Positions 1-64,000 of a stretch of 64,000 nucleotides of DNA are shown one piece after another (within the stretch, counting starts at the first letter, position 1; the number at the start of each line of letters is the position of its first letter). This DNA is from Kutzneria viridogrisea (lineage in GTDB: Bacteria > Actinomycetota > Actinomycetes > Mycobacteriales > Pseudonocardiaceae). Where the stretch lies: NCBI GenBank assembly GCA_014138725.1, contig JACJID010000009.1:124001-188000 (forward strand), written 5' to 3'. The notes under the pieces are model-generated. The model did no database searches. It saw only the letters and a program-made list of their open reading frames with translations, and was not told the DNA's origin. The translations under genes were made by a program, and so were the position numbers.

Positions 1-834
1 GATGTCCCCGCTGGTGTGCACCCCGCCGTCGGCGATCACGTGCACGTACCGGCCACCGGTCTCGTCCAGGTAGTCCCGCCGCGCCGCCGCAGCGTCGGCG
101 ATGGCGGTGGCCATGGGCACGCCGATGCCCAGCACGCTGTCGGTGGTGGTGACCCCGGTGCTGTGCCCGTAGCCGACGATCACCCCGGCCGCGCCGGTGC
201 GCATCAGGTGCATGGCGGTGCGGTAGTCGCCGACCCCGCCCGCGATCACCGGCACGTCCAGGTCGGCGATGAACTGCTTGAGGTTGATCGGCTCACCGTC
301 GCGGGCCACGTGCTCGGCGGAGATGATCGTGCCCTGCACCACCAGGATCTCCACGCCCGCGGCCAGCAGGTCGGGGGTGAGCTCGGCGGCGCGCTGCGGG
401 CTGACCCGCACCGCGACGGTGACCCCGGAGTCGCGCACCTGCTTGATCGCCGCCGCCAGCAGGTCGGCCTGGATCGGCGCGGCGTGCAGCTCCTGCAGCA
501 GCTTGGTCACCGCCAGCGGGTCGTCGTCCTCGGCCGCCGCCGTGGTGAGGCGGAACAGCGCCTCCTCCACGTCGGCGTGCCTGGCCCACAGGCCCTCCGC
601 GTTGAGCACGCCCAGACCGCCCAGCTCGCCGACCGCCACGGCGGTGCCCGGGGACACCACCGCGTCGGACGGGTGGGTGATCAGCGGGATGTCGAACCGG
701 TAGGCGTCGATCTGCCAGGTGGTCGAGACATCCTTGGACGAGCGCGTCCGACGGGACGGGATGATCTCGATGTCATCCAGTTCGTAGGCGCGGCGCGCGG
801 TACGTCCCATCCCGATTTCGACCAGATCCCGCAC
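1..834 (-). CDS. guaB3: GuaB3 family IMP dehydrogenase-related protein (3' end outside window)
   Basis: Only the first ~278 residues of a protein of about 375 lie in the window. The start is well conserved for the actinobacterial GuaB3 group: it begins VRDLVEIGMGRTARRAYELD and continues with the family motif IIPSRRTRSSKDVSTTWQ. A TIM-barrel follows, with a phosphate-binding stretch GGVGDYRTA and the segment MRTGAAGVIVGYG. The GTG start is preceded by a GGGAAGGGAC ribosome-binding site. It sits 50 bases downstream of guaB on the same strand, as in Mycobacterium and Streptomyces. GuaB3 lacks the CBS domains of true IMP dehydrogenase, and its precise activity in actinobacteria is less settled than that of GuaB. 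Confidence 0.9.
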   Translation of the reverse strand, partial: MRDLVEIGMGRTARRAYELDDIEIIPSRRTRSSKDVSTTWQIDAYRFDIPLITHPSDAVVSPGTAVAVGELGGLGVLNAEGLWARHADVEEALFRLTTAAAEDDDPLAVTKLLQELHAAPIQADLLAAAIKQVRDSGVTVAVRVSPQRAAELTPDLLAAGVEILVVQGTIISAEHVARDGEPINLKQFIADLDVPVIAGGVGDYRTAMHLMRTGAAGVIVGYGHSTGVTTTDSVLGIGVPMATAIADAAAARRDYLDETGGRYVHVIADGGVHTSGDI

Positions 835-883
835 GTGCCGTCCCTTCCCTGGAGCTGAACAAACCGGACGAGCGTAGCCCGGA

Positions 884-2896
<2,013 letters not shown>

Positions 2897-2934
2897 ACTC
2901 TTGGCGTCCTCGCGCCGGTCACAGACGGTGAAAA

Positions 2935-2974
2935 GCAGTGGGGGCCGGATCACGTGTGATCCGGCCCCCACTGC
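2935..2974. terminator. Bidirectional terminator between the DUF5319 gene and rsdA
   Basis: A perfect inverted repeat with 19-base arms (2935-2953 and 2956-2974) and a 2-base spacer, rich in G and C. It lies between the stops of two convergent genes (2896 and 2988), so it can serve both strands. Confidence 0.85.
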
Positions 2975-2987
2975 GTGGTGCGGCTGA

Positions 2988-4034
2988 CTAGTGGTGGGCG
3001 CTCTGCGTGCCCGCTGCCGAGCTGCCGGTGCCCGGGTTGGCGGGCGACGGGTCGGTCGAGGGCGGGTCGCCCTTCGGGCTGCTGTTCTCGCCGCTGGCCG
3101 GGGTGCTCGGCGGGGTGGCGGGCGAGGTGGCCCCGTGCGTGGTGCTCGTGGGCGGGGTCGTCGGCACCGTGGTCGTGGTCGTCGGCACGGTGGTCGTGGT
3201 GGTCGTCGTGGTCGTGGCCCCGGCGACAGAGGTCTGTGCGGGCGGCTGCACCGGGACGGAGGGGGTGGGCTCCGTCTTGCTGGTGTTCAGCTGCTGGACC
3301 AGGTTCGCGTGGTCGCGGGACAGGTCCTGCTTGCCGTCCTCGCTGTTGACCAGCGGCAACGAGTTCTGCGCGTTGGCCAGCGCGGACCGGGCGTCGCCGA
3401 TGCGGCCCTGGCTCAGCGCCGAGCGCGCGGCGTTCAGGTCGGTCTGCACGGCCACGGCGGCCTCGACCGAGTGGGCGTGGTCGGTGTAGAGCATCTGGGT
3501 GATGCCCCAGAGCGCGTCACCGGGCTTGGCGTCACGGGCGGCCATGCCGACACCGGCGAAGGCGATCACCAGCACCGCGGCGGCCGCGGCCAGCGGTCCG
3601 ATCAGCCGGGGCCTGCGGCGGGCCGCCTGCCTGGCGGCGAGCACCGTGGTCACCGCGGCCTCGGTGGAGACCAGTTCACCGAAGGGCTCGCTGTCGACGT
3701 CGCGGCGCCAGGACAGCAGCAGTGAGTCGAGTTCGTGTGCGGACACCGCGGGGTGCCCGTCGGGGTTCGCTCCCCCGAGCGCGTCGAGCAGGGCGTCGTC
3801 GGCCCGCAGCGCGGCGAGGTCGACCGGTGCCTCGTGGGCGGGGTCGTCCTCATCAAGGCCGGGCGCGACCACGGTGCCGTACCGGGCTCCGTGCTCCCCC
3901 AGCACTGGGTTGTTCTCCTGCGCGGTGTCCCACCTGGCGGTGCTGCCCAGCGGGTCATCACCGATCAGGACGCGTCTACCTCGCCGGTCTCTCCTGGCGG
4001 CATCTGCATCGCCGGGCCCGTGCTGCTCGGCCAC
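2988..4034 (-). CDS. rsdA: Anti-sigma-D factor RsdA
   Basis: A 348-residue membrane protein that would hold SigD inactive at the membrane. The N-terminal cytoplasmic part contains the sigma-binding region typical of RsdA (around APVDLAALRADDALLDALGG and the SSLLLSWRRDV-like segment). One membrane segment follows at about residues 144-165 (LIGPLAAAAAVLVIAFAGVG). The outer part starts with a helical region, DLNAARSALSQGRIGDARSA, and ends in a long Thr/Pro/Ser-rich tail that includes runs of Thr, which suggests a cell-wall-spanning, possibly glycosylated stalk. The GTG start follows the sigD stop codon with no gap (TGAGTG), so the two are translationally coupled, as expected for a sigma/anti-sigma pair. 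Confidence 0.9.
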   Translation of the reverse strand: MAEQHGPGDADAARRDRRGRRVLIGDDPLGSTARWDTAQENNPVLGEHGARYGTVVAPGLDEDDPAHEAPVDLAALRADDALLDALGGANPDGHPAVSAHELDSLLLSWRRDVDSEPFGELVSTEAAVTTVLAARQAARRRPRLIGPLAAAAAVLVIAFAGVGMAARDAKPGDALWGITQMLYTDHAHSVEAAVAVQTDLNAARSALSQGRIGDARSALANAQNSLPLVNSEDGKQDLSRDHANLVQQLNTSKTEPTPSVPVQPPAQTSVAGATTTTTTTTTVPTTTTTVPTTPPTSTTHGATSPATPPSTPASGENSSPKGDPPSTDPSPANPGTGSSAAGTQSAHH

Positions 4035-4607
4035 TCAGACCACCTCCTCCGCTGCCAATGTCTTGCGTAGCCGGGCGAGCGCGCGGTGCTGGGCAACTCG
4101 CACCGCCCCCGGCGTTGAACCCACCGCGTCGGCCGTCTCCTCCGCCGACAGTCCCACGACCACCCTCAGCAACAGGATCTCCCGCTGCTTGGCAGGCAGT
4201 ATGCGCAGAAGCTGAGCCATCCGGTCGGACAGCTCACCGTGCATGGCGCGCTGCTCCGGCCCCGCGTCGGTTTCGGGGGCGTCCGGCACCTCGGGCACCG
4301 GCTCCGCCCTGTTGCGGGCCGCGGCCCGGTGCGCGTCGGCGACCTTGTGCGCGGCGATGCCGTACACGAAAGCGAGGAATGGCCGACCTTGGTCGCGGTA
4401 GCCGGGCAATGCCGTGAGCACCGCGAGACACACCTCCTGGGCGACGTCGTCCGCGGACGCGAACGACCTCTCCTGCCTACCGACACGAGCGCGGCAGTAC
4501 CGCACCACGAGAGGACGGATCGACGCCAGCAGACGCTCGACGGCCTGGCGATCGCCGTCAACGGCCGCGCCTACCGTGGCGTCCAGCCCGTCCCCCGTAT
4601 TGCTCAT
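4035..4607 (-). CDS. sigD: ECF RNA polymerase sigma factor SigD
   Basis: A 190-residue ECF sigma factor. Region 2 contains RPLVVRYCRARVG, SADDVAQEVCLAVL and the -10 recognition helix region YRDQGRPFLAFVYGIAAHKV. Region 4 contains LPAKQREILLLRVVVGLSAE and the DNA-contacting helix TPGAVRVAQHRALARLR. The sequence matches mycobacterial SigD across its length. I chose ATG at 4607, which begins MSNTGDGLDATVG; a GTG at 4643 in frame would add 12 residues and neither has a strong ribosome-binding site. It is followed directly by rsdA. In mycobacteria SigD acts in stationary phase and nutrient limitation, and the guaB neighbourhood is conserved. Confidence 0.92.
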   Translation of the reverse strand: MSNTGDGLDATVGAAVDGDRQAVERLLASIRPLVVRYCRARVGRQERSFASADDVAQEVCLAVLTALPGYRDQGRPFLAFVYGIAAHKVADAHRAAARNRAEPVPEVPDAPETDAGPEQRAMHGELSDRMAQLLRILPAKQREILLLRVVVGLSAEETADAVGSTPGAVRVAQHRALARLRKTLAAEEVV

Positions 4608-4929
4608 CGCAGACAACAGCCCTGGTGTTACTTCTGGGCACACCGACTCGGTCGGCGCGCGAGTTTGGGTCGCTCAGGTCACGACTCACCGTACCGGGCG
4701 ACACTGAAGATGCCGTGTGACGGGACGGCCTGCCTTCGTCACCCAGTGTCGCATCCGCGCACACGGATGAGCCAGCCCGGAGCAGCAGTTAGCTGAGGCG
4801 GGCTAAACCGGGCCACCTGCACTGTGACGAAGGGCAGCGAGGCCCCGAAGAGCTCGACCACAGCAGTGACTCCGGACACAACTGAAGGGGACACCCGCCG
4901 TACAGCCGGTGCCCCCCGTTGCAGAACCG
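4608..4929. other. Intergenic region between sigD and the BldM-like gene
   Basis: 322 bases without a credible gene. It must carry the sigD promoter (minus strand). A weak hairpin at 4887-4916 (GGGG-CACC arms against GGTG-CCCC with one mismatch) lies just downstream of the BldM-like stop and could be its terminator. I see no other structure. Confidence 0.4.
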
Positions 4930-5526
4930 TCAGGAGACCAACCCGCGGCGGAAGCCGTGCGCGACGGCCTGGGCGCGGTCACGGACGCCGAGCTTGCGGA
5001 ACAGCCGGCGGGCGTGGGTCTTGACGGTGTCCTCGGACAGGTAGAGCTCGCGCCCGATCTGCCCGTTGCTCTTGCCCTGGCTCATGCCGCGCAGCACCTG
5101 CAGCTCCCGCTCGGTGAGCTGAACACCGGGGTCGGAGGGCTGCCGGGGTGCGGGTACCGAGGTGCTGGCCAGGGTGTGTGCCAACGCGGCGACCAGCTCG
5201 GGGCGCGAGGCGTCCCAGCGCAGGTAGCCACGGGCACCACCGGCGATGGCGGCGGCGATGCTGCCGGCGTCGTCGGGGGCGCCGAACACGATCACGTTCG
5301 CCTGGGGGTTCGCGGAGACGAGCCGCCGGGTCGCCTCAACACCGGTCGGCACGGCGCGCTGGGTTCCCACCAGTACGACGTCGACAGGCTGCCGGGAGAA
5401 TCGCGCCAACAACTCGTCACCGTGTGCCACGCAGTCGATGCGACTAACCCCGGGGACTGCCGACATGACACGGGTCAGCCCCTCCCGCACACTGCGGCGG
5501 TCGTCGCAAATCAAGACCGTCGTCAC
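4930..5526 (-). CDS. BldM-like orphan response regulator, LuxR/NarL type, phospho-site lost
   Basis: A 198-residue protein with an N-terminal receiver domain (residues 1-120) and a C-terminal LuxR helix-turn-helix (about 136-198: LTERELQVLRGMSQGKSN, LSEDTVKTHARRLFRKLG). The C-terminal half is close to Streptomyces BldM, and the position between the whiD/groEL cluster and guaB matches bldM. The acidic pair Asp8-Asp9 remains, but position 54, where the phospho-acceptor Asp should be, is Gly (VVLVGTQRAVP). The conserved Thr and Lys are also replaced (FGAPDD, YLRWDAS). It therefore cannot be activated by ordinary phosphorylation. No histidine kinase lies nearby. The GTG start is preceded by AAGGAG. 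I infer orthology to BldM from sequence memory and synteny. Confidence 0.85.
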   Translation of the reverse strand: MTTVLICDDRRSVREGLTRVMSAVPGVSRIDCVAHGDELLARFSRQPVDVVLVGTQRAVPTGVEATRRLVSANPQANVIVFGAPDDAGSIAAAIAGGARGYLRWDASRPELVAALAHTLASTSVPAPRQPSDPGVQLTERELQVLRGMSQGKSNGQIGRELYLSEDTVKTHARRLFRKLGVRDRAQAVAHGFRRGLVS

Positions 5527-5671
5527 GGGGACTCCTTCCTGCAGCCGAGTGACGTTCCACTTCCCCTATCGGACGCCGCGAGGCGAACCTTGACACGATC
5601 CGGTGCTTAATCCGTCAAGTAGTTCGCCCGGATGTCCGCGCGGACGGGTTCCCCGGAACGGAGCAGCGCCG

Positions 5672-6529
5672 TCACGGAACCCACACGGAGGCCTCCGCCA
5701 GCCGTCGCCCGACCGGGTCCGCATGGAGCAACACGCAGCTCAGCACCCCTTTAGCCCGTTCGTGCCACCTCGCCGCACCATCGGGTCGCAGGTGCCCCAG
5801 CAGGAGGGCGCAGGGCCACACCAGGGGGTGCAGTGACAACCCCTCATTGTGATGCAAGTCACACTCCAGCAGGGCTTCAGCCCGGCCCTTCTCGGCGGCT
5901 CCCGGCAGGTTCGCCAGCCCCGCCGCGAGCACCAGGCGTGACTTCGCCACGTGCCGCAGCGCCCCAGCACCGGTGGCCGCGGCCAGCGCCCGCTCCGCCA
6001 GCGGCACGGACTCGGCGTGCCGCCCACAGGCCAGCTCGATCTCGGCGGCGACCCAGTGCAGCCGGGTCAGCGGCCGCCAGCGGCCCGGGGCCCGGACCGG
6101 GAGCCCGTCGAACGCCGCGGCGGCCGCCGCGTGCAGCCTGCGGGCCAGCGCGAGCTGTCCCGTGCCGATGGCGTCGGCGGCCAGCCCGACCAGGGCGTCG
6201 ACCAGGGCGCCGCCCGAGTCCACGGCGTTGGGGTCGGTCAGCTCGGGGCGGAGCCCGGCCAGGCGGGCCAGCGCCTCGCCGTCCAGCAGCCGGGCCGCGG
6301 CGTGCCCGCCGAGCTGGCGCCGGTGCGAGGCGAGGGTGCTGGCCGCCAGCGAGGCGAGCACCGGATCGGGCTCGCGCCGCAGCGCACCGAGCAGGGAGGT
6401 GGCCGCCGCGTAGTGGCCCTGGCCGCCCAGCACCACGGCCGCCAGCCAGCGTTCGCGCGCGGTACCCGTGGCCGCCGACCACACCTGGGCGCCGGGGTCG
6501 GCGCCGAACGCGGCCTCGAGCAGGTTCAC
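5672..6529 (-). CDS. Conserved actinobacterial protein of unknown function, coupled to the MerR/CarH-like gene
   Basis: A 285-residue, Ala/Leu/Arg-rich helical protein with no family I recognise. Helices recur at regular spacing (WLAAVVLGGQGHYAAATSLL, DPVLASLAASTLASHRRQ, GQLALARRLHAAAAAAFDG, RHAESVPLAERALAAATG), which resembles a TPR-like solenoid. No signal peptide or membrane segment is visible. The GTG start overlaps the stop of the upstream MerR-type gene (GTGA), so the two are co-translated and probably work together. It could be a partner or effector of that regulator. Confidence 0.75.
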   Translation of the reverse strand: MNLLEAAFGADPGAQVWSAATGTARERWLAAVVLGGQGHYAAATSLLGALRREPDPVLASLAASTLASHRRQLGGHAAARLLDGEALARLAGLRPELTDPNAVDSGGALVDALVGLAADAIGTGQLALARRLHAAAAAAFDGLPVRAPGRWRPLTRLHWVAAEIELACGRHAESVPLAERALAAATGAGALRHVAKSRLVLAAGLANLPGAAEKGRAEALLECDLHHNEGLSLHPLVWPCALLLGHLRPDGAARWHERAKGVLSCVLLHADPVGRRLAEASVWVP

Positions 6530-7551
6530 GACTCCCGGCCGAGCAGGACGTAGGAGATGCGGTCCACCGCGGCCGAGAGCGAGTCCAGCGGCTCGGCGTG
6601 CGCGGGCAGCTTGCCTGGGGACCAGCCGGGGCCGCCGACGAACAACCGGATCCGCTGGCGGGTCCTCGGCAACTGACCGAGCAGCGAGCTGTCGGCGTAG
6701 CGGGGCAGCTGCGCCCACAGGAACACCGCCGCGGGCGCGATGCGCCGAACGGCCGCAGACAGCGCCTCGGCGGGCAGGGCCGCGCCCAGCATCAGGGAGC
6801 CGACCCCGCGCTGGGCCAGCGCCGTGGTCAGCGCGTGCAGCGGCAGCGTGTGCTGCTCCTCGGGCACGCAGGCCAGCAGCACCGGCCGGGGGTTGACCGG
6901 CACCGGGGTGCCCACGGCCGCCGCGCTGAACGCCGCCGTCACGCACTGGCTGAACAGGTGCTCCACCTCGACGCCCTCGCCGGAGTGCCGCCAGCGCTGG
7001 GCGATCGCGGTGAGCACCGGGCGGATCATCGTGTTCCACACCGACAGCACGCCGTCCTCGGCGATGGCGTCGGCCAGCAGGCACTGCACGCTCACCGCGT
7101 CCATGGCCAGCGCCGCACGCCCCAGCCCGCGGGCCCGTCTACTGGCTCCGGGCAGGCTCAGCACCCGCCCGCCGGTGCCCGAGAGCTCGTCGTGGTCCTC
7201 GTCGACGTCACCGCCCGTGATCGCCAGCAGCTCGGGTGACTCGACCGGTGTCACCACGGTGACGCGCTGGTCGGGCAGCGTCGAGGTGAGCGCGTACCGG
7301 GCCGCCTCCGAGGGAGAGGCCCCGCGCAGCAGCGCCCGCTGCATCATCTCCAGCCGCGCGATGTCCTGTGCGCCGTAGCGCCGGTGCCGCCCCGTGGTGT
7401 GGTCGGTGGGCCCCAATCCGTAGCGGCGGTCCCAGGTTCGCAGCGTGGCGGGGGCGATGCCCAGCCGCCGCGCGACGGCCGCCACGGACAGCATCGGTTC
7501 GGCGACGGCAGCACCGTGCTTGTGCTCCGGCTGCGTCGTCACGAGGGACAT
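6526..7551 (-). CDS. MerR-family regulator with CarH/LitR-like cobalamin-binding region
   Basis: A 341-residue protein. Residues 20-90 form a MerR winged helix (LSVAAVARRLGIAPATLRTW, GRHRRYGAQDIARLEMM). After a linker comes a helical domain (about 145-215) with the signature W187-x9-E197-H198, which in CarH-type photoreceptors packs against adenosylcobalamin. The C-terminal domain resembles a B12-binding Rossmann fold: E232-x-H234 lies where the cobalt-ligating ExH motif is expected, and FVGGPG near the end could be the GG loop. The Gly that normally follows the His by three residues is Pro here. The ATG start has GAGGTGAAC upstream. It is divergent from whiB3 and coupled to the 5672-6529 gene. 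Cobalamin or light sensing is inferred from motifs only. Confidence 0.8.
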   Translation of the reverse strand: MSLVTTQPEHKHGAAVAEPMLSVAAVARRLGIAPATLRTWDRRYGLGPTDHTTGRHRRYGAQDIARLEMMQRALLRGASPSEAARYALTSTLPDQRVTVVTPVESPELLAITGGDVDEDHDELSGTGGRVLSLPGASRRARGLGRAALAMDAVSVQCLLADAIAEDGVLSVWNTMIRPVLTAIAQRWRHSGEGVEVEHLFSQCVTAAFSAAAVGTPVPVNPRPVLLACVPEEQHTLPLHALTTALAQRGVGSLMLGAALPAEALSAAVRRIAPAAVFLWAQLPRYADSSLLGQLPRTRQRIRLFVGGPGWSPGKLPAHAEPLDSLSAAVDRISYVLLGRES

Positions 7552-7672
7552 GTTCCGTTCACCTCATCCATGCGGCAACTCAGATCGCGTGACTGGCTGT
7601 GACCCAGGCCACGACAGGTGATCGGGCACCTCACCCATAGGCAGGAATGAACAACTTATGCCCCGAACACTC

Positions 7673-7701
7673 TTGAACAAGTTTTGACGCGGTTCTACCG
7701 T
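7673..7701 (+). promoter_or_regulatory. Candidate promoter of whiB3
   Basis: TTGAAC at 7673-7678 and TACCGT at 7696-7701 with a 17-base spacer fit a housekeeping actinobacterial promoter. The predicted transcript would start about 55 bases before the whiB3 ATG. Assigned by eye only. Confidence 0.4.
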
Positions 7702-7764
7702 GATCGACGTTAAGCCAGACGGAGCAACCACCTGAGGCACCAACCCGGCGAGGAGGCGGTCTCG

Positions 7765-8064
7765 ATGGCGGATACCAGGAGGCTTCCCGGTCCCAACGCT
7801 GACGTGTGGGACTGGCAGCTGCAGGGGAACTGTCGCGGTATGGACAGCGCTTTCTTCTTCCACCCTGACGGGGAACGCGGCCCGGCCCGCTCCCGCCGCG
7901 AGGCCAGGGCCAAGGCTGTCTGCCACAGCTGCCCGGTGCTGGACCTGTGCCGCAGGCACGCCCTGGCCGTGCAGGAGCCCTACGGCATCTGGGGCGGCAT
8001 GTCGGAATCCGAGCGGGACAACATCATCAAGACCCGCCGTCGTCAACTCGCGCTCACGTCCTAG
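7765..8064 (+). CDS. whiB3: WhiB-family iron-sulfur transcription factor, WhiB3/WhiD type
   Basis: A 99-residue Wbl protein. The four cluster-binding cysteines are Cys23, Cys53, Cys56 and Cys62, and the turn YGIWGGMSESER follows, so the canonical C-x29-C-x2-C-x5-C layout is intact. The N-terminus LPGPNADVWDWQLQGNCRGM and the segment FFHPDGERG are characteristic of mycobacterial WhiB3 and Streptomyces WhiD. A basic tail (IKTRRRQ) probably contacts DNA. These proteins bind the sigma-A C-terminal domain and respond to redox state or nitric oxide. The ATG has GAGGAGG upstream. Its position near groEL1 and the BldM-like gene agrees with both genera. Confidence 0.93.
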   Translation: MADTRRLPGPNADVWDWQLQGNCRGMDSAFFFHPDGERGPARSRREARAKAVCHSCPVLDLCRRHALAVQEPYGIWGGMSESERDNIIKTRRRQLALTS

Positions 8065-8165
8065 TCCTCAGGTATGACCAGCTGACCATCTTCCCGGCCG
8101 ACGTCCGATGAGGACCGCGCCACCTACCGTCGATGACGGTTCGGAGTGGGAGGAGAGGGGTCAGC

Positions 8166-8411
8166 ATGCAGCTCGCGGCAGTTCAGTTCAGCCAGGTCCT
8201 CCAGGCGCTGGGCGCCATCGGCCTGGGCTGCCTGGCCATCGCCCACGTCCTGATCGCCGTGCTCGCGCTGTCCGGGATCCTCCGGTCGGCGCAGGGCCCC
8301 GGTGCCAAGCTCGTCTGGTCCTTGCTCGTCTGCGCCGTGCCGCTGGTGGGCAGCGTGCTCTGGTTCCTGGTCGGGCGCCAGGAGCAGCGCGCCCAGTGGC
8401 AGCAGGTCTAG
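8166..8411 (+). CDS. Small membrane protein with PLDc_N-type domain
   Basis: An 81-residue protein with two membrane segments (about residues 12-38 and 50-70). The sequence KLVWSLLVCAVPLVGSVLWF followed by LVGRQEQ is typical of the PLDc_N family, which is found alone or at the N-terminus of cardiolipin-synthase-like enzymes. The ATG at 8166 has AGGAGAGG just upstream. It lies about 100 bases after whiB3 on the same strand and before a terminator hairpin. Its function is unknown. Confidence 0.7.
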   Translation: MQLAAVQFSQVLQALGAIGLGCLAIAHVLIAVLALSGILRSAQGPGAKLVWSLLVCAVPLVGSVLWFLVGRQEQRAQWQQV

Positions 8412-8421
8412 CCGAAACGCG

Positions 8422-8451
8422 AAGGGGGGCCTCCGGTGGGAGGCCCCCCTT
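8422..8451. terminator. Terminator after the PLDc_N gene
   Basis: Perfect 13-base arms (8422-8434 and 8439-8451) with a 4-base loop; the arms contain a G6/C6 block. It lies just after the stop at 8411 and before the convergent groEL1 stop, so it may act in both directions. Confidence 0.8.
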
Positions 8452-8478
8452 CAGCACGTCCTGGGCGGGACTCGCGCT

Positions 8479-8524
8479 CCGCTGAGCGGGACTCGCCGGT
8501 TCTGCCGTGAGTCCCGCTCAGCGG
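8479..8524. repeat. Intergenic inverted repeat, GCGGGACTCGC-type element
   Basis: A perfect 16-base inverted repeat (8479-8494 and 8509-8524; arm CCGCTGAGCGGGACTC) with another copy of the half motif, GCGGGACTCGC, just upstream at 8465-8475. The region adjoins the groEL1 stop. A related, degraded copy occurs at 42594-42631. It could act as a second terminator for groEL1 or be a dispersed genomic repeat. Confidence 0.6.
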
Positions 8525-8530
8525 GTCGGC

Positions 8531-10162
<1,632 letters not shown>

Positions 10163-10183
10163 TCAGGACTTGTGCATGACAAA

Positions 10184-10218
10184 CGCCCCGGCAGCCCCGG
10201 TGTGGGGCCCCCGGGGCG
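10184..10218 (-). other. Stem-loop between groES and groEL1
   Basis: CGCCCCGG at 10184-10191 pairs with CCGGGGCG at 10211-10218; inner CCCC and GGGG blocks may extend the stem. It lies in the 93-base gap between the two genes. It could be an attenuator, an RNA-processing site or a stability element. Confidence 0.5.
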
Positions 10219-10243
10219 CCTGGTGTCGCGCGGACGCCTAGCG

Positions 10244-10537
10244 TCAGTTGATGACGGCCAGCACGTCGCGGGCGGAGAGGATGAGGTACTCCTCACCGTT
10301 GTGCTTGAGCTCGGTGCCGCCGTACTTGGAGTACACGACGACGTCGCCGACGGCGACGTCCAGCGGGACGCGGTTGCCCTTGTCGTCGATGCGGCCCGGA
10401 CCAACAGCCAGGACCTTGCCCTCCTGGGGCTTCTCCTTGGCGGTGTCCGGGATGACGAGGCCAGACGCCGTCGTCGTCTCGGCCTCGTTGGCCTGGACGA
10501 GGATCTTGTCCTCGAGCGGCTTGATGTTCACGCTCAC
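10244..10537 (-). CDS. groES: Co-chaperonin GroES
   Basis: A 97-residue co-chaperonin that caps the GroEL ring. The sequence [20 protein letters not shown] and the ends [20 protein letters not shown] and SARDVLAV match actinobacterial GroES over the full length, including the mobile loop [20 protein letters not shown] chose GTG at 10537 because GGAGGT lies 7 bases before it and it gives the standard length; a start five codons upstream would include the ribosome-binding site in the gene. It is first in the groES-groEL1 operon. Confidence 0.95.
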
Positions 10538-10637
10538 CGGGGTGACCTCCACGGGTCGTCGAACGCGTTTGGCAGGTACCGACGGCGCCTGCCACCCCGC
10601 CGTCGCGGGAGCCGGGGCGGTAGATGGTGCCGTGCGA

Positions 10638-10664
10638 CTAGCACTCTACCCACCTGAGTGCCAA
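10638..10664. promoter_or_regulatory. CIRCE operator (HrcA-binding) of groES-groEL1
   Basis: CTAGCACTC-N9-GAGTGCCAA differs from the consensus TTAGCACTC-N9-GAGTGCTAA by one base in each arm. It lies about 100 bases before the groES start and overlaps the candidate promoter. This predicts repression by HrcA, as in other actinobacteria. Confidence 0.92.
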
Positions 10665-10672
10665 CGGTTCAA
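10643..10672 (-). promoter_or_regulatory. Candidate groES promoter overlapping CIRCE
   Basis: On the minus strand TTGAAC (10667-10672) and TAGAGT (10643-10648) are separated by 18 bases. The -10 box lies inside the left CIRCE arm, so bound HrcA would block RNA polymerase directly. Confidence 0.6.
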
Positions 10673-10705
10673 CGGGGTGGGGTCACCGGCACTCGAACGC
10701 AGGTC

Positions 10706-11167
10706 TCAGCGGGGTTCGGCCGCGTCCCGCACACCGAGTTCGTAGATCCGCAGGGTGTTCACGAACATCTGCCGCTGCCCCGGGGTGAGCGGTTCCAGGG
10801 CGGCGCGCCAGGCGGTGGCACCGCGGGCGAGCCAGCCCTCGATCACGGGCAGCCTGTCCTCGGCGATGCTGACGATCCTGCGGCGCCGGTCCGCCTCGTC
10901 CTCCCGCCGCAGCAGCACGCCCTTGCGACTGAGCTCGGCCACCAGCAGGCTCACCGTGGTCGGCGCGACCTCCAGCCGGGCGGCCAGTTCGTTCACCGTC
11001 ATCGCCCCGTCGAACAGCAGGTAGGACAGCAGCGACAGGTGCCTGGGCGAGAGCTCCAGGGACTGGATCTCCTCGGGCACCGGGATGCGCTTGGCCCTGG
11101 CGACCAGCCTGGGCATCATCAGCAGCAGCGCCCGGATCGCCTCGTCCACCGCCAGTTCCGTTGACAT
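10706..11167 (-). CDS. MarR-family transcriptional regulator
   Basis: A 153-residue winged-helix regulator. The recognition region MTVNELAARLEVAPTTVSLL and the wing LLRREDEADRRRRIVSIAED are typical of MarR proteins, followed by a long C-terminal dimerisation helix (GQRQMFVNTLRIYELG). The ATG at 11167 is preferred over a longer frame to 11266 because the extra residues span the palindromic operator. It faces a tautomerase-like gene across 90 bases that contain a perfect 17-base palindrome, the expected arrangement for a MarR protein that controls itself and its neighbour. Confidence 0.88.
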   Translation of the reverse strand: MSTELAVDEAIRALLLMMPRLVARAKRIPVPEEIQSLELSPRHLSLLSYLLFDGAMTVNELAARLEVAPTTVSLLVAELSRKGVLLRREDEADRRRRIVSIAEDRLPVIEGWLARGATAWRAALEPLTPGQRQMFVNTLRIYELGVRDAAEPR

Positions 11168-11203
11168 CCACCCCACCCGCGCATACCTTTGCGAACAAAT
11201 GCT

Positions 11204-11220
11204 TTTGCTTTCAAAGCAAA
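11204..11220. promoter_or_regulatory. Palindromic operator for the MarR regulator
   Basis: TTTGCTTTCAAAGCAAA is a perfect palindrome around one central base. It lies in the short AT-rich gap between the divergent starts at 11167 and 11258 and stands out against the GC-rich background. Confidence 0.65.
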
Positions 11221-11257
11221 GTAGCTTTCCCGTCGATGCTACCCGGAGGGCAGCCGC

Positions 11258-11601
11258 ATGCCGCACTTCACCGCGTACCTGGCCGAGGACGCCCTCGACG
11301 ACACCGTCGAGCAGCGGCTCACCCGGGAACTGGTCGCGGTCGTCGGAGAGGTCTACGGCGAACTGAGCGCGGTCGCCGCCGTGCGACTGGTCGGCGTGCC
11401 ACCCCGGCGCTGGGGGCTGCCGGTGCTCCCGCGCCGGCGGAACTGGTGACGATCAGCCTGGAACTGCGCGAGCCCGCCCTGCGCGTACCCGGTGCGGTGG
11501 ACCGCCTGATCACCCTGATCACCGACGCGGCAGCGGCGGTGCTCGGCGAACACGTCCGCGAACACGTGCAGGTGCTCGTCCTCGCGGAACCGGCCGCCTA
11601 G
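11258..11601 (+). pseudogene. Tautomerase-like gene with a single-base frameshift
   Basis: The first frame reads MPHFTAYLAEDALDDTVEQR and onward, with the N-terminal Pro that is catalytic in the 4-oxalocrotonate tautomerase superfamily, and stops at 11449. Family-like sequence resumes in another frame (ELVTISLELREPALRVPGAV, ending in VLVLAEPAA) and runs to 11601. One extra G in the G5 run at 11412-11416 would join the two into a single protein of about 114 residues. It is therefore a fresh pseudogene, a sequencing error in a homopolymer, or a slippage site. It is divergent from the MarR gene and probably regulated by it. No ordinary intact alternative was seen. Confidence 0.65.
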
Positions 11602-11607
11602 AACGCG

Positions 11608-11652
11608 CGGAGCGCCGACACGCACCCCGTGCGGGGACGTGTCGGCGCTCCG
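11608..11652. terminator. Bidirectional terminator
   Basis: Fifteen-base arms (11608-11622 and 11638-11652) with an inner CCCC/GGGG pairing. It lies between two convergent stops at 11601 and 11663. Confidence 0.8.
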
Positions 11653-11662
11653 GGTCAGCGGA

Positions 11663-13903
11663 CTACCTGTGGTGCTTGGGCAGGGTCAGCTGGGGCTTGC
11701 CCGACTTGGCCGTGGGCACGGACAGGCCGCGCTTGGTCGGCTGCAACGGGGTCGCCTGCTCCGGCGTGGTCACCACGGCGGGCGGCACGTACGCCTTGGG
11801 TGCGGCCGAGGTGGTGCTGGGCAGCGTGGCGGTCGTGCTGGTGGTGCTCGCGGTGGTGGCGCTCTTGGGCAGGATCAGCGTGACGCTGCCGTTCTGCCAC
11901 CGCGACTTCTCCGCGGAGTAGGCCGTGCCGTAGGGCTGCGCCAGGATGCCGGTGCACAGCAGGCCACAGTCGGTGGTGCCGTCCGGCACCGTGATCGGGA
12001 CCTGCAGGCCACTCGGGGCGGAGACGTAGACCCGGCCGTTGAGCGTGTAGGCCGAGGCGGTGCCGCCCAGCAGCGCCTTCTGCCACGCGGCCTGGTTGGC
12101 CATCGTCTGGCCCGCGGCGGCCAGGTTCTGCTGCACCACCGGGGTGTTCGCGGCGAACTCGCCGCGGTAGGCGGCCAGCACGCTGCCGACCAGCGAGTAC
12201 GCCAGCCGGTCACCGGCCAGGTTGGACTGGTGCATGTAGTGCGGGTCCGCGTCGTTGCCGAGCAGGTGGCCGACCACGATCTGCGTGTTCAGCGGCACGA
12301 TGTAGTCGGTGAACCCGGTCGTGGCGTTGAGCGGGGCGATGCAGGTGGTGGTCGCCGGGTTGTCGGTGCAGATGCCGCTGCCGCCGTCGGCCCGCGAGGT
12401 GTAGAGCCAGTTGTACTCGTCGATCTCCTGCGCCGCGGTGGAGACGTTGTAGTACACGTCCACCGGGTGGCGCGGCACGGTCAGCGCGGAGCTGCCGGTG
12501 AGCTGGCGCTGCACGGGCTGGCGCGAGGCGTCGGCACCGGCCCACTTGATCCCGTTGGCCTTCAGCGCGGGCGCCAGGTTCGGGTTGTCGTTGGGCTGCT
12601 GCGGCAGCACGAACAGGCCGGAGTGCTCACCGGTGACCAGCTCGGAGCGGTCCTGGTAGCCGCTGAAACCGTTCTGCTGCGCCCAGGTGTTGTTCTGGCT
12701 GATCTGGCTGGAGATGTCCGCCTGGGACATGTAGACGGTGTTGCCGCTGGCGTCCACAGTGCACTGCCACGGCACGACCGTCACGTTCTGGGTGCAGCCG
12801 AGGAACTCGTGGGTGTAGGTGTGGTTCACCCAGTGGAACTGGTTGGCGTACTTCTTGAACTGGGTCAGCGTCGGGTCGGAGCCGCTGTCCGCGATCACGT
12901 CCGCGCTGCCGCCGCCGTTGAACAACATCTCGAACTTGAAGTTGTTCTGCTTCTGCCAGTTGGCCAGGTAGTCCACATCGGCCGGGGTCATCCGCACCGG
13001 GTTGGCGGCGGGGCCGTTCTGGCCCGGGGTCGGGATCGGGCAGTCCACGTCACCGGGGGTGCACTTGGCCTCGGTGTTCCACTGGTCGTCGGCCAGGAAC
13101 ACGTCGTCGATGTCGACGTTGAAGTAGTTCCGGTTCAGTCCCAGATGGACGCCCTTGGTCATCCACGTCACCATGCCGTGCGCCAGCGCCTGGAACTGGT
13201 GCTGGTTGGCGTTGTAGACGAAGGTGTTGACCAGTTCCGAGCGGGTGCCGGAGGTGTAGACCCCGGACAGCACGCCCGCGGTGGAGCTGCCCGCGATCGG
13301 CGCGGTCACCAGCGGGGTGAAGCTGGTGCCGGTGGCCGGGGTGGCCGGGGTCGACAGGTAGCCGTAGGACTCGGCGACGGCGGGGCTGCGGTCCTCGAAC
13401 TTCACCGAGCCGGACAGGTACGGGAAGGCGCCGGTGGCCTTGCCCGCCGCGGTCACCGAGGCGGTGACACCGTCGAGCTGACCGGAGTAGGACGGGGCGT
13501 TGAGGCCGACCGCGGCGGTCGGGTACACGTACGCGTCGACCTGGCGGATGCCGTAGCTGGACTCGTAGGTGGTCAGCGCGGTGAGCTCGGCCGCGCTCAG
13601 CCCGGCGGGCGCCTGGTTGGGCAGCACCACGGACTGGAACTTGGCCTCGGCGGTCCCGGACAGGAACGCCGCGGTCAGCTGCGGGCGCGAGGCGTTGTTG
13701 AGGTCGACGATCGTCTGCGGCACGCCTTCGAGCGACAACTGCTGGCTGATCGCGGAAACGGCAGGCCCACCGTCGGTGACGACCAGGACCTTGAGATCGA
13801 TCTTCGGGGATGCGGCGGTGGCCGCGAACGCCGCCGGGGCGGAGGCGGCCACCACCGCGGCGGTGGCGGCCGTGACCACCAATACGTTCCTGAGACGTAA
13901 CAA
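11663..13903 (-). CDS. Large secreted polysaccharide deacetylase-like protein
   Basis: A 746-residue exported protein. It starts with a signal peptide (basic LRLRNVLVV, hydrophobic core, probable cleavage after APAAFA). The first ~240 residues look like a beta-rich domain. Then comes NVDIDDVFLADDQW (about residue 262), and near 358 HWVNHTYTHEFLGC, an acidic motif and an HxxxH motif like those of NodB-type metal-dependent deacetylases. The architecture recalls the Agd3-type exopolysaccharide deacetylases (CE18), a match I make from memory and hold loosely. A Thr/Ser/Pro-rich C-terminal tail follows. I chose a TTG start at 13903 because GGAGGA lies 5 bases before it; an in-frame GTG at 13933 would swallow that site. 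It is transcribed alone. Confidence 0.7.
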   Translation of the reverse strand: MLRLRNVLVVTAATAAVVAASAPAAFAATAASPKIDLKVLVVTDGGPAVSAISQQLSLEGVPQTIVDLNNASRPQLTAAFLSGTAEAKFQSVVLPNQAPAGLSAAELTALTTYESSYGIRQVDAYVYPTAAVGLNAPSYSGQLDGVTASVTAAGKATGAFPYLSGSVKFEDRSPAVAESYGYLSTPATPATGTSFTPLVTAPIAGSSTAGVLSGVYTSGTRSELVNTFVYNANQHQFQALAHGMVTWMTKGVHLGLNRNYFNVDIDDVFLADDQWNTEAKCTPGDVDCPIPTPGQNGPAANPVRMTPADVDYLANWQKQNNFKFEMLFNGGGSADVIADSGSDPTLTQFKKYANQFHWVNHTYTHEFLGCTQNVTVVPWQCTVDASGNTVYMSQADISSQISQNNTWAQQNGFSGYQDRSELVTGEHSGLFVLPQQPNDNPNLAPALKANGIKWAGADASRQPVQRQLTGSSALTVPRHPVDVYYNVSTAAQEIDEYNWLYTSRADGGSGICTDNPATTTCIAPLNATTGFTDYIVPLNTQIVVGHLLGNDADPHYMHQSNLAGDRLAYSLVGSVLAAYRGEFAANTPVVQQNLAAAGQTMANQAAWQKALLGGTASAYTLNGRVYVSAPSGLQVPITVPDGTTDCGLLCTGILAQPYGTAYSAEKSRWQNGSVTLILPKSATTASTTSTTATLPSTTSAAPKAYVPPAVVTTPEQATPLQPTKRGLSVPTAKSGKPQLTLPKHHR

Positions 13904-14095
13904 GGCTTCCTCCGTCTGGTGAACCACGTTCACGACAGGGATCGGGGGGCAAGGGAAGGGCCGCCACCCGGCGGCCGACCATCCCCCACATCGCTCAATC
14001 CCGACGGAGCATTACGCGCCACCAGATGTTCACCGATTCGCCGGAATACCCATGGCAGGTTCACAACGAATCCCTGTGAATTCCCGGTGGAATGT

Positions 14096-15151
14096 TCACA
14101 CGATCTGCACCGTGCTGACCGGAAGGCCCGGATCGGTGGCCAGTTCCAGCCCCGAGGGCTCGGCACCGGCGGCGACCAGGTGGGCACCCACCGCGGCGAT
14201 CATCGCCCCGTTGTCGGTGCACAGCCGGGGCCGGGGCACCCGCAGGTGGATACCCGCCGCCTCGCAGCGCTGCGCCGCCAGCGCGGACAGCCGCGAGTTG
14301 GCCGCCACCCCGCCGGAGATCACCAGCGTGTCCACGCCCAGGTCCTTGGCCGCGCGCACCGCCTTGGCGGTCAGCACGTCGGCCACCGCCTCCTGGAAGG
14401 ACGCGGCCACGTCGGCCACCGGCACCTGCTCGCCGGACCGCTCGCAGCGCTCCACCCAGCGCGCCACCGCGGTCTTCAGCCCGGAGAAGGAGAAGTCGTA
14501 CTTGGCGTCCCGCGAACCGGTCAGCCCGCGCGGGAAGGCGATGGCACAGCCGTTGCCCTGCTTGGCCAGCTTGTCGATCGGCGGCCCGCCCGGGTAGGGC
14601 AGGTCCAGCACCCTGGCGACCTTGTCGTACGCCTCACCCGCGGCGTCGTCCACCGTCGCGCCGATCTCGGTGATCTTGCCAGCCAGGTCCTCGACCAGCA
14701 GCAGCGAGGAGTGCCCGCCGGAGACCAGCAGCGCGAGGCAGGGCGAGGGCAGCGGGCCGTGCTCCAGCGTGTCGGCGGCCACGTGGCCCGCCAGGTGGTT
14801 CACCCCGTACAGCGGCTTGCCCAGCGCGGCGGCGTAGGCCTTGGCCGCCGACACCCCGACCAGCAGGGCACCGGCGAGCCCCGGCCCGGCCGTCACGGCG
14901 ATCGAGTGCACGTCCTTCAGCGCGACACCCGCGGCGCCCAGGGCCCGGTGCATCGTCGGCAGCATCGCCTCCAGGTGCGCCCGGCTGGCCACCTCCGGCA
15001 CCACCCCGCCGAACCTGGCGTGCTCCTCCACGCTGGAGGCCACCTCGTCGGCGAGCAGTTCGAGGGTGCCGTCGTGCCTGATCCGCACGATGCCGACACC
15101 GGTCTCGTCACAGGAGCTCTCGATGCCCAGGACGATGCGCTCGCGACTCAT
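14096..15151 (-). CDS. tsaD: tRNA N6-threonylcarbamoyladenosine transferase TsaD
   Basis: A 351-residue ASKHA-fold enzyme that transfers the threonylcarbamoyl group to A37 of ANN-decoding tRNAs. It has the nucleotide motif [15 protein letters not shown] at the start, the metal motif HLAGH near residue 115, [12 protein letters not shown], and the C-terminal [10 protein letters not shown] and CTDNGAMIA. The ATG start overlaps the rimI stop (ATGA) and has AGGAGAGC upstream. It works with TsaB and TsaE, which are both encoded nearby. Confidence 0.97.
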
Positions 15152-15633
15152 AGGGTGCTCTCCTGACGGTCTTGAATCGGGCGGCCCATCGTGTAGGCGT
15201 CCGCCCCAGAGGGCTGGTAGTAGCGGCGACGCAGCCCCAACTGCTCGAATCCGTGCGCCCGGTACAGCGCGATCGCCGTGGCGTTGTCCGTGCGGACCTC
15301 CAGGAACACCGGTGCCCGGAACTGGTCGGCGCGCTCCAGCAGTGCCCGCAGCAGTGCCTTGCCCACGCCCCTGCCCTGCCAGTGGGCCGATACGGCGATG
15401 GTCTGCACGCTGGCCTCGAAGTCCGGGGCACGGCCCGCCACCGCCAGCCCCGCGTAGCCGATCAGCTCGCCCTGCTCGTCGCGGGCGGCCAGGTAGTGGT
15501 GGCCCTGGTCCAGTTCGGACAGGAAGGCCCGCTCGCGCCACGGGTCGTCCTCGGGGAACAGCTCGCGCTCCAGTTCCGCGCAGCGTCGGGCGTCGCGGTG
15601 GCGCAGCGGCTCCAGGGTGAAGCCCGCCGTCAC
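15148..15633 (-). CDS. rimI: Ribosomal protein bS18-alanine N-acetyltransferase RimI
   Basis: A 161-residue GNAT acetyltransferase. The acetyl-CoA pyrophosphate loop is [20 protein letters not shown], with the preceding strand SVQTIAVS and the following [20 protein letters not shown] and [16 protein letters not shown]. The last two stretches are typical of RimI. The GTG start overlaps the tsaB stop (GTGA), and its stop overlaps tsaD. The tsaB-rimI-tsaD order is common in actinobacteria. Confidence 0.93.
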
Positions 15634-16310
15634 GGCCGGGTCACCCGCTTGCGGCCCACCGGCTCGATCGCGTCCGGGCGGCGCAGGTAGAGCGGGGTCA
15701 GCGGGCCGGGCCGGGCCGAGGCGAGCAGTTCCACGGCCGCCGCGGCGACCAGGCCTGCCGGGCTCGGGTACTTCACCGGCACCAGCGGCAGGCCAAGCAC
15801 CTCGGCGTACAGCTCGGCGCCCTCACCCGCCGCGGCGGCGACGCCCAGGGTGGGCAGCTTCTCGGCCAGCTCGGCGGGCCGCTCCACGTGCGGGCCGTTG
15901 CTGCGCCTGCCCGCCGCGTCGTAGGCCGCCCAGTAGACCTCGCGGCGGCGCGCGTCGGTGGCCACGAGCAGGCCGTGCCCGGTGTTGGCGTCGATGGCCA
16001 GCGCGTCCGGGGTCGGCACCGGGTACACCGGGCGGTCCAGGGCCTGCCCCAGCGCGCCCGCCGTGACCATGCCCACACGGAGCCCGGTGAACGGGCCGGG
16101 GCCGCTGCCGCACACGATCGCGTCCACTGCGGACAGCTCACGCCCGATCTCGGCCAGGCAGGCCAGCACGTGCGGGATCAGCAGCTCGCCGTGCGCCTTG
16201 GCGTCCACGGTGACCCGCTGCGCGAGGGTGACGGGCGCGCTGTCGGGGTCGAGCTGGACCACACCGGCGGTGACGGCGGGGGTGGCGGTGTCGATGGCGA
16301 GCACTAGCAC
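15630..16310 (-). CDS. tsaB: t6A biosynthesis protein TsaB
   Basis: A 226-residue inactive TsaD paralogue that forms the TsaB-TsaD-TsaE complex. It starts [18 protein letters not shown] and contains [20 protein letters not shown], the family signature, followed by a variable C-terminal domain ([16 protein letters not shown]). The GTG at 16310 starts at the conserved first beta strand; another GTG two codons on and an ATG at 16331 are possible, and none has a clear ribosome-binding site. It is divergent from matB, with 55 bases between the starts. Confidence 0.92.
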
Positions 16311-16365
16311 GGTGGTCAAGGGTACGGCCATCATCGGCGGGGACGACGACCTGAGGGGTGATCGG

Positions 16366-17793
16366 ATGCTGCTGCCCGCGCTGGCGGACCCGACGGAGGC
16401 CGAGGCCATTCGCTTCGGTGATCGAGTTGTGCTGACCTACCGGGACCTGGCAGGTGCCGCCTCCGCACTCGCGGGCCGGCTCGGCACCGGCTCGGTGGCG
16501 GTGTGGGCCTCGCCGACCGTGCAGACCTGCGTGGCCGTGGTGGGCGCGCTGGTCGCGGGCGTGCCCGTGGTGCCGATCAACCCGAAGGTCGGCGAGCGCG
16601 AGCTGGAGCACATCCTCGCCGACAGCAAGCCCGAGCTGGTGCTGGCCGCGGCCGGGGTCGAGCTGCCCGGCGGCCTCGCCGAGCTGCCGCGCGTCGACGT
16701 GGACCCGGACGCGCGCGGCACCGGTGAGCTGCCGCCCGAGGCCGACGGGGAGTCGCCCGCGTTCATCGTCTACACCTCCGGCACCACCGGACCGCCCAAG
16801 GGCGTCGTCCTGCCGAGGCGGGCGATCGCCAGCAACCTGGACGCGCTGGCCGCCGCCTGGCAGTGGACCGCCGAGGACGTGGTCGTGCACGGTCTGCCGC
16901 TGTTCCACGTGCACGGGCTGATCGTCGGGGTGCTCGGGCCGCTGCGCCGCGGCGGGGCCGTGCACCACCTCGGGCAGTTCCGGCCCGAGGCCGCCGCCGC
17001 CGAGCTGGCCGGACCGGCCACGATGATGTTCGGCGTACCCACGATGTACCACCGGCTCGCCGCCGAGGCCGAGGCCAACCCCGAGGTCGCCAAGGGGGTG
17101 GCCGCCGCGCGACTGCTGGTCTCCGGCTCCGCCGCACTGCCGGCCACCTGCCACGACCGGATCGCCCGCGCCACCGGCCAGCGCATCGTGGAGCGCTACG
17201 GCATGTCCGAGACGCTGATGAACACCAGCGTCCGGTTCGACGGCGAGCGCCGCCCCGGCACCGTGGGGCTGCCCGTGGACGGGGTCGAGGTGCGGCTGGT
17301 CGACGAGGCCGGTGCCGTGATCACCGCCAGCGACGACGAGACCATCGGCGAGATCGAGGTGCGCGGCCCGAACCTGTTCCTGGAGTACCTGAACCGGCCC
17401 GACGCCACCGCCGAGGCGCTGCACGAGGGCTGGTTCCGCACCGGGGACATGGCCACCCGGGCCGCCGACGGCTACATCCGCATCGTCGGCAGGCGGGCCA
17501 CCGACATCATCAAGAGCGGCGGGTTCAAGATCGGCGCGGGCGAGATCGAGAACGCGCTGCTGGAGCACCCCGGGGTCGCCGAGGTGGCGGTGGCCGGACG
17601 CCCCGACGAGGACCTGGGCGAGCGGATCGTCGCCTGGGTCGTGCCCGCCCAGCAGCGCCCCCAGGCCCAGGAGCTGATCGACCACGTGGCCCGGTTGCTC
17701 ACCCCGCACAAGCGCCCCCGGCTCGTGCACTTCGTGGACTCCCTGCCCCGCAACGAGCTGGGCAAGGTCAAGAAGCGGGATCTGCCACAGTGA
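16366..17793 (+). CDS. matB: Malonyl-CoA synthetase-type acyl-CoA ligase
   Basis: A 475-residue ANL-superfamily enzyme that would activate malonate, or a related dicarboxylate such as methylmalonate, with ATP and CoA. The phosphate loop is YTSGTTGPPKG at 136-146. Further motifs are HGLPLFHVHGLIVGVLGPLR, ATMMFGVPTMYHRLA, ERYGMSETLMNTSVR, GWFRTGDMA and KSGGFKIGAGEIENALLEHP, and the catalytic Lys region near the end is ELGKVKKRDL. The whole sequence is close to Streptomyces coelicolor MatB as I recall it. The ATG has GAGGGG upstream. Unlike classical mat operons there is no decarboxylase or malonate transporter beside it; it interrupts the tsa genes on the opposite strand. It could supply extender units for polyketides. 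Confidence 0.85.
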   Translation: MLLPALADPTEAEAIRFGDRVVLTYRDLAGAASALAGRLGTGSVAVWASPTVQTCVAVVGALVAGVPVVPINPKVGERELEHILADSKPELVLAAAGVELPGGLAELPRVDVDPDARGTGELPPEADGESPAFIVYTSGTTGPPKGVVLPRRAIASNLDALAAAWQWTAEDVVVHGLPLFHVHGLIVGVLGPLRRGGAVHHLGQFRPEAAAAELAGPATMMFGVPTMYHRLAAEAEANPEVAKGVAAARLLVSGSAALPATCHDRIARATGQRIVERYGMSETLMNTSVRFDGERRPGTVGLPVDGVEVRLVDEAGAVITASDDETIGEIEVRGPNLFLEYLNRPDATAEALHEGWFRTGDMATRAADGYIRIVGRRATDIIKSGGFKIGAGEIENALLEHPGVAEVAVAGRPDEDLGERIVAWVVPAQQRPQAQELIDHVARLLTPHKRPRLVHFVDSLPRNELGKVKKRDLPQ

Positions 17794-17931
17794 GGGGGCC
17801 AAGTCGTAACGACTAGTGCATCCCCCGCCACTCCCAGGGGGGCGACCCCGGTACCAGTCTACCGCCCCACCCCGACAGTTGATCTTGCCGAAGATCCAGG
17901 TGTGGACAACTGGCCGCCTGTGGACAACCCC

Positions 17932-18405
17932 TCAGGCGGGCAGCTCCCTGCTGGTCCAGGAGCCGTGCGGCAGTAGGTGGGCGAGCCGGACGTCGTCCTC
18001 GCGCCGCTCCAGGCGGATCAGCAGGTGGTCGGTGGACAGGCGCTCGGCGAGGCCCTCGCCCCACTCGACCACGACCACGGCCTCGACCAGTTCGGTGTCC
18101 AGGTCGAGGTCGTCCAGCTCGTCCAGGTGGCCGCCCAGCCGGTAGGCGTCCACGTGCACCAGCGGCACACCGCGTCCGTCGGGGGCGGCGCGGTGTTCCC
18201 TGGCGATGACGAAGGTCGGCGAGCTGATCCTGCCCACCACGCCGAGCCCGTCGCCGATGCCCCTGGTCAGCGCGGTCTTGCCCGCGCCCAGTGGCCCGGA
18301 CAGCAGCACCAGGTCGCCCGCGCGCAGCAGGCCGCCCAGCCTCTGTCCGAAGTGGACAGTGTCCTCCACGGTGGGCAGTTCCACCGTCGTCACGCTCGTT
18401 TCCAC
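17932..18405 (-). CDS. tsaE: t6A biosynthesis ATPase TsaE
   Basis: A 157-residue P-loop ATPase that drives turnover of the TsaB-TsaD complex. The Walker A motif is SGPLGAGKTALTRGIG (about residues 35-50). SSPTFVIAREH and HVDAYRLGG are family hallmarks, and VVVVEWGEGL carries the Walker B-like acidic region. The GTG at 18405 has GCGAGG upstream, and the frame overlaps the end of the upstream hydrolase by 16 bases. Confidence 0.95.
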   Translation of the reverse strand: METSVTTVELPTVEDTVHFGQRLGGLLRAGDLVLLSGPLGAGKTALTRGIGDGLGVVGRISSPTFVIAREHRAAPDGRGVPLVHVDAYRLGGHLDELDDLDLDTELVEAVVVVEWGEGLAERLSTDHLLIRLERREDDVRLAHLLPHGSWTSRELPA

Positions 18406-19490
18406 CAACCTCGCCCATCGCTCTTGGAGGTGCAGCCGCGCACCAGTTCCGCCAGGTGGCCGGTGACCAGGTCGGCCTGTTCCAGCATGACCATGTGCCC
18501 CGCGCCCTCGACGAGCACCAGCTCGGCGTCGGGCAGGTGCGCGGCGATCGCCTCGGCGTGCGAGAACGGGGTCAGCCGGTCGCGGTCCCCGCTGAGCACC
18601 AGCACGCGGCAGTGCCGCAGACCGGCCAGCGCCGCGTAGCGCGAGTGCGTGCCCAGGGTCCGCACGAAGTCGGTGATCGCCTTGACCGAGGTGCCGTCGA
18701 TCATCAGCTCCATCAGGTCCACCAGCGAGGGGCTGACCTTGTTGTCCCCGAAGGCGAGCGCCCTGATCGCGCTCCAGGTGATGTGCCCGCCCGCCCGTCG
18801 CGCCCACTCGACCAGACCGGGCTGCCACTCGGCGATCACCCCGAGCCCCCTGGCCGCCGGGTTGTGCCGGGACAGCACGGGCCGGGGCAGACCCGAGCGC
18901 CCGATGTCGCCCGCCGAGGTGCCGACCAGCGCGACGCCCCGGACCCGCTCCACGAACAGCTCGGGCCGCTGCTCGGCCAAGGCCATGATCGTCATGCCGC
19001 CCATGGAGTGCCCGACGAGCACGATCGGCCCGTTCGGCACCAGCGCGCGCACCACGGCGTCCAGGTCGCGGCCCAGCTGCTCGATGGTGCTGGACTCGGA
19101 GTTGGCGGCCCCGGAACGGCCGTGGCTGCGCTGGTCGTAGAGCACCAGCCGAACCCGAGGACCTGTCAGCTGGGCCAGGTCGCGGCGCTGGAAGTGCCAG
19201 CAGCGGCGGTCCAGGGTGTAGCCGTGCACCAGCACCACGGTCAGTTCGGGCTCGCCGCCCTCGGCCGGGTCGACCTCCTCGCAGGCCAGCGGTAAGCCGT
19301 CGTCGGCGGCCACTGTGGACTCGCGGCTGGGCTCCAGTGCGCCGAGCGGTTCGTCGGCGTACTTGTCCTCGGCCTTGCGCCGCTGGGCGGACACCCTTGC
19401 CCCGTGGGCGACAGCGCTCACCGCGACGCCCGTGGCCGCCGCGCCGAGAATGCCGCCCGCGACACCCAGCGCGCGCCAGACCGGCTTCAC
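18390..19490 (-). CDS. Membrane-anchored alpha/beta hydrolase
   Basis: A 366-residue hydrolase. The N-terminus has a hydrophobic segment (WRALGVAGGILGAAATGVAV), which suggests an anchor or signal. The catalytic fold shows VVLVHGYTLD (oxyanion loop), LYDQRSHGRS, the nucleophile elbow GHSMGG with Ser162, the acid in LSGDRDRLTP and His in EGAGHMVMLE. The substrate is unknown. Members of this group sit between alr and tsaE in many actinomycetes. The GTG start overlaps the alr stop (GTGA). Confidence 0.9.
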   Translation of the reverse strand: MKPVWRALGVAGGILGAAATGVAVSAVAHGARVSAQRRKAEDKYADEPLGALEPSRESTVAADDGLPLACEEVDPAEGGEPELTVVLVHGYTLDRRCWHFQRRDLAQLTGPRVRLVLYDQRSHGRSGAANSESSTIEQLGRDLDAVVRALVPNGPIVLVGHSMGGMTIMALAEQRPELFVERVRGVALVGTSAGDIGRSGLPRPVLSRHNPAARGLGVIAEWQPGLVEWARRAGGHITWSAIRALAFGDNKVSPSLVDLMELMIDGTSVKAITDFVRTLGTHSRYAALAGLRHCRVLVLSGDRDRLTPFSHAEAIAAHLPDAELVLVEGAGHMVMLEQADLVTGHLAELVRGCTSKSDGRGWWKRA

Positions 19491-20629
19491 CGTCGGCCGC
19501 CGACGTAGCTGCGGCTCACCCTCGGCCGGTACATGCCGGTGACGATCTCGTAGTCGATCGTGCCGATCGTGTCGGCCCACTCGCGGGCCGTGGGCTCGCC
19601 TCGGTCGCCGGGGCCGAACAGCAGCACCTCGTCCCCGTCGGTGATCGGGTCGTCCCCGCAGTCCACCACGATCTGGTCCATGCAGACCCGGCCGACCACC
19701 GGCCTGCGGCGGCCGCCCAGCCAGACCTCCATCCGGCCCGACAGGGTGCGCGGGATGCCGTCGGCGTAACCGACCGGCACCAGCGCGAGCGTGGTCTCCG
19801 ACTCGGTGGTCCAGGTGTGGCCGTACGACACGGCCTCGCCCGCGGGTACGCGGCGGGCCAGCGAGACCGTGGAGCGGAAGCTCATGGCGGGGCGCAGTGT
19901 GGCCGAGCCGGGTACCGGGTTGAGGCCGTAGACCGCGATGCCCGGGCGGACCAGGTCGAAGTGCAGGTCGGGGCGGGTCAGCGTGGCCGCCGAGTTCGCG
20001 ATGTGCCGGATCGGGTTCAGACCGGCGTTGGCCGCCACCTTGTACGCATCGTCCAGCCGCGCCGCCTGGCGGTCCACGCTCGGGTGGCCGGGCTCGTCCG
20101 CGCAGGCCAGGTGCGACCAGACCCCGGCGACCTCCAGGCTGCCCTCGGCCTGGGCCGTGGCCGCCGCCTCCACCAGCGCGGACCACTCGGCGGGCTGGCA
20201 ACCGCTGCGGGTCAGCCCCGTGTCGATCTTGAGGTGCACCTTGGCCTCGACGCCCACCGCACGGGCGGCGGAGTTGACCGCCCACAGCTGGCGCAGCGAG
20301 GCAACCGACAGGTGGATGCCCGCGGCCACGGCCGGGCCGAAGTTGTCGTCCACCGTGTGCAGCCAGCAGAAGACCCTGGACTGGATGCCCGCCCCGCGCA
20401 GGGCCAGCGCCTCGTCCACCGAGGCCACGCCCAGCCAGGACGCGCCCGCGGCCAGTGCGGCGTTGCCCACGGCGAGCGCCCCGTGCCCGTAGGCGTCCGC
20501 CTTGATCACGGCCATCGTCTGGGCGCCGGTACGCGCGGCGAGCCGGGTCAACTGGTCGACGTTGTACCGGATGGCGTCCAGGTCCACTTGGACCTGAGCG
20601 CGCGGCAACGGATTGTGCTGGTCAGCCAT
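19487..20629 (-). CDS. alr: Alanine racemase
   Basis: A 380-residue PLP enzyme that makes D-Ala for peptidoglycan. The PLP lysine is Lys43 in VIKADAYGHGALAVG. The barrel continues with GVASVDEALALRGAG, KIDTGLTRSGC and RPGIAVYGLNP, and the C-terminal domain supplies the catalytic Tyr in AVSYGHTW and the substrate region VGRVCMDQIVVD. The ATG at 20629 (MADQHNPL) gives the usual length; an ATG four codons earlier is also possible. It leads the alr-hydrolase-tsaE operon. A perfect palindrome lies 55 bases upstream. Confidence 0.96.
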   Translation of the reverse strand: MADQHNPLPRAQVQVDLDAIRYNVDQLTRLAARTGAQTMAVIKADAYGHGALAVGNAALAAGASWLGVASVDEALALRGAGIQSRVFCWLHTVDDNFGPAVAAGIHLSVASLRQLWAVNSAARAVGVEAKVHLKIDTGLTRSGCQPAEWSALVEAAATAQAEGSLEVAGVWSHLACADEPGHPSVDRQAARLDDAYKVAANAGLNPIRHIANSAATLTRPDLHFDLVRPGIAVYGLNPVPGSATLRPAMSFRSTVSLARRVPAGEAVSYGHTWTTESETTLALVPVGYADGIPRTLSGRMEVWLGGRRRPVVGRVCMDQIVVDCGDDPITDGDEVLLFGPGDRGEPTAREWADTIGTIDYEIVTGMYRPRVSRSYVGGRR

Positions 20630-20683
20630 AACACCGTTCATGGTGGCACAGCCGTACCGCGGGCCGCTCGCCGCGGGAGCTGC

Positions 20684-20732
20684 CGTGAAGGTGGCTTTCA
20701 CTGCACTGAGCGCAGTGAAAGCCACCTTCACG
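20684..20732. repeat. Perfect 21-base-arm palindrome (GTGAAGGTGGCTTTCACTGC type)
   Basis: Arms 20684-20704 and 20712-20732 are exact reverse complements around a 7-base loop. It lies between the stop of the secreted-protein gene (20741) and the alr start. There is no poly-T tract. I recall similar GTGAAGGTGGCTTTCACTGC palindromes between genes of Pseudonocardiaceae, so it is likely a dispersed repeat that may also act as a terminator. Confidence 0.75.
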
Positions 20733-20740
20733 CCACCCGG

Positions 20741-21454
20741 TCAGGCCGGCCAGGACCAGTCGCTGGTGATGTGGGCGTGCCACTGGTCGGGACGGGTCTT
20801 GTCGATAAGGAATGCCATGCCGTGACCCCGGGCGATGTACTGGTCACGCTCCAGCACGAGGCCGAAGGGCTGGTCCTTGTCGTCGAACCACTGCTCGTGC
20901 TGGCGGATGCAGGTCTGGCCGGGGTGCCCGGGGGCCTCACAGGGTGCGGGCGGGTACCAGACCTGGTTGTGCTGGAAGTGCACGACGGCGCCGTTGGCGG
21001 GCACGGTGATGGTCCCGGTGGCCTGGAGGCAGTACGCGGTGCTGGGGATGGTCCAGCGCACGTAGTGCTGGCGGCCGCCGTTGGACGGGATGGGGCTCAG
21101 GTTGGCGCAGTTGGCGTCCCCGACGGACTCACTGGTGACCCGCTGCGGGTTGAACCCGTTGTCCGGGGCGTCGTAGCCGTCGAGCAGCACCCAGTCGCCG
21201 TCGCGCAGGAAGCGCTCGCCGTAGCTGGGCGGCCAGGACTTGGACTCGCCCCAGTAGATCCGCGACTCGGTGGGCGAGATGGGCTTCCACGCCCACTGGT
21301 ACAGGTTCACCCCGTCGGGGGTGAACTGCCCCGCGTGCTGGCTGAACATCATCGAGTAGGCGCCGTAGTCCTCGGCCGAGGTGACGGCGGAGGCGGGCAC
21401 GGGGCTCGCGGCGAGCAGCAGCGCGGCGAGCACCGGGACGAGCTTGCGGATCAC
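20741..21454 (-). CDS. Small secreted protein of unknown function
   Basis: A 237-residue exported protein. The signal peptide runs from IRKLVPVLAALLLAASPVP to a probable cleavage after ASA. The mature part is rich in Trp, Tyr and Gly (NLYQWAWKPISP, RIYWGESKSWPPSYGERF) and has four cysteines (in DANCANL, TAYCLQ, PAPCEAPGHPGQTCIRQ), enough for two disulfides. I do not recognise the family. The GTG start overlaps the nnrE/D stop (GTGA), so it is co-translated with a metabolite-repair gene, an odd pairing. Confidence 0.8.
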   Translation of the reverse strand: MIRKLVPVLAALLLAASPVPASAVTSAEDYGAYSMMFSQHAGQFTPDGVNLYQWAWKPISPTESRIYWGESKSWPPSYGERFLRDGDWVLLDGYDAPDNGFNPQRVTSESVGDANCANLSPIPSNGGRQHYVRWTIPSTAYCLQATGTITVPANGAVVHFQHNQVWYPPAPCEAPGHPGQTCIRQHEQWFDDKDQPFGLVLERDQYIARGHGMAFLIDKTRPDQWHAHITSDWSWPA

Positions 21455-22875
21455 GAGGCACGCACCGATCGGATGGCAGCGGGAATGGCGTCGACGATGT
21501 GCGAGGCGGGCGCGGGAGCCCCGTCGGCGGCGATCTCGGCGGCCAGTTCGTGCACGTGGGCGGCGCAGCCCGCGGCCAGCCACGGGTCCATGCCGCTGGC
21601 GAGCAGCGCGCCGATCAGCCCGGACAGCACGTCACCGGAACCGGCCGTCGCGGGCCACGCGGAGCGGGCCTGATTGACCAGCACCCGCCCGTCCGGGTCG
21701 GCGACCACGGTGCTGTTGCCCTTGAGCAGGACCACGGCGCCCAGTGCGCGCGCGGCCTGCCTGGTGGCCCCGATCCGGTCGGAACCGACCTCCCCGGCGA
21801 TCCGGGCGAACTCGCGGTCGTGCGGGGTCAGTACCACCGGCGTGTCCGGGTCGCGGGCGTCCCACAGCGCGGGGTCGGCGGCCAGCAGGGTGATCGCGTC
21901 GGCGTCCACGCACACGGGCACGCCCGCGCCGAGCACCTCGGCGACGACCCCGCGCCCTGCCTTGCCGGTGCCCAGTCCCGGCCCGACGACCCAGGACTGC
22001 ACGCGGCCCGCGTCGGTGACGGAGCCGGTGGCCACCGACTCGGGCCAGCGCGTGCGCACCACCTCGGCAGCGGTGCCCGCGTAGCGGACCAGGCCGCTGG
22101 TGGCGAGTACGGCGGCACCGGAAGCGAGCACGGCGGCACCGGGATAGGTTGCCGACCCGGCCGCCACCCCGGTGACGCCCTGGCTGTACTTGTCGTCGGT
22201 CGGACCGGGCACCGGCCACGCCCGCGCGACCTCGGCGCGGTCGAGCAGCACGGCGTCCGGCTCGCCCAGCTCGGCACCGAGCCCGATGTCCACCACGCGC
22301 ACCCAGCCGCTGGCGATGGCACCGGGCCCCACCACGTGCACCGGCTTGCGCCCGCCGAAGGTCACGGTGACCTCGGCGTGCACGGCGGGGCCCTCGATCG
22401 TGCCGGTGTCGGGATCGGCCCCGCTGGGCAGGTCCACGGCCACGATGGGCGCGCTCACCCGCTCGACCAGCGCGGCGGCGTCCGGGCGCAGCGGGCCGCG
22501 GGCGGACAGCCCGACGATGCCGTCCACGACCACGTCGGCCTCGACCAGCTCGGTGCCGACCCGGCCGCCCGCCCTGCGCAGCGCGGCGAGGCCCTCGGCG
22601 TGCGCCCGCTCGGGTGCGAGCAGCACGGCGGTCACCGCCACCCCGCGCCTGCGCAGGAAGGCACCGGCCCACAGCGCGTCACCGCCGTTGTTGCCCGCGC
22701 CGACCAGCAGGGCCACCCGTCGTCCGGCGACCCCGCCCGTGCGCTCGGCGAGCAGTGCGGCGACCTCACCGGCCACCGCGAAGGCCGCGGCCCGCATGAG
22801 CCTGCTCTCCGGCACGCGGGTGAACACCCGTTGCTCGGCGGCTCGCACCCGGTCGGTCGTCCACACGCCACGCAC
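21451..22875 (-). CDS. nnr: Bifunctional NAD(P)HX epimerase/dehydratase
   Basis: A 474-residue fusion that repairs hydrated NADH and NADPH. The N-terminal epimerase half (about 1-220) has LLVGAGNNGGDALWAGAFLR and VDGIVGLSARGPLRP and AVDLPSGADPDTG. The C-terminal ADP-dependent dehydratase half has VVGPGLGTG, CVDADAITLLA, VVLTPHDREFARIAG, VVLLKGNSTVVADP and the catalytic Asp in TAGSGDVLSGLIGALLA. It lies 11 bases after glmS on the same strand, starts with GTG and is coupled to the secreted-protein gene. Confidence 0.94.
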   Translation of the reverse strand: MRGVWTTDRVRAAEQRVFTRVPESRLMRAAAFAVAGEVAALLAERTGGVAGRRVALLVGAGNNGGDALWAGAFLRRRGVAVTAVLLAPERAHAEGLAALRRAGGRVGTELVEADVVVDGIVGLSARGPLRPDAAALVERVSAPIVAVDLPSGADPDTGTIEGPAVHAEVTVTFGGRKPVHVVGPGAIASGWVRVVDIGLGAELGEPDAVLLDRAEVARAWPVPGPTDDKYSQGVTGVAAGSATYPGAAVLASGAAVLATSGLVRYAGTAAEVVRTRWPESVATGSVTDAGRVQSWVVGPGLGTGKAGRGVVAEVLGAGVPVCVDADAITLLAADPALWDARDPDTPVVLTPHDREFARIAGEVGSDRIGATRQAARALGAVVLLKGNSTVVADPDGRVLVNQARSAWPATAGSGDVLSGLIGALLASGMDPWLAAGCAAHVHELAAEIAADGAPAPASHIVDAIPAAIRSVRAS

Positions 22876-22886
22876 AGCGCCTGCCT

Positions 22887-24749
22887 CTACTCGACGGTCA
22901 CGGACTTCGCGAGGTTACGGGGCTTGTCCACGTCGTAGCCGCGGCTGCGCGCGATCTCCGCGGCCAGCACCTGCAACGGCACGCTGGACACCAGCGGTTG
23001 CAGCAGCGTGGGCACGGCGGGCACCTCGATCAGGTGGTCCGCGAAGGGCTTGACCGTGTCGTCGCCCTCCTCGGCGATGACGATCGTGCGCGCGCCGCGG
23101 GCCTGGATCTCGTTGATGTTGGACAGCAGCTTGGCGTGCAGCACCGCGCGCCCCTTGGGCGAGGGCATCGCGATGACCACGGGCAGGCCCTGCTCGATCA
23201 GGGCGATCGGCCCGTGCTTGAGCTCGCCCGCGGCGAAGCCCTCGGCGTGCATGTAGGCCAGCTCCTTGAGCTTGAGCGCGCCCTCCAGCGCCACCGGGAA
23301 GCCCACGTGGCGGCCCAGGAACAGGATCGCCTTGGAGTCGGCCAGCTCGCGCGCCAGCTCGCGGACCTGCGGCACCACCCCGAGCGTGTGCCGCACGGCG
23401 TCGGGCATGGCCTCCAGCTCGTGGAACTCCCGCGCCACCTCGTCCGGGTACTTGGTGCCGCGGGCCTGGGCCAGGGCCAGCCCGACCAGGTAGTTGGCGG
23501 CGATCTGGGCGAGGAAGGTCTTGGTGGCCGCCACGCCGATCTCCGGCCCGGCGTGGGTGTAGAGCACGGCGTCGGACTCGCGCGGGATCTGCGCCCCGTT
23601 GGTGTTGCAGATGGCCAGCACGCGGGCCTTCTGCTCCCGGGCGTGCCGTACGGCCTCCAGCGTGTCGGCGGTCTCCCCGGACTGGGAGATCGCCACGACC
23701 AGGGTGTCGCGGTCCAGCACCGGGTCGCGGTAGCGGAACTCGCTGGCCAGCTCGCACTCCACGGGCAGCCGGGTCCAGTGCTCGATGGCGTACTTGGCGA
23801 CCAGCCCGGAGTGGAACGCGGTGCCGCAGGCCACCACGAAGACCTTGTCCACGTCACGCAGGTCCTGGTCGGCCAGCCGCTGCTCGTCCAGCACGATCCG
23901 GCCGTCCACGAAGTGCCCGCGCAGCGTGTTCGCCAGCGCCTCGGGCTGCTCCTCGATCTCCTTGAGCATGAAGTAGTCGTGGCCACCCTTCTCGGCGGCC
24001 GACAGGTCCCAGTTGACCTCGAACGCCTTGGTGGCGACCGGCTCGCCGAGGAAGTCGGTGACCTCGTAGCCCTCGCGGGTGATCACCACGCACTGGTCCT
24101 GCCCCAGCTCCACGGCGTTGCGGGTGAACTCGATGAACGCGGCCACGTCGGAGGCGAGGAAGGTCTCGCCCTCGCCGACGCCGACCACCAGCGGGGAGGA
24201 GCGCCGGGCGGCGACCACCTTGTCGGCCTGGTCGGCGTGGGTCACCACGAGGGTGAAGGCACCCTCCAGGCGGCGGCACACCAGCCGCACGCTGGCGGGC
24301 AGGTCACCGGCGGTGTCCCCGGCGGCGTAGGCGCGGGCGATCAGGTGCGCGGCGGTCTCGCTGTCGGTGTCGCTGGCCAGTTCGACGCCCTCGGCCTCCA
24401 GTTCGGCGCGCAGCAGGGCGAAGTTCTCGATGATGCCGTTGTGCACCACGGCCAGGCGGCCGGTGGCGTCGCGGTGCGGGTGCGAGTTGCGGTCGATCGG
24501 CGCACCGTGGGTGGCCCACCGGGTGTGCCCCATGCCGGTCGTGCCGGACACGTGGTCGCGGCCGACCTCGTCCAGCCTGGCCTCCAGGTTGGCCAGCCTG
24601 CCCGCCTTGCGCTCCACGGCCAGGCCGCCCGCGCCGTCGAGCACGGCGACACCCGCCGAGTCGTAGCCCCGGTACTCCAGTCGGCGCAGTCCTTCCAGGA
24701 CGACGTCCAGAGCGGGGCGATGTCCCACGTATCCCACGATTCCGCACAC
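22887..24749 (-). CDS. glmS: Glutamine-fructose-6-phosphate aminotransferase (isomerizing)
   Basis: A 620-residue enzyme that makes glucosamine-6-phosphate, the first step toward UDP-GlcNAc. After removal of the first residue the nucleophile Cys is exposed (start VCGIVGYVGHRPALDVVLEG). The glutaminase half has GMGHTRWATHGAP and HNGIIENF. Two SIS domains follow with CGTAFHSGLVAKYAIE, VVAISQSGETADTLEAV and FLGRHVGFPVALEGALKLKE, and the C-terminus ends KPRNLAKSVTVE. The start codon is GTG. No glmS ribozyme or leader structure is visible upstream. glmM, the next enzyme of the pathway, lies at 29622. Confidence 0.97.
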   Translation of the reverse strand: MCGIVGYVGHRPALDVVLEGLRRLEYRGYDSAGVAVLDGAGGLAVERKAGRLANLEARLDEVGRDHVSGTTGMGHTRWATHGAPIDRNSHPHRDATGRLAVVHNGIIENFALLRAELEAEGVELASDTDSETAAHLIARAYAAGDTAGDLPASVRLVCRRLEGAFTLVVTHADQADKVVAARRSSPLVVGVGEGETFLASDVAAFIEFTRNAVELGQDQCVVITREGYEVTDFLGEPVATKAFEVNWDLSAAEKGGHDYFMLKEIEEQPEALANTLRGHFVDGRIVLDEQRLADQDLRDVDKVFVVACGTAFHSGLVAKYAIEHWTRLPVECELASEFRYRDPVLDRDTLVVAISQSGETADTLEAVRHAREQKARVLAICNTNGAQIPRESDAVLYTHAGPEIGVAATKTFLAQIAANYLVGLALAQARGTKYPDEVAREFHELEAMPDAVRHTLGVVPQVRELARELADSKAILFLGRHVGFPVALEGALKLKELAYMHAEGFAAGELKHGPIALIEQGLPVVIAMPSPKGRAVLHAKLLSNINEIQARGARTIVIAEEGDDTVKPFADHLIEVPAVPTLLQPLVSSVPLQVLAAEIARSRGYDVDKPRNLAKSVTVE

Positions 24750-24909
24750 GGGAGTACAGACTAGCTAGACCACCGGGAGGTTGCCGACGCCCGCCCGGTC
24801 GCACGTCGGCGCAGGTCAGCACCGTGATCGCACCCGCTGTGGTGTAGACCAATTTGTGGGCGGGAGCCAGCGCGGCCCGACCGGCCGCGATCGACTACCG
24901 TCCACGGGT

Positions 24910-25743
24910 ATGTCGCGACGCATGGCCCTGACCGCCAAGCAGGCGTTCACCGAGCTCAGCAGGCCGGGGCCGGAGGGCGTGCGCCGCGGCGACCTCGCAC
25001 TGGTCGGGCTGCCCGGCAGCCTGTACACCCCGCGCGCGGGCCGCGGCAGGCCCGCGCTGGCCTTCGGCCACGGCTGGCTGCAACCGGCCAAGCGCTACAC
25101 CGGTCTGTACCGCCACCTCGCGTCCTGGGGCTTCGTGGTGGCCGCGCCGACCACACACACCGGCCCGCTGGCCTCACCCCGGCTGTTCGCCGCCGACCTG
25201 GGCACCGCGCTGGACGTCTGCGCCGGGGTGCGCCTGGGCGAGGGCGAGGTCACCGTGGACCGCGAACGGCTGGCGCTGGGCGGCCACTCGATCGGTGGCG
25301 GCTGCGCGGTGCTGACCGCCTCGCAGGACGAGCGGGTGCGCGCCGTGTTCACCCTGGCGGCTTCGGAGACCAGGCCCTCCGCACTGGATGCCGCGCGCCA
25401 CTGCGCGATGCCGGGGCTGCACCTGGCCGCCGAGGAGGACCTGATCGCGCCGCCGGTCGGGCACAGCGAGGCCATCGCGCAGAACTGGGCCGGTCCGGTG
25501 CAGTACCGCACGGTGTCCGGGGCCAACCACCTCGGCTTCACCGAGGGCAGGCACTGGAGCGAACTGCTGTTGCACGGCAAGGGCGCCGCCAGGACGCACG
25601 TGGTGGCCAGGGCGCTGATCACGGCGTTCCTGCTGCGCGTGCTCACCGACGAGCGCCGCTACGACGCGCTGCTGGACAACGACACCAAGCGGGCCGCCAT
25701 CGAGTACCGCCGCGGCCCGAACCAGGTCCGCAGCCACCTCTGA
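24910..25743 (+). CDS. Alpha/beta hydrolase, dienelactone/PAF-acetylhydrolase-like
   Basis: A 277-residue hydrolase. It shows the oxyanion loop AFGHGWLQPAKRY, the nucleophile elbow GGHSIGGGC with Ser127, an acidic residue in HLAAEEDLIAPP and a His in SGANHLGFTEG. The form resembles the chlorophyllase/PAF-acetylhydrolase group of small esterases. No signal peptide is visible, so it should be cytoplasmic. The ATG at 24910 or the in-frame ATG at 24922 could be used; neither has a good ribosome-binding site, so a near-leaderless transcript is possible. It is divergent from glmS and ends at a terminator that faces the type VII locus. Confidence 0.85.
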   Translation: MSRRMALTAKQAFTELSRPGPEGVRRGDLALVGLPGSLYTPRAGRGRPALAFGHGWLQPAKRYTGLYRHLASWGFVVAAPTTHTGPLASPRLFAADLGTALDVCAGVRLGEGEVTVDRERLALGGHSIGGGCAVLTASQDERVRAVFTLAASETRPSALDAARHCAMPGLHLAAEEDLIAPPVGHSEAIAQNWAGPVQYRTVSGANHLGFTEGRHWSELLLHGKGAARTHVVARALITAFLLRVLTDERRYDALLDNDTKRAAIEYRRGPNQVRSHL

Positions 25744-25749
25744 CCAGAC

Positions 25750-25775
25750 GGGCGGGCCGGAACACCGGCCCGCCC
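25750..25775. terminator. Bidirectional terminator
   Basis: Perfect 11-base arms GGGCGGGCCGG/CCGGCCCGCCC around the loop AACA, between the convergent stops at 25743 and 25781. Confidence 0.85.
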
Positions 25776-25780
25776 TGTGC

Positions 25781-26167
25781 TCACTGCATCCAGGTCTGGT
25801 TCGAGTAGTCCTCGTCCTCGTCCTCGGCGACCGGGCGGGCGTGCCGCCTGGGCGTCGGCTTGGGCGGCGGCGTGAACTCCGGCGCCACCGGGGCTGCGGG
25901 CCGCTGCGGGGCCTGGTACTCGTCCTCGGTGTCGAAGAAGGTGAAGCCCGCCTCGGGGCGCGGGTCCCGCGCGGGAACGGCGGTGCGCTTGCCCTCCCGC
26001 TTGGCCTTCGCCTCGGCGATCGCCTTGTCGACGACCTGCTGGTTCTGCTCCTTCGCCTCGGCGAGCTTGCGATCGCTCTCGGCGCGCTGCTGCTGCACCG
26101 TCGAGCGCAGCTTGGCCATCTTCTCGATGGCCTCGTCCGCGGCGGCGGTCGCCTCGTCCACGGTCAT
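25781..26167 (-). CDS. Type VII locus coiled-coil protein with acidic-aromatic tail
   Basis: A 128-residue protein of unknown function. Residues 1-65 are a charged helix likely to be a coiled coil (AADEAIEKMAKLRSTVQQQR, AEAKEQNQQVVDKAIAEAKA). A Pro-rich middle follows, and the end is DEDEDYSNQTWMQ. The ATG overlaps the stop of the giant WXG-type gene (ATGA), so it is co-translated as the third gene of that cassette. Its tail resembles that of the 33206-33619 product in the same locus. It may be a chaperone or co-secreted partner; this is inference. Confidence 0.75.
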   Translation of the reverse strand: MTVDEATAAADEAIEKMAKLRSTVQQQRAESDRKLAEAKEQNQQVVDKAIAEAKAKREGKRTAVPARDPRPEAGFTFFDTEDEYQAPQRPAAPVAPEFTPPPKPTPRRHARPVAEDEDEDYSNQTWMQ

Positions 26168-29118
26168 CGCTTGTCCTCCCCGAGCACACTGTCCACAGCG
26201 GACTGCTTGGCGTCGTCGAACAGCGCGCTCTGCGTGCGCCACGGGTTGCTGGTGCGCTCCTGGTCACCGCCCTGACCGCCACCGCCGCCCTGGCCACCGC
26301 CCATCATGCCCATGCCGCCGCCACCCATCATGCCCGCGGGCGCGCCCGCACCGGGTTGCGCGGCGTGCGCGCTGTCGCCGACCGAGGCCAGCCCGGCGTT
26401 GCCGGGACCGGTCGGGTGACCGGCAGCGTCCACGGCACCGGCCTGCACCGCACCACCGTGCGCGGCGCCCCAGGCGCTCGACTGCTGGGCCCCGGCGGGG
26501 GCCGCGCTGTGCTGGCCGGTGTCGGGGCCGCCGACCATGCCGTGGTCCCCGGAGCCGCCGCCCCAGGACAGCGGGCCCGCCGCGGTGTCACCGGTCGCGG
26601 AGCCAACCCCGAACCCGGCCGCCGAGACCGTGGTGCTGGCCGGGGCGTCGAACAGGCTGCCGGAGAACCGGCCCTGGTCGGCGGCCACCGGGGCGCCCGC
26701 GTCGAAACCGGCCACCTCGGTGTGCGCCGCGGCGGGCGCGCTCCAGGTGGGCATCTGCTCGGGCTGGGCCTGTGCGGGCGGGGTCCACGCCCCGGCCGCA
26801 CCCGTGCCCTGACCCGCGCCGACCGGGACATCTCCGACCGGCGACTGCCCGCTGAGCGGGACCTGCTGGGCGGCCCCGTGCTGGCCGGTGGCCTGACCGG
26901 GGATGGTCCCGGCACCGGAGGGCTGGGTGCCGCCCGGGTGCGCCGGGTCCACCGGCGAGGCCTTGGGCCCCGAGGTGTCGTTGTAGTCGATCGTGTAGTT
27001 GTGCGGCGGCATGCCCGAGCCGTCGTCGACGCTGATCTTGACCTCGCCGGGCACCCCGCCCTGCTCGGCGGTGATCGTCAGGTCGCCGTCGTGGATCACG
27101 GCCTTGCCGTCCGGGCCCGCGTGGGTCGGGATGGAGCCGTCGGGGTTGGCCGTGGGCTGCCCCGGCGCGCCCGGCTGACCGGGCACCCCGGTCGGGTGCT
27201 GCCCGGCGACCCCGTGCTGCCCCGGCTGACCGGGCACCTCGGTCGGGTGCTGGCCGGTGACCCCGGTCTGGCCCGGCTGACCGGGCAACCCGGTCTGGCC
27301 CGGCAGCGGCTTGCCGTCCGGCCCCAGCTGGGGCGTGCCCCCGTGCTGGCCCGCCAGCCCGGCGACCGCCGGGTCGTTGGCGATCTTGTTGAAGTCCACG
27401 TCGTAGGTCTTGGGCGCCTTGCCGGAGCCGTCGTCCACCTTGATCTTGACGTGGCCCTGGCCGTCCGGGCTGTCGACCTCGATGTTGTTCGAGCCGTCGT
27501 GGATCTTGACGGTCTCCGCGTGCGCCGCGGCGGTCGAGGCCGGGTCCGGGATCTTGGGCATCTCCGGGGTGGGCGGCTGCGGGGTCTGCGGCATCTGCGG
27601 CATGCCGCCACCACCGCCGCCTCCGCTGGGGCCGCCGCCACCGCCACCGCTGGGGCCGCCACCTCCGCCACCGCCCTGCTGGTGGCCGCCGCCACCGGGC
27701 TTGCCCTTGGGCTGGTCCTGCTGCGGGGAGCCCTCCGGCACCGTGGACAGCCCGCTGAACGGGGTCTTGTTGACCGCGTCGCACGCCTGGATCAGCGGCT
27801 GGAACGCCTGCTTGATGCCCTGGTCGGCGGTCTGCGCGCCCTGGGTCAGCAGCTGCAGGTTCTGCTCGAACTTGTCCTTGAACGCCGGGTCCAGGTACGC
27901 CTTGACGGCGGCGGCCACGGCCTTCAGGAAGATCGTCTCGGTCCAGCCGAGCACGTGCAGCACCGCGTCGACGATGTCACCGAGCAGGTCCATCGCCATC
28001 TCGAGCAGGCCGCCGCTGGGCATCCGGAAGCCGATCAGGTCACCCAGGCCGTTGAACAGCTTCTGGATGATGTCGGCCGCGCTGCTGGCGCCCTTGTAGA
28101 TCCCGATCAGCACGACCAGGTCGCCGTCGGCGATGTCGATGGGCCACTTGATCTGGTCCAGGGTCTGCCCGTAGGCGTCGACGATCTTCTTGGCGGCCTC
28201 GGTCGAGGAGCTCAGCGCGGCGCTGACCTTGGCGATGTCCCCGTCGATGGTCTGCGCCTTGGCGCCGAACTGCTGGGCGTAGGTGCCGAAGGCGTTGGCC
28301 GCGTCCCCGGTCCACGCGCTGCCGACGACCCCGGCGACCTTGCTGCCCATCTCGTCGCGGGTGTGCTGGAAGTCGGTGCCCACCGAGGTGATGTCGGAGG
28401 CCGCCTGGCTCAACTGGCCGTAGTCGATGCCGCGCACGGCGTCGTACTTCGAGCAGATGTCGTTGCGGAAGTCGAGGTTCTTGTCGGTGTAGAGGTTGTA
28501 CCAACCGAGGTAGTGGTTGAACCCATCGAGCTTGTCCAGCTTCTGGTCGCAGACGTCGTCGGAACGACCGGAACCGAAGCTCGCGGTCTGCCCGCTGTTG
28601 CCCGTGTTCCCGGAATTGCCCGTGTTTCCGGTGTTGCCAGTATTGCCCGTGTTCCCGGTGTTGCCCGTGTTCCCGGAATCACCGGTGTTACCGGAACCGT
28701 TCGTGTTGCCGGAATCGCCGGAGTTCGTGGTGTTACCGGAGTTGACGTTGATGTCACCGGTGTTGACACTGACCCCGCCGCTGCCGTCCTTGCCCCCGTT
28801 GCCGTGGTGGTCGTCCCCGCCACCGGGCGGGTTCGGCGGGTTGTGGCCGCCACCCGGCGGGTTGGGCGGGTTTGGCGGATTGTGCCCACCACCCGGCGGG
28901 TTGGGCGGGTTCGGCGGGTTGTGCCCACCGCCAGGCGGGTTGGGCGGGTTCGGTGGATTGTGGCCACCACCGGGCGGATTGTTCGGCGGGTTCGGCGGGT
29001 TGTGCCCACCGCCAGGCGGGTTGGGCGGCGGGTGGTTCGGCGGGTTGTGGCCGCCGCCGGGCGGGTTGTGCCCACCTGATGGCGAGTGCGGCGGGCCGCC
29101 GCGTCCTCCCTTGGCCAT
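26164..29118 (-). CDS. Giant repeat-rich WXG100-like type VII secretion substrate
   Basis: A 984-residue protein with no signal peptide. Residues 15-100 are repeats of GGGHNPPNPPNPP. Residues 117-178 are NTG/NSG repeats (NTGNTGNTGNTG). Residues 225-330 form a helical WXG-like domain with the turn SAWTGDAANAFGTYAQQF, followed to about 450 by an alpha-helical region with hydrophobic stretches. A Gly/Pro linker comes next, then two related small beta modules (about 535-577 and 672-712, both with VDDGSG) flanking collagen-like GQPGQTGVTGQHP repeats. The C-terminus has GMMGGGGMGMMGGGQGGGGG and ends SVLGEDKR. It overlaps its EspC-like neighbour by one base. A secreted or surface-exposed role is inferred from the WXG domain and context. 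Confidence 0.8.
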   Translation of the reverse strand: MAKGGRGGPPHSPSGGHNPPGGGHNPPNHPPPNPPGGGHNPPNPPNNPPGGGHNPPNPPNPPGGGHNPPNPPNPPGGGHNPPNPPNPPGGGHNPPNPPGGGDDHHGNGGKDGSGGVSVNTGDINVNSGNTTNSGDSGNTNGSGNTGDSGNTGNTGNTGNTGNTGNTGNSGNTGNSGQTASFGSGRSDDVCDQKLDKLDGFNHYLGWYNLYTDKNLDFRNDICSKYDAVRGIDYGQLSQAASDITSVGTDFQHTRDEMGSKVAGVVGSAWTGDAANAFGTYAQQFGAKAQTIDGDIAKVSAALSSSTEAAKKIVDAYGQTLDQIKWPIDIADGDLVVLIGIYKGASSAADIIQKLFNGLGDLIGFRMPSGGLLEMAMDLLGDIVDAVLHVLGWTETIFLKAVAAAVKAYLDPAFKDKFEQNLQLLTQGAQTADQGIKQAFQPLIQACDAVNKTPFSGLSTVPEGSPQQDQPKGKPGGGGHQQGGGGGGGPSGGGGGGPSGGGGGGGMPQMPQTPQPPTPEMPKIPDPASTAAAHAETVKIHDGSNNIEVDSPDGQGHVKIKVDDGSGKAPKTYDVDFNKIANDPAVAGLAGQHGGTPQLGPDGKPLPGQTGLPGQPGQTGVTGQHPTEVPGQPGQHGVAGQHPTGVPGQPGAPGQPTANPDGSIPTHAGPDGKAVIHDGDLTITAEQGGVPGEVKISVDDGSGMPPHNYTIDYNDTSGPKASPVDPAHPGGTQPSGAGTIPGQATGQHGAAQQVPLSGQSPVGDVPVGAGQGTGAAGAWTPPAQAQPEQMPTWSAPAAAHTEVAGFDAGAPVAADQGRFSGSLFDAPASTTVSAAGFGVGSATGDTAAGPLSWGGGSGDHGMVGGPDTGQHSAAPAGAQQSSAWGAAHGGAVQAGAVDAAGHPTGPGNAGLASVGDSAHAAQPGAGAPAGMMGGGGMGMMGGGQGGGGGQGGDQERTSNPWRTQSALFDDAKQSAVDSVLGEDKR
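28590..28740 (-). repeat. Tandem repeats encoding (N-T/S-G)n
   Basis: Short 9-base units such as GGCAACACC-like triplets vary in the third base and encode NTG, NSG and NTN. They lie inside the giant WXG-type gene. Unit number is probably variable between strains. Confidence 0.7.
28820..29075 (-). repeat. Tandem repeats encoding GGGHNPPNPPNPP
   Basis: About six imperfect copies of a 39-45-base unit near the 5' end of the giant WXG-type gene. The encoded His/Asn/Pro/Gly units would be extended and flexible. The DNA repeats are coding and in frame, so they are not a CRISPR array. Confidence 0.75.
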
Positions 29119-29435
29119 CAGAGGTCACCACCCTGGTTGCTGAGGTTGGCGGCGTGCGCCGAGTCGGTGTCGGAGTAGTTCTTCGCCGTGTTGCGCAGCC
29201 CCGCGCAGATGTCCTCGGCGTGGCTGCCGAAGTCCTTCACGTTGGCGCTCAACGCCTGCATGGCCTTCTTCACCGCGTCCCCCGCCTGGGGACAGGCCCG
29301 GCCGGTGAGGTCTCCGCTGATGTGCACCGAGTCCAGCCGGGTCCGATAACCGTTGGCCGCTGTCTCGTCCAGTTCGCGGAAGTAGTTGCTGAGCGTGGTG
29401 AGCGACTGCCCATCGACCTTGACGCTACCGCTCAT
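29118..29435 (-). CDS. EspC-like small type VII secretion protein
   Basis: A 105-residue helical-hairpin protein. Its first strand VKVDGQSLTTLSNYFRELDE and its layout fit the EspC-like ESX secretion-associated family. The C-terminal part contains NYSDTD, a YxxxD motif of the kind that targets proteins to type VII systems. I chose the ATG at 29435 (MSGSVKVDG) with GGTGGGG before it; a GTG three codons earlier is possible. It is the first gene of a three-gene cassette and its stop overlaps the giant WXG-type gene by one base. It probably forms a secreted heterodimer with that product, as EspC/EspA or PE/PPE pairs do. Confidence 0.8.
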   Translation of the reverse strand: MSGSVKVDGQSLTTLSNYFRELDETAANGYRTRLDSVHISGDLTGRACPQAGDAVKKAMQALSANVKDFGSHAEDICAGLRNTAKNYSDTDSAHAANLSNQGGDL

Positions 29436-29621
29436 GATCCCCACCGCCCATGTTCCGTCGTCCTCCCCTTGAGCCCGTGCAGGTGACCACTAGGACTCCG
29501 CCGGGGCCCGCCTGGTTCCCCATTCACCGAATAGGGACGATTCGCACCGGGAAACACCATCCCACACCGGCACCGACCAGTGCGGCCGAACGAACCAGGA
29601 CCACCCCGACGGAGCGGGCGA

Positions 29622-30959
29622 CTAGTGGACCGCGGACACCACACCAGCCAGCCGCTGGGCGGCGGACTCGGCCTCGTCGTGGCTGGGCGCCTCGACCATC
29701 ACCCGGACCAGCTGCTCGGTGCCGGAGGGTCGCAGCAGCACCCGGCCGGTCTCCCCCAGCTCGGCGCTGACCTCGGCCACGGCCTTGCTGACCGACTCGG
29801 CCACCGCGACGGCCGCCTTGTCGGTGACCCTGACGTTGATCAGGACCTGCGGCAGCCGCCGCATCACCCCGGCCAGCTCGGCCAGCGACCGGCCGGTGGC
29901 CGCCATCCTGGCCATCAGCCGCATCGCGGTGAGCAGCCCGTCCCCGGTGGTCGCGTGCGAGGGCAGCACCACGTGGCCGGACTGCTCGCCGCCCAGCGCG
30001 AAGCCACCGGCCCGCAGTTCCTCCAGCACGTACCGGTCGCCGACCGCGGTGGTGCGCAGGCTCACCCCGTGCTCGCGCATCGCCAGGTGCAGCCCCAGGT
30101 TGCTCATCACGGTGGCGACCAGCGTGTCGTCCACCAGCTCGCCCGCGTCCTTCATGGCCAGGGCGAGCACGGCCATGATCTGGTCGCCGTCGATCTGCGC
30201 GCCGGAGGCGTCCACGGCCAGGCAGCGGTCGGCGTCACCGTCGTGGGCGATGCCCAGGTCGGCGCCGTGCTCCAGCACCGCGGCCTGCAACACCTCCAGG
30301 TGCGTCGAGCCGCAACCGTCGTTGATGTTCAGGCCGTCCGGGTCCGCGTGGATCGCGATCACCTCGGCACCGGCCCTGCGGTACGCCTCGGGCGCCACGG
30401 TGGCGGCGGCCCCGTTCGCGCAGTCCACCACGACCTTGAGCCCGTGCAGATCGTGCGGAGTGGACAGCAGCAGGTGGTCGGTGTAGCGCTGGACCGCGTC
30501 GGTGACCTCGCGCACCCTGCCGACCCCGGCACCGGTGGGCCGGTCGCCGCCCTGCTCGCCGAGGATGGCCTCGATCTCGTCCTCCACCGAGTCGGACAGC
30601 TTGTGGCCGCCGTCGGCGAAGAACTTGATCCCGTTGTCGGGCATCGGGTTGTGCGAGGCGGAGATCATCACGCCCAGGTCGGCGGACAGCGCGGACACCA
30701 GGTACGCCACGGCGGGCGTGGGCAGCACGCCCACCCGCAGCACGTCGGCCCCGGCCGCGGTCAGCCCGGCGGTGACCGCGGCCTCCAGCATCTCGCCGCT
30801 GGCACGCGGATCCCGGCCGACCACGGCGACCGGCCGGTGCGAGCGGTCGTGCTCGGCCAGTACCCGGGCGGCTGCGGAAGCCAGCGAGAGAGCGAGTTCC
30901 GGGGTCAGGTCCGCGTTGGCGAGACCGCGTACGCCGTCGGTGCCGAACAGGCGAGCCAT
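29622..30959 (-). CDS. glmM: Phosphoglucosamine mutase
   Basis: A 445-residue enzyme converting glucosamine-6-phosphate to glucosamine-1-phosphate for peptidoglycan precursors. It starts [20 protein letters not shown]. The phosphoserine loop is [17 protein letters not shown], the Mg site is [12 protein letters not shown], sugar binding is [10 protein letters not shown], and the phosphate site is [14 protein letters not shown]. It lies after rplM-rpsI on the same strand, the same order as Mycobacterium, and is separated from rpsI by a hairpin. It acts directly downstream of GlmS. Confidence 0.97.
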
Positions 30960-31017
30960 GGGCGCTGCTACCTCCTGAGTGTGGGGAAGGACTGCGGCAG
31001 CCTACGGGGGCCACAAG

Positions 31018-31066
31018 CACAACGGGCGACGTGGTCTGCTCTCGCAGACACACGCCGCCCGTTGTG
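31018..31066 (-). terminator. Terminator after rpsI
   Basis: CACAACGGGCG (31018-31028) pairs with CGCCCGTTGTG (31056-31066); an inner GTCTGC/GCAGAC stem adds stability. It lies between the rpsI stop and the glmM start. Confidence 0.75.
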
Positions 31067-31075
31067 GTTCGCGCG

Positions 31076-31642
31076 TTAGCGCTTGCTGTACTGCGGGCCC
31101 TTGCGGGCCTTCTTCAGACCGTACTTCTTGCGCTCCTTGGCCCGCGGGTCACGGGTCAGGAAGCCGGCCTTCTTCAGGGCCGGGCGGTCGTCGATCTCGA
31201 ACTCGATCAGCGCACGGGCGATCGCCAGGCGAAGCGCACCGGCCTGGCCGGAGGTGCCGCCACCGACCAGGTTGCCGATGATGTCGAAGGACTCGGCCCG
31301 CTCCACGGTCACCAGGGGCTCACGGATGAGCTGCTGGTGCACCTTGTTCGGGAAGTACTGCTCCAGGGTCTTGCCGTTCAGCTTGAACTGACCGGAGCCC
31401 GGCACGAGGCGCACGCGGACGATGGCCTCCTTGCGGCGGCCGACGGTCTGGATCAGGCGGTTGGGCAGGACGACCGGGGCAGCCTCGACGGCGGCCTCGA
31501 CCTCAGCGTCAGCGTCGACCGCGGCATCGAACTCGGCGACGGCGTCAGCCTCGGCCGCGACGGCCGACTGGGCGTCTTCGGCGAGCTCGGCCTCGACGGC
31601 GGGCTCGATGTCAGGAGTGGTCACTGGTGCTTCCTCGGTCAC
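31076..31642 (-). CDS. rpsI: 30S ribosomal protein uS9 with acidic N-terminal extension
   Basis: A 188-residue S9. The conserved core begins near residue 60 with [20 protein letters not shown] and ends [12 protein letters not shown], whose C-terminal tail reaches the P-site tRNA. The first ~57 residues are rich in Ala, Glu and Asp ([20 protein letters not shown]) and are not part of the universal protein; similar but often shorter extensions occur in other actinobacteria. The GTG start overlaps the rplM stop (GTGA). Confidence 0.96.
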
Positions 31643-32082
31643 TGGGCGATCTTCGTGATCTCGAACGGCTGCGGCGCCTGGGCCGCGTGCGGGTGGGCCG
31701 GGCCCGCGTACACCTTCAGCTTGGTCGCCATGGCGCGACCGAGCCTGTTGTGCGGCAGCATGCCCTTGATGGCCTTCTCGACCAGGCGCTCGGGGTGCTT
31801 GTCCAGCATCTCGCCGAAGGAGCGCTTGCTGAGACCACCCGGGTGACCGCTGTGGCGGTACACGAAGGACTGGTCGCGCTTGCTACCGGTCAGCGCCACC
31901 TTGTCCGCGTTCACGACGACGACGAAGTCGCCGGTGTCCACGTGAGGGGCGTAAGTCGGCTTGTGCTTGCCGCGCAGCAGCGTCGCGACCTGCGTGGCGA
32001 GCCGGCCGAGCACCACGTCCTGGGCGTCGATGACGTGCCAGGCGCGGTTCACCTCGCCGGCCTTCGGGCTGTACGTGCGCAC
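31639..32082 (-). CDS. rplM: 50S ribosomal protein uL13
   Basis: A 147-residue L13 that binds 23S rRNA early in 50S assembly. It has [20 protein letters not shown] at the start, VGRLATQVA-like [20 protein letters not shown] and the end motif [20 protein letters not shown]. The start codon is GTG. It leads the rplM-rpsI pair. The 292 bases upstream contain its promoter, which I could not place, and the terminator of the esx pair. Confidence 0.97.
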
Positions 32083-32320
32083 GGATCTACCTCGTCGTCA
32101 CTGCAGACATGCTTCGCTCGGGAGCGGACGGGCCGCAGAGCAGTAGTTCAAGCAGGTCTTGGTCGTCATGGGGTGTCGTTGCGGCGTCTGCGCCAGCGTG
32201 GTGGAGCATTGCTGGTGCACGCGCGGCAACAACCGTCGCGCCGCATACCGCACAACAACGTAAGAAGATACCGGGTGCCACCCGGCAGGGTCAAAACGGG
32301 TGGTCCACCCCGCACACGCG

Positions 32321-32349
32321 CGTGGACCCCGGCCGGGCCGGGGTCCACG
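32321..32349 (-). terminator. Terminator of the esxBA pair
   Basis: Arms CGTGGACCCCGG (32321-32332) and CCGGGGTCCACG (32338-32349) with a 5-base loop, just downstream of the second WXG100 gene and before the rplM leader. Confidence 0.8.
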
Positions 32350-32374
32350 AAGGCGTGCTCGGGTGAACGACCCG

Positions 32375-32665
32375 TCAGCCCCAGAGCTTCTTGGCCGCGC
32401 CCTCGGCGTTCTGGTAGCCCTCGCCGGCCTGCTGCACGGCGGAGCCGATCGCGGCCAGCGTGGCGAACAGGTCCGCGGCGGCCTGGTCCCAGCGGCGCTG
32501 CGCCTCCTGGTAGGACTCCGAGGCCTCACCGGTCCACTCGCCGACAACCGGGGCCAGCTTGCTCTTGAGCTGGTCGAGGTGGCTCTCGATCGACTGGTGG
32601 ATGCTCTTGATGTCAGAAGCCGCCTGCGCGACCTCAGCGAAAGTAACCTGTACGTGCCCGCCCAT
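32375..32665 (-). CDS. WXG100 family type VII substrate (EsxA-like)
   Basis: A 96-residue helical-hairpin protein with the turn GEWTGEASESYQEAQRRW, which carries the WxG motif. The C-terminal helix contains GYQNAEGAA, a YxxxE secretion motif. It follows another WXG100 gene by 84 bases and probably forms an antiparallel heterodimer with that product, which EccC recognises. By synteny it corresponds to EsxT of the mycobacterial ESX-4 locus (next to rplM), but the sequence is too divergent to assign a symbol with confidence. Confidence 0.92.
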   Translation of the reverse strand: MGGHVQVTFAEVAQAASDIKSIHQSIESHLDQLKSKLAPVVGEWTGEASESYQEAQRRWDQAAADLFATLAAIGSAVQQAGEGYQNAEGAAKKLWG

Positions 32666-32749
32666 TGGTATCTCCCCTGTATGAAGTCGAAAAAGGTCGT
32701 GTGATCTGCGCGAAGGTGAAACTGAACCGCGAAAGCGATCCCAGAAGAA

Positions 32750-33067
32750 TCAGTTGCCGGCGAGGCGGCTGGCCACGTTGCTCAGGCTGTGGCTCTGCTC
32801 CTCTTCCTGCGCGGCGTAACCGGCGGAGTTGGTCTTCATCTGGTTGGCGATGTCCGACAGCGCCTGGTTCAGCTTCTTGGCGTCCGCGTCGAAACGCTCC
32901 ATGAGGCTGTGGAAAGCCGTGGCGGCCTGGCCCTTCCAGCTGCTCTGCAGGGGGGCGACGTCGGAGGCGAGCTTGCTCACCGAGGCGCTGACTTCCTGCT
33001 CCACGTTCTCGATGTCCTTGGCCAGGTTCGCCATGTCCTGGTAGTTGGTCCCGTAGCCGCCGCTCAT
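32750..33067 (-). CDS. WXG100 family type VII substrate (EsxB-like)
   Basis: A 105-residue WXG100 protein. The hairpin turn is APLQSSWKGQAATAFHSLME and the C-terminal signal is GYAAQEEEQ, a YxxxE motif. It is the first gene of the esx pair and probably corresponds to EsxU in ESX-4. The start is ATG with AAGGGGG upstream. Transcription probably starts in the 138-base gap before it. Confidence 0.92.
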   Translation of the reverse strand: MSGGYGTNYQDMANLAKDIENVEQEVSASVSKLASDVAPLQSSWKGQAATAFHSLMERFDADAKKLNQALSDIANQMKTNSAGYAAQEEEQSHSLSNVASRLAGN

Positions 33068-33205
33068 TGGAAGGCCCCCTTCATACGTGGGTGTCGTGCC
33101 TGCTTGGTTCGTACGTTCACTGCGACGTCGACAGTGCCATGTCCGGTTCCGCCTCGTCGCGAGTTCGTGGCAAACAGTTGCTCCAGTAAACGCGGCCGGG
33201 TGGAA

Positions 33206-33619
33206 CTAGCCGCGGAACAGGATTTTCTCTTGCGAAAAGTCCTCGTCATCGTCACTCGGACGAGGAGACCGCCTCCCCGGAGCGGGTGGTCGGGTCGCAC
33301 TGGGAGTAGTCGCCGGGGGCGCTGCCGCGAGCAGGTCCGCCCCCGCGGGCAACCGGTCGACCGGCAGCCCGTTGTCCGTGCGGAACGAGGTGGCCGACCG
33401 GCGCAGGTCCTCGGAGGTGAGCTCGCCCGCGACCGGCTTGGCCTGGCCCGATCGCACGGCCTCGGCGAGCTCCCTGGTGCGGCCGGCGAAGGCGGCACTG
33501 CGCTCGCGGGCGGCGGCGCTGGCACGGGCACCACGGTCCACCGCCGCGTCCACCTCGGCCCGGAACCGGGACGCGGCGGCCCCGAAGCCCGACCCCGAAG
33601 ACATCTGTGCTGAAGACAT
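33206..33619 (-). CDS. Type VII locus protein with acidic-aromatic tail
   Basis: A 137-residue protein of unknown function. The first half is a helical, Ala/Arg-rich domain (FRAEVDAAVDRGARASAAAR, RTRELAEAVRSGQ). A Pro-rich linker follows, and the end is DDDEDFSQEKILFRG. The ATG has AGGAGGG upstream. It sits between the Hsp70-like gene and the esx pair, in the same orientation, so it is likely co-expressed. Its tail is similar to that of the 25781-26167 product. Confidence 0.75.
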   Translation of the reverse strand: MSSAQMSSGSGFGAAASRFRAEVDAAVDRGARASAAARERSAAFAGRTRELAEAVRSGQAKPVAGELTSEDLRRSATSFRTDNGLPVDRLPAGADLLAAAPPATTPSATRPPAPGRRSPRPSDDDEDFSQEKILFRG

Positions 33620-33633
33620 GGTTCCCTCCTGGA

Positions 33634-35466
33634 TCAGGCGTTGACGGTGAGGCCGCTCACGACCTGCTGGCAAGCCGCCTGCACCTTGTCGCGCCCCGCG
33701 TCGGTGTACTGGCAGCCGACGCTGACCTGTGCCTTGCCCTTGAGCACCACGTACCAGTCGACCATCGCACCCCCGCGCTGCTGGCGGTAGTACACGGTGT
33801 CCCTGCCCGCGAAACTCACCCGATCGGCGAAGCCGGAGAAGGCCGAACCGGCACCCTGCACCGCCTCGCGGATCTCGCGCACCGCGCGGTCCCGCTGGCC
33901 GGAGCTGTCGTAGGTCAGCGCGAGCTCCTGCACCGCGATCAGGTCGTCGCCCGAGGGCGCGGCGTCCGGGGTGATCTGCACCTCGCGCTTGGTGGCGTCC
34001 CCGCCGACCTGGCTCCAGCCGACCGGGGCGGTGAACTGGTAGTCGTACTGGGCGATCTGCTTGCCGGACGGCCCGCTGCCCAGCACGCGGAACAGCGTGA
34101 CGGCCACGGCCACCACCAGGACCACGGCGCCGACGACCAGCCAGGGCAGCCGTGACCGCAAGCGATTGCGCACGGGCGGCGCCGCGCTGGCGGCCTGCGG
34201 CGGCACCTGCGGGAAGTTCTGCTGCAGCGGGGGCAGACGGGTGGTCACGCCGGGGGGCGGCGCGGGCAGTCCACCCGGTGGGGTCACCACGGGGCCCGCA
34301 CCGCCGACGGGCACCGGCTGGTAACCACGCGGCGGGGACTCCAGGGGCTGGTGCATCGGGTGCGGCGGGCGCACGCCGGGCAGCGCACCGGTCCGGTGCG
34401 GGTCCATGGTGACCACCCGCAGGGCGCCGCGGGCGACCACCGTCTCCGGCTGGTCCAGGGTGGTCGGCATCACGCCGGTCCGCTCGTGCACCAGGCGGGC
34501 GACCAGCGGGATCCGGCTCGACCCGCCGACGAGGAACACGGTGGACAGGTCGCCGGGGGCGAGCCCGGCCGCGCGCACGGTGTCGGCCACCAACTCGGCG
34601 GTGCGGCCCAGCTGCGGGCCGATCAGCCGCTCCAGGTCGGTCCTGGTGACGTGGGCGTCGGGGAAGGGCGGTGGCATCGGCACGTCGGTGTAGGCGTGCC
34701 GGGACAGGGTCTCCTTGGCCCCGCGCACGTCCTGGCGGAACACCCGCCGCCTGCGCCGGTCGGCCAGCTCGCGGCCCTCCACCAGCGCCTGCCACGCCTC
34801 CTGCCCGCCGGTCGACACCAGGCCGCCGACATGTTCCAGCAGGGCCTGGTCGATGTCCGCGCCGCCGAAACCCGGATCGCCCTTGGTAGCCAGCACCTCG
34901 AAGGAGGCGCCGCGCCGACGCACCACGCTGGCGTCCACGGTGCCGCCGCCCATGTCCAGCACGGCCAGCGCCGCGCCGTCGGGCATCGCCGTGGAGGCCG
35001 AGTGGAACACCGCCGCCGCAACGGGTTCGGGCACCAGCGACACCTCGGTGGCCAGCCCCTGCCCCGCCTGGCGGAGCAGCCGCGTGCGCACCGCGCCCCA
35101 GTCGGCGGGGTGGGTCAGCACCAGCAGGTCCACCGCGGCACCGCCGACCAGCCGCCGCGCCTCGCCCACCGCGCGGACGAGCACCGCCCTGATCACGTCC
35201 AGCACGTTGAGCACCGTGTCGCCGAGCAGCAGCTGCCCCTCGTCGATGCGCCGCTTGGGGTGCGGCTCGTAGCGCGAGGGGTCCACCGCGGCCTGGCGCT
35301 CGGCCTCCTGCCCGACGAACAGGGTGCCGCCGCGGTCGGCGAAGACCGCGGACGGCATCACCGGGGTGCCACCGTCGAGCACGACCAGCTGCGGCTCCCT
35401 GCCGTCCACCGCCACCGCGACGCACGTGCTGGACGTGCCGAAGTCGACCGCTACGTGGATCGTCAA
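33634..35466 (-). CDS. Hsp70-like ATPase fused to a type VII secretion-associated (Rv3446c-type) domain
   Basis: A 610-residue membrane protein. Residues 1-360 form an Hsp70/actin ATPase: phosphate-1 VAVDFGTSSTCVAVA, phosphate-2 LDMGGGTVDASVV (170-182) and adenosine motif LVGGSSRIP (312-320). The Hsp70 peptide-binding domain is absent. A Pro-rich linker (about 360-435) leads to one membrane segment (441-460), then a ~150-residue outer domain (YQFTAPVGWSQVGGDATKRE to CQQVVSGLTV) like the C-terminal domain of mycobacterial Rv3446c, an ESX-4-linked protein. The start is TTG just after the eccC stop, so the two are probably co-translated. It may couple cytoplasmic ATP binding to a periplasmic step of secretion. 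Confidence 0.85.
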   Translation of the reverse strand: MTIHVAVDFGTSSTCVAVAVDGREPQLVVLDGGTPVMPSAVFADRGGTLFVGQEAERQAAVDPSRYEPHPKRRIDEGQLLLGDTVLNVLDVIRAVLVRAVGEARRLVGGAAVDLLVLTHPADWGAVRTRLLRQAGQGLATEVSLVPEPVAAAVFHSASTAMPDGAALAVLDMGGGTVDASVVRRRGASFEVLATKGDPGFGGADIDQALLEHVGGLVSTGGQEAWQALVEGRELADRRRRRVFRQDVRGAKETLSRHAYTDVPMPPPFPDAHVTRTDLERLIGPQLGRTAELVADTVRAAGLAPGDLSTVFLVGGSSRIPLVARLVHERTGVMPTTLDQPETVVARGALRVVTMDPHRTGALPGVRPPHPMHQPLESPPRGYQPVPVGGAGPVVTPPGGLPAPPPGVTTRLPPLQQNFPQVPPQAASAAPPVRNRLRSRLPWLVVGAVVLVVAVAVTLFRVLGSGPSGKQIAQYDYQFTAPVGWSQVGGDATKREVQITPDAAPSGDDLIAVQELALTYDSSGQRDRAVREIREAVQGAGSAFSGFADRVSFAGRDTVYYRQQRGGAMVDWYVVLKGKAQVSVGCQYTDAGRDKVQAACQQVVSGLTVNA

Positions 35467-35467
35467 G

Positions 35468-38400
35468 CTAGTCAGCCTGCAACCAGGCCGTCTGCATGAG
35501 CTGCTGGCCGAGCTTGCGCGTGATGATCATGCCTCGGCCCGGGGGCAGCACCTTCGGCTTGTACGTGCCCAGCAGCACACCCTCGTCCTTGTTGCAGCTC
35601 ATCACCATGCCGGGGGCCGCGATCTCGCGCAGCTTGCCGATGATCGGGTCGAACATCGCGCGGCTGGCGCCACCGGAGCGCCTGGTCAGGATCATGTGCA
35701 GACCCACGTCCTTGGCCTGCGGCAGGAACTCCGACAGCGGCTGGAGCGGGTTGCCGCTCTGGGTGACCACCAGGTCGTAGTCGTCCACCACGACGAACAC
35801 CTCGGGGCCCTTCCACCAGGAGCGGGCCCTGAGCTGCTCCTGCGTGACGTCCGGACCGGGCAGGCGCCCGGCCAGCGAGCCGCGGATGTCCTTGATGGTG
35901 TCGGTCAGCTGGTTGGCCGAGACCACGTAGCTGAGCAGGTGGTCGGTGTCCACGAAGCCGAGCATCGTGCGCCGGTAGTCCACCAGCAGGATGACCGCCT
36001 CGTTGGTGGTGTACCGGGTCATGATGCCGCGCACGATGGTGCGCAACAGGTTCGTCTTGCCCGACTCGCCCTCGGCGAAGGCCATGAAGTGCGAGTCGGC
36101 GTCGAAGTCGAGGAACACCGGGGCGAGCCCGTCCTCGTTGACGCCCAGCGGCACCAGCCGGGGGTTGGCCTGCTGCTGCGGCACCGGCAGCTGCTCGTAG
36201 GGCAGCAGTTCGGGCAGCAGCCGCACGACCGGGGCGACCGGTCCGCGCCAGGCGGCGTTGATCTTGGCAAGGGCGTCCTGCACACCGGCCGCGACATCGC
36301 CCGTGTTGGAGGAGGAGTCGATCCTCGGCAGTGCGGTGAGGAAGTGCAGCTTGTCCGGGGTCAGCCCGCGGCCCGGCCTGCCGACCGGCACGTTCACCGC
36401 GACCTTGCGGTCGAACTCCGACTCGCTCGGGTCACCCAGCCGCAGCTCGAACCGGGTGCCGAGCAGGTCCTTGAGCGCGGGCCGGATCTCCGCCCACCGG
36501 TTGGCCGAGATCACCACGTGGATGCCGAAGGACAGACCCTGTGCGGCCAGGTTCAGGATCGACTGCTCCAGGACCTCGAACTCCTGGCGGAAGTTCAGCC
36601 AGCCGTCCACGATCACGAACACGTCGCCGTACGGGTCGTCCTTGATCTCCCCGCGGCGCTTGCGGTTGCGGAACTCGACCATGCCGTCGATGCCCGCGGC
36701 GCGGAAGCGCTGCTCGCGGTCGGAGATCAGCGTGGTCAGCTCGGCCACCATGCGGCGGGCCTTGTCCGGGTCGAGACGACCGGCCACGCCACCCACGTGC
36801 GGCAGGTTCTCCAGCGGCGCCATGGTTCCACCACCGAGGTCCAGGCAGTAGAACTGCACTTCCTCGGGGGTGTGCGTGAGCGCCATGGACATGATCAGCG
36901 TGCGCAGCAGCATCGACTTGCCCGACTGCGGACCGCCGACGACGGCCCCGTGGCCCGCGGCACCGGAGAAGTCGGTCCAGAAGGGGTCGCGGCGCTGCTC
37001 GAAGGGCTTGTCCACCAGGCCGATCGGGACCTGGAGGTAGCCCTGGAAGCCCTGCGGCTGCACACCGCGGTCCGGGGTGGCCACCAGCGGGGGCAGCAGC
37101 ATGTCCATCGACTGCGGCTCGTTCAGCGGGGGCAGCCACACCTGGTGCGCGGGAGCGCCCTGGCCGTTGAGCCGGCCCACGATGACCTCGAGCACACTGG
37201 GCTCGATCTTGTCCTCGTCCTTGGGCTTCTCCGGCACGACCTCCTTCGGCTTCTCCGACTCCTTCGGGATCTCCACGTAGTCCGGCACGAACAGCTTGGG
37301 CCTGCGGTCCCCGCTGATGCCCGAGGGCGTGGCCGGTCCGGCGATCATGCCCGCGGGGCGGTACGGCCCGGAGACGTAGGCCGCCTTGAACCGGGTCATC
37401 GGCTCGCCCTGGATGGCCAGGTAGCCGGAACCGGGGATGGGCGGCAGCTCGAAGGCGTCCGGCACACCGAGCACGGCGCGTGACTCCGAGGCGGAGAAGG
37501 TCTTCAGACCGATCCGGTAGGACAGGTAGGTGTCCAGGCCGCGGAGCTTGCCCTCCTCCAGGCGCTGCGAGGCGAGCAGCATGTGGATCTGCAGCGAGCG
37601 GCCGACCCGGCCGATCTGGAGGAAGATGTCGATGAAGTCCGGCTTGGCCGTCAGCATCTCGGAGAACTCGTCGATGCAGATGAACAGCGCGGGCAGCGGG
37701 TCGAGGTCGGCGCCCTTCTCGCGGGCGCTCTCGTAGTCCCAGACGTTCTTGTAGTTGCCCTTGGCCAGGATCTCCTGGCGGCGGGCGACCTCACCGGCGA
37801 TCGCGTCCTTCATGCGGTCGACCAGGGTCAGGTCCCCGGACAGGTTGGTGATGACCGCGGCCACGTGCGGGGCGTCGTCCAGGCCGAGGAAGGTCGCACC
37901 ACCCTTGAAGTCCACCAGGATCATGTTCAGTGCGGTGGAGGAGTGCGTGGCCAGCAGGCCGAGCACCAGGGTGCGCAGGAACTCGGACTTACCGGAACCG
38001 GTGGCGCCGATGCACAGGCCGTGCGGGCCCATGCCGCCCTCGGCGGCCTCCTTGATGTCCAGGTCCACCGGCTGGCCGAACTCACCGACCCCGAACGGGA
38101 TCTTGTAGCGGTCCGACTTGGGCCTCGGCCGCCACGCCTGGGCGATCTCGAAGGTCATCGGGTCGCCGGGGATGCCCAGCAGCTCGAGGATCGGCGGGTT
38201 GGCGGTCAGCAGCGGCTGGTCGTCGCCACCGGCGTCGGCCTGCTGGCCGCCCATCCGGTACGGGGAGAGCCGGCGCGCCAGCGCCTCGGCCTCCGGCACG
38301 GTCAGCGTGTCCGGCTTGCCGAACCACTCCACCCCGCTGGCGCTGCGCGCGCCGAGCCGGTCCGGCTCCACGACCAGGCGCAGGCCGCGGCGCGCGGGCA

Positions 38401-39466
38401 GGTTGCCCAGCGAGTCGGACAGGTCGAGCAGGGTGACGCCGACCAGGCCCTCGTCGAGGACGATCTGCTCCTCGCGGGTGACCTCACCGTCGTCGATCAC
38501 CACCACGATGTGCGGCTGGTCGGTCAGCGGCGGCGCGTTGCGCTGGAACCGCTGGCGGTCCTTCATGTACTCGTGCAGCCACTGCTCGACCTGCTCCAGC
38601 GAGCCGACCATCATGCGCAGCTGGCCGATGCCGTCCACGGCGGTGGGGTGCTGGGTGTGCGGCAGCCACTTCGCCCACTCCCACTGCTCCTTGGCACGGC
38701 CCGTGCTGACCACGGCCACCAGCAGGTCGTCCGGGGAGTGGAAGGTCACCAGCTGGCCGAGCATGGCCCTGGCCAGGCCGCGGGTCAGCTCGCGCTCGCC
38801 CTGTAGGGAGATCGCCGCGAACCCGCGCATCGTGATCATGGTGGGCAGGCCGGGCACGATCGAGTGGGCGCGCACGAAGCGGCGCAGCGCCAGCGTGGCG
38901 ATCGGCTCCAGCTCGTCGACGGGCCCGGTCTGCGGCGGCACCAGGCGGGTGGCCAGCCGCTGCGAGCCGCGCGCGATGCGCACGTGGCCGAAGTCGGGGT
39001 CGGCCTGCCTGCGCTCCCACATGCGGCGGCTGGTGGCCAGCGACCACAGCGACTGCGGGTCGGGGTGGTTCCACTCCAGCGAGGCGCGCTGGTCGTCGGC
39101 GGCCTCCCTGGCCCGCTCGCGCATCTGCCCGAGGTACCGCAGGTAGTCCTTGCGGTCCTCGTTCATCTCGGCCTTCTTCTGGCCACCGCCCCGGCCACCG
39201 CCGCCACCGGCCATCATGCCGACCGTGGACAGCAGGAAGAAGCCGCCCATCATCAGGGTCTGCGGGTTCCGGCCCGAGGCGGGGCCCATGAACATGTAGC
39301 CCATCATGCCGACCGAGGCCACGATCATGACCACCGGCAACACCTTCATCACGATGTTGCCGGGGATGACCCTGGGCAGCTCGGGCGGCGGTTCGAGGTG
39401 GACCTCGCCACCCGGCGGCCGCGGGGCGGCCAGGCGGGGCGAACGCCTGAACTGCAGCGTGCTCAC
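35468..39466 (-). CDS. eccC: Type VII secretion ATPase EccC
   Basis: A 1332-residue FtsK/SpoIIIE-type motor and the core of the secretion machine. After a short cytoplasmic start (TLQFRRSPRLAAPRPPGGEV) there are two membrane segments (about residues 38-60 and 70-88). Three ATPase domains follow, with Walker A motifs GATGSGKSEF (about 486), GGPQSGKSML (about 841) and AEGESGKTNL (about 1130); the first also has a clear Walker B, FICIDEFSEML. All three P-loops look intact. The third domain binds substrate YxxxD/E signals in other systems. I chose GTG at 39466 because homologues begin there; the frame is open to 39571. It is divergent from eccD. Confidence 0.95.
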   Translation of the reverse strand: MSTLQFRRSPRLAAPRPPGGEVHLEPPPELPRVIPGNIVMKVLPVVMIVASVGMMGYMFMGPASGRNPQTLMMGGFFLLSTVGMMAGGGGGRGGGQKKAEMNEDRKDYLRYLGQMRERAREAADDQRASLEWNHPDPQSLWSLATSRRMWERRQADPDFGHVRIARGSQRLATRLVPPQTGPVDELEPIATLALRRFVRAHSIVPGLPTMITMRGFAAISLQGERELTRGLARAMLGQLVTFHSPDDLLVAVVSTGRAKEQWEWAKWLPHTQHPTAVDGIGQLRMMVGSLEQVEQWLHEYMKDRQRFQRNAPPLTDQPHIVVVIDDGEVTREEQIVLDEGLVGVTLLDLSDSLGNLPARRGLRLVVEPDRLGARSASGVEWFGKPDTLTVPEAEALARRLSPYRMGGQQADAGGDDQPLLTANPPILELLGIPGDPMTFEIAQAWRPRPKSDRYKIPFGVGEFGQPVDLDIKEAAEGGMGPHGLCIGATGSGKSEFLRTLVLGLLATHSSTALNMILVDFKGGATFLGLDDAPHVAAVITNLSGDLTLVDRMKDAIAGEVARRQEILAKGNYKNVWDYESAREKGADLDPLPALFICIDEFSEMLTAKPDFIDIFLQIGRVGRSLQIHMLLASQRLEEGKLRGLDTYLSYRIGLKTFSASESRAVLGVPDAFELPPIPGSGYLAIQGEPMTRFKAAYVSGPYRPAGMIAGPATPSGISGDRRPKLFVPDYVEIPKESEKPKEVVPEKPKDEDKIEPSVLEVIVGRLNGQGAPAHQVWLPPLNEPQSMDMLLPPLVATPDRGVQPQGFQGYLQVPIGLVDKPFEQRRDPFWTDFSGAAGHGAVVGGPQSGKSMLLRTLIMSMALTHTPEEVQFYCLDLGGGTMAPLENLPHVGGVAGRLDPDKARRMVAELTTLISDREQRFRAAGIDGMVEFRNRKRRGEIKDDPYGDVFVIVDGWLNFRQEFEVLEQSILNLAAQGLSFGIHVVISANRWAEIRPALKDLLGTRFELRLGDPSESEFDRKVAVNVPVGRPGRGLTPDKLHFLTALPRIDSSSNTGDVAAGVQDALAKINAAWRGPVAPVVRLLPELLPYEQLPVPQQQANPRLVPLGVNEDGLAPVFLDFDADSHFMAFAEGESGKTNLLRTIVRGIMTRYTTNEAVILLVDYRRTMLGFVDTDHLLSYVVSANQLTDTIKDIRGSLAGRLPGPDVTQEQLRARSWWKGPEVFVVVDDYDLVVTQSGNPLQPLSEFLPQAKDVGLHMILTRRSGGASRAMFDPIIGKLREIAAPGMVMSCNKDEGVLLGTYKPKVLPPGRGMIITRKLGQQLMQTAWLQAD

Positions 39467-39648
39467 CGGTCTCACACCTCTATCGGGTCGGGGTAGGTAA
39501 ACCCATTTGAACGTCTTCACCGGAACCGGCGTTCCCCGGCTGTCCGGTGCGGCCATACTAGGGGCGCTCACCGACAGCGCGGGGGCGGTTCCGGGATACG
39601 CGTCCCGATCGGGTGCCCGCGCGGTGGGCTGTCCACAGGAGACGAACA

Positions 39649-41058
39649 GTGAAGGGGGCGCTCGTGGCGACCGGAACGACGGTGTTCAGCCGGGTGACGG
39701 TGGTCGCGCCGCGAACGCGGATCGACGTCGCGTTGCCGTCGGACGTCGCGGTTGCCGACCTGATGCCCATGCTGCTGGAGATGGCCCGTGAGGCCACACC
39801 GGACGGTGGCGCGCGGCACGGTGGCTGGTGCCTGGCCAAGCTCGGCGACAGCCCGCTGGATCCCAGCAGGACGCTCGCCTCGCTGGGCGTGGTCGACGGG
39901 GACATGCTCCAGCTGCGCAAGCGCTCGGAGAACCCGCCGCCACCGCTGTACGACGACGTGGTGGACGCGATCGCCGAGTCCAATCCGGACAGCTTCCGGC
40001 CGTGGACCCCCGAGACGGCACGGCGGATCGGGCACGTGGCCGGTGCGCTGGCGCTGATCGGCTCGGCGGTGGCCGTGCTGCTGGCCGGTCCGCTGCTGGG
40101 CGGCAACGGGCTGGCCGCCGCGATCGCCGCCGGCGTGGCGATGATCGCCTTCGTCGCGGTCGGCGCCGTGCTCGCCAGGGTCTACGCCGCCCCGATCACC
40201 GGGTTGATCGTGGCCGCGGCGGGCGGTCTGCCGATGGCCTTCGTCTGCGGGCTGTACGTGGTGCCGGGCACCCCGGGCCGGTGGAGCCTGCTGCTGGCCT
40301 GCGCGCTGGTGATGGTGGTGTCCTGGGCCTGCATCCTGGTCGTCGGCTCCGGGGTCACCGTGTTCATCGCCGCGGTGACCTTCTCCACGCTGGGCGCGCT
40401 GGCCTTCCTGGTCGGCGCGCTGCTGGACACCCAGCCGATCGCGGGCATCGCCGCGGGCGCCGCGGCGGTGGGCCTGGTCGCGCTGTCCTGGTTGCCGCGC
40501 ATGACGATCCAGCTCGCGAAGCTGCCGCTGCCGACCGTGCCGGGCAACGCCGAGGACCTCAAGGACGACGGCGGTTTCCCCGACTACGCGGTGATCGAGC
40601 GGCGCGCGGGCCTGGCCCACGAGTTCATGACCGGCATGATCATCGGCAGCGGCATCACCGCCGCCGTGGCCTCGGTGCTGGCCGCCACCTCGGGCACCAT
40701 CTGGGGCCCGGTCTTCGCCGTGGTGGTGACCCTGGTGATGCTGCTGCGCTCGCGCACCTACGCCAACGGCAGCCAGGCGGTGGCGCTGCTGACCAGCGGC
40801 ATCGTCTCCTCCGCCGGTGTGCTCATCGGCTGGCTGGTCAACTCCGACCCGGTCGGCAGGCTGCTGTGGGTGTTCGGCACCCTCGCGCTGCTCGGTGCCG
40901 CCGCACTGGTGCTGGGCGCGGTCTTCCCCAAGCAGAAGTTCTCGCCGGTGCTGCGCCGCTCCGTGGACATCTTCGAGGCGATCTGCATCGCCGCCGTCGT
41001 GCCGCTGGCACTGGCCGTGATGGACCTGTACAACACGCTGCGGCACCTGAACTTCTGA
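39649..41058 (+). CDS. eccD: Type VII secretion integral membrane protein EccD
   Basis: A 469-residue protein. The N-terminal ubiquitin-like domain (about 1-85) has FSRVTVVAPRTRIDVALPSD and LASLGVVDGDMLQLRKRSE. About eleven membrane segments follow from residue 130 on (for example HVAGALALIGSAVAVLLAGP). It forms the bulk of the membrane channel complex with EccB, EccC and EccE. The GTG at 39649 has AGGAGA seven bases upstream; a GTG at 39664 is also possible. It is divergent from eccC and followed after 11 bases by mycP, as eccD4-mycP4 are in Mycobacterium. Confidence 0.93.
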   Translation: MKGALVATGTTVFSRVTVVAPRTRIDVALPSDVAVADLMPMLLEMAREATPDGGARHGGWCLAKLGDSPLDPSRTLASLGVVDGDMLQLRKRSENPPPPLYDDVVDAIAESNPDSFRPWTPETARRIGHVAGALALIGSAVAVLLAGPLLGGNGLAAAIAAGVAMIAFVAVGAVLARVYAAPITGLIVAAAGGLPMAFVCGLYVVPGTPGRWSLLLACALVMVVSWACILVVGSGVTVFIAAVTFSTLGALAFLVGALLDTQPIAGIAAGAAAVGLVALSWLPRMTIQLAKLPLPTVPGNAEDLKDDGGFPDYAVIERRAGLAHEFMTGMIIGSGITAAVASVLAATSGTIWGPVFAVVVTLVMLLRSRTYANGSQAVALLTSGIVSSAGVLIGWLVNSDPVGRLLWVFGTLALLGAAALVLGAVFPKQKFSPVLRRSVDIFEAICIAAVVPLALAVMDLYNTLRHLNF

Positions 41059-41069
41059 GGACCACTCAC

Positions 41070-42545
41070 ATGCGCATGGGGAGGACGCGTCGGCTCACGG
41101 CCGTGGCCGGGGCCGTGCTGGTGGGCGTACTGGGTCCTGGCCTGGCACCGGCGGTGGCGCAGCAGGCGCCCACGGGCGGACTGACCGCCGGGGTGCCGCC
41201 ACGCTGGGACGGTGCGCGGATCAACGACAACCCGAACCCCGGCCCGAGCGTGGGCGCCGAGGGCTGGACCCTCAAACCGCCGACCACGCAGTGCGTGACC
41301 TCGTTCAAAAAGGCCACGATCTCCGAGTTCCCGCTGGGACAGCCGTGGCTGCGGCTGGACGAGGCGCACCGCTGGGCCACCGGCAAGGGCCAGACCGTCG
41401 CGGTGATCGACACCGGGGTGAACGACCACCAGTACATCAAGGTCACCAAGTCCGGGGACTACCTCGGGCAGACCCCGGGACTCGGCCCCGGCAAGCGCGA
41501 CTGCGACGGCCACGGCACCGAGGTCGCGGGCATCATCGCCGCCCACCCGGACAACACCAAGGTCGGCTTCCAGGGCGTGGCCCCGGACGCGAACATCATG
41601 TCGGTGCGCCAGTCCAGCAGCGTCATCAAGCGCAGCAAGGAGAACCAGGAAGCCACCGCGGGCAGCCCGACCACCCTGGCCTACGCGATCAAGTGGGCGG
41701 TCTCCCAGGGCGCCAGCGTGATCAACATCTCGCTGGCCTCCTGCTTGCAGGTGAGCCCGAACATGAGCTTCACCTCCGACCAGAAGCAGTTGCAGGCCGC
41801 CATCCATGAGGCCGTGGAGAACAAGGTCGTGATCGTGGCCGCCGCGGGCAACCTCCAGCAGCAGGGCCAGAACTGCGGCACGCAGAACGACAACCCCGAC
41901 CCGAACGCGCCCAAGTGGATCGAGTCCCCGGCCTGGTTCGCCGAGGACGTGCTGTCGGTGGCCGCCCTCGCCGCGGACAGCAGCAACGGCGAGCAGGTCG
42001 GCCAGCCCGCGAGCTTCTCCATGTGGGGACCATGGGTCGGCGTGGCCGCGCCCGGTACCAAGATCATCTCACTGGACCCCGGCTCAACCGACGGCATGGC
42101 CAACCAGACCATCGAGGGCGGTCAGACGCAGAGCATCCAGGGCACCAGCTTCGCCGCGCCCTACGTGGCCGGGTTAGCCGCGCTGGTCAAGGAGAAGTTC
42201 CCGAACCTGGACGCGCACCAGGTGATCCGGCGCATCGAGATGACGGCCCAGCACCCGGCCGCACCCGGCGGGCGCAACAACCAGGTCGGCTACGGCATGA
42301 TCGACCCGGTGGCCGCGCTGACCGCGATCGTGCCCGGTGAGCCGGGCGGCCCGCAGGTGGCCAGCGGCCAGCAGATCGCCTCGGACCTGGGCTCGCCCGC
42401 GGACAACGGGCTCCCGCCGATGGTCATCGCGATGCTCGGCACCGCGGCGGGCGTGGTCCTGCTGCTGATCACCCTGTTCGTGGTGCACGCGGTGAACACC
42501 AGCAAGCGGCGCCAGGCGGTGCAGCCCTCGCGGCTGCGCATCTGA
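41070..42545 (+). CDS. mycP: Type VII secretion-associated subtilisin-like protease, mycosin
   Basis: A 491-residue membrane-anchored serine protease. It has a signal peptide (RRLTAVAGAVLVGVLGPGLA), the catalytic triad Asp in TVAVIDTGVN, His in CDGHGTEVAGI and Ser in QGTSFAAPYVAGLAAL, and the oxyanion Asn in VIVAAAGN. A C-terminal membrane segment (MVIAMLGTAAGVVLLLITLF) and a basic tail keep it in the membrane. Cysteines around CVTSFKK, CDGHG, SCLQ and NCGT are placed for disulfides as in mycosins. It begins 11 bases after eccD. Confidence 0.95.
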   Translation: MRMGRTRRLTAVAGAVLVGVLGPGLAPAVAQQAPTGGLTAGVPPRWDGARINDNPNPGPSVGAEGWTLKPPTTQCVTSFKKATISEFPLGQPWLRLDEAHRWATGKGQTVAVIDTGVNDHQYIKVTKSGDYLGQTPGLGPGKRDCDGHGTEVAGIIAAHPDNTKVGFQGVAPDANIMSVRQSSSVIKRSKENQEATAGSPTTLAYAIKWAVSQGASVINISLASCLQVSPNMSFTSDQKQLQAAIHEAVENKVVIVAAAGNLQQQGQNCGTQNDNPDPNAPKWIESPAWFAEDVLSVAALAADSSNGEQVGQPASFSMWGPWVGVAAPGTKIISLDPGSTDGMANQTIEGGQTQSIQGTSFAAPYVAGLAALVKEKFPNLDAHQVIRRIEMTAQHPAAPGGRNNQVGYGMIDPVAALTAIVPGEPGGPQVASGQQIASDLGSPADNGLPPMVIAMLGTAAGVVLLLITLFVVHAVNTSKRRQAVQPSRLRI

Positions 42546-42553
42546 GCACAGCA

Positions 42554-42584
42554 CGAAGGCGGCTCACGTGGTGAGCCGCCTTCG
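42554..42584. terminator. Terminator after mycP
   Basis: Perfect 14-base arms (42554-42567 and 42571-42584) around a 3-base loop, directly after the mycP stop and before the convergent WXG-type gene. Confidence 0.85.
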
Positions 42585-42593
42585 GTGTGTTCA

Positions 42594-42631
42594 GAGCGGG
42601 ATTCGCTTGCGGGAGAACGGGACTCGCGGGT
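42594..42631. repeat. Degenerate GCGGGACTCGC-type intergenic repeat
   Basis: GAGCGGGATTCGC and GAACGGGACTCGCGGG lie in tandem and resemble the element at 8461-8524. It lies between the mycP terminator and the stop of the next gene. Confidence 0.45.
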
Positions 42632-42639
42632 TGGAGGGG

Positions 42640-43710
42640 TCAGCGCTCCTCGCCGATGACGGGCGGTGCGGTCTTCTCCGGGGCGCCGAGCAGGTCCCTC
42701 AGGTCCCCGCTGAGCCGGATCTTGGCCTTGTGCTCCTGGTCCTCGCCGCCCTTGCCGCCGCCCTGACCACCACCCATCATGCCGCCGCCCATCATGCCGC
42801 CCGCGCCCGGCGCACCGGGTTGGCCGGGCGCACCGGCGTGGGCCGCGGCGGCAGCGGGCGGTGCGGTGAACGGCTCCGCGGCGGGCGGGGTCGCGCCCGT
42901 CATGGAACCGGGACCGGTTGGCGCTGCTGGGGCGGCACCGGCACCGGCCGCCGCGGGCATGGCGAACCCGCCGCCACCGCCACCGGCGTGCGGGGCCGCA
43001 CCGCCACCACCACCGCCACCGGCATGCGCGCCCGCTGCCGCAGCGGCGGCGGCTGCGGTGGGCTGGGCCGCCGCGGGTGGCGGGGGTGGCGCGACGGGCT
43101 GCTTTGGCTTGTCCCCGTAGTCGTAGGACCAGTTCTGCGCGGGCACCTCGTGCTTGACGGTGATCTTCGAGAACGGGTCCTCGCCGTGCACCCCGTCGCA
43201 CAGCTTGGTGAAGGCCTCCAGCACGTCCCGGACCGCCTCGAACAGCTGGCGGGTCGGCCGGTGCTGGTCGTCCAGGTACTCGGCGGCGCGCTTGTCCCCG
43301 TGCACCGGCACGGCCATCGCGCCGGACACCGACTCCGCGCTGTCGGCGAGCACCTCGCCCATCTCCGTCACCAGCTTGTGCACGCCGTCCGCGGTCTGGT
43401 CCAGCGCGTCGGCCATGGCGTTCATGGCATCGGACAGGTCGTTGCCGGACAGGCCGAACCCCTGCATGTAGGCGACGAAGGAGTCCGCGTCCTTGCCCTG
43501 CCACGCCGCGTCCAGCCCACCAAGCGAGCGCTTGAGCGAGTCGGTGACCTCGGCGGCGACCTTCGCGGCGGCACGCCAGCGCTCCGCCTCCTCGTGCAGC
43601 GCGCTGGGTTTGCCGACCACCGGGGCGTAGTACTGCTCCACCGGGTCGGTCACCCCGAGCTGGCGGCTGATCTGGGACAGGTAGTCCAGGTGCCCCTGGC
43701 TGACGGCCAT
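42640..43710 (-). CDS. WXG/PPE-like large type VII substrate
   Basis: A 356-residue protein. The N-terminal helical domain (to about residue 175) has a WXG-type turn LDAAWQGKDADSFVAYMQGF. A low-complexity Ala/Gly/Pro region follows, with GGMMGGGMMGGGQGGGKGG and then DQEHKAKIRLSGDLRDLLG, ending VIGEER. The Gly/Met block and charged tail parallel those of the giant 984-residue protein, so both look like members of one PPE-like substrate family. The ATG at 43710 overlaps the stop of the upstream small gene (TGATG); a GTG one codon earlier would overlap as GTGA. Confidence 0.85.
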   Translation of the reverse strand: MAVSQGHLDYLSQISRQLGVTDPVEQYYAPVVGKPSALHEEAERWRAAAKVAAEVTDSLKRSLGGLDAAWQGKDADSFVAYMQGFGLSGNDLSDAMNAMADALDQTADGVHKLVTEMGEVLADSAESVSGAMAVPVHGDKRAAEYLDDQHRPTRQLFEAVRDVLEAFTKLCDGVHGEDPFSKITVKHEVPAQNWSYDYGDKPKQPVAPPPPPAAAQPTAAAAAAAAGAHAGGGGGGGAAPHAGGGGGGFAMPAAAGAGAAPAAPTGPGSMTGATPPAAEPFTAPPAAAAAHAGAPGQPGAPGAGGMMGGGMMGGGQGGGKGGEDQEHKAKIRLSGDLRDLLGAPEKTAPPVIGEER

Positions 43711-44024
43711 CACCGACCACCCGCCCTGCGGATCGAGGCCGCGACGTCCTCGTCGTGCGAGCTGAAGTGCTCCGCGGTCTTGGACAGCGCCGCCGAGGCC
43801 GAGTTCAGTGCGTCCACGGCCCGGCTCAGCTGGTCCTGGAGGGTCTTGGCGGCCTGCTGGTACGCCTTGTCGGTCCCGGTGTTGCGGCCCAGTTCGCCGA
43901 ACGCCTCGGCGGGCAGCTGCCCGGACCGGAGCGTGTCGCGCGCGGTGCCCAGCTCACTGCCCGAGCGGGCCACGGTACTGGCGTAACCCTTGATCCACTC
44001 GGGATCGACCTTGATACCGGTCAC
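43710..44024 (-). CDS. EspC-like small type VII secretion protein
   Basis: A 104-residue helical protein (VDPEWIKGYASTVARSGSEL, QLSRAVDALNSASAALSKTA) similar in size and placement to the 29118-29435 product. The C-terminus has HFSSHDEDV, where Phe replaces Tyr of a YxxxD motif. The GTG start has AGGAGGT upstream. It is coupled to the WXG/PPE-like gene and presumably forms a dimer with its product. Confidence 0.8.
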   Translation of the reverse strand: MTGIKVDPEWIKGYASTVARSGSELGTARDTLRSGQLPAEAFGELGRNTGTDKAYQQAAKTLQDQLSRAVDALNSASAALSKTAEHFSSHDEDVAASIRRAGGR

Positions 44025-44088
44025 GCCCGTACCTCCTGCTCGCGAACCTGTTCCCCTCCGACGCCGCGCGGCCCCCGCCCGGTTCCCC

Positions 44089-45780
44089 TCAGTTGCCGGG
44101 TGTGCCTGGGGTACCGGAGGTCTGCGGGGACCCGAACGAGCCGACGTTGGCCGGTGGCGATGCCGAGTCGTAGGTCTTGGTGGCCAGCGCCGGGTCGAGC
44201 TGGGTGCCCGAGGGCAGCAGCCCGACGATCTGCGCGGGCGCGGGCGGGAAGGTCACCGGGTCGCCGAGGCCGAGGCCCTGCGCCACCTGCGTGCCCGTCA
44301 TGCCCTTGGTCGAGGAGGCCACCCCGTACTTCACACCCAGGTCGGAGATCACGTAGATCGGCCCGGAGTAGCCCGCGTTCGTCCCGAAGGCCTTGTCCTG
44401 GTCCGAGACGCTGCCCCGCACCACGGCGGCCTGACCGGTGGGCATGTAGAACTGCGTCACCAACTGCCCGTCGGTGCTGGGCGTGCCGATCGGCTGGGCC
44501 TTCTTGTCCAGCGGCACCGGGTTGGTGTCCTTGGGCAGCACGGTCACCGTGGAGTGCTGCTCGTTGCCCTGGTAGGTCCAGGTGACGCAGCTGGTCTGGT
44601 TCTGGGTCGGGTCGACCGGGTTGGACGCCTGCTGCGGGAAGTTGTCGAACGGCTGCTCGCTGGTGTCCTCGCGGATCTGGCTGATGTCGAAGGGCTGCGC
44701 CTGGATCTCGGAGCCCGACACCTGGTTGCTGAACTCCAGCACGTGGGCCGCCGCCGGGGAGATCTTGTGCGTGCCGTCCTTGAGCAGCACGTAGCGCTGG
44801 TCCACGTCGCTGCCGTTGGTCACGTGCAGCACCGAGCCGATGACCGCGCCCTTGACGTTGAACTTGGAGGGCTGGTTCACCGAGGGGATTTCCGGGGCCT
44901 TGAGGTCGGCCACCTGCGGGATGGCGTTGAGCATCGCCGTGCTCACCGGGGTCGCGTAGGCGGGGTCGAGCCGGTAGGCGGCCTTGATCGCGGGGTCGTC
45001 CAGGAAGACCTTGGCCCGCACGGCCCGCGAGTTGGTCTCCACCCGGGACGACTGGGTGGGCGCGTACAGCGGCGCGGGTCGCTTGTAGACCAGGTAGTAG
45101 GTCTTGTCCGGGGTGACCATCAGGATGGGTGAGTCACCGAGCTCCGTGCCCAGGTTGGACATGCCCGCCAGCACGGTCACCGTCACCTTGCCGGTCACCG
45201 GGGTCGGCGTGTTCGCCAGGTTCACCGTGTCGCACAGCGCCCAGTCGTTGCTGACGCGCTGACTCGATCCCGCGCCCGGCAGCAGCTGGGGCCCGTCGAC
45301 CAGGCCCTGCTTCTTGTCCCGGGGCACGTTCTTCAGCGCGTCGTCGTCGACCACTGTGACGGCGGCGACCGGGGGCGCGCTCGCGTTCTGCCCGCCGCCC
45401 TGCGCCGCGCCGCCGCCCTGCGCGCCGTTCTGCTGCTGGGCGAGCAGCAGCAACCGAGCCGAGGTCACGTTGAAGGTCGGCACGAGCCGCTGGTTGCTCT
45501 GCGCGGCCTGGCCCATCAGCGCGTAGACGGCACCGGACTGCTTGCCGATCACCACCCCCTGCTCACTGGGCAGCGATCCCGCGGGGTTGAGCACCCCGAA
45601 GATCACGAAGCCGATGCTGATGACCATGGCCACCAGCACGCCGACGGCCACGGCTCTGATGTGTGAGCTCATCGGGTCGTGCAGCATGACCGCGTCCTTG
45701 CGGACGAGAGCCGACTCCATCCTCCGCAGCATGAAGCGGTACGCCTGGACTTGCGACTTGCTGGTGGGTGTTGATGGCAT
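44089..45780 (-). CDS. eccB: Type VII secretion protein EccB
   Basis: A 563-residue membrane protein. The short cytoplasmic start MPSTPTSKSQVQAYRFMLRR is typical of EccB, followed by one membrane segment (about residues 42-62, AVAVGVLVAMVISIGFVIFG) and a large periplasmic region made of the repeat domains of this family, with Cys pairs in LCDTVN and SCVTWTY. In other systems it forms the periplasmic part of the channel. ATG at 45780 is chosen by homology; the frame is open to 45876. It is divergent from eccE and lies 64 bases after the EspC-like gene on the other side. Confidence 0.94.
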   Translation of the reverse strand: MPSTPTSKSQVQAYRFMLRRMESALVRKDAVMLHDPMSSHIRAVAVGVLVAMVISIGFVIFGVLNPAGSLPSEQGVVIGKQSGAVYALMGQAAQSNQRLVPTFNVTSARLLLLAQQQNGAQGGGAAQGGGQNASAPPVAAVTVVDDDALKNVPRDKKQGLVDGPQLLPGAGSSQRVSNDWALCDTVNLANTPTPVTGKVTVTVLAGMSNLGTELGDSPILMVTPDKTYYLVYKRPAPLYAPTQSSRVETNSRAVRAKVFLDDPAIKAAYRLDPAYATPVSTAMLNAIPQVADLKAPEIPSVNQPSKFNVKGAVIGSVLHVTNGSDVDQRYVLLKDGTHKISPAAAHVLEFSNQVSGSEIQAQPFDISQIREDTSEQPFDNFPQQASNPVDPTQNQTSCVTWTYQGNEQHSTVTVLPKDTNPVPLDKKAQPIGTPSTDGQLVTQFYMPTGQAAVVRGSVSDQDKAFGTNAGYSGPIYVISDLGVKYGVASSTKGMTGTQVAQGLGLGDPVTFPPAPAQIVGLLPSGTQLDPALATKTYDSASPPANVGSFGSPQTSGTPGTPGN

Positions 45781-45920
45781 TCTCGGCTCGCAGCTCTCCC
45801 GGTCGCGGTACGGTTCCGCAGGATAGCGGGACCGTGATCCGCCCGGGTGCCGTTCCGACGGACCCGATCGGATCACCTGCGCAGCACCGAGAGCAACGCC
45901 GAGGGGAAGAGACCGAGCGG

Positions 45921-47237
45921 ATGTCCGTCACCACTCCACATCCGGGACCGCCCAACACGGGCCTGCCCTCGCCCGCTGCGGCGGCAGGCGCCCCGCGCGC
46001 CGCGCTGACGGTGCGCCGCCGCAAGGTCGGCGCCAGCCTCGGCGGCCTGCCGGTGGCCAACCTCGTCGTGCTCGAGGTGGGGCTGGGCCTGGGGCTGCTG
46101 CTGCTCGCGGTGAACCACTCGCTGCTGCCCGTCGCGGGCGGCATCGCGGTGCTCGCGCTGCTGGTGGCCTTCCTGCGCTGGGGTGGCCGCTGGTTCACCC
46201 AATGGGTTGGCCTCACCCTGCGCTACCTGTTCCGCTCGCACGCCCGCGCGGCGACCCCGTCGGCGGTACCCGCCGCGGACCCCGACTGGGTGGACGACGA
46301 CGAGCGCATCACCGGTCCGGAGGACCCGAGGGTCGACCTGCTCCGGCTGGCCGTGCCGGACCTGGTCATCGCGCACGGCACCGACCACGAGCGACGCCCG
46401 CTCGGCCTCGCCTGGCACGAGGGCACCTGGACCGCAGTGCTGCGCGTGGAGCCCGCCCCGCAGCTGGTGACCCCGATCGGCAAGGCGCCCAACCTGCCGC
46501 TCGGTGCGCTCGCGCCCTGTCTGGAGGACCGGGGCGTGGTGCTCGACGCCATCCAGGTGCTGTGGCACTGCTACCCGGGCAGCGCCGTGCTGCCGCCCTC
46601 CTCGGACGCGCTGTCGGCCTACCTGGAGGTGCTCGGCCCGCTGCCCGCCTCGGCACGGCGGACCACCCTGGTCGCCGTCCGGCTGGACCCGCGCCGCTGC
46701 GGGGAGGCCGTGCGCGAGCGGGGCGGCGGCGTGGTCGGCGCGCACCGGGCGCTGATCGGGGCGCTGTCCCGGGTCCGCAGCGCACTGGAGGCCCGCGGGG
46801 TGCAGACCAGCCCGCTGGACCCCGACGAACTGATGGCCGCGGGCCTGTCCGCCGCCGAGCTGACCACCGCGCTGGGCGCCGACGGGGAGGTCGGGCTGCG
46901 CGAGAAGTGGGCCGGGGTGACGGCCGCGGGCATCGGACACTCCAGCTACGCGATCACCAACTGGCCAGGCAAGGGCATCAGCGGCAGCCTGAACGCCCTC
47001 ACCAGCATCCGCGCGCTGTCCTCCACGGTGACGATGTCGATCTCGCCGGGCGCCCAGGAGGGCGAGGTGGGTCTGCGCGGGCTCGTGCGGGTCAGCGCCC
47101 GCACCCCCAGCGAGCTGTCCAGCGCCGAGAGCCGCCTGGAGAAGCTGGGCGAGCGGATCGGGCTGTCCCTGACCCCGCTGCGGGGCCTACAGGCCGCCGG
47201 GCTCGCCGCGACGCTGCCCTACGGAGGCTCAGCATGA
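45921..47237 (+). CDS. eccE: Type VII secretion protein EccE
   Basis: A 438-residue protein with two membrane segments (about residues 45-63 and 66-84: [38 protein letters not shown]) followed by a cytoplasmic domain of mixed fold. Length and topology fit EccE, the outer component of the ESX membrane complex. ESX-4 of M. tuberculosis lacks eccE, but fuller ESX-4 loci in other actinobacteria have it. The ATG at 45921 is preceded by only weak purine-rich sequence. The stop overlaps the next gene (ATGA). Confidence 0.8.
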   Translation: MSVTTPHPGPPNTGLPSPAAAAGAPRAALTVRRRKVGASLGGLPVANLVVLEVGLGLGLLLLAVNHSLLPVAGGIAVLALLVAFLRWGGRWFTQWVGLTLRYLFRSHARAATPSAVPAADPDWVDDDERITGPEDPRVDLLRLAVPDLVIAHGTDHERRPLGLAWHEGTWTAVLRVEPAPQLVTPIGKAPNLPLGALAPCLEDRGVVLDAIQVLWHCYPGSAVLPPSSDALSAYLEVLGPLPASARRTTLVAVRLDPRRCGEAVRERGGGVVGAHRALIGALSRVRSALEARGVQTSPLDPDELMAAGLSAAELTTALGADGEVGLREKWAGVTAAGIGHSSYAITNWPGKGISGSLNALTSIRALSSTVTMSISPGAQEGEVGLRGLVRVSARTPSELSSAESRLEKLGERIGLSLTPLRGLQAAGLAATLPYGGSA

Positions 47238-47968
47238 CCGCAAGTCAGAGCAGGGCCCAGGACACGCTGGGCAAGAACACCGCGCTGGCGCCGGAGTACC
47301 TGGTGTCCCCGGCGATGCTCGACGCGGTGAGCCCGTCCGCGGAGAGCGGCGGCGTGCTGCTGGGCTCGGACCCCAAGAACGAGCCCGCCAGCGTCGCCCT
47401 GCTGCGCAACCTGCCCACCCGCGTGGTCGCGCTGGGCGGGCTGTACCTGGCCAGGCAGATCGCGCTTCGGGCGATGGCCGCGGGTGCGTGGGTGATCGTC
47501 GCGACCGGGCGCCCGCAGGCCTGGCAGGTGCTCAGCCGGGCCGCGGGCACCACCCCGGACGGCCGCCCGCTGCCGCTGGTGCAGCTGCGCAGGCTCTCCC
47601 CGATCGAGCTGCCGCAGGGCACCGAGGACAGCCCGCTGCTCGTGGTGCACGATGGCGGCGCGACCCCGGTGGAGCTGTTCCCGCCGCGCTCGCCGTGGCA
47701 GACCACCATGTACGTGCTGCCCTACCTGCACCCGCAGGCCAGCACCGTGGCGTTCAACGCGGACCTGGTGCTGATACAGCGCCTGCAGGCCGCGCAGGCG
47801 CAGCTGGCGGGCCGGATCTGGCGGCTGCGCCCGCAGATGGTCAACGAGCTGGCCGGGCTCAAGGACGACCAGGTGATCGCGCTGGGCCGGGACCTGTGGC
47901 TACCGGTTCGACTGGTCAGCCAGGCGATGGAGCAGCAGATCCTGGGGCCGGTCCGCCGAGGCGACTGA
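47234..47968 (+). CDS. Conserved protein coupled to eccE, unknown function
   Basis: A 244-residue cytoplasmic protein. It has no signal peptide, membrane segment or P-loop that I can see. Blocks such as NLPTRVVALGGLYLARQIAL, AMAAGAWVIVATGRPQAWQV, STVAFNADLVLIQRL and RPQMVNELAGLKDDQVIALG suggest an alpha/beta fold. The ATG has GGAGG upstream and overlaps the eccE stop. This type of gene occurs beside eccE in related loci, so a role in assembly or regulation of the secretion system is likely. It ends at a strong terminator. Confidence 0.8.
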   Translation: MTASQSRAQDTLGKNTALAPEYLVSPAMLDAVSPSAESGGVLLGSDPKNEPASVALLRNLPTRVVALGGLYLARQIALRAMAAGAWVIVATGRPQAWQVLSRAAGTTPDGRPLPLVQLRRLSPIELPQGTEDSPLLVVHDGGATPVELFPPRSPWQTTMYVLPYLHPQASTVAFNADLVLIQRLQAAQAQLAGRIWRLRPQMVNELAGLKDDQVIALGRDLWLPVRLVSQAMEQQILGPVRRGD

Positions 47969-47998
47969 AATCGATTCCGACCCGGAAGTGCCACAAAG

Positions 47999-48033
47999 GT
48001 GCCCCTCGCGACATTGACAGTCGCGAGGGGCAC
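47999..48033. terminator. Terminator after the eccE operon
   Basis: A 13-base stem (47999-48011 with 48021-48033) around a 9-base loop, followed by CTTGTTGTTT, the T-rich tract expected of an intrinsic terminator on the plus strand. It also faces the convergent gene at 48053. Confidence 0.85.
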
Positions 48034-48052
48034 TTGTTGTTTCCGACGACAA

Positions 48053-48538
48053 TCAGCCGACGTGCACGCTCGGGTTCTGCGAGCGCAGCTGCGACGGGTG
48101 GGCAGTCGCCGTCTCGTAATAGGTGTAGGTGTCAAAAGCGATCAGCGGATTCGCCGGGGCACCCGCGGCCGTGGTGATGGTGACATTGGCGCTCTTGGTG
48201 CCATTCGGCGGGATGACCACGTTGAAGGTCAGGCTCAGGTCGGTGGTCGCGTTCGGTGTGAAGGTGCAGCCGGAGATGTCACCGCTGCACGAGGTCCAGC
48301 CCCACGCGGTCGAGCTCGCCCAGTTGCGGTGCAGGCCGAGGTAGCTGAACACGACCTCGGAGCTCTCCGTGTTGGTGAAGGTGAAGGTGAAGGTCACCGC
48401 GCCGCCGGGGGCCACAGTGGTCGCGCTCTGGGTGACCGTGATGGGGTCGGCCACGGGCTCGGCGGAGGCGACCTGGGAGGCCGACAGCAGCAGGCCCAGG
48501 GTGGCGCACACGGTGGCGAAAACGCGCTTGAAGCTCAC
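48053..48538 (-). CDS. Small secreted beta-rich protein
   Basis: A 161-residue exported protein. The signal peptide SFKRVFATVCATLGLLLSAS is probably cleaved after VASA. The rest is rich in Thr, Val and Phe (TVAPGGAVTFTFTFTNTESS, LTFNVVIPPNGTKSANVTIT) and looks like a single immunoglobulin-like or DUF11-type domain. Two Cys (SCSGDISGC) can form a disulfide. The GTG start has GAGGAG upstream. It has low-GC flanks and no operon partner; its role is unknown. Confidence 0.8.
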   Translation of the reverse strand: MSFKRVFATVCATLGLLLSASQVASAEPVADPITVTQSATTVAPGGAVTFTFTFTNTESSEVVFSYLGLHRNWASSTAWGWTSCSGDISGCTFTPNATTDLSLTFNVVIPPNGTKSANVTITTAAGAPANPLIAFDTYTYYETATAHPSQLRSQNPSVHVG

Positions 48539-48779
48539 GGAGATCCAACTCCTCGCGGGGGTCAGGAGACTGCGGAAAACAAGCAGTTGGGACGCTAGCG
48601 CCGCCGCTCATTCCCCACCAAGAACCCGAATGGCCGCAGAATGCGTTCACTGTCAACACATTTCGCGAGGTTACAATTGCGGATGTGATACGCACCACAT
48701 GCCAATTGCGTGACGAATAGGCTTACCCACAAAGAGTAATCCGTCACCCTTTCAGCAGCAGCGGCACGAGTTCGGTGAC

Positions 48780-49631
48780 CTAACGCCCACCACAGCGCAC
48801 ATTGCGGGTCACCTCGGCGCGGGCGGCCAACTCCCCGTCGGCGGGGTAGTCCACCCGGATCAGGGCCAGTCCGTGCGGCGGGGCCACCGTGACCGAGCTC
48901 GTCCGCTCCGTGGCGGTGAGCAGCCCGGCGGGCCAGTCCGCCTGCTTGCGGCCCTCGCCCACGGCCAGCAGCGCGCCGACCAGACTGCGCACCATGGAGT
49001 GGCAGAAGGCGTCGGCGGACACCGAGGCGAGCAGCACGCCCTCGGCGTCCCGCCGCCAGTCCAGGCGCTGAAGCTCGCGGATGGTGGTGGCGCCCTCGCG
49101 GCGACGGCAGAAGGCCACGAAGTCGTGCTCGCCGAGCAGCCTGCGGGAGGCCTCGTTGAGCGCGTCCAGGTCCAGCGGGCGGGGCCAGGCCAGGGTGTCC
49201 AGCCTGCGCATCGGGTCCGCCCCGTGCGGGGCGTCGGTGACCCGGTACACGTAGTGCCGCCGCAGCGCGGAGAAGCGGGCGTCGAACTCGGCGGGCACCT
49301 GACGGGCCCGGAAGACCCGCACATCGGTCGGCAGGAAGCGGGACAGCCGCTTCACCAGGCCGTCGACGTCCACAGTGGACGGGAGGTCGGCGTGCGCCAC
49401 CTGCCCGGTGGCGTGCACCCCGGCATCGGTGCGCCCTGCCACGGTCAGCCGCACGTCGTGGCGCAGCACCTGGGACATCGAGTCCTCCAGCACCGCGCAC
49501 ACCGTGCGGCGGCCGGGCTGACGCGCCCAGCCGGAGAACTCGGTCCCGTCGTAACCGAGATCGAGCCGAATGCGGACGAGCCCGCCATCCCCGGTGGGGG
49601 TGACGGGCTCGTCCGGTGAACGAGAGGTCAC
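48780..49631 (-). CDS. truA: tRNA pseudouridine(38-40) synthase TruA
   Basis: A 283-residue enzyme that isomerises U38-U40 in the anticodon stem. It has [20 protein letters not shown], the catalytic Asp in [24 protein letters not shown] and [18 protein letters not shown]. The GTG start overlaps the rplQ stop (GTGA), the normal arrangement at the end of the actinobacterial alpha operon. Confidence 0.96.
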
Positions 49632-50164
49632 TCGGCCTTCTCGGCCTTTGCCTCGTCGGTGGCCTCGACCTCGGCAGCAGCCTCGGTCTCGGCGGTGGCC
49701 TCCGCAGCCGGGGCCTCCTCGGTCGCCTCGACGGCGGGGGCCGCGACGGCCGCCTCGTCCTTGGCGAACTTGGTGCCACGGGCCGCCTCGGCCTCGGTGG
49801 TGACCAGCTTGTCCGCGACCAGCTCGATCACGGCCATCTGGGCGTTGTCACCCTTGCGCGGCATCGTCTTCACGATGCGGGTGTAGCCACCGTTGCGGTC
49901 GGCGAAGAACGGGCCGATCTCCGCGAACAGCTTGTGCAGCACGTCCTTGTCGCGGATGACCTTCAGGACCTCGCGGCGGTTGTGCAGGTCACCGCGCTTG
50001 GCCTTGGAGATCAGGCGCTCGGCGAGCGGGCGCAGCTTGCGGGCCTTGGCCTCGGTGGTCTTGATCCGGCCGTGGGTGAACAGAGCCGTGGCCAGGTTGG
50101 CCAGCAGCATCCGCTCGTGGGCCGGGGACCCGCCGAGACGGGCGCCCTTGGTAGGGGTGGGCAT
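49628..50164 (-). CDS. rplQ: 50S ribosomal protein bL17 with acidic C-terminal extension
   Basis: A 178-residue L17. The core (about 1-125) has [40 protein letters not shown] and [18 protein letters not shown]. The last ~50 residues are an Ala/Glu tail ([20 protein letters not shown]) absent from most bacteria but common in actinobacteria. It follows rpoA by 53 bases. Confidence 0.96.
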
Positions 50165-50217
50165 CTCTCTTGCTCCTCAGCATGGGCTCCGGCCGACAGG
50201 GCCGGAAAGGCAGCCTG

Positions 50218-51276
50218 TTACAGCTGCTCGGTCTCTGCGTAGTCCTGGCCGTCGTCGTGGTGGCCGTCCAGCCCGCCGTCGGACCACCCGGTGTCCGATG
50301 CCGGGAAGTCGGCAGCGGCAGCCGAGGGGTCGAACCCGGGAGGGCTGTCCTTGAGCGCGAGACCGAGGCCGACGAGCTTGAGCTTGACCTCGTCGATCGA
50401 CTTCGCGCCGAAGTTGCGGATGTCCAGCAGGTCGGCCTCGCTGCGCGAGACCAGTTCGCCGACGGTGTGGATGCCCTCACGCTTGAGGCAGTTGTACGAG
50501 CGCACGGTGAGGTCGAGGTCCTCGATCGGCATCGCGAAGGCCGCGATGGTGTCGGCCTCGGCGGGCGACGGGCCGATCTCGATGCCCTCGGCGTCAACGT
50601 TGAGCTCGCGAGCCAGGCCGAACAGCTCGACGAGGGTCTTGCCCGCGGAGGCCACGGCGTCCCTCGGCGTGATGGACGGCTTGCTCTCCACGTCCAGGAT
50701 GAGCTTGTCGAAGTCGGTCCGCTGCTCAACACGGGTGGCCTCGACCTTGTAGGTCACCTTCAGCACCGGCGAGTAGATCGAGTCGACCGGGATCCGGCCG
50801 ATCTCGGCGCCGGCCTGCTTGTTCTGCACCGCGGGGACGTAGCCGCGACCGCGCTCGACGACGAGCTCGATCTCCAGCTTGCCCTTGGCGTTCAGAGTGG
50901 CGATGTGCAGGTCGGGGTTGTGCACCGTGACACCCGCCGGGGGGACGATGTCACCGGCGGTCACCGCGCCGGGGCCCTGCTTGCGCAGGTACATCGTCAC
51001 CGGCTCGTCCTCCTCGGAGCTCACGACCAGCTCCTTGAGGTTCAGGATGATGTCGGTGACATCCTCCTTGACCCCGGGAACGGTGGTGAACTCGTGCAGC
51101 ACGCCGTCGATCCGGATGCTGGTCACCGCGGCGCCCGGGATGGACGACAGCAGCGTGCGGCGGATCGAGTTGCCCAGCGTGTAGCCGAAGCCGGGCTCCA
51201 GCGGCTCGATGACGAACCGGGAACGGGTGTCGTTGATGGGCTCCTCGGCCAGCGAGGGGCGCTGTGAAATGAGCAC
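50218..51276 (-). CDS. rpoA: DNA-directed RNA polymerase subunit alpha
   Basis: A 352-residue subunit. The N-terminal assembly domain (about 1-230) has [20 protein letters not shown] and [20 protein letters not shown]. The C-terminal DNA- and activator-binding domain has [39 protein letters not shown] and a tail rich in Asp and His. The GTG start ([12 protein letters not shown]) lies 124 bases after rpsD, so an internal promoter or processing site is possible there. Confidence 0.97.
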
Positions 51277-51400
51277 TGCTTACCTTCTTCCTCCACCGAC
51301 GCCCGCTATTTGACGCCGGGGCGAACGCGGTGCGCACGTCCGGTGTGCGCACCGCCGAGTCCGGGGCGGCCGCCGCGAACGGCGACCGCCCCGGAGCGGA

Positions 51401-52006
51401 TCACTTCGAGTACAGCTCGACGATCAGCTGCTCCGTGACCGGCGTGTCGATCTGGGCCCGCTCGGGGAGCTGGTGCACCAGGACGCGCAGGCTGGACGGA
51501 ACGAGCTGCAGCCACGCGGGGATCGGACGGTCACCGATCGTCGCCTTGGCCACCTCGAAGGGCAGCGTCGGCAGCGACTTCGGCTTCACGTCGATGATGT
51601 CCCACTTGGAGACCCGGTAGCTGGGGATGTTGACCTTGTGGCCGTTCACGATGAAGTGACCGTGGCTGACCAGCTGGCGGGCCTGCCGACGGGTACGGGC
51701 CAGGCCAGCGCGGTAGACCACGTTGTCCAGCCGCGACTCGAGGATCTGCAGCAGGTTCTCACCGGTCTTGCCGGGCCTGCGCACAGCCTCCTCGTAGTAC
51801 TTGCGGAACTGGCGCTCGAGCACGCCGTAGGTGTAGCGAGCCTTCTGCTTCTCCTGCATCTGCAGGAGGTACTCGCTCTCCTTGATGCGCCCGCGGCCGT
51901 GCTGGCCGGGCGGGTACGGACGGCGCTCGAAAGCCTGGTCGCCGCCAACGAGGTCGACCTTGAGGCGACGCGAGATGCGCGTCGCGGGGCCGGTGTAACG
52001 AGCCAT
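51401..52006 (-). CDS. rpsD: 30S ribosomal protein uS4
   Basis: A 201-residue S4, a primary 16S rRNA-binding protein. It shows ARYTGPATRISRRLKVDLVG, the zinc-free N-terminus, KQKARYTYGVLERQFRKYYE, and the S4 domain RLDNVVYRAGLARTRRQARQ with LVSHGHFIVNGHKVNIPS. It follows rpsK by 23 bases. Confidence 0.97.
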   Translation of the reverse strand: MARYTGPATRISRRLKVDLVGGDQAFERRPYPPGQHGRGRIKESEYLLQMQEKQKARYTYGVLERQFRKYYEEAVRRPGKTGENLLQILESRLDNVVYRAGLARTRRQARQLVSHGHFIVNGHKVNIPSYRVSKWDIIDVKPKSLPTLPFEVAKATIGDRPIPAWLQLVPSSLRVLVHQLPERAQIDTPVTEQLIVELYSK

Positions 52007-52029
52007 CTGTGCTTACTCCTCCCCGTGCC

Positions 52030-52437
52030 TCAGACCCGGCGCCGCTTGGGCGGGCGGCAGCCGTTGTGGGGCTGCGGGGTCACGTCCTGGATGGTGCCGA
52101 CCTCGAGGCCAGCGGCCTGCAGCGAACGGATCGCGGTCTCCCGGCCGGAACCGGGGCCCTTCACGAACACGTCCACCTTGCGCATGCCGTGCTCGGCGGC
52201 CTTGCGGGCGGCGTTCTCAGCGGCCATCTGGGCGGCGAACGGCGTGGACTTGCGAGAGCCCTTGAAACCGACGTGGCCGGCGGAGGCCCACGCGATCACA
52301 GCGCCGGTCGGGTCCGTGATGGACACGATCGTGTTGTTGAACGTGCTCTTGATGTGGGCGTGCCCGTGAGAGACGTTCTTCTTCTCCTTGCGCCGGACCT
52401 TCTTGACCCCGGCGCCGGAGCGGGTCTTGGGTGGCAT
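52030..52437 (-). CDS. rpsK: 30S ribosomal protein uS11
   Basis: A 135-residue S11 of the platform. Typical segments are [40 protein letters not shown] and the end [17 protein letters not shown]. It follows rpsM by 33 bases in the alpha operon. Confidence 0.97.
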
Positions 52438-52470
52438 GTCTTCGGTGATCTCCTAGCTAGCGACGCGGGG

Positions 52471-52851
52471 TTACTTCTTACCGGCCTTCTTCTTGCCGGC
52501 CACCGTCTTCTTCGGACCCTTGCGGGTGCGGGCGTTGGTCTTCGTCCGCTGACCGCGCACGGGAAGCCCACGACGGTGCCGAAGCCCCTCGTAGCAGCCG
52601 ATCTCCATCTTGCGACGGATGTCGGCCTGGATCTCGCGGCGGAGGTCACCCTCGACCTTGTAGCTGCTCTCGATCTGCTCGCGCAGCTTGGCCAGGTCCT
52701 CGTCGGAGAGGTCCTTGGCGCGCAGGTCCGGGCTGACGCCGGTCGCTGCCAGGAGCTCCTTCGAGCGGGTACGGCCAATGCCGAAGATGTAGGTCAGCGC
52801 GATCTCCATCCGCTTCTCGCGGGGGAGGTCTACGCCAGCGAGTCGTGCCAT
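52471..52851 (-). CDS. rpsM: 30S ribosomal protein uS13
   Basis: A 126-residue S13 of the small-subunit head. It has [38 protein letters not shown] and the tRNA-contacting tail [20 protein letters not shown]. The 237 bases between rpmJ and rpsM hold no gene. Confidence 0.97.
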
Positions 52852-53088
52852 GCGGCGTTCTAGCTCCTCACTGTCTTCACTCCAGGTCTGCTCCTCGTCC
52901 GTTCTGGGACCGACTCGCTGTGCCGATCACGCTCGCTCTCGCGGGCGCTGTCCCAGCCCCGGCCTGGAGTCCGGGGGTGAGCCGGGCGACGCGCTGGGCG
53001 CTGCCCGACAGGGTCGAGGAGGCTCTGTACTCATATGTCGCGTCGTGGAAGACGGCGACTCGTGCGTTCGGGGCCGAGGCCCCGGCGA

Positions 53089-53202
53089 TCAGCCCTGGCG
53101 CTGCTTGTGGCGCAGGTTCTCGCAGATCACCATGACCCGGCCGTGACGGCGGATCACCTTGCACTTGTCGCAGATCTTCTTGACGCTCGGCTGGACCTTC
53201 AC
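53089..53202 (-). CDS. rpmJ: 50S ribosomal protein bL36, zinc-binding form
   Basis: A 37-residue L36. The sequence starts [18 protein letters not shown] and keeps the full zinc ribbon (Cys11, Cys14, Cys27, His32). The start codon is GTG. It lies between infA and rpsM, as usual in actinobacteria. Confidence 0.96.
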
Positions 53203-53299
53203 GGTCGTGCACTCCTGCTGTGCTCGTTACGCTCCCCCGCGCGTGTGCGGGAGGGCGATGCCGCGTGCCCGGGTCGTGAAGATCCGGACACCGTGGAGG

Positions 53300-53521
53300 T
53301 CACTTGTAGCGGTAGACGATTCGGCCGCGGGACAGGTCGTAGGGCGACAGCTCCACGACAACGCGGTCCTCCGGCAGGATGCGGATGTAGTGCTGCCGCA
53401 TCTTGCCGCTGATGTGTGCGAGAACCTTGTGACCGTTCTCCAACTCGACGCGGAACATCGCGTTGGGGAGCGGCTCGACTACGCGGCCCTCGACCTCAAT
53501 GGCCCCGTCCTTCTTGCCCAT
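53300..53521 (-). CDS. infA: Translation initiation factor IF-1
   Basis: A 73-residue OB-fold protein that blocks the A site during initiation. It starts [20 protein letters not shown] and ends RGRIVYRYK, with [20 protein letters not shown] between. The 240 bases upstream, to the DUF1707 gene, are gene-free and probably contain the promoter of the infA-rpmJ-rpsM-rpsK-rpsD-rpoA-rplQ unit. Confidence 0.97.
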
Positions 53522-53761
53522 GTCCTCCGCGTTTCGTGACGGTGGTATATCTGGCATGACCCCCGGTCGCCGGACTGGGCCGGAAACCGGGCGCGGGCAC
53601 ACACCGCCCCGACTCCGAGGGGCCTCTCGATCTTGGTACGTGGCGAACGGGCAGGCCAGAGGCCATGCTCGCAGCTCCACAGGCACGACGGAACCGGCGC
53701 GACGAGTGCGCCGTCAACCCAGTGTACGCAGGTCGGGGGCACAACCCAAATCGGGCGCTGG

Positions 53762-54229
53762 TCAGTCGCGGTCCGAGCGGCCCCAGCCCAGCAGCCAGCC
53801 CATCACGAGCAGCGCACCCCAGGGCCCGGCGACCCAGATCCACCACGGGTACACCCAGTGCAGGGTGGTGAGCTGCACCATGCCCCAGATGACCACGTTC
53901 AGCACGCTCACGGTCAGCCACGCGCCGACGGCGGCCCGCACGACGCGACCGCGCCGAGACCTGCGGGCGGGTGGCTGAGCGGGCGGCGGGGTGGGCGCCG
54001 GGTGCTGCACCTGGACGACCGGTGGCCGGACCACCGAGACGTCGGGCAGGTCGGCGGTCAGCAGGGCCAGCTCACCGTAGGTGCGCGCGGCCCAGATCTG
54101 CGCCGTGCGCTCGTCGAACTCAGCCAGGTTCAGCCGCCCCTCGGCATGCGCGACCTCCACCTGCTTGGCCACCCGCTTGCGGTCGGCGTCCGACACCCGC
54201 ATGTTCTCCTGCGGCACTGGCTGGTCCAC
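53762..54229 (-). CDS. DUF1707 domain membrane protein
   Basis: A 155-residue protein. The DUF1707 domain (about residues 10-65) has MRVSDADRKRVAKQVEVAHA, EGRLNLAEFDERTAQIWAAR and TYGELALLTADLP. A Pro-rich linker leads to two membrane segments (about 98-118 and 128-148). This domain may bind DNA or a partner at the membrane; its function is unknown. The GTG start has GGAG upstream. Its insertion between infA and map is uncommon outside actinobacteria. Confidence 0.88.
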   Translation of the reverse strand: MDQPVPQENMRVSDADRKRVAKQVEVAHAEGRLNLAEFDERTAQIWAARTYGELALLTADLPDVSVVRPPVVQVQHPAPTPPPAQPPARRSRRGRVVRAAVGAWLTVSVLNVVIWGMVQLTTLHWVYPWWIWVAGPWGALLVMGWLLGWGRSDRD

Positions 54230-54319
54230 GGCTCCATCCTGGCACGCCGCACCCGGCCGGGGGCGCGTCTCCGCACAAACGCACCAGCGTGATTCCGGTG
54301 CTCGGGCAGGGACACCAAC

Positions 54320-54358
54320 GGCTCGGCACCCCCACGCAGGTGGTGGCGGTGCCGAGCC
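54320..54358 (-). terminator. Terminator after map
   Basis: GGCTCGGCAC (54320-54329) pairs with GTGCCGAGCC (54349-54358). It lies just past the map stop (54375) and ends the secY-adk-map unit. Confidence 0.75.
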
Positions 54359-54374
54359 GGGTAGGTGGTGTGAC

Positions 54375-55166
54375 TCAGTCCTCGGGGGCGGTGAGCACCC
54401 AGGGGCCCTCGTCGGTGATGGCCACCGAGTGCTCCCAGTGCGCGGCCCGCGTGCCGTCGGCGGTGACCACGGTCCAGCCGTCGGACAGCTCGGTGGTCTG
54501 GTCGGTGCCCAGGGTCAGCATCGGCTCGATGGCGATGGCCATGCCCGCGCGCAGCTTGGGCCCCTTGCCGGGCTTGCCGTAGTTGGGCAGGAACGGCTCC
54601 ATGTGCATCTGGGTGCCGATGCCGTGGCCGCCGTAGTCGGTGACGATGCCGTACTCGACCCCGTCGGCCTCGTCGGAGCGGTGCACCGAGGACTCGATGG
54701 CGAAGGAGATGTCGGTCAGCTTGGCCCCGACCACCGCCGCCTCGATACCGGCCAGCATGCAGGCCCTGGTCGCCTCGGACAGCTTGCGGTCGGCCTCGCT
54801 CGCGGCACCGATCAGGATGGTGACCGCGGCGTCGCCGTGCCAGCCGTCCAGGATCGCCCCGCAGTCCACCGACACCAGGTCGCCGTCGGCGAGCACCTGC
54901 TCGCGCGCCGGGATGCCGTGCACCACCTGCTCGTTGACCGAGGAGCAGATCGAGGCGGGGAAGCCGTGGTAACCCTTGAAGGAGGGCACGGCCCCGGCGT
55001 CCCGGATGGTCTGCTCGGCCAATTCGTCCAGCTCGCCGGTGCTCACCCCGGCTGCGGCGTGCTCGGTCATCAGCCTCAGCGCGCGGGCGACCACGATCCC
55101 GGCCGCCCGCATCGCCTCCAGCTCGGACCGAGTCTTGATCTCGATCCCACGGCCCCGCTTCAACAC
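54375..55166 (-). CDS. map: Type I methionine aminopeptidase
   Basis: A 263-residue metalloprotease that removes N-terminal Met. Metal ligands are visible in [49 protein letters not shown] and [13 protein letters not shown]. It lacks an SH3-type N-terminal extension, so it is the short MapA form. The GTG start lies 4 bases after adk. Confidence 0.96.
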
Positions 55167-55170
55167 CGGC

Positions 55171-55722
55171 TCAGGCCTCCGCGCGCAGCGCCTTGAGCGC
55201 CCGCTCGGTGATCTCCTCGACGGCGCCCACGGCGTCCACGGTGATCAGGATCTCGGAGTAGTAGTCCAGCAGCGGAGCGGTCTCCGAGCGGTAGACCTCC
55301 TGGCGGCGCCGGATGACCCCCTCGTTGTCGTCGGCACGGCCGCGGGAGAGCAGCCGCTGCACGACGATGTCCTCGGGGACGTCGAACTCCAGCACGGCAT
55401 CCAGCTTCGTGCCCGCCTCGGCGAGGATGCCGGCGAGCACGTCCGCCTGCGCGGTGTTGCGGGGGAAGCCGTCGAGCAGGAAGCCCTCGCGGGCGTCCGG
55501 ATCGGCCAGCCGGTCCTGCACCATCGCGTTGGTCACCGAGTCGGGAACCAGTTCACCCGCGTCGAGGTACTTCTTCGCCTCGACCCCGAGTGGCGTCTCC
55601 TCCCGCACGTTGGCCCGGAACAGGTCACCCGTGGAGATGTGGGGTACCGAGAGCTTCTCGCTCAGCACCGACGCCTGAGTACCCTTGCCCGCACCCGGCG
55701 GGCCGACGAGGACGAGTCTCAC
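55171..55722 (-). CDS. adk: Adenylate kinase (short-LID form)
   Basis: A 183-residue kinase that equilibrates AMP, ADP and ATP. The P-loop is [20 protein letters not shown], the AMP site has [10 protein letters not shown] and [15 protein letters not shown], and the LID is the short type found in actinobacteria without a zinc motif. The GTG overlaps the secY stop by one base (TAGTG). Confidence 0.97.
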
Positions 55723-57035
55723 TACCGCAGGAACCCTTCGTAGTTGCGCTGCATGAGCTGGCTCTCGATCTGCTTGATCGTGTCGAGACCGACGCCAACC
55801 ATGATCAGCACAGCGGTGCCACCGAACGGGAAGTTGTTGTTCTGTCCTCCCGGACCGGTGATGCTCAGGAAGAAGCTCGGGAGCACGGCGATCAGGCCCA
55901 GGTAGAGCGAGCCTGGCAGCGTGATCCTGTTGAGCACGAAGCTGAGGTACTCCGCGGTCGGCCGACCGGGCCGGATACCGGGGATGAAGCCGCCGAACTT
56001 CCTCATCTCGTCAGCGCGCTCATCGGGGTTGAACGTGATCGCGACGTAGAAGTAGGTGAAGAAGATGATCAGAGCGAAGTACAGCGCGATGTGGCCGTAG
56101 CTGGACGGGTCCACGATGTAGGTCTGCACGAACTGCTGCCAGCTGCCGTCCACCGCGGAGCCCTGCGTCAGCGAGATGATCAGCTGCGGCAGGTAGAGCA
56201 GCGAGGAGGCGAAGATGACCGGGATGACACCGGCCTGGTTCACCTTCAGCGGCAGGTAGGTGGAGGTGCCGCCGTACATCCTGCGGCCGATCATGCGCTT
56301 GGCGTACTGCACCGGGATCCGGCGCTGCGCCTGCTCCAGGAAGATGACGAAGCCGATGATCAGCAGGCCGAGCACGCAGATGACGGCGAAGACCAGGCCG
56401 CCGCTGTTGCTCAGGATGTTCTGGCCCTCGGTGGGGATGCGGGCCGCGATGCTGGTGAACATCAGGATGGACATGCCGTTGCCGATGCCGCGCTCGGTGA
56501 TGAGCTCGCCGAACCACATGATCATCGCGGTGCCCGCGGTCATGGTGATGACGATGACGGCCAGGGTGAACACGTCCTGGTTCGGGATCGGCTGCACGGC
56601 GCAGCCCTGGAACAGCTGCCCGCGCACGGCCAGCGCCACGATGCCCGTGGACTGCAGGATGGCCAGCGCGACGGTCAGGTAGCGCGTGTACTGGGTCAGC
56701 TTGTTCTGACCGGACTGGCCTTCCTTCTTCAGCTGCTCGAACCGCGGGATGACCACGGTGAGCAGCTGGATGATGATGCTCGCGGTGATGTAGGGCAGGA
56801 TGCCCAGCGAGAAGACCGACAGCTGTAGCAGCGCACCGCCGCTGAACAGGCTGATCAGGCCGTAGATCCCACCGCTCTGGTCCTGCTGACTGACACACTG
56901 CTGGACGTTCGCGAAGTTCACACCCGGGGAAGGCACGTGCGAGCCCAACCGGTACAACGCCATGATCCCGAGCGTGAACAGGATCTTGCGGCGCAGGTCC
57001 GGCGTCGCGAGAGCCGAGCGGAAGGCGCCTAGCAC
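55722..57035 (-). CDS. secY: Protein translocase subunit SecY
   Basis: A 437-residue channel protein with ten membrane segments. It has [40 protein letters not shown], the loop [33 protein letters not shown] and ends [10 protein letters not shown]. The GTG at 57035 has GAGGAGGT six bases before it, which settles the start against a longer frame to 57119. Confidence 0.97.
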
Positions 57036-57343
57036 GCGTGACCTCCTCGGCGTCACCGGTCTCCAGACCGATGAACGGCTTGTCCGACCACTGGTCGGCT
57101 GATGACAACCTGGCGACAAGCCAGGAACGCTTCGCGCCGTCTGGCCCGAAGCGTGCTCACGACTCTAACAGGCCCACCGGGCGCTACGGACCCCGCCAGG
57201 TGGATAAACCCCGCAATGGCCGCCCCACCCTTGGCACAACCAGCGGAAATCCGCCTGGCAAGCGTTTGCGTCCTGCGGAAGAGCCGAGAACGGCAACGGC
57301 CGGCAGGGCGAGGCCCTGCCGGCCGTTGCACAGCGCTCGGGGG
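57036..57343. other. Intergenic region between rplO and secY
   Basis: 308 bases without a gene. It holds the strong terminator at 57293-57329 and must hold a promoter for secY-adk-map, which I could not place with confidence. Confidence 0.5.
57293..57329 (-). terminator. Strong terminator after rplO
   Basis: Perfect 17-base arms (57293-57309 and 57313-57329) around a 3-base loop, 15 bases downstream of the rplO stop. It separates the spc ribosomal genes from secY-adk-map. Confidence 0.88.
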
Positions 57344-57787
57344 TCACACCGTGGTGGTGGTCCCGCCCGCAGCGGCGATCTTCTCCACCGCGGAACCGGA
57401 GAACTTGTTCGCGGTGACGTCCAGCTTCACGCCGTCCAGGTCGCCGTCGCCGAGGACCTTGACGGGCTGGCCCTTGCGGACCAGACCGGCCTCGACCAGC
57501 TTGGCCACGTCAACCGAGCCACCCTCCGGGAAGACCCGGGCGATGTCGGAGACGTTGACCACCTGGTACTCGGTACGGAAGCGGTTGCGGAAGCCCTTCA
57601 GCTTCGGCAGCCGCATGTGCAGCGGCATCTGGCCACCCTCGAAGCGCGCGGGGGTGTTCTTGCGCGCCCCGGTGCCCTTCGTACCGCGACCGGCCGTCTT
57701 GCCCTTGGAACCCTCACCGCGGCCGACCCGGGTCTTCGCCGTCTTGGCGCCGGGAGCGGGGCGGAGGTGGTGGATCTTGATGGTCAT
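57344..57787 (-). CDS. rplO: 50S ribosomal protein uL15
   Basis: A 147-residue L15. It starts [20 protein letters not shown] and has [20 protein letters not shown], the Gly/Arg-rich loop, followed by [18 protein letters not shown]. Its ATG overlaps the rpmD stop by one base. It is last before the terminator. Confidence 0.97.
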
Positions 57788-57969
57788 CAGTTGACCTCCT
57801 CCACGACCACCAGGTGCCGCACGGTGTGGATCAGACCGCGGGTGACCGCGTCGTCCTCACGCACGACGGACTGGCGGATCTTGCGCAGCCCCAGAGTCCG
57901 CAGCGACTCGCGGTGGTTCTGCTTGGTACCGATGGTGCTCTTGACCTGCGTCACCTTGAGCTGTGCCAC
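57787..57969 (-). CDS. rpmD: 50S ribosomal protein uL30
   Basis: A 60-residue L30: [20 protein letters not shown] followed by [20 protein letters not shown]. The GTG at 57969 matches homologue starts; a GTG at 57978, which overlaps the rpsE stop as GTGA, would add three residues and is a real alternative because of translational coupling. Confidence 0.94.
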
Positions 57970-57974
57970 GGCCG

Positions 57975-58583
57975 TCACACCCCCTGCCCTGCACGAGCGC
58001 GCAGCATGCCGGCCGGAGCGACGTCCTCCAGCGGCAGACCACGACGGGCGGCGACCTCTTCGGGGCGCTGCAGGCCCTTCAGGGCGGCCACGGTGGCGTG
58101 CACGATGTTGATGGCGTTGTCGCTGCCCAGCGACTTGCTCAGCACGTCGTGCACACCCGCGCACTCCAGCACGGCGCGGACCGGGCCACCGGCGATGACA
58201 CCGGTACCGGCGCTGGCCGGGCGCAGCAGCACCACGCCAGCGGCCTTCTCGCCCTGGACCGGGTGCGGGATGGTGCCGCCGATGCGGGGGACGCGGAAGA
58301 AGTTCTTCTTCGCCTCCTCCACACCCTTGGCGATGGCGGCCGGAACTTCCTTGGCCTTGCCGTAGCCGACGCCCACCATGCCGTCGCCGTCGCCGACGAT
58401 CACCAGCGCGGTGAAGCTGAAGCGACGACCACCCTTGACGACCTTCGCCACGCGGTTGATGGCGACAACGCGCTCGAGGTGCGGGGTCTTCTCCTGGGCC
58501 GCCCCGCCACGGCCACCGTCACGACGGTCGCGGCGCTCTCCGCGCTCGCCACCGCCGCCTTCGCGACGCGTGCGTCCTGGCAT
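57975..58583 (-). CDS. rpsE: 30S ribosomal protein uS5
   Basis: A 202-residue S5. It has a Gly/Arg-rich N-terminal extension ([20 protein letters not shown]) before the core [40 protein letters not shown] and [20 protein letters not shown]. The core binds mRNA at the entry site and influences fidelity. It follows rplR by 35 bases. Confidence 0.97.
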
Positions 58584-58618
58584 CAGGCGTCCCTCTCAAT
58601 TCCAGTGGTGTACATCTG

Positions 58619-59020
58619 TCAGAACTCCAGCCCCGCCTCGCGGGCGGCGTCAGCCAGCGCGGCGATCCGGCCGTGGTAGTCGTAACCACCGCGGTCGAAC
58701 ACGACCTTGGCGATGCCCGCCTCCTTGGCCCTGGCGGCGACCAGCTGGCCCACCTTGGTGGCGCGGGCCTTCTTGTCGCCCTCCATCGCCCGGACGTCGG
58801 CCTCGAGGCTCGAGGCGGAGGCCAGGGTGTGGCCGGCGAGGTCGTCGATGACCTGCACGACGATGTGCCGCGCGGACCGGTTGACGACCATGCGGGGACG
58901 CTCGGGCGTGCCGCTGATCTTCTTGCGGAGACGGAAGTGACGGCGGGCCCTGGCAACGCGACGCGTCGTGGACACGTCCTTGCCAACCGGCTTCCTCTTG
59001 GTAGCAGTGGACTCAGCCAT
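58619..59020 (-). CDS. rplR: 50S ribosomal protein uL18
   Basis: A 133-residue L18, a 5S rRNA-binding protein: [40 protein letters not shown] and [23 protein letters not shown] at 59020 (MAEST) is preferred; a GTG at 59026 overlaps the rplF stop and would add two residues. Confidence 0.96.
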
Positions 59021-59022
59021 GA

Positions 59023-59562
59023 TCACTTACCCGTCTTCCCGACCTTGCGGCGGATCTTCTCGCCCGCGTACCGCACGCCCTTGCCCTTGTACGGGTCGGG
59101 CTTGCGCAGCTTGCGGATGTTGGCGGCGACCTCGCCGACCAACTGCTTGTCGATGCCCTGGACGGAGAACTTGGTCGGGGTCTCCACCACGAAGGTGATG
59201 CCCGCCGGCGCCTTCACCGGGACCGGGTGGCTGTAGCCCAGCGCGAACTCCAGGTCGGAACCCTTGAGCTGCACGCGGTAACCGACGCCGGTGATCTCCA
59301 TCTTCTTCTCGTAGCCCTGCGTCACACCGATGATCAGGTTGTTGATCAGCGTGCGGGACAGGCCGTGCAGCGAGCGCGACAGCCGCTCGTCGTTGGGCCG
59401 GGTCACCTGCAGGGTGCCGTCCTCGGCACGCTCCACGGCGATCGGCTCGGCCACGGTGTGCGCCAGGGCGCCCTTCGGCCCCTTCACGTTCACCACCTGG
59501 CCGTCGATGTTCACATCGACCCCGGCGGGGACGGTGATGGGCAGCTTTCCAATGCGCGACAT
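59023..59562 (-). CDS. rplF: 50S ribosomal protein uL6
   Basis: A 179-residue L6: [33 protein letters not shown] and [20 protein letters not shown]. The ATG has GAAGGGGG upstream, which settles it against a longer frame. It follows rpsH by 16 bases. Confidence 0.97.
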
Positions 59563-59578
59563 CGTCAGTCCCCCTTCC

Positions 59579-59977
59579 TCACCACACGTAGGCGAGGACT
59601 TCCCCGCCCACACCCTGCTTGCCGGCCTGCCGGTCGGTCACCAGACCACCGGAGGTCGAGATGATCGCGACACCGAGCCCGCCCAGGACCTTGGGCAGGT
59701 TGGTCGACTTCGCGTAGACGCGCAGACCCGGCTTGGACACGCGCCGGACGCCGGCGATGCTGCGCTCCCGGTTCGGCCCGTACTTGAGCTCCACGACCAG
59801 GTTCTTGCAGTTCTCGCCCTGCTCGTCGCGGTAGCCGGAGATGTAGCCCTCGCGCTTGAGGATCTCGGCGATGCTCGCCTTGAGCTTGGAGTGCGGCATC
59901 ACGACCTGGTCGTGGTATGCCGAGTTCGCATTGCGCAGACGGGTCAACATGTCTGCGATCGGGTCGGTCATCGTCAT
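59579..59977 (-). CDS. rpsH: 30S ribosomal protein uS8
   Basis: A 132-residue S8: [20 protein letters not shown], and the C-terminal [20 protein letters not shown] with the usual end EVLAYVW. It binds helix 21 of 16S rRNA. It follows rpsN by 99 bases, the widest gap in this part of the operon. Confidence 0.97.
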
Positions 59978-60076
59978 GGTGACCTTGTCAACCTTTCTCG
60001 CCGGGGTTCCCTCCGCGAGAGCGGAGGGCCTACGGCGAAATGGGGGGTGGTGCGGGGTCGAACGCCCTGCTGGTGC

Positions 60077-60262
60077 TTACCAGCTGGACTTGTGCACGCC
60101 GGGCAGCTCGCCGCGGTGGGCCATCTGCCGCAGGCAGATACGGCACAGGCCGAACTTGCGGAACACCGAGTGCGGGCGACCGCACTTCTGGCACCGCGTG
60201 TAGGCCCGGACCGCGAACTTCGGCTTGCGGGCCGCCTTGTTGATCAGCGCCTTCTTGGCCAT
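60077..60262 (-). CDS. rpsN: 30S ribosomal protein uS14, zinc-binding type
   Basis: A 61-residue S14 of the short zinc form: [20 protein letters not shown], then CQKC (24-27) and CRIC (40-43) as ligands. The ATG overlaps the rplE stop by one base. A zinc-free paralogue, if present, lies elsewhere. Confidence 0.97.
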
Positions 60263-60825
60263 CAGTTCTCCTTGAACGGGAAGCCGAGGTGCTTGAGCAG
60301 CGCCCGACCCTCGTCGTCGTTGATAGCCGTGGTCACGACGGTGATGTCCATGCCACGGGGACGGTCGATCGAGTCGGGGTCGATCTCGTGGAACATCGAC
60401 TGCTCGTTCAGGCCGAACGTGTAGTTGCCGTTGCCGTCGAACTGCTTGCCGGACAGACCGCGGAAGTCGCGGATACGGGGCAGCGCGATGGTCAGCAGGC
60501 GGTCGAGGAACTCCCACATGCGGTCGCCGCGCAGGGTCACCCTGGCGCCGATCGGCATGCCCTCGCGCAGCTTGAACTGCGCGATGGACTTGCGGGCCTT
60601 GCGGACCTCGGGACGCTGGCCGGTGATCGTGGCGAGGTCGCGGACCGCACCCTCGATCAGCTTGCCGTCGCGGGCGGCGTCACCGACACCCATGTTCACG
60701 ACGACCTTGACCACGCCGGGGATCTGCATGACGTTGTCGTAGGTGAACTCCTCGCGCAGCGCGGGGATGATCTCCTCGCGGTAGCGGGACTTCAGCCGCG
60801 GCAGGACCTTCTCAGTCGTAGTCAT
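60262..60825 (-). CDS. rplE: 50S ribosomal protein uL5
   Basis: A 187-residue L5 that contacts 5S rRNA and the P-site t[63 protein letters not shown] and [20 protein letters not shown]. It starts 2 bases after rplX. Confidence 0.97.
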
Positions 60826-60827
60826 GA

Positions 60828-61142
60828 TCAGATGTCCTTACCGTTGCGACGGGAGACCCGAACGCGACGCCCGTCCTCGGTGGTGCGAGAGCCCACCCGG
60901 GTCGGCTTGCCGTCGGCGTCCACGACCATCACGTTGCTCACGTGGATCGGCGCTTCCTGGGTGACGATGCCGCCGGACTGGGCACCGCGCTGGGTCTGCG
61001 TGACCCGCGTGTGCTTCTTGATCCGGTTGACACCCTCGACCAGCACGCGGTCGTTCTCCGGGTAGGCCTGGATGACCTTGCCCTTGGCGCCCTTGTCCTT
61101 GCCGGCGATGACGACGACCGTGTCGCCCTTGCGCACCTTCAT
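60828..61142 (-). CDS. rplX: 50S ribosomal protein uL24
   Basis: A 104-residue L24 with the KOW motif [20 protein letters not shown] followed by [20 protein letters not shown]. It nucleates 50S assembly near the exit tunnel. The ATG overlaps the rplN stop by one base. Confidence 0.97.
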
Positions 61143-61510
61143 CAGAGCACCTCCGGCGCCAGCGAGATGATCTTCATGAAACGCTTGTCGCGCAGCTCGC
61201 GGCCGACCGGGCCGAAGATGCGGGTGCCACGCGGCTCGTTGTCAGCCTTGATGAGCACCGCGGCGTTCTCGTCGAACCTGATGTACGAGCCGTCCGGGCG
61301 ACGACGCTCCTTGACGGTGCGGACGATGACGGCCTTGACGACGTCACCCTTCTTCACACCGGCACCGGGGATCGCGTCCTTGACGGTGGCGACGATGATG
61401 TCGCCGATGCCCGCGTAGCGACGCGAGGAACCACCGAGAACACGGATGCAAAGGATCTCCTTCGCACCAGTGTTGTCGGCGACTCGCAGTCGCGACTCCT
61501 GCTGGATCAC
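61142..61510 (-). CDS. rplN: 50S ribosomal protein uL14
   Basis: A 122-residue L14: [40 protein letters not shown] and [20 protein letters not shown], full length. It lies 64 bases after rpsQ, where a short gap holds no gene. Confidence 0.97.
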
Positions 61511-61574
61511 TTACAACTCCTGACCATCGGTGGCCTGCCAGATTTCCGACCTGACAGGCTCGGTCGCTTCGGTG

Positions 61575-61853
61575 TTACTTGGCCTTCTCGAGGACCTCGA
61601 CCAGGCGCCAGCGCTTGGTGGCCGACAGCGGTCGGGTCTCCATCAGCAGGACGCGGTCGCCGATGCCCGCGCTGTTCTGCTCGTCGTGCGCCTTCACCTT
61701 GGTGGTGGTGCGCAGGACCTTGCCGTACAGCGGGTGCTTCTTGCGGTCCTCGAGAGCGACCACGATCGTCTTGTCCATCTTGTCGGACACGACGTAGCCC
61801 TCGCGGACCTTGCGGTCGTTCCTGTCCACAGTCTCAGTCTTCGTCTCGCTCAT
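61575..61853 (-). CDS. rpsQ: 30S ribosomal protein uS17
   Basis: A 92-residue S17 with the OB-fold core [20 protein letters not shown] and [21 protein letters not shown] ~12-residue Thr/Glu-rich N-terminus precedes it. The ATG overlaps the rpmC stop (ATGA). Confidence 0.97.
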
Positions 61854-62098
61854 GCCGCACCCTCACCAGTGGAAACTCCGTCGGGGGACACGGAAAGACC
61901 GAGCTCCCGCTCCCGCATCACGGTGTAGACACGGGCGATCTCGTGGCGGACCGTGCGCAGCCGGCGGTTGTTGTCCAGCTGGCCGGTGGCCATCTGGAAG
62001 CGGAGGTTGAACAGCTCCTCCTTGGACTCCTTCAGACGCAGCACGAGCTCCTCGTCGGTCAGCTCACGCAGCTCCGCGGCGTTGGTGCCCGACGCCAT
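61850..62098 (-). CDS. rpmC: 50S ribosomal protein uL29
   Basis: An 82-residue L29 at the tunnel exit: [40 protein letters not shown] and [20 protein letters not shown] short Ser/Gly tail ([13 protein letters not shown]) is lineage-specific. The ATG overlaps the rplP stop by one base. Confidence 0.97.
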
Positions 62099-62517
62099 CA
62101 GAAGTCACCACCTTCACGCGTGACGATCCGGCACTTCAGCGGCAGCTTGTGGATGGCGCGACGCAGCGCCTCACGAGCAACCGTCTCGTTCGGATAGGTC
62201 ATCTCGAACAGCACCCGGCCGGGCTTGACGTTCGCCACCCAGTACTCCGGGGAACCCTTACCGGAACCCATGCGGGTCTCGGCGGGCTTCTTGGTCAGCG
62301 GGCGGTCCGGGAAGATGTTGATCCAGACCTTGCCGCCACGGCGGATGTGCCGGTTGATGGCGATACGAGCGGACTCGATCTGCCGGTTGGTCACGTAGGC
62401 CGGCTCCAGAGCCTGGATGCCGAACTCGCCGAAGGTGACCTTCGTGCCGCCCTTGGCAGCACCGGACCGCTTGGGGTGGTGCTGCTTGCGGTGCTTGACC
62501 CTACGCGGGATGAGCAC
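62098..62517 (-). CDS. rplP: 50S ribosomal protein uL16
   Basis: A 139-residue L16 at the A-site t[43 protein letters not shown] and [20 protein letters not shown]. The GTG start lies 3 bases after rpsC. Confidence 0.97.
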
Positions 62518-62520
62518 TAC

Positions 62521-63351
62521 TCAGCCCTCCCCATTGCCAGAAGTGGTTGCCTCCGCCGAGGGGGCGTCGACAGCGGCCTGAGCCTCGGCCGCGGCACGCC
62601 CGGCCTCGGTGCTCGTCGCGGTGGTGCCGGTGGCACCGGAGCGGCGGGCCCGGTTGGGACGCTCACGACGCTGCTGCGGACGGCCCTCGCCGGCCGGGAC
62701 GGCGGTCTCGCGGGCGCGGAAGCCCCCGACGATGTCGCCCTTGTAGATCCAGACCTTCACGCCGATGCGGCCGAAGGTCGTCTTGGCCTCGAAGAAGCCG
62801 TAGTCGATGTCCGCGCGCAGCGTGTGCAGCGGGACCCGACCCTCGCGGTAGAACTCCGAGCGGGACATCTCGGCGCCGCCGAGACGGCCACCGCACTGCA
62901 CCCGGATGCCCTTGACCTGCGGGGAGCGCATGGCCGACTGGATGGCCTTGCGCATCGCGCGGCGGAAGGACACGCGGTTGGACAGCTGCTCGGCGGTGAC
63001 CTGGGCCACCAGCTGGGCGTCCGACTCGGGGTTCTTGACCTCGAGGATGTTCAGCTGGACCTGCTTGGCGGTCAGCTTCTCCAGCTCGCCGCGGATGCGG
63101 TCGGCCTCGGCGCCGCGGCGACCGATGACGATGCCCGGACGAGCGGTGTGGATGTCGACGCGGACCCGGTCACGGGTGCGCTCGATCTCCACCTTCGAGA
63201 TGCCGGCGCGCTCCATGCCGCGGCCCAGCATCTTGCGGATCTTGACGTCCTCCGCCACGTACTCCGCGTACTGCTTGTCGGCGTACCAGCGCGACTTCCA
63301 GTCCGTGGTGATCCCAAGCCGGAAGCCGTGCGGGTTGATCTTCTGACCCAC
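62521..63351 (-). CDS. rpsC: 30S ribosomal protein uS3
   Basis: A 276-residue S3 with its KH domain ([20 protein letters not shown]) and the mRNA-entry C-terminal domain ([20 protein letters not shown]). The last ~55 residues form an Ala/Glu-rich extension that is longer than in E. coli, as in other actinobacteria. The GTG overlaps the rplV stop by one base. Confidence 0.97.
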
Positions 63352-63776
63352 TAGCGGGCACTCCCCTTCGCACTGGTCTTGGTGCGAGACTTGCCGGCCT
63401 TCTTCTCAACCTGGCGGGACTCGACCTCGATCGTGATGTGGCTCGTACGCTTGCGGATCCGGTACGCACGACCCTGGGCGCGCGGGCGGAACCTCTTCAG
63501 CGTCGGCCCCTCATCCACGTACGCGCTGCTCACCCAGAGGGTGTCAGGGTCGAGGCTGAGGTTGTTCTCGGCGTTGGCCATGGCACTCGCGAGCACCTTT
63601 GCCACCGGCTCACTGGCCGCCTGCGGCGCGAACTGGAGCACCGCCAGAGCTTCCTGCGCGTTGCGGCCCCTGATGAGGTCGACCACGCGACGCGCCTTCA
63701 TGGCGGTCAGGCGGACGTAGCGGGCCCGCGCCACGGCGCGCGGCAGTTCTTCCGCGCCGGTCGCGTTGTTACCCAT
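63351..63776 (-). CDS. rplV: 50S ribosomal protein uL22
   Basis: A 141-residue L22 lining the exit tunnel: [40 protein letters not shown] and a Lys/Arg-rich C-terminal tail. The core hairpin that can confer macrolide resistance looks normal. It follows rpsS by 29 bases. Confidence 0.97.
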
Positions 63777-63805
63777 CGCTTCTTATCCCTTGCTTCCTGG
63801 CCCGC

Positions 63806-64000
63806 TCAGCGGCGGCGCGACTTCCGGTCGTCCTTGATGTGACCCTTGAAGGTCCTCGTCGGGGCGAACTCCCCCAACTTGTGACCCACCATGGCCTCGC
63901 TGACGAACACCGGAACGTGCTTGCGGCCGTCGTGCACCGCGATGGTGTGCCCCAGCATGTCGGGGATGATCGTCGACCGGCGGGACCAGGTCTTGATCAC
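63806..64000 (-). CDS. rpsS: 30S ribosomal protein uS19 (5' end outside window)
   Basis: The last 64 residues of about 93 are visible: [20 protein letters not shown]-type sequence, [20 protein letters not shown] and [15 protein letters not shown]. The gene continues past the right edge, where the rest of the S10 operon (rplB, rplW, rplD, rplC, rpsJ) is expected. Confidence 0.95.

What the first reader, a model, noticed from the sequence alone, without database searches (positions are those of the whole stretch)
25781..47968. ESX-4-like secretion locus expanded by two extra substrate cassettes
The block eccC, Hsp70-like/Rv3446c-type gene, esx pair, rplM, rpsI, glmM keeps the gene order of mycobacterial ESX-4, but it also has eccE, a coupled unknown gene, and two cassettes not found in M. 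tuberculosis ESX-4: 29435-25781 (EspC-like, giant WXG-type, coiled-coil) and 44024-42640 (EspC-like, WXG/PPE-like). No espG, PE or PPE gene is present. This looks like an ancestral ESX-4 with its own dedicated substrates, and the cassettes may be an undescribed substrate class.
Basis: partly seen in the sequence, partly recalled or inferred. Interest (0 to 1): 0.7.

Follow-up and report, generated by a model that had tools for sequence, protein, structure and literature searches.

The report
Ancient secretion locus with conserved partners
This is a complete, old-type bacterial protein export machine flanked by two pairs of genes that look like its cargo; one pair turns out to be shared with mycobacteria, and a puzzling extra gene turns out to be one half of a known machine part.

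Summary
Two interpretations change. (1) Cassette 1, after glmM, is not an extra of this lineage. Both partners follow glmM in 31 of 39 judgeable same-family loci (window included) and 25 of 45 in the Mycobacterium-containing family; in 80 named mycobacterial loci an EspC-like gene adjoins the WXG gene in 78, with glmM just upstream in 69 of these. Profiles match over 242 columns, E 7.5e-36. By position it corresponds to M. tuberculosis Rv3440c-Rv3439c (inferred). Cassette 2, between mycP and eccB, looks family-specific: 21 of 41 versus 0 of 11. (2) The 'coupled unknown gene' is the C-terminal half of EccE: separate in 16 of 16 same-family loci, fused in 17 of 20 others. Its model resembles FtsK/HerA/EccC ATPases but lacks a Walker A motif. 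EccE's spread beside ESX-4 does not fit a published model in which eccE came later. Export of the cassettes is inferred, not shown.

The parts
25781..26167 (-). cassette 1, small coiled-coil protein (128 aa), overlapping the giant gene (ATGA)
   Evidence: a homologue directly after the giant gene in G314 and, more weakly, G367; no convincing family match
26164..29118 (-). cassette 1, giant PPE-like WXG protein (984 aa): Pro/Gly-rich N-terminus, helical region with WXG domain (about aa 189-461), long Gly/Met-rich region, conserved C-terminal tail
29118..29435 (-). cassette 1, EspC/PE-like partner (105 aa, motif YSDTD)
29622..30959 (-). glmM
31076..31642 (-). rpsI
   Evidence: named by gene order, recurs with glmM; no profile run
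31639..32082 (-). rplM
   Evidence: named by gene order, recurs with glmM; no profile run
32375..32665 (-). esxT-type WXG100 protein (WTG, YQNAE)
   Evidence: named by gene order
32750..33067 (-). esxU-type WXG100 protein (WKG, YAAQE)
   Evidence: named by gene order
33634..35466 (-). Rv3446c-type protein: Hsp70-like ATPase domain, one hydrophobic (likely membrane) helix seen by eye, TIGR03931 domain
35468..39571 (-). eccC (1367 aa)
   Evidence: 150 of 150 sampled family genomes have a match at E <= 1e-100
39613..41058 (+). eccD
41070..42545 (+). mycP (subtilase, 491 aa; start chosen by eye)
42640..43713 (-). cassette 2, PPE-like WXG protein (357 aa) with Gly/Met-rich region and tail ending PPVIGEER
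43710..44024 (-). cassette 2, EspC/PE-like partner (104 aa, FSSHD in place of Y-x3-D/E)
44089..45876 (-). eccB
45921..47237 (+). eccE, N-terminal part (PF11203/TIGR03923)
47234..47968 (+). EccE C-terminal half as its own gene (244 aa), 4-nt overlap with eccE; predicted FtsK/HerA-like fold without Walker A

Best explanation
The locus is a complete ESX-4-type type VII secretion system of an actinomycete (most likely Pseudonocardiaceae; no call names it). EccB, EccC, EccD and a two-piece EccE form the membrane machine and MycP the mycosin. EccE is split: one gene carries the TIGR03923 part, the next a P-loop-less FtsK/HerA-like domain that is fused to EccE in most relatives examined outside the family; it probably docks as a non-catalytic structural domain on the cytoplasmic side. 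Each flanking cassette encodes one EspC/PE-like hairpin with a C-terminal Y/F-x3-D/E motif and one PPE-like protein with WxG, which would pair into the composite signal read by EccC and be exported folded. The PPE-like partners carry long Gly/Met-rich regions, presumably disordered, and a conserved tail, so the likely cargo is an envelope-located or secreted scaffold or regulator. Cassette 1 is an old, ESX-4-linked pair shared with mycobacteria; cassette 2 is a family-specific second pair. Shown: gene content, homology, synteny, split versus fused EccE, predicted fold. Inferred: pairing, export, placing, function.
For: Core components; eccC match in 150 of 150 sampled family genomes. Cassette 1 after glmM: both partners in 31 of 39 same-family loci (window included), one in 7, none in 1; in the Mycobacterium-containing family 25, 9 and 11 of 45; same test on the opposite strand 0 of 39 and 0 of 45. 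Named mycobacteria: 78 of 80 EspC-like neighbour, 70 of 80 glmM within 1.5 kb upstream, 69 both. Orthology: WXG partners E 7.5e-36 over 242 columns (25 of 34 and 17 of 20 sequences) and E 5.4e-32 over 224 columns with all 34 and 20; EspC partners E 5.8e-14 (24 of 27 and 15 of 24). Controls: the 60 aa before the WXG domain match between families (E 1.2e-14) but not cassette 2 (E 0.42); the part after it 4.7e-11 versus 0.0054; Esx proteins align over 87 columns only. Cassette 2: 21 of 41 judgeable same-family loci; of 67 EspC2 matches at E <= 1.4e-24, 58 lie 4.1-10.0 kb from ESX-4 eccC, 0 farther on the same contig, 8 on another contig, 1 without a listed eccC. EccE: the C-terminal profile hits the end of single-chain EccE; 17 of 20 loci fused, 3 split; different ORFs in 16 of 16 same-family loci where both parts are visible. 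Fold: pLDDT 83; Foldseek HerA E 1.5e-6, T. curvata EccC 4.3e-5, EssC D3 9.0e-5; 0 of 18 rows have GK[ST]. Motifs: Y-x3-D/E in 26 of 27 same-family EspC1; WxG in 34 of 34 partners, partly by construction.
Against: No secretion data. Only 12 of 24 EspC1 relatives in the second family have Y-x3-D/E (16 with a relaxed motif), and 17 of 20 partners there have WxG. Cassette 1 is missing from 11 of 45 loci there. EspC2 is below the Pfam EspC cut-off and has F for Y in the motif. The helical region of the giant protein has no PDB match at E <= 0.001; the best type VII relative seen, PPE15, ranks 32nd at E 0.24. No related PDB chain matches the EccE C-domain by sequence (best E 0.042, unrelated), and its Foldseek TM-scores are only about 0.5 with large rmsd. 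In 60 of 103 genomes of the second family that have the EccE C-domain it is not within 40 kb of glmM on the same contig (14 farther, 46 on other contigs). Weaker EspC-like matches also occur far from ESX-4.
Confidence: 0.72

Rival explanations
1. The PPE-like proteins are not released cargo but act as cytoplasmic or membrane-bound partners of the machine (chaperone or plug), with the EspC-like proteins as cofactors.
For: Linkage to the machine genes over two families; long low-complexity regions and fixed tails could bind machine parts; no export data.
Against: Both motif halves of the known T7 signal are present in the window pairs, with F for Y in EspC2; the profile of the EspC1 partners matches EsxB (E 9.3e-7), PE25 (0.0037) and, not significantly, EspB (0.47) chains.
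Confidence: 0.2
2. The cassette-1 PPE-like protein is an exported regulator of a site-2 protease: its presumed M. tuberculosis counterpart Rv3439c (Ppr2) binds the Rip1 PDZ domain, and ESX-4 would carry it to that side of the membrane.
For: A review passage says a yeast two-hybrid screen with the Rip1 PDZ domain found Rv3439c, named Ppr2 (PMC6963305, one passage read). Rv3441c is GlmM (PMC3414508, search listing only), so by tag order Rv3440c-Rv3439c hold the cassette-1 position. All 7 g2 homologues in A4 end in TPC[EQ]IAAD[EQ]LP[QK][VA]Gx.
Against: Rv3439c was not sequence-tested here; the tail differs in the window's family; that the Rip1 PDZ domain faces outward is recalled; a two-hybrid result is weak evidence.
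Confidence: 0.15
3. One reading: two lineage-specific substrate cassettes added to ESX-4, absent from mycobacteria.
For: Fits cassette 2: 0 of 11 judgeable loci of the other family.
Against: Cassette 1 is in mycobacteria at the same place with the same domain order.
Confidence: 0.05
4. The gene after eccE is an unrelated accessory protein that only happens to resemble EccE.
For: No Pfam, NCBIfam or PHROG match.
Against: Same domain, same order, on one ORF with EccE in 17 of 20 relatives of the other family.
Confidence: 0.03

Closest known systems
ESX-4 (T7SSa) of mycobacteria, and ESX-4EVOL (PMC4791881)
   Same: EccB, EccC, EccD, MycP, Rv3446c-type protein, EsxU/EsxT-type pair, rplM-rpsI-glmM beside it; ESX-4EVOL also has eccE.
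   Different: Split EccE; EspC/WXG pairs at both flanks; no EspG-family match on this contig, whereas ESX-4EVOL is described with eccA, espG, espI, pe and ppe; it sits at the glmM site.
PE-PPE and EspC-type type VII substrate pairs
   Same: Small hairpin protein encoded just upstream of a larger WxG protein.
   Different: Cassette 1 has its own conserved regions before and after the WXG domain; no EspG gene on the contig.
M. tuberculosis Rv3440c-Rv3439c (Ppr2)
   Same: Position after glmM and domain types, by inference from named mycobacteria.
   Different: Not compared by sequence here; in g2 homologues the C-terminal tail differs and the low-complexity region is shorter.
EccE (TIGR03923); M. 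smegmatis EccE3 structure (PMC6986878)
   Same: The N-terminal gene matches TIGR03923 nearly end to end.
   Different: A C-terminal FtsK/HerA-like domain on a separate gene. The ESX-3 paper (passages read) describes the EccE3 cytoplasmic domain as weakly glycosyltransferase-like; those passages mention no ATPase-like extra domain.
FtsK/HerA/EccC ATPase domains
   Same: Predicted fold.
   Different: No GK[ST] in 18 of 18 rows.

Membership tests
ESX-4 type VII secretion system | EccB, EccC, EccD and MycP together | tested here: met
ESX-4 type VII secretion system | Rv3446c-type protein and esx pair between eccC and rplM | tested here: met
ESX-4 type VII secretion system | no eccA, espG or espI in the locus | tested here: inconclusive
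   EspG: 13 matches, none on contig C9. EccA: no match over the cut-off in the genome; partial sub-cut-off matches on other contigs. espI was not searched.
ESX-4 type VII secretion system | secretes its EsxU/EsxT-type pair | not testable with these tools
   needs experiment
EspC/PE-like T7 partner (EspC1) | PF10824 over its cut-off | tested here: met
   35.8 bits against 23.5
EspC/PE-like T7 partner (EspC2) | PF10824 over its cut-off | tested here: not met
   20.0 bits against 23.5; profile similarity to EspC1 E 4.2e-11
EspC/PE-like T7 partner | Y-x3-D/E motif after the second helix | tested here: inconclusive
   EspC1 YSDTD met; EspC2 FSSHD, F for Y; 26 of 27 same-family EspC1, 12 of 24 in the other family
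PPE family (PF00823) | PF00823 over its cut-off | tested here: not met
   giant protein 17.8 bits against 26; cassette-2 protein no listed match at E <= 0.05
Cassette-1 WXG family shared with mycobacteria | conserved pre- and post-WXG regions plus position after glmM | tested here: met
EccE C-terminal domain | homologous to the C-terminal part of single-chain EccE and collinear with it | tested here: met
Active FtsK/HerA-type ATPase | Walker A motif | tested here: not met
   0 of 18 rows with GK[ST]
T7 secreted substrates | EccC-dependent export | not testable with these tools
   needs experiment

The most novel reading that the evidence does not exclude
EccE, with a C-terminal pseudo-ATPase of the FtsK/HerA fold, belongs to the original ESX-4 rather than being a later plasmid-borne addition, and was lost in most Mycobacterium; and the pair after glmM is the dedicated, widespread ESX-4 cargo overlooked in mycobacteria (Rv3440c-Rv3439c), which would make ESX-4 the exporter of an envelope-side partner of the Rip1 site-2 protease.
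Probability: 0.3. Interest if true: 0.8.

Novelty: new variant of a known kind. Interest (0 to 1): 0.55.

Why it matters
[quoted passage not shown] A conserved pair next to ESX-4 in two families gives a specific candidate. The EccE result bears on how the machine was built: a 2016 model places the gain of eccE, pe and ppe on a plasmid after ESX-4 (PMC4791881, passages and ESX-4 section read), whereas here eccE accompanies glmM-linked ESX-4 in many genera, and one half of it looks like a dead relative of the motor fold.

Tried and rejected
Rejected: (1) cassette 1 as a lineage-specific expansion. (2) The gene after eccE as an unknown accessory. (3) A plasmid link for the cassettes found no support: tblastn of the EccE C-half and of the cassette-2 EspC each match one record of 72,556, the same 2.8-Mb Streptomyces replicon, without gene annotation at that place; the cassette-1 proteins were not searched there. 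(4) The second eccC of this genome as a full ESX copy: in the stretch fetched (11 kb on one side, 4.9 kb on the other) it has WXG/EspC-like genes but no eccB, eccD or eccE match; one 449-aa ORF gave a MycP match at E 2e-22, overlaps another called ORF and was not followed.

Led nowhere: PDB sequence search with the EccE C-domain (nothing related); Foldseek with the giant protein's helical region (no match at E <= 0.001); Rfam (gathering threshold) and tRNA scans of the window (none). EccE could not be scored in the 80 named mycobacterial loci, because the 9-kb flanks end before its usual place; the 'False' column for EccE is therefore not used. The list cannot show fused EccE, because it gives each ORF one label; the split count is taken instead.

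Weak points: gene calls in relatives are ORF-based without curated starts; the EspC and WXG profiles were built partly from loci that are then counted, became broad after iteration, and loose thresholds were used (WXG E < 1e-3, EspC E < 1e-2), so hits were counted only by position, with the opposite strand as the only control; loci were chosen by me, mostly one per genus, not at random; genus names for the unnamed G genomes are inferred from the named matches.

Full report
WHAT IS THERE. The window lies in a 10.2-Mb genome (G000, contig C9) that no call names; size, GC and content fit Pseudonocardiaceae (recalled). Profile searches confirm a complete ESX-4-type locus: EccC, EccD, MycP, EccB, EccE, an Hsp70-like protein with the TIGR03931 'T7SS_Rv3446c' domain, two WXG100 proteins and glmM. 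The two cassettes are as described: EspC-like + 984-aa WXG protein + small coiled-coil protein after glmM, and EspC-like + 357-aa WXG protein between mycP and eccB. A match to eccC at E <= 1e-100 was found in 150 of 150 genomes sampled from the same family.

HOW RELATIVES WERE EXAMINED. I used ESX-4 neighbourhoods of 51 same-family loci (f1, the window included) and 47 loci of the family f2, called ORFs and annotated them with the window's proteins; 13 further loci of other families were looked at. f2 contains genus g2, taken to be Mycobacterium because a profile of seven g2 proteins returned only Mycobacterium, Mycolicibacterium, Mycolicibacter or Mycobacteriaceae names (80 of 80 loci kept, of 185). 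For cassette 1, 39 f1 and 45 f2 loci could be judged; 12 f1 and 2 f2 could not (no glmM, or under 1.5 kb after it).

CASSETTE 1 IS SHARED WITH MYCOBACTERIA. Within 5.5 kb after glmM and on its strand, both partners are found in 31 of 39 f1 loci, one partner in 7, none in 1 (G321, only 1.7 kb available). In f2 the numbers are 25, 9 and 11 of 45; among the seven g2 genomes six have both and one has the WXG partner only. The same test on the opposite strand gives 0 of 39 and 0 of 45. In named mycobacteria, 78 of 80 loci have an EspC-like gene beside the WXG gene, 70 have glmM within 1.5 kb upstream, 69 both. Profile comparison of the WXG partners (25 of 34 f1 and 17 of 20 f2 sequences) aligns 242 columns at E 7.5e-36; with all 34 and 20 it is 224 columns at E 5.4e-32. 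The EspC partners (24 of 27 and 15 of 24) align at E 5.8e-14. Controls show that this is not only the common WXG domain: the roughly 60 residues before it match between f1 and f2 at E 1.2e-14 but not cassette 2 (E 0.42), the part after it at 4.7e-11 versus 0.0054, and Esx proteins align with f1 over 87 columns only. The shared pattern before the WXG domain reads roughly SDELLDxGxxGLxxFxxFLPLY...YDExRGIDF. In M. tuberculosis, Rv3441c is GlmM (title in the listing), so by tag order Rv3440c-Rv3439c hold this place; I did not compare their sequences. No paper in the held library has two of the terms Rv3440c, Rv3439c and ESX-4. Six papers name either gene; two of them were read at that passage, the others only in the listing.

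CASSETTE 2 LOOKS LIKE A FAMILY ADDITION. It is present in 21 of 41 f1 loci where the mycP-eccB gap can be seen, absent in 17, unclear in 3; in f2 it is absent in 11 of 11 judgeable loci, 36 being not judgeable. A profile search over 150 family genomes found a match at E <= 1e-5 in 118; the 67 matches at E <= 1.4e-24 lie 4.1-10.0 kb from the ESX-4 eccC in 58 cases, on another contig in 8, and one had no listed eccC; none is farther away on the same contig. Weaker matches are other EspC-like genes, many far away. The cassette is patchy even within the window's own genus (G352 lacks it, gap 696 bp).

THE COUPLED GENE IS HALF OF EccE. A profile of this protein hits the C-terminal part of single-chain EccE in f2 (G235 404-498, G074a 402-512, G278 329-417). 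In 20 further f2 loci, chosen from those near glmM, the two parts are on one ORF, N then C, in 17 and on two overlapping ORFs in 3 (G550, G579, G556). In f1 they are on different ORFs in 16 of 16 loci where both are visible. In the window they overlap by four bases (ATGA). The domain is in 58 of 121 genomes of an order-wide sample and 103 of 121 of f2, in 29 of 31 genera. Of those 103, 43 have it within 40 kb of glmM on the same contig, 14 farther, 46 on other contigs only. Of the 18 f2 genomes without a match, 14 belong to g2, g284 and g286; five of seven g2 genomes have none and the other two have copies away from glmM. In the order-wide sample I compared the 15 f1 genomes by eye: in 14 the domain lies 5.8-8.5 kb from eccC, in the fifteenth the two are on different contigs. 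In several f3 genomes (for instance G467, G522, G482) it lies on the eccC contig but some 140-180 kb away.

FOLD. AlphaFold2 gives the EccE C-half pLDDT 83. Foldseek ranks a HerA chain first (E 1.5e-6); T. curvata EccC (4.3e-5) and S. aureus EssC D3 (9.0e-5) are third and fourth, FtsK and VirB4 chains follow, at TM about 0.5. None of 18 sequences has GK[ST]; the loop reads GGLYLARQ or similar. The likely reading is a domain that has kept the motor fold and lost nucleotide binding; TM-scores are moderate and this needs a structure. The ESX-3 cryo-EM paper describes the EccE3 cytoplasmic domain as weakly glycosyltransferase-like (passages read); that part corresponds to the first gene here.

HOW IT PROBABLY WORKS. 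In known type VII systems a Y-x3-D/E partner and a WxG partner form a helical dimer that is exported folded (established knowledge; folded dimers also stated in PMC6986878). The window's EspC1 has YSDTD, EspC2 FSSHD, and both large partners have WxG. Among relatives, 26 of 27 f1 EspC1 proteins keep Y-x3-D/E but only 12 of 24 in f2 do; WxG is in 34 of 34 f1 and 17 of 20 f2 partners, partly by construction since a WXG profile found them. The helical region of the giant protein is predicted with pLDDT 92 but has no PDB match at E <= 0.001; PPE15 ranks 32nd. The large partners have long Gly/Met- or Pro-rich stretches and end in tails that recur within each cassette and lineage: roughly (D/E)QERS...WRT..LFD...VLG in f1 cassette 1, (D/E)(Q/K)EHK..R....LFG.P....PPVIG in cassette 2, TPC[EQ]IAAD[EQ]LP in all seven g2 proteins, and LAEAGPL or similar in several other f2 genera. 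Fixed tails after low-complexity regions suggest a binding site, for a machine part or an envelope partner. A review passage reports Rv3439c (Ppr2) as a two-hybrid partner of the Rip1 PDZ domain. If the counterpart is right, ESX-4 would deliver a protease regulator; this is a hypothesis only.

AGAINST PUBLISHED VIEWS. The plasmid-mediated model has ESX-4 without eccE, pe and ppe, which are gained on a plasmid and return as ESX-4EVOL in some species, Nocardia among them. Papers read in passages say eccE4 is confined, among mycobacteria, to the abscessus-chelonae group. [quoted passage not shown] the primary 2016 source was not read). What I did not find in print is the split and the FtsK/HerA-like C-half; one search for it returned four papers, of which one (PMC10906988) was read in passages on EccE4 only. 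The present distribution fits an ancestral eccE with losses better than a late gain, but no gene tree was made, so transfer between loci is not excluded.

VERDICT. The locus is a known kind of system with a split EccE, one shared and one private partner pair.

Noticed in passing
L178:10291-12922 (G000:C9, about 8 kb beyond the window's right end): A third EspC-like/WXG-like cassette between rpoC and rpsL (gene names by eye): a 196-aa protein that looks YbaB-like, an EspC-like protein with a low-complexity extension (277 aa) and a WXG-like protein (403 aa). EspC-like matches some 30-37 kb from eccC recur in a number of family genomes.
   Followed up: partly
L179:7629-18303 (G000:C1): The genome's second eccC stands without an eccB, eccD or eccE match in the fetched stretch (11 kb and 4.9 kb flanks) but has several WXG/EspC-like genes beside it.
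   Followed up: partly
G000, contigs C1, C2, C3, C5, C6, C8: Thirteen EspG-family (PF14011) genes, none on the ESX-4 contig; one (C5:673340-674068) lies beside an EspC-family match at C5:674587.
   Followed up: no
window 24781-25743 (+): A PETase-like alpha/beta hydrolase (PF12740 E 1.2e-14) next to cassette 1 in the opposite direction.
   Followed up: no
joined loci G311 (L048/L049), G307 (L056/L057); L129 (G366): Extra DNA of several kb inside the ESX-4 locus: between esxT and rplM in G311 and G366 (in G366 with a second MycP match), between eccC and the Hsp70-like gene in G307. Content not examined.
   Followed up: no
joined locus G322 (L044/L045) and L137 (G442), genus g225: Rearranged ESX-4: eccB and eccE lie downstream of eccC instead of upstream, and in G322 the Hsp70-esx-rplM block lies on the other side of eccC.
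   Followed up: no
window 26164-29118 and 42640-43713, C-termini: Both large partners share a Gly/Met-rich stretch (GMMGGG...QGG) before different conserved tails.
   Followed up: partly
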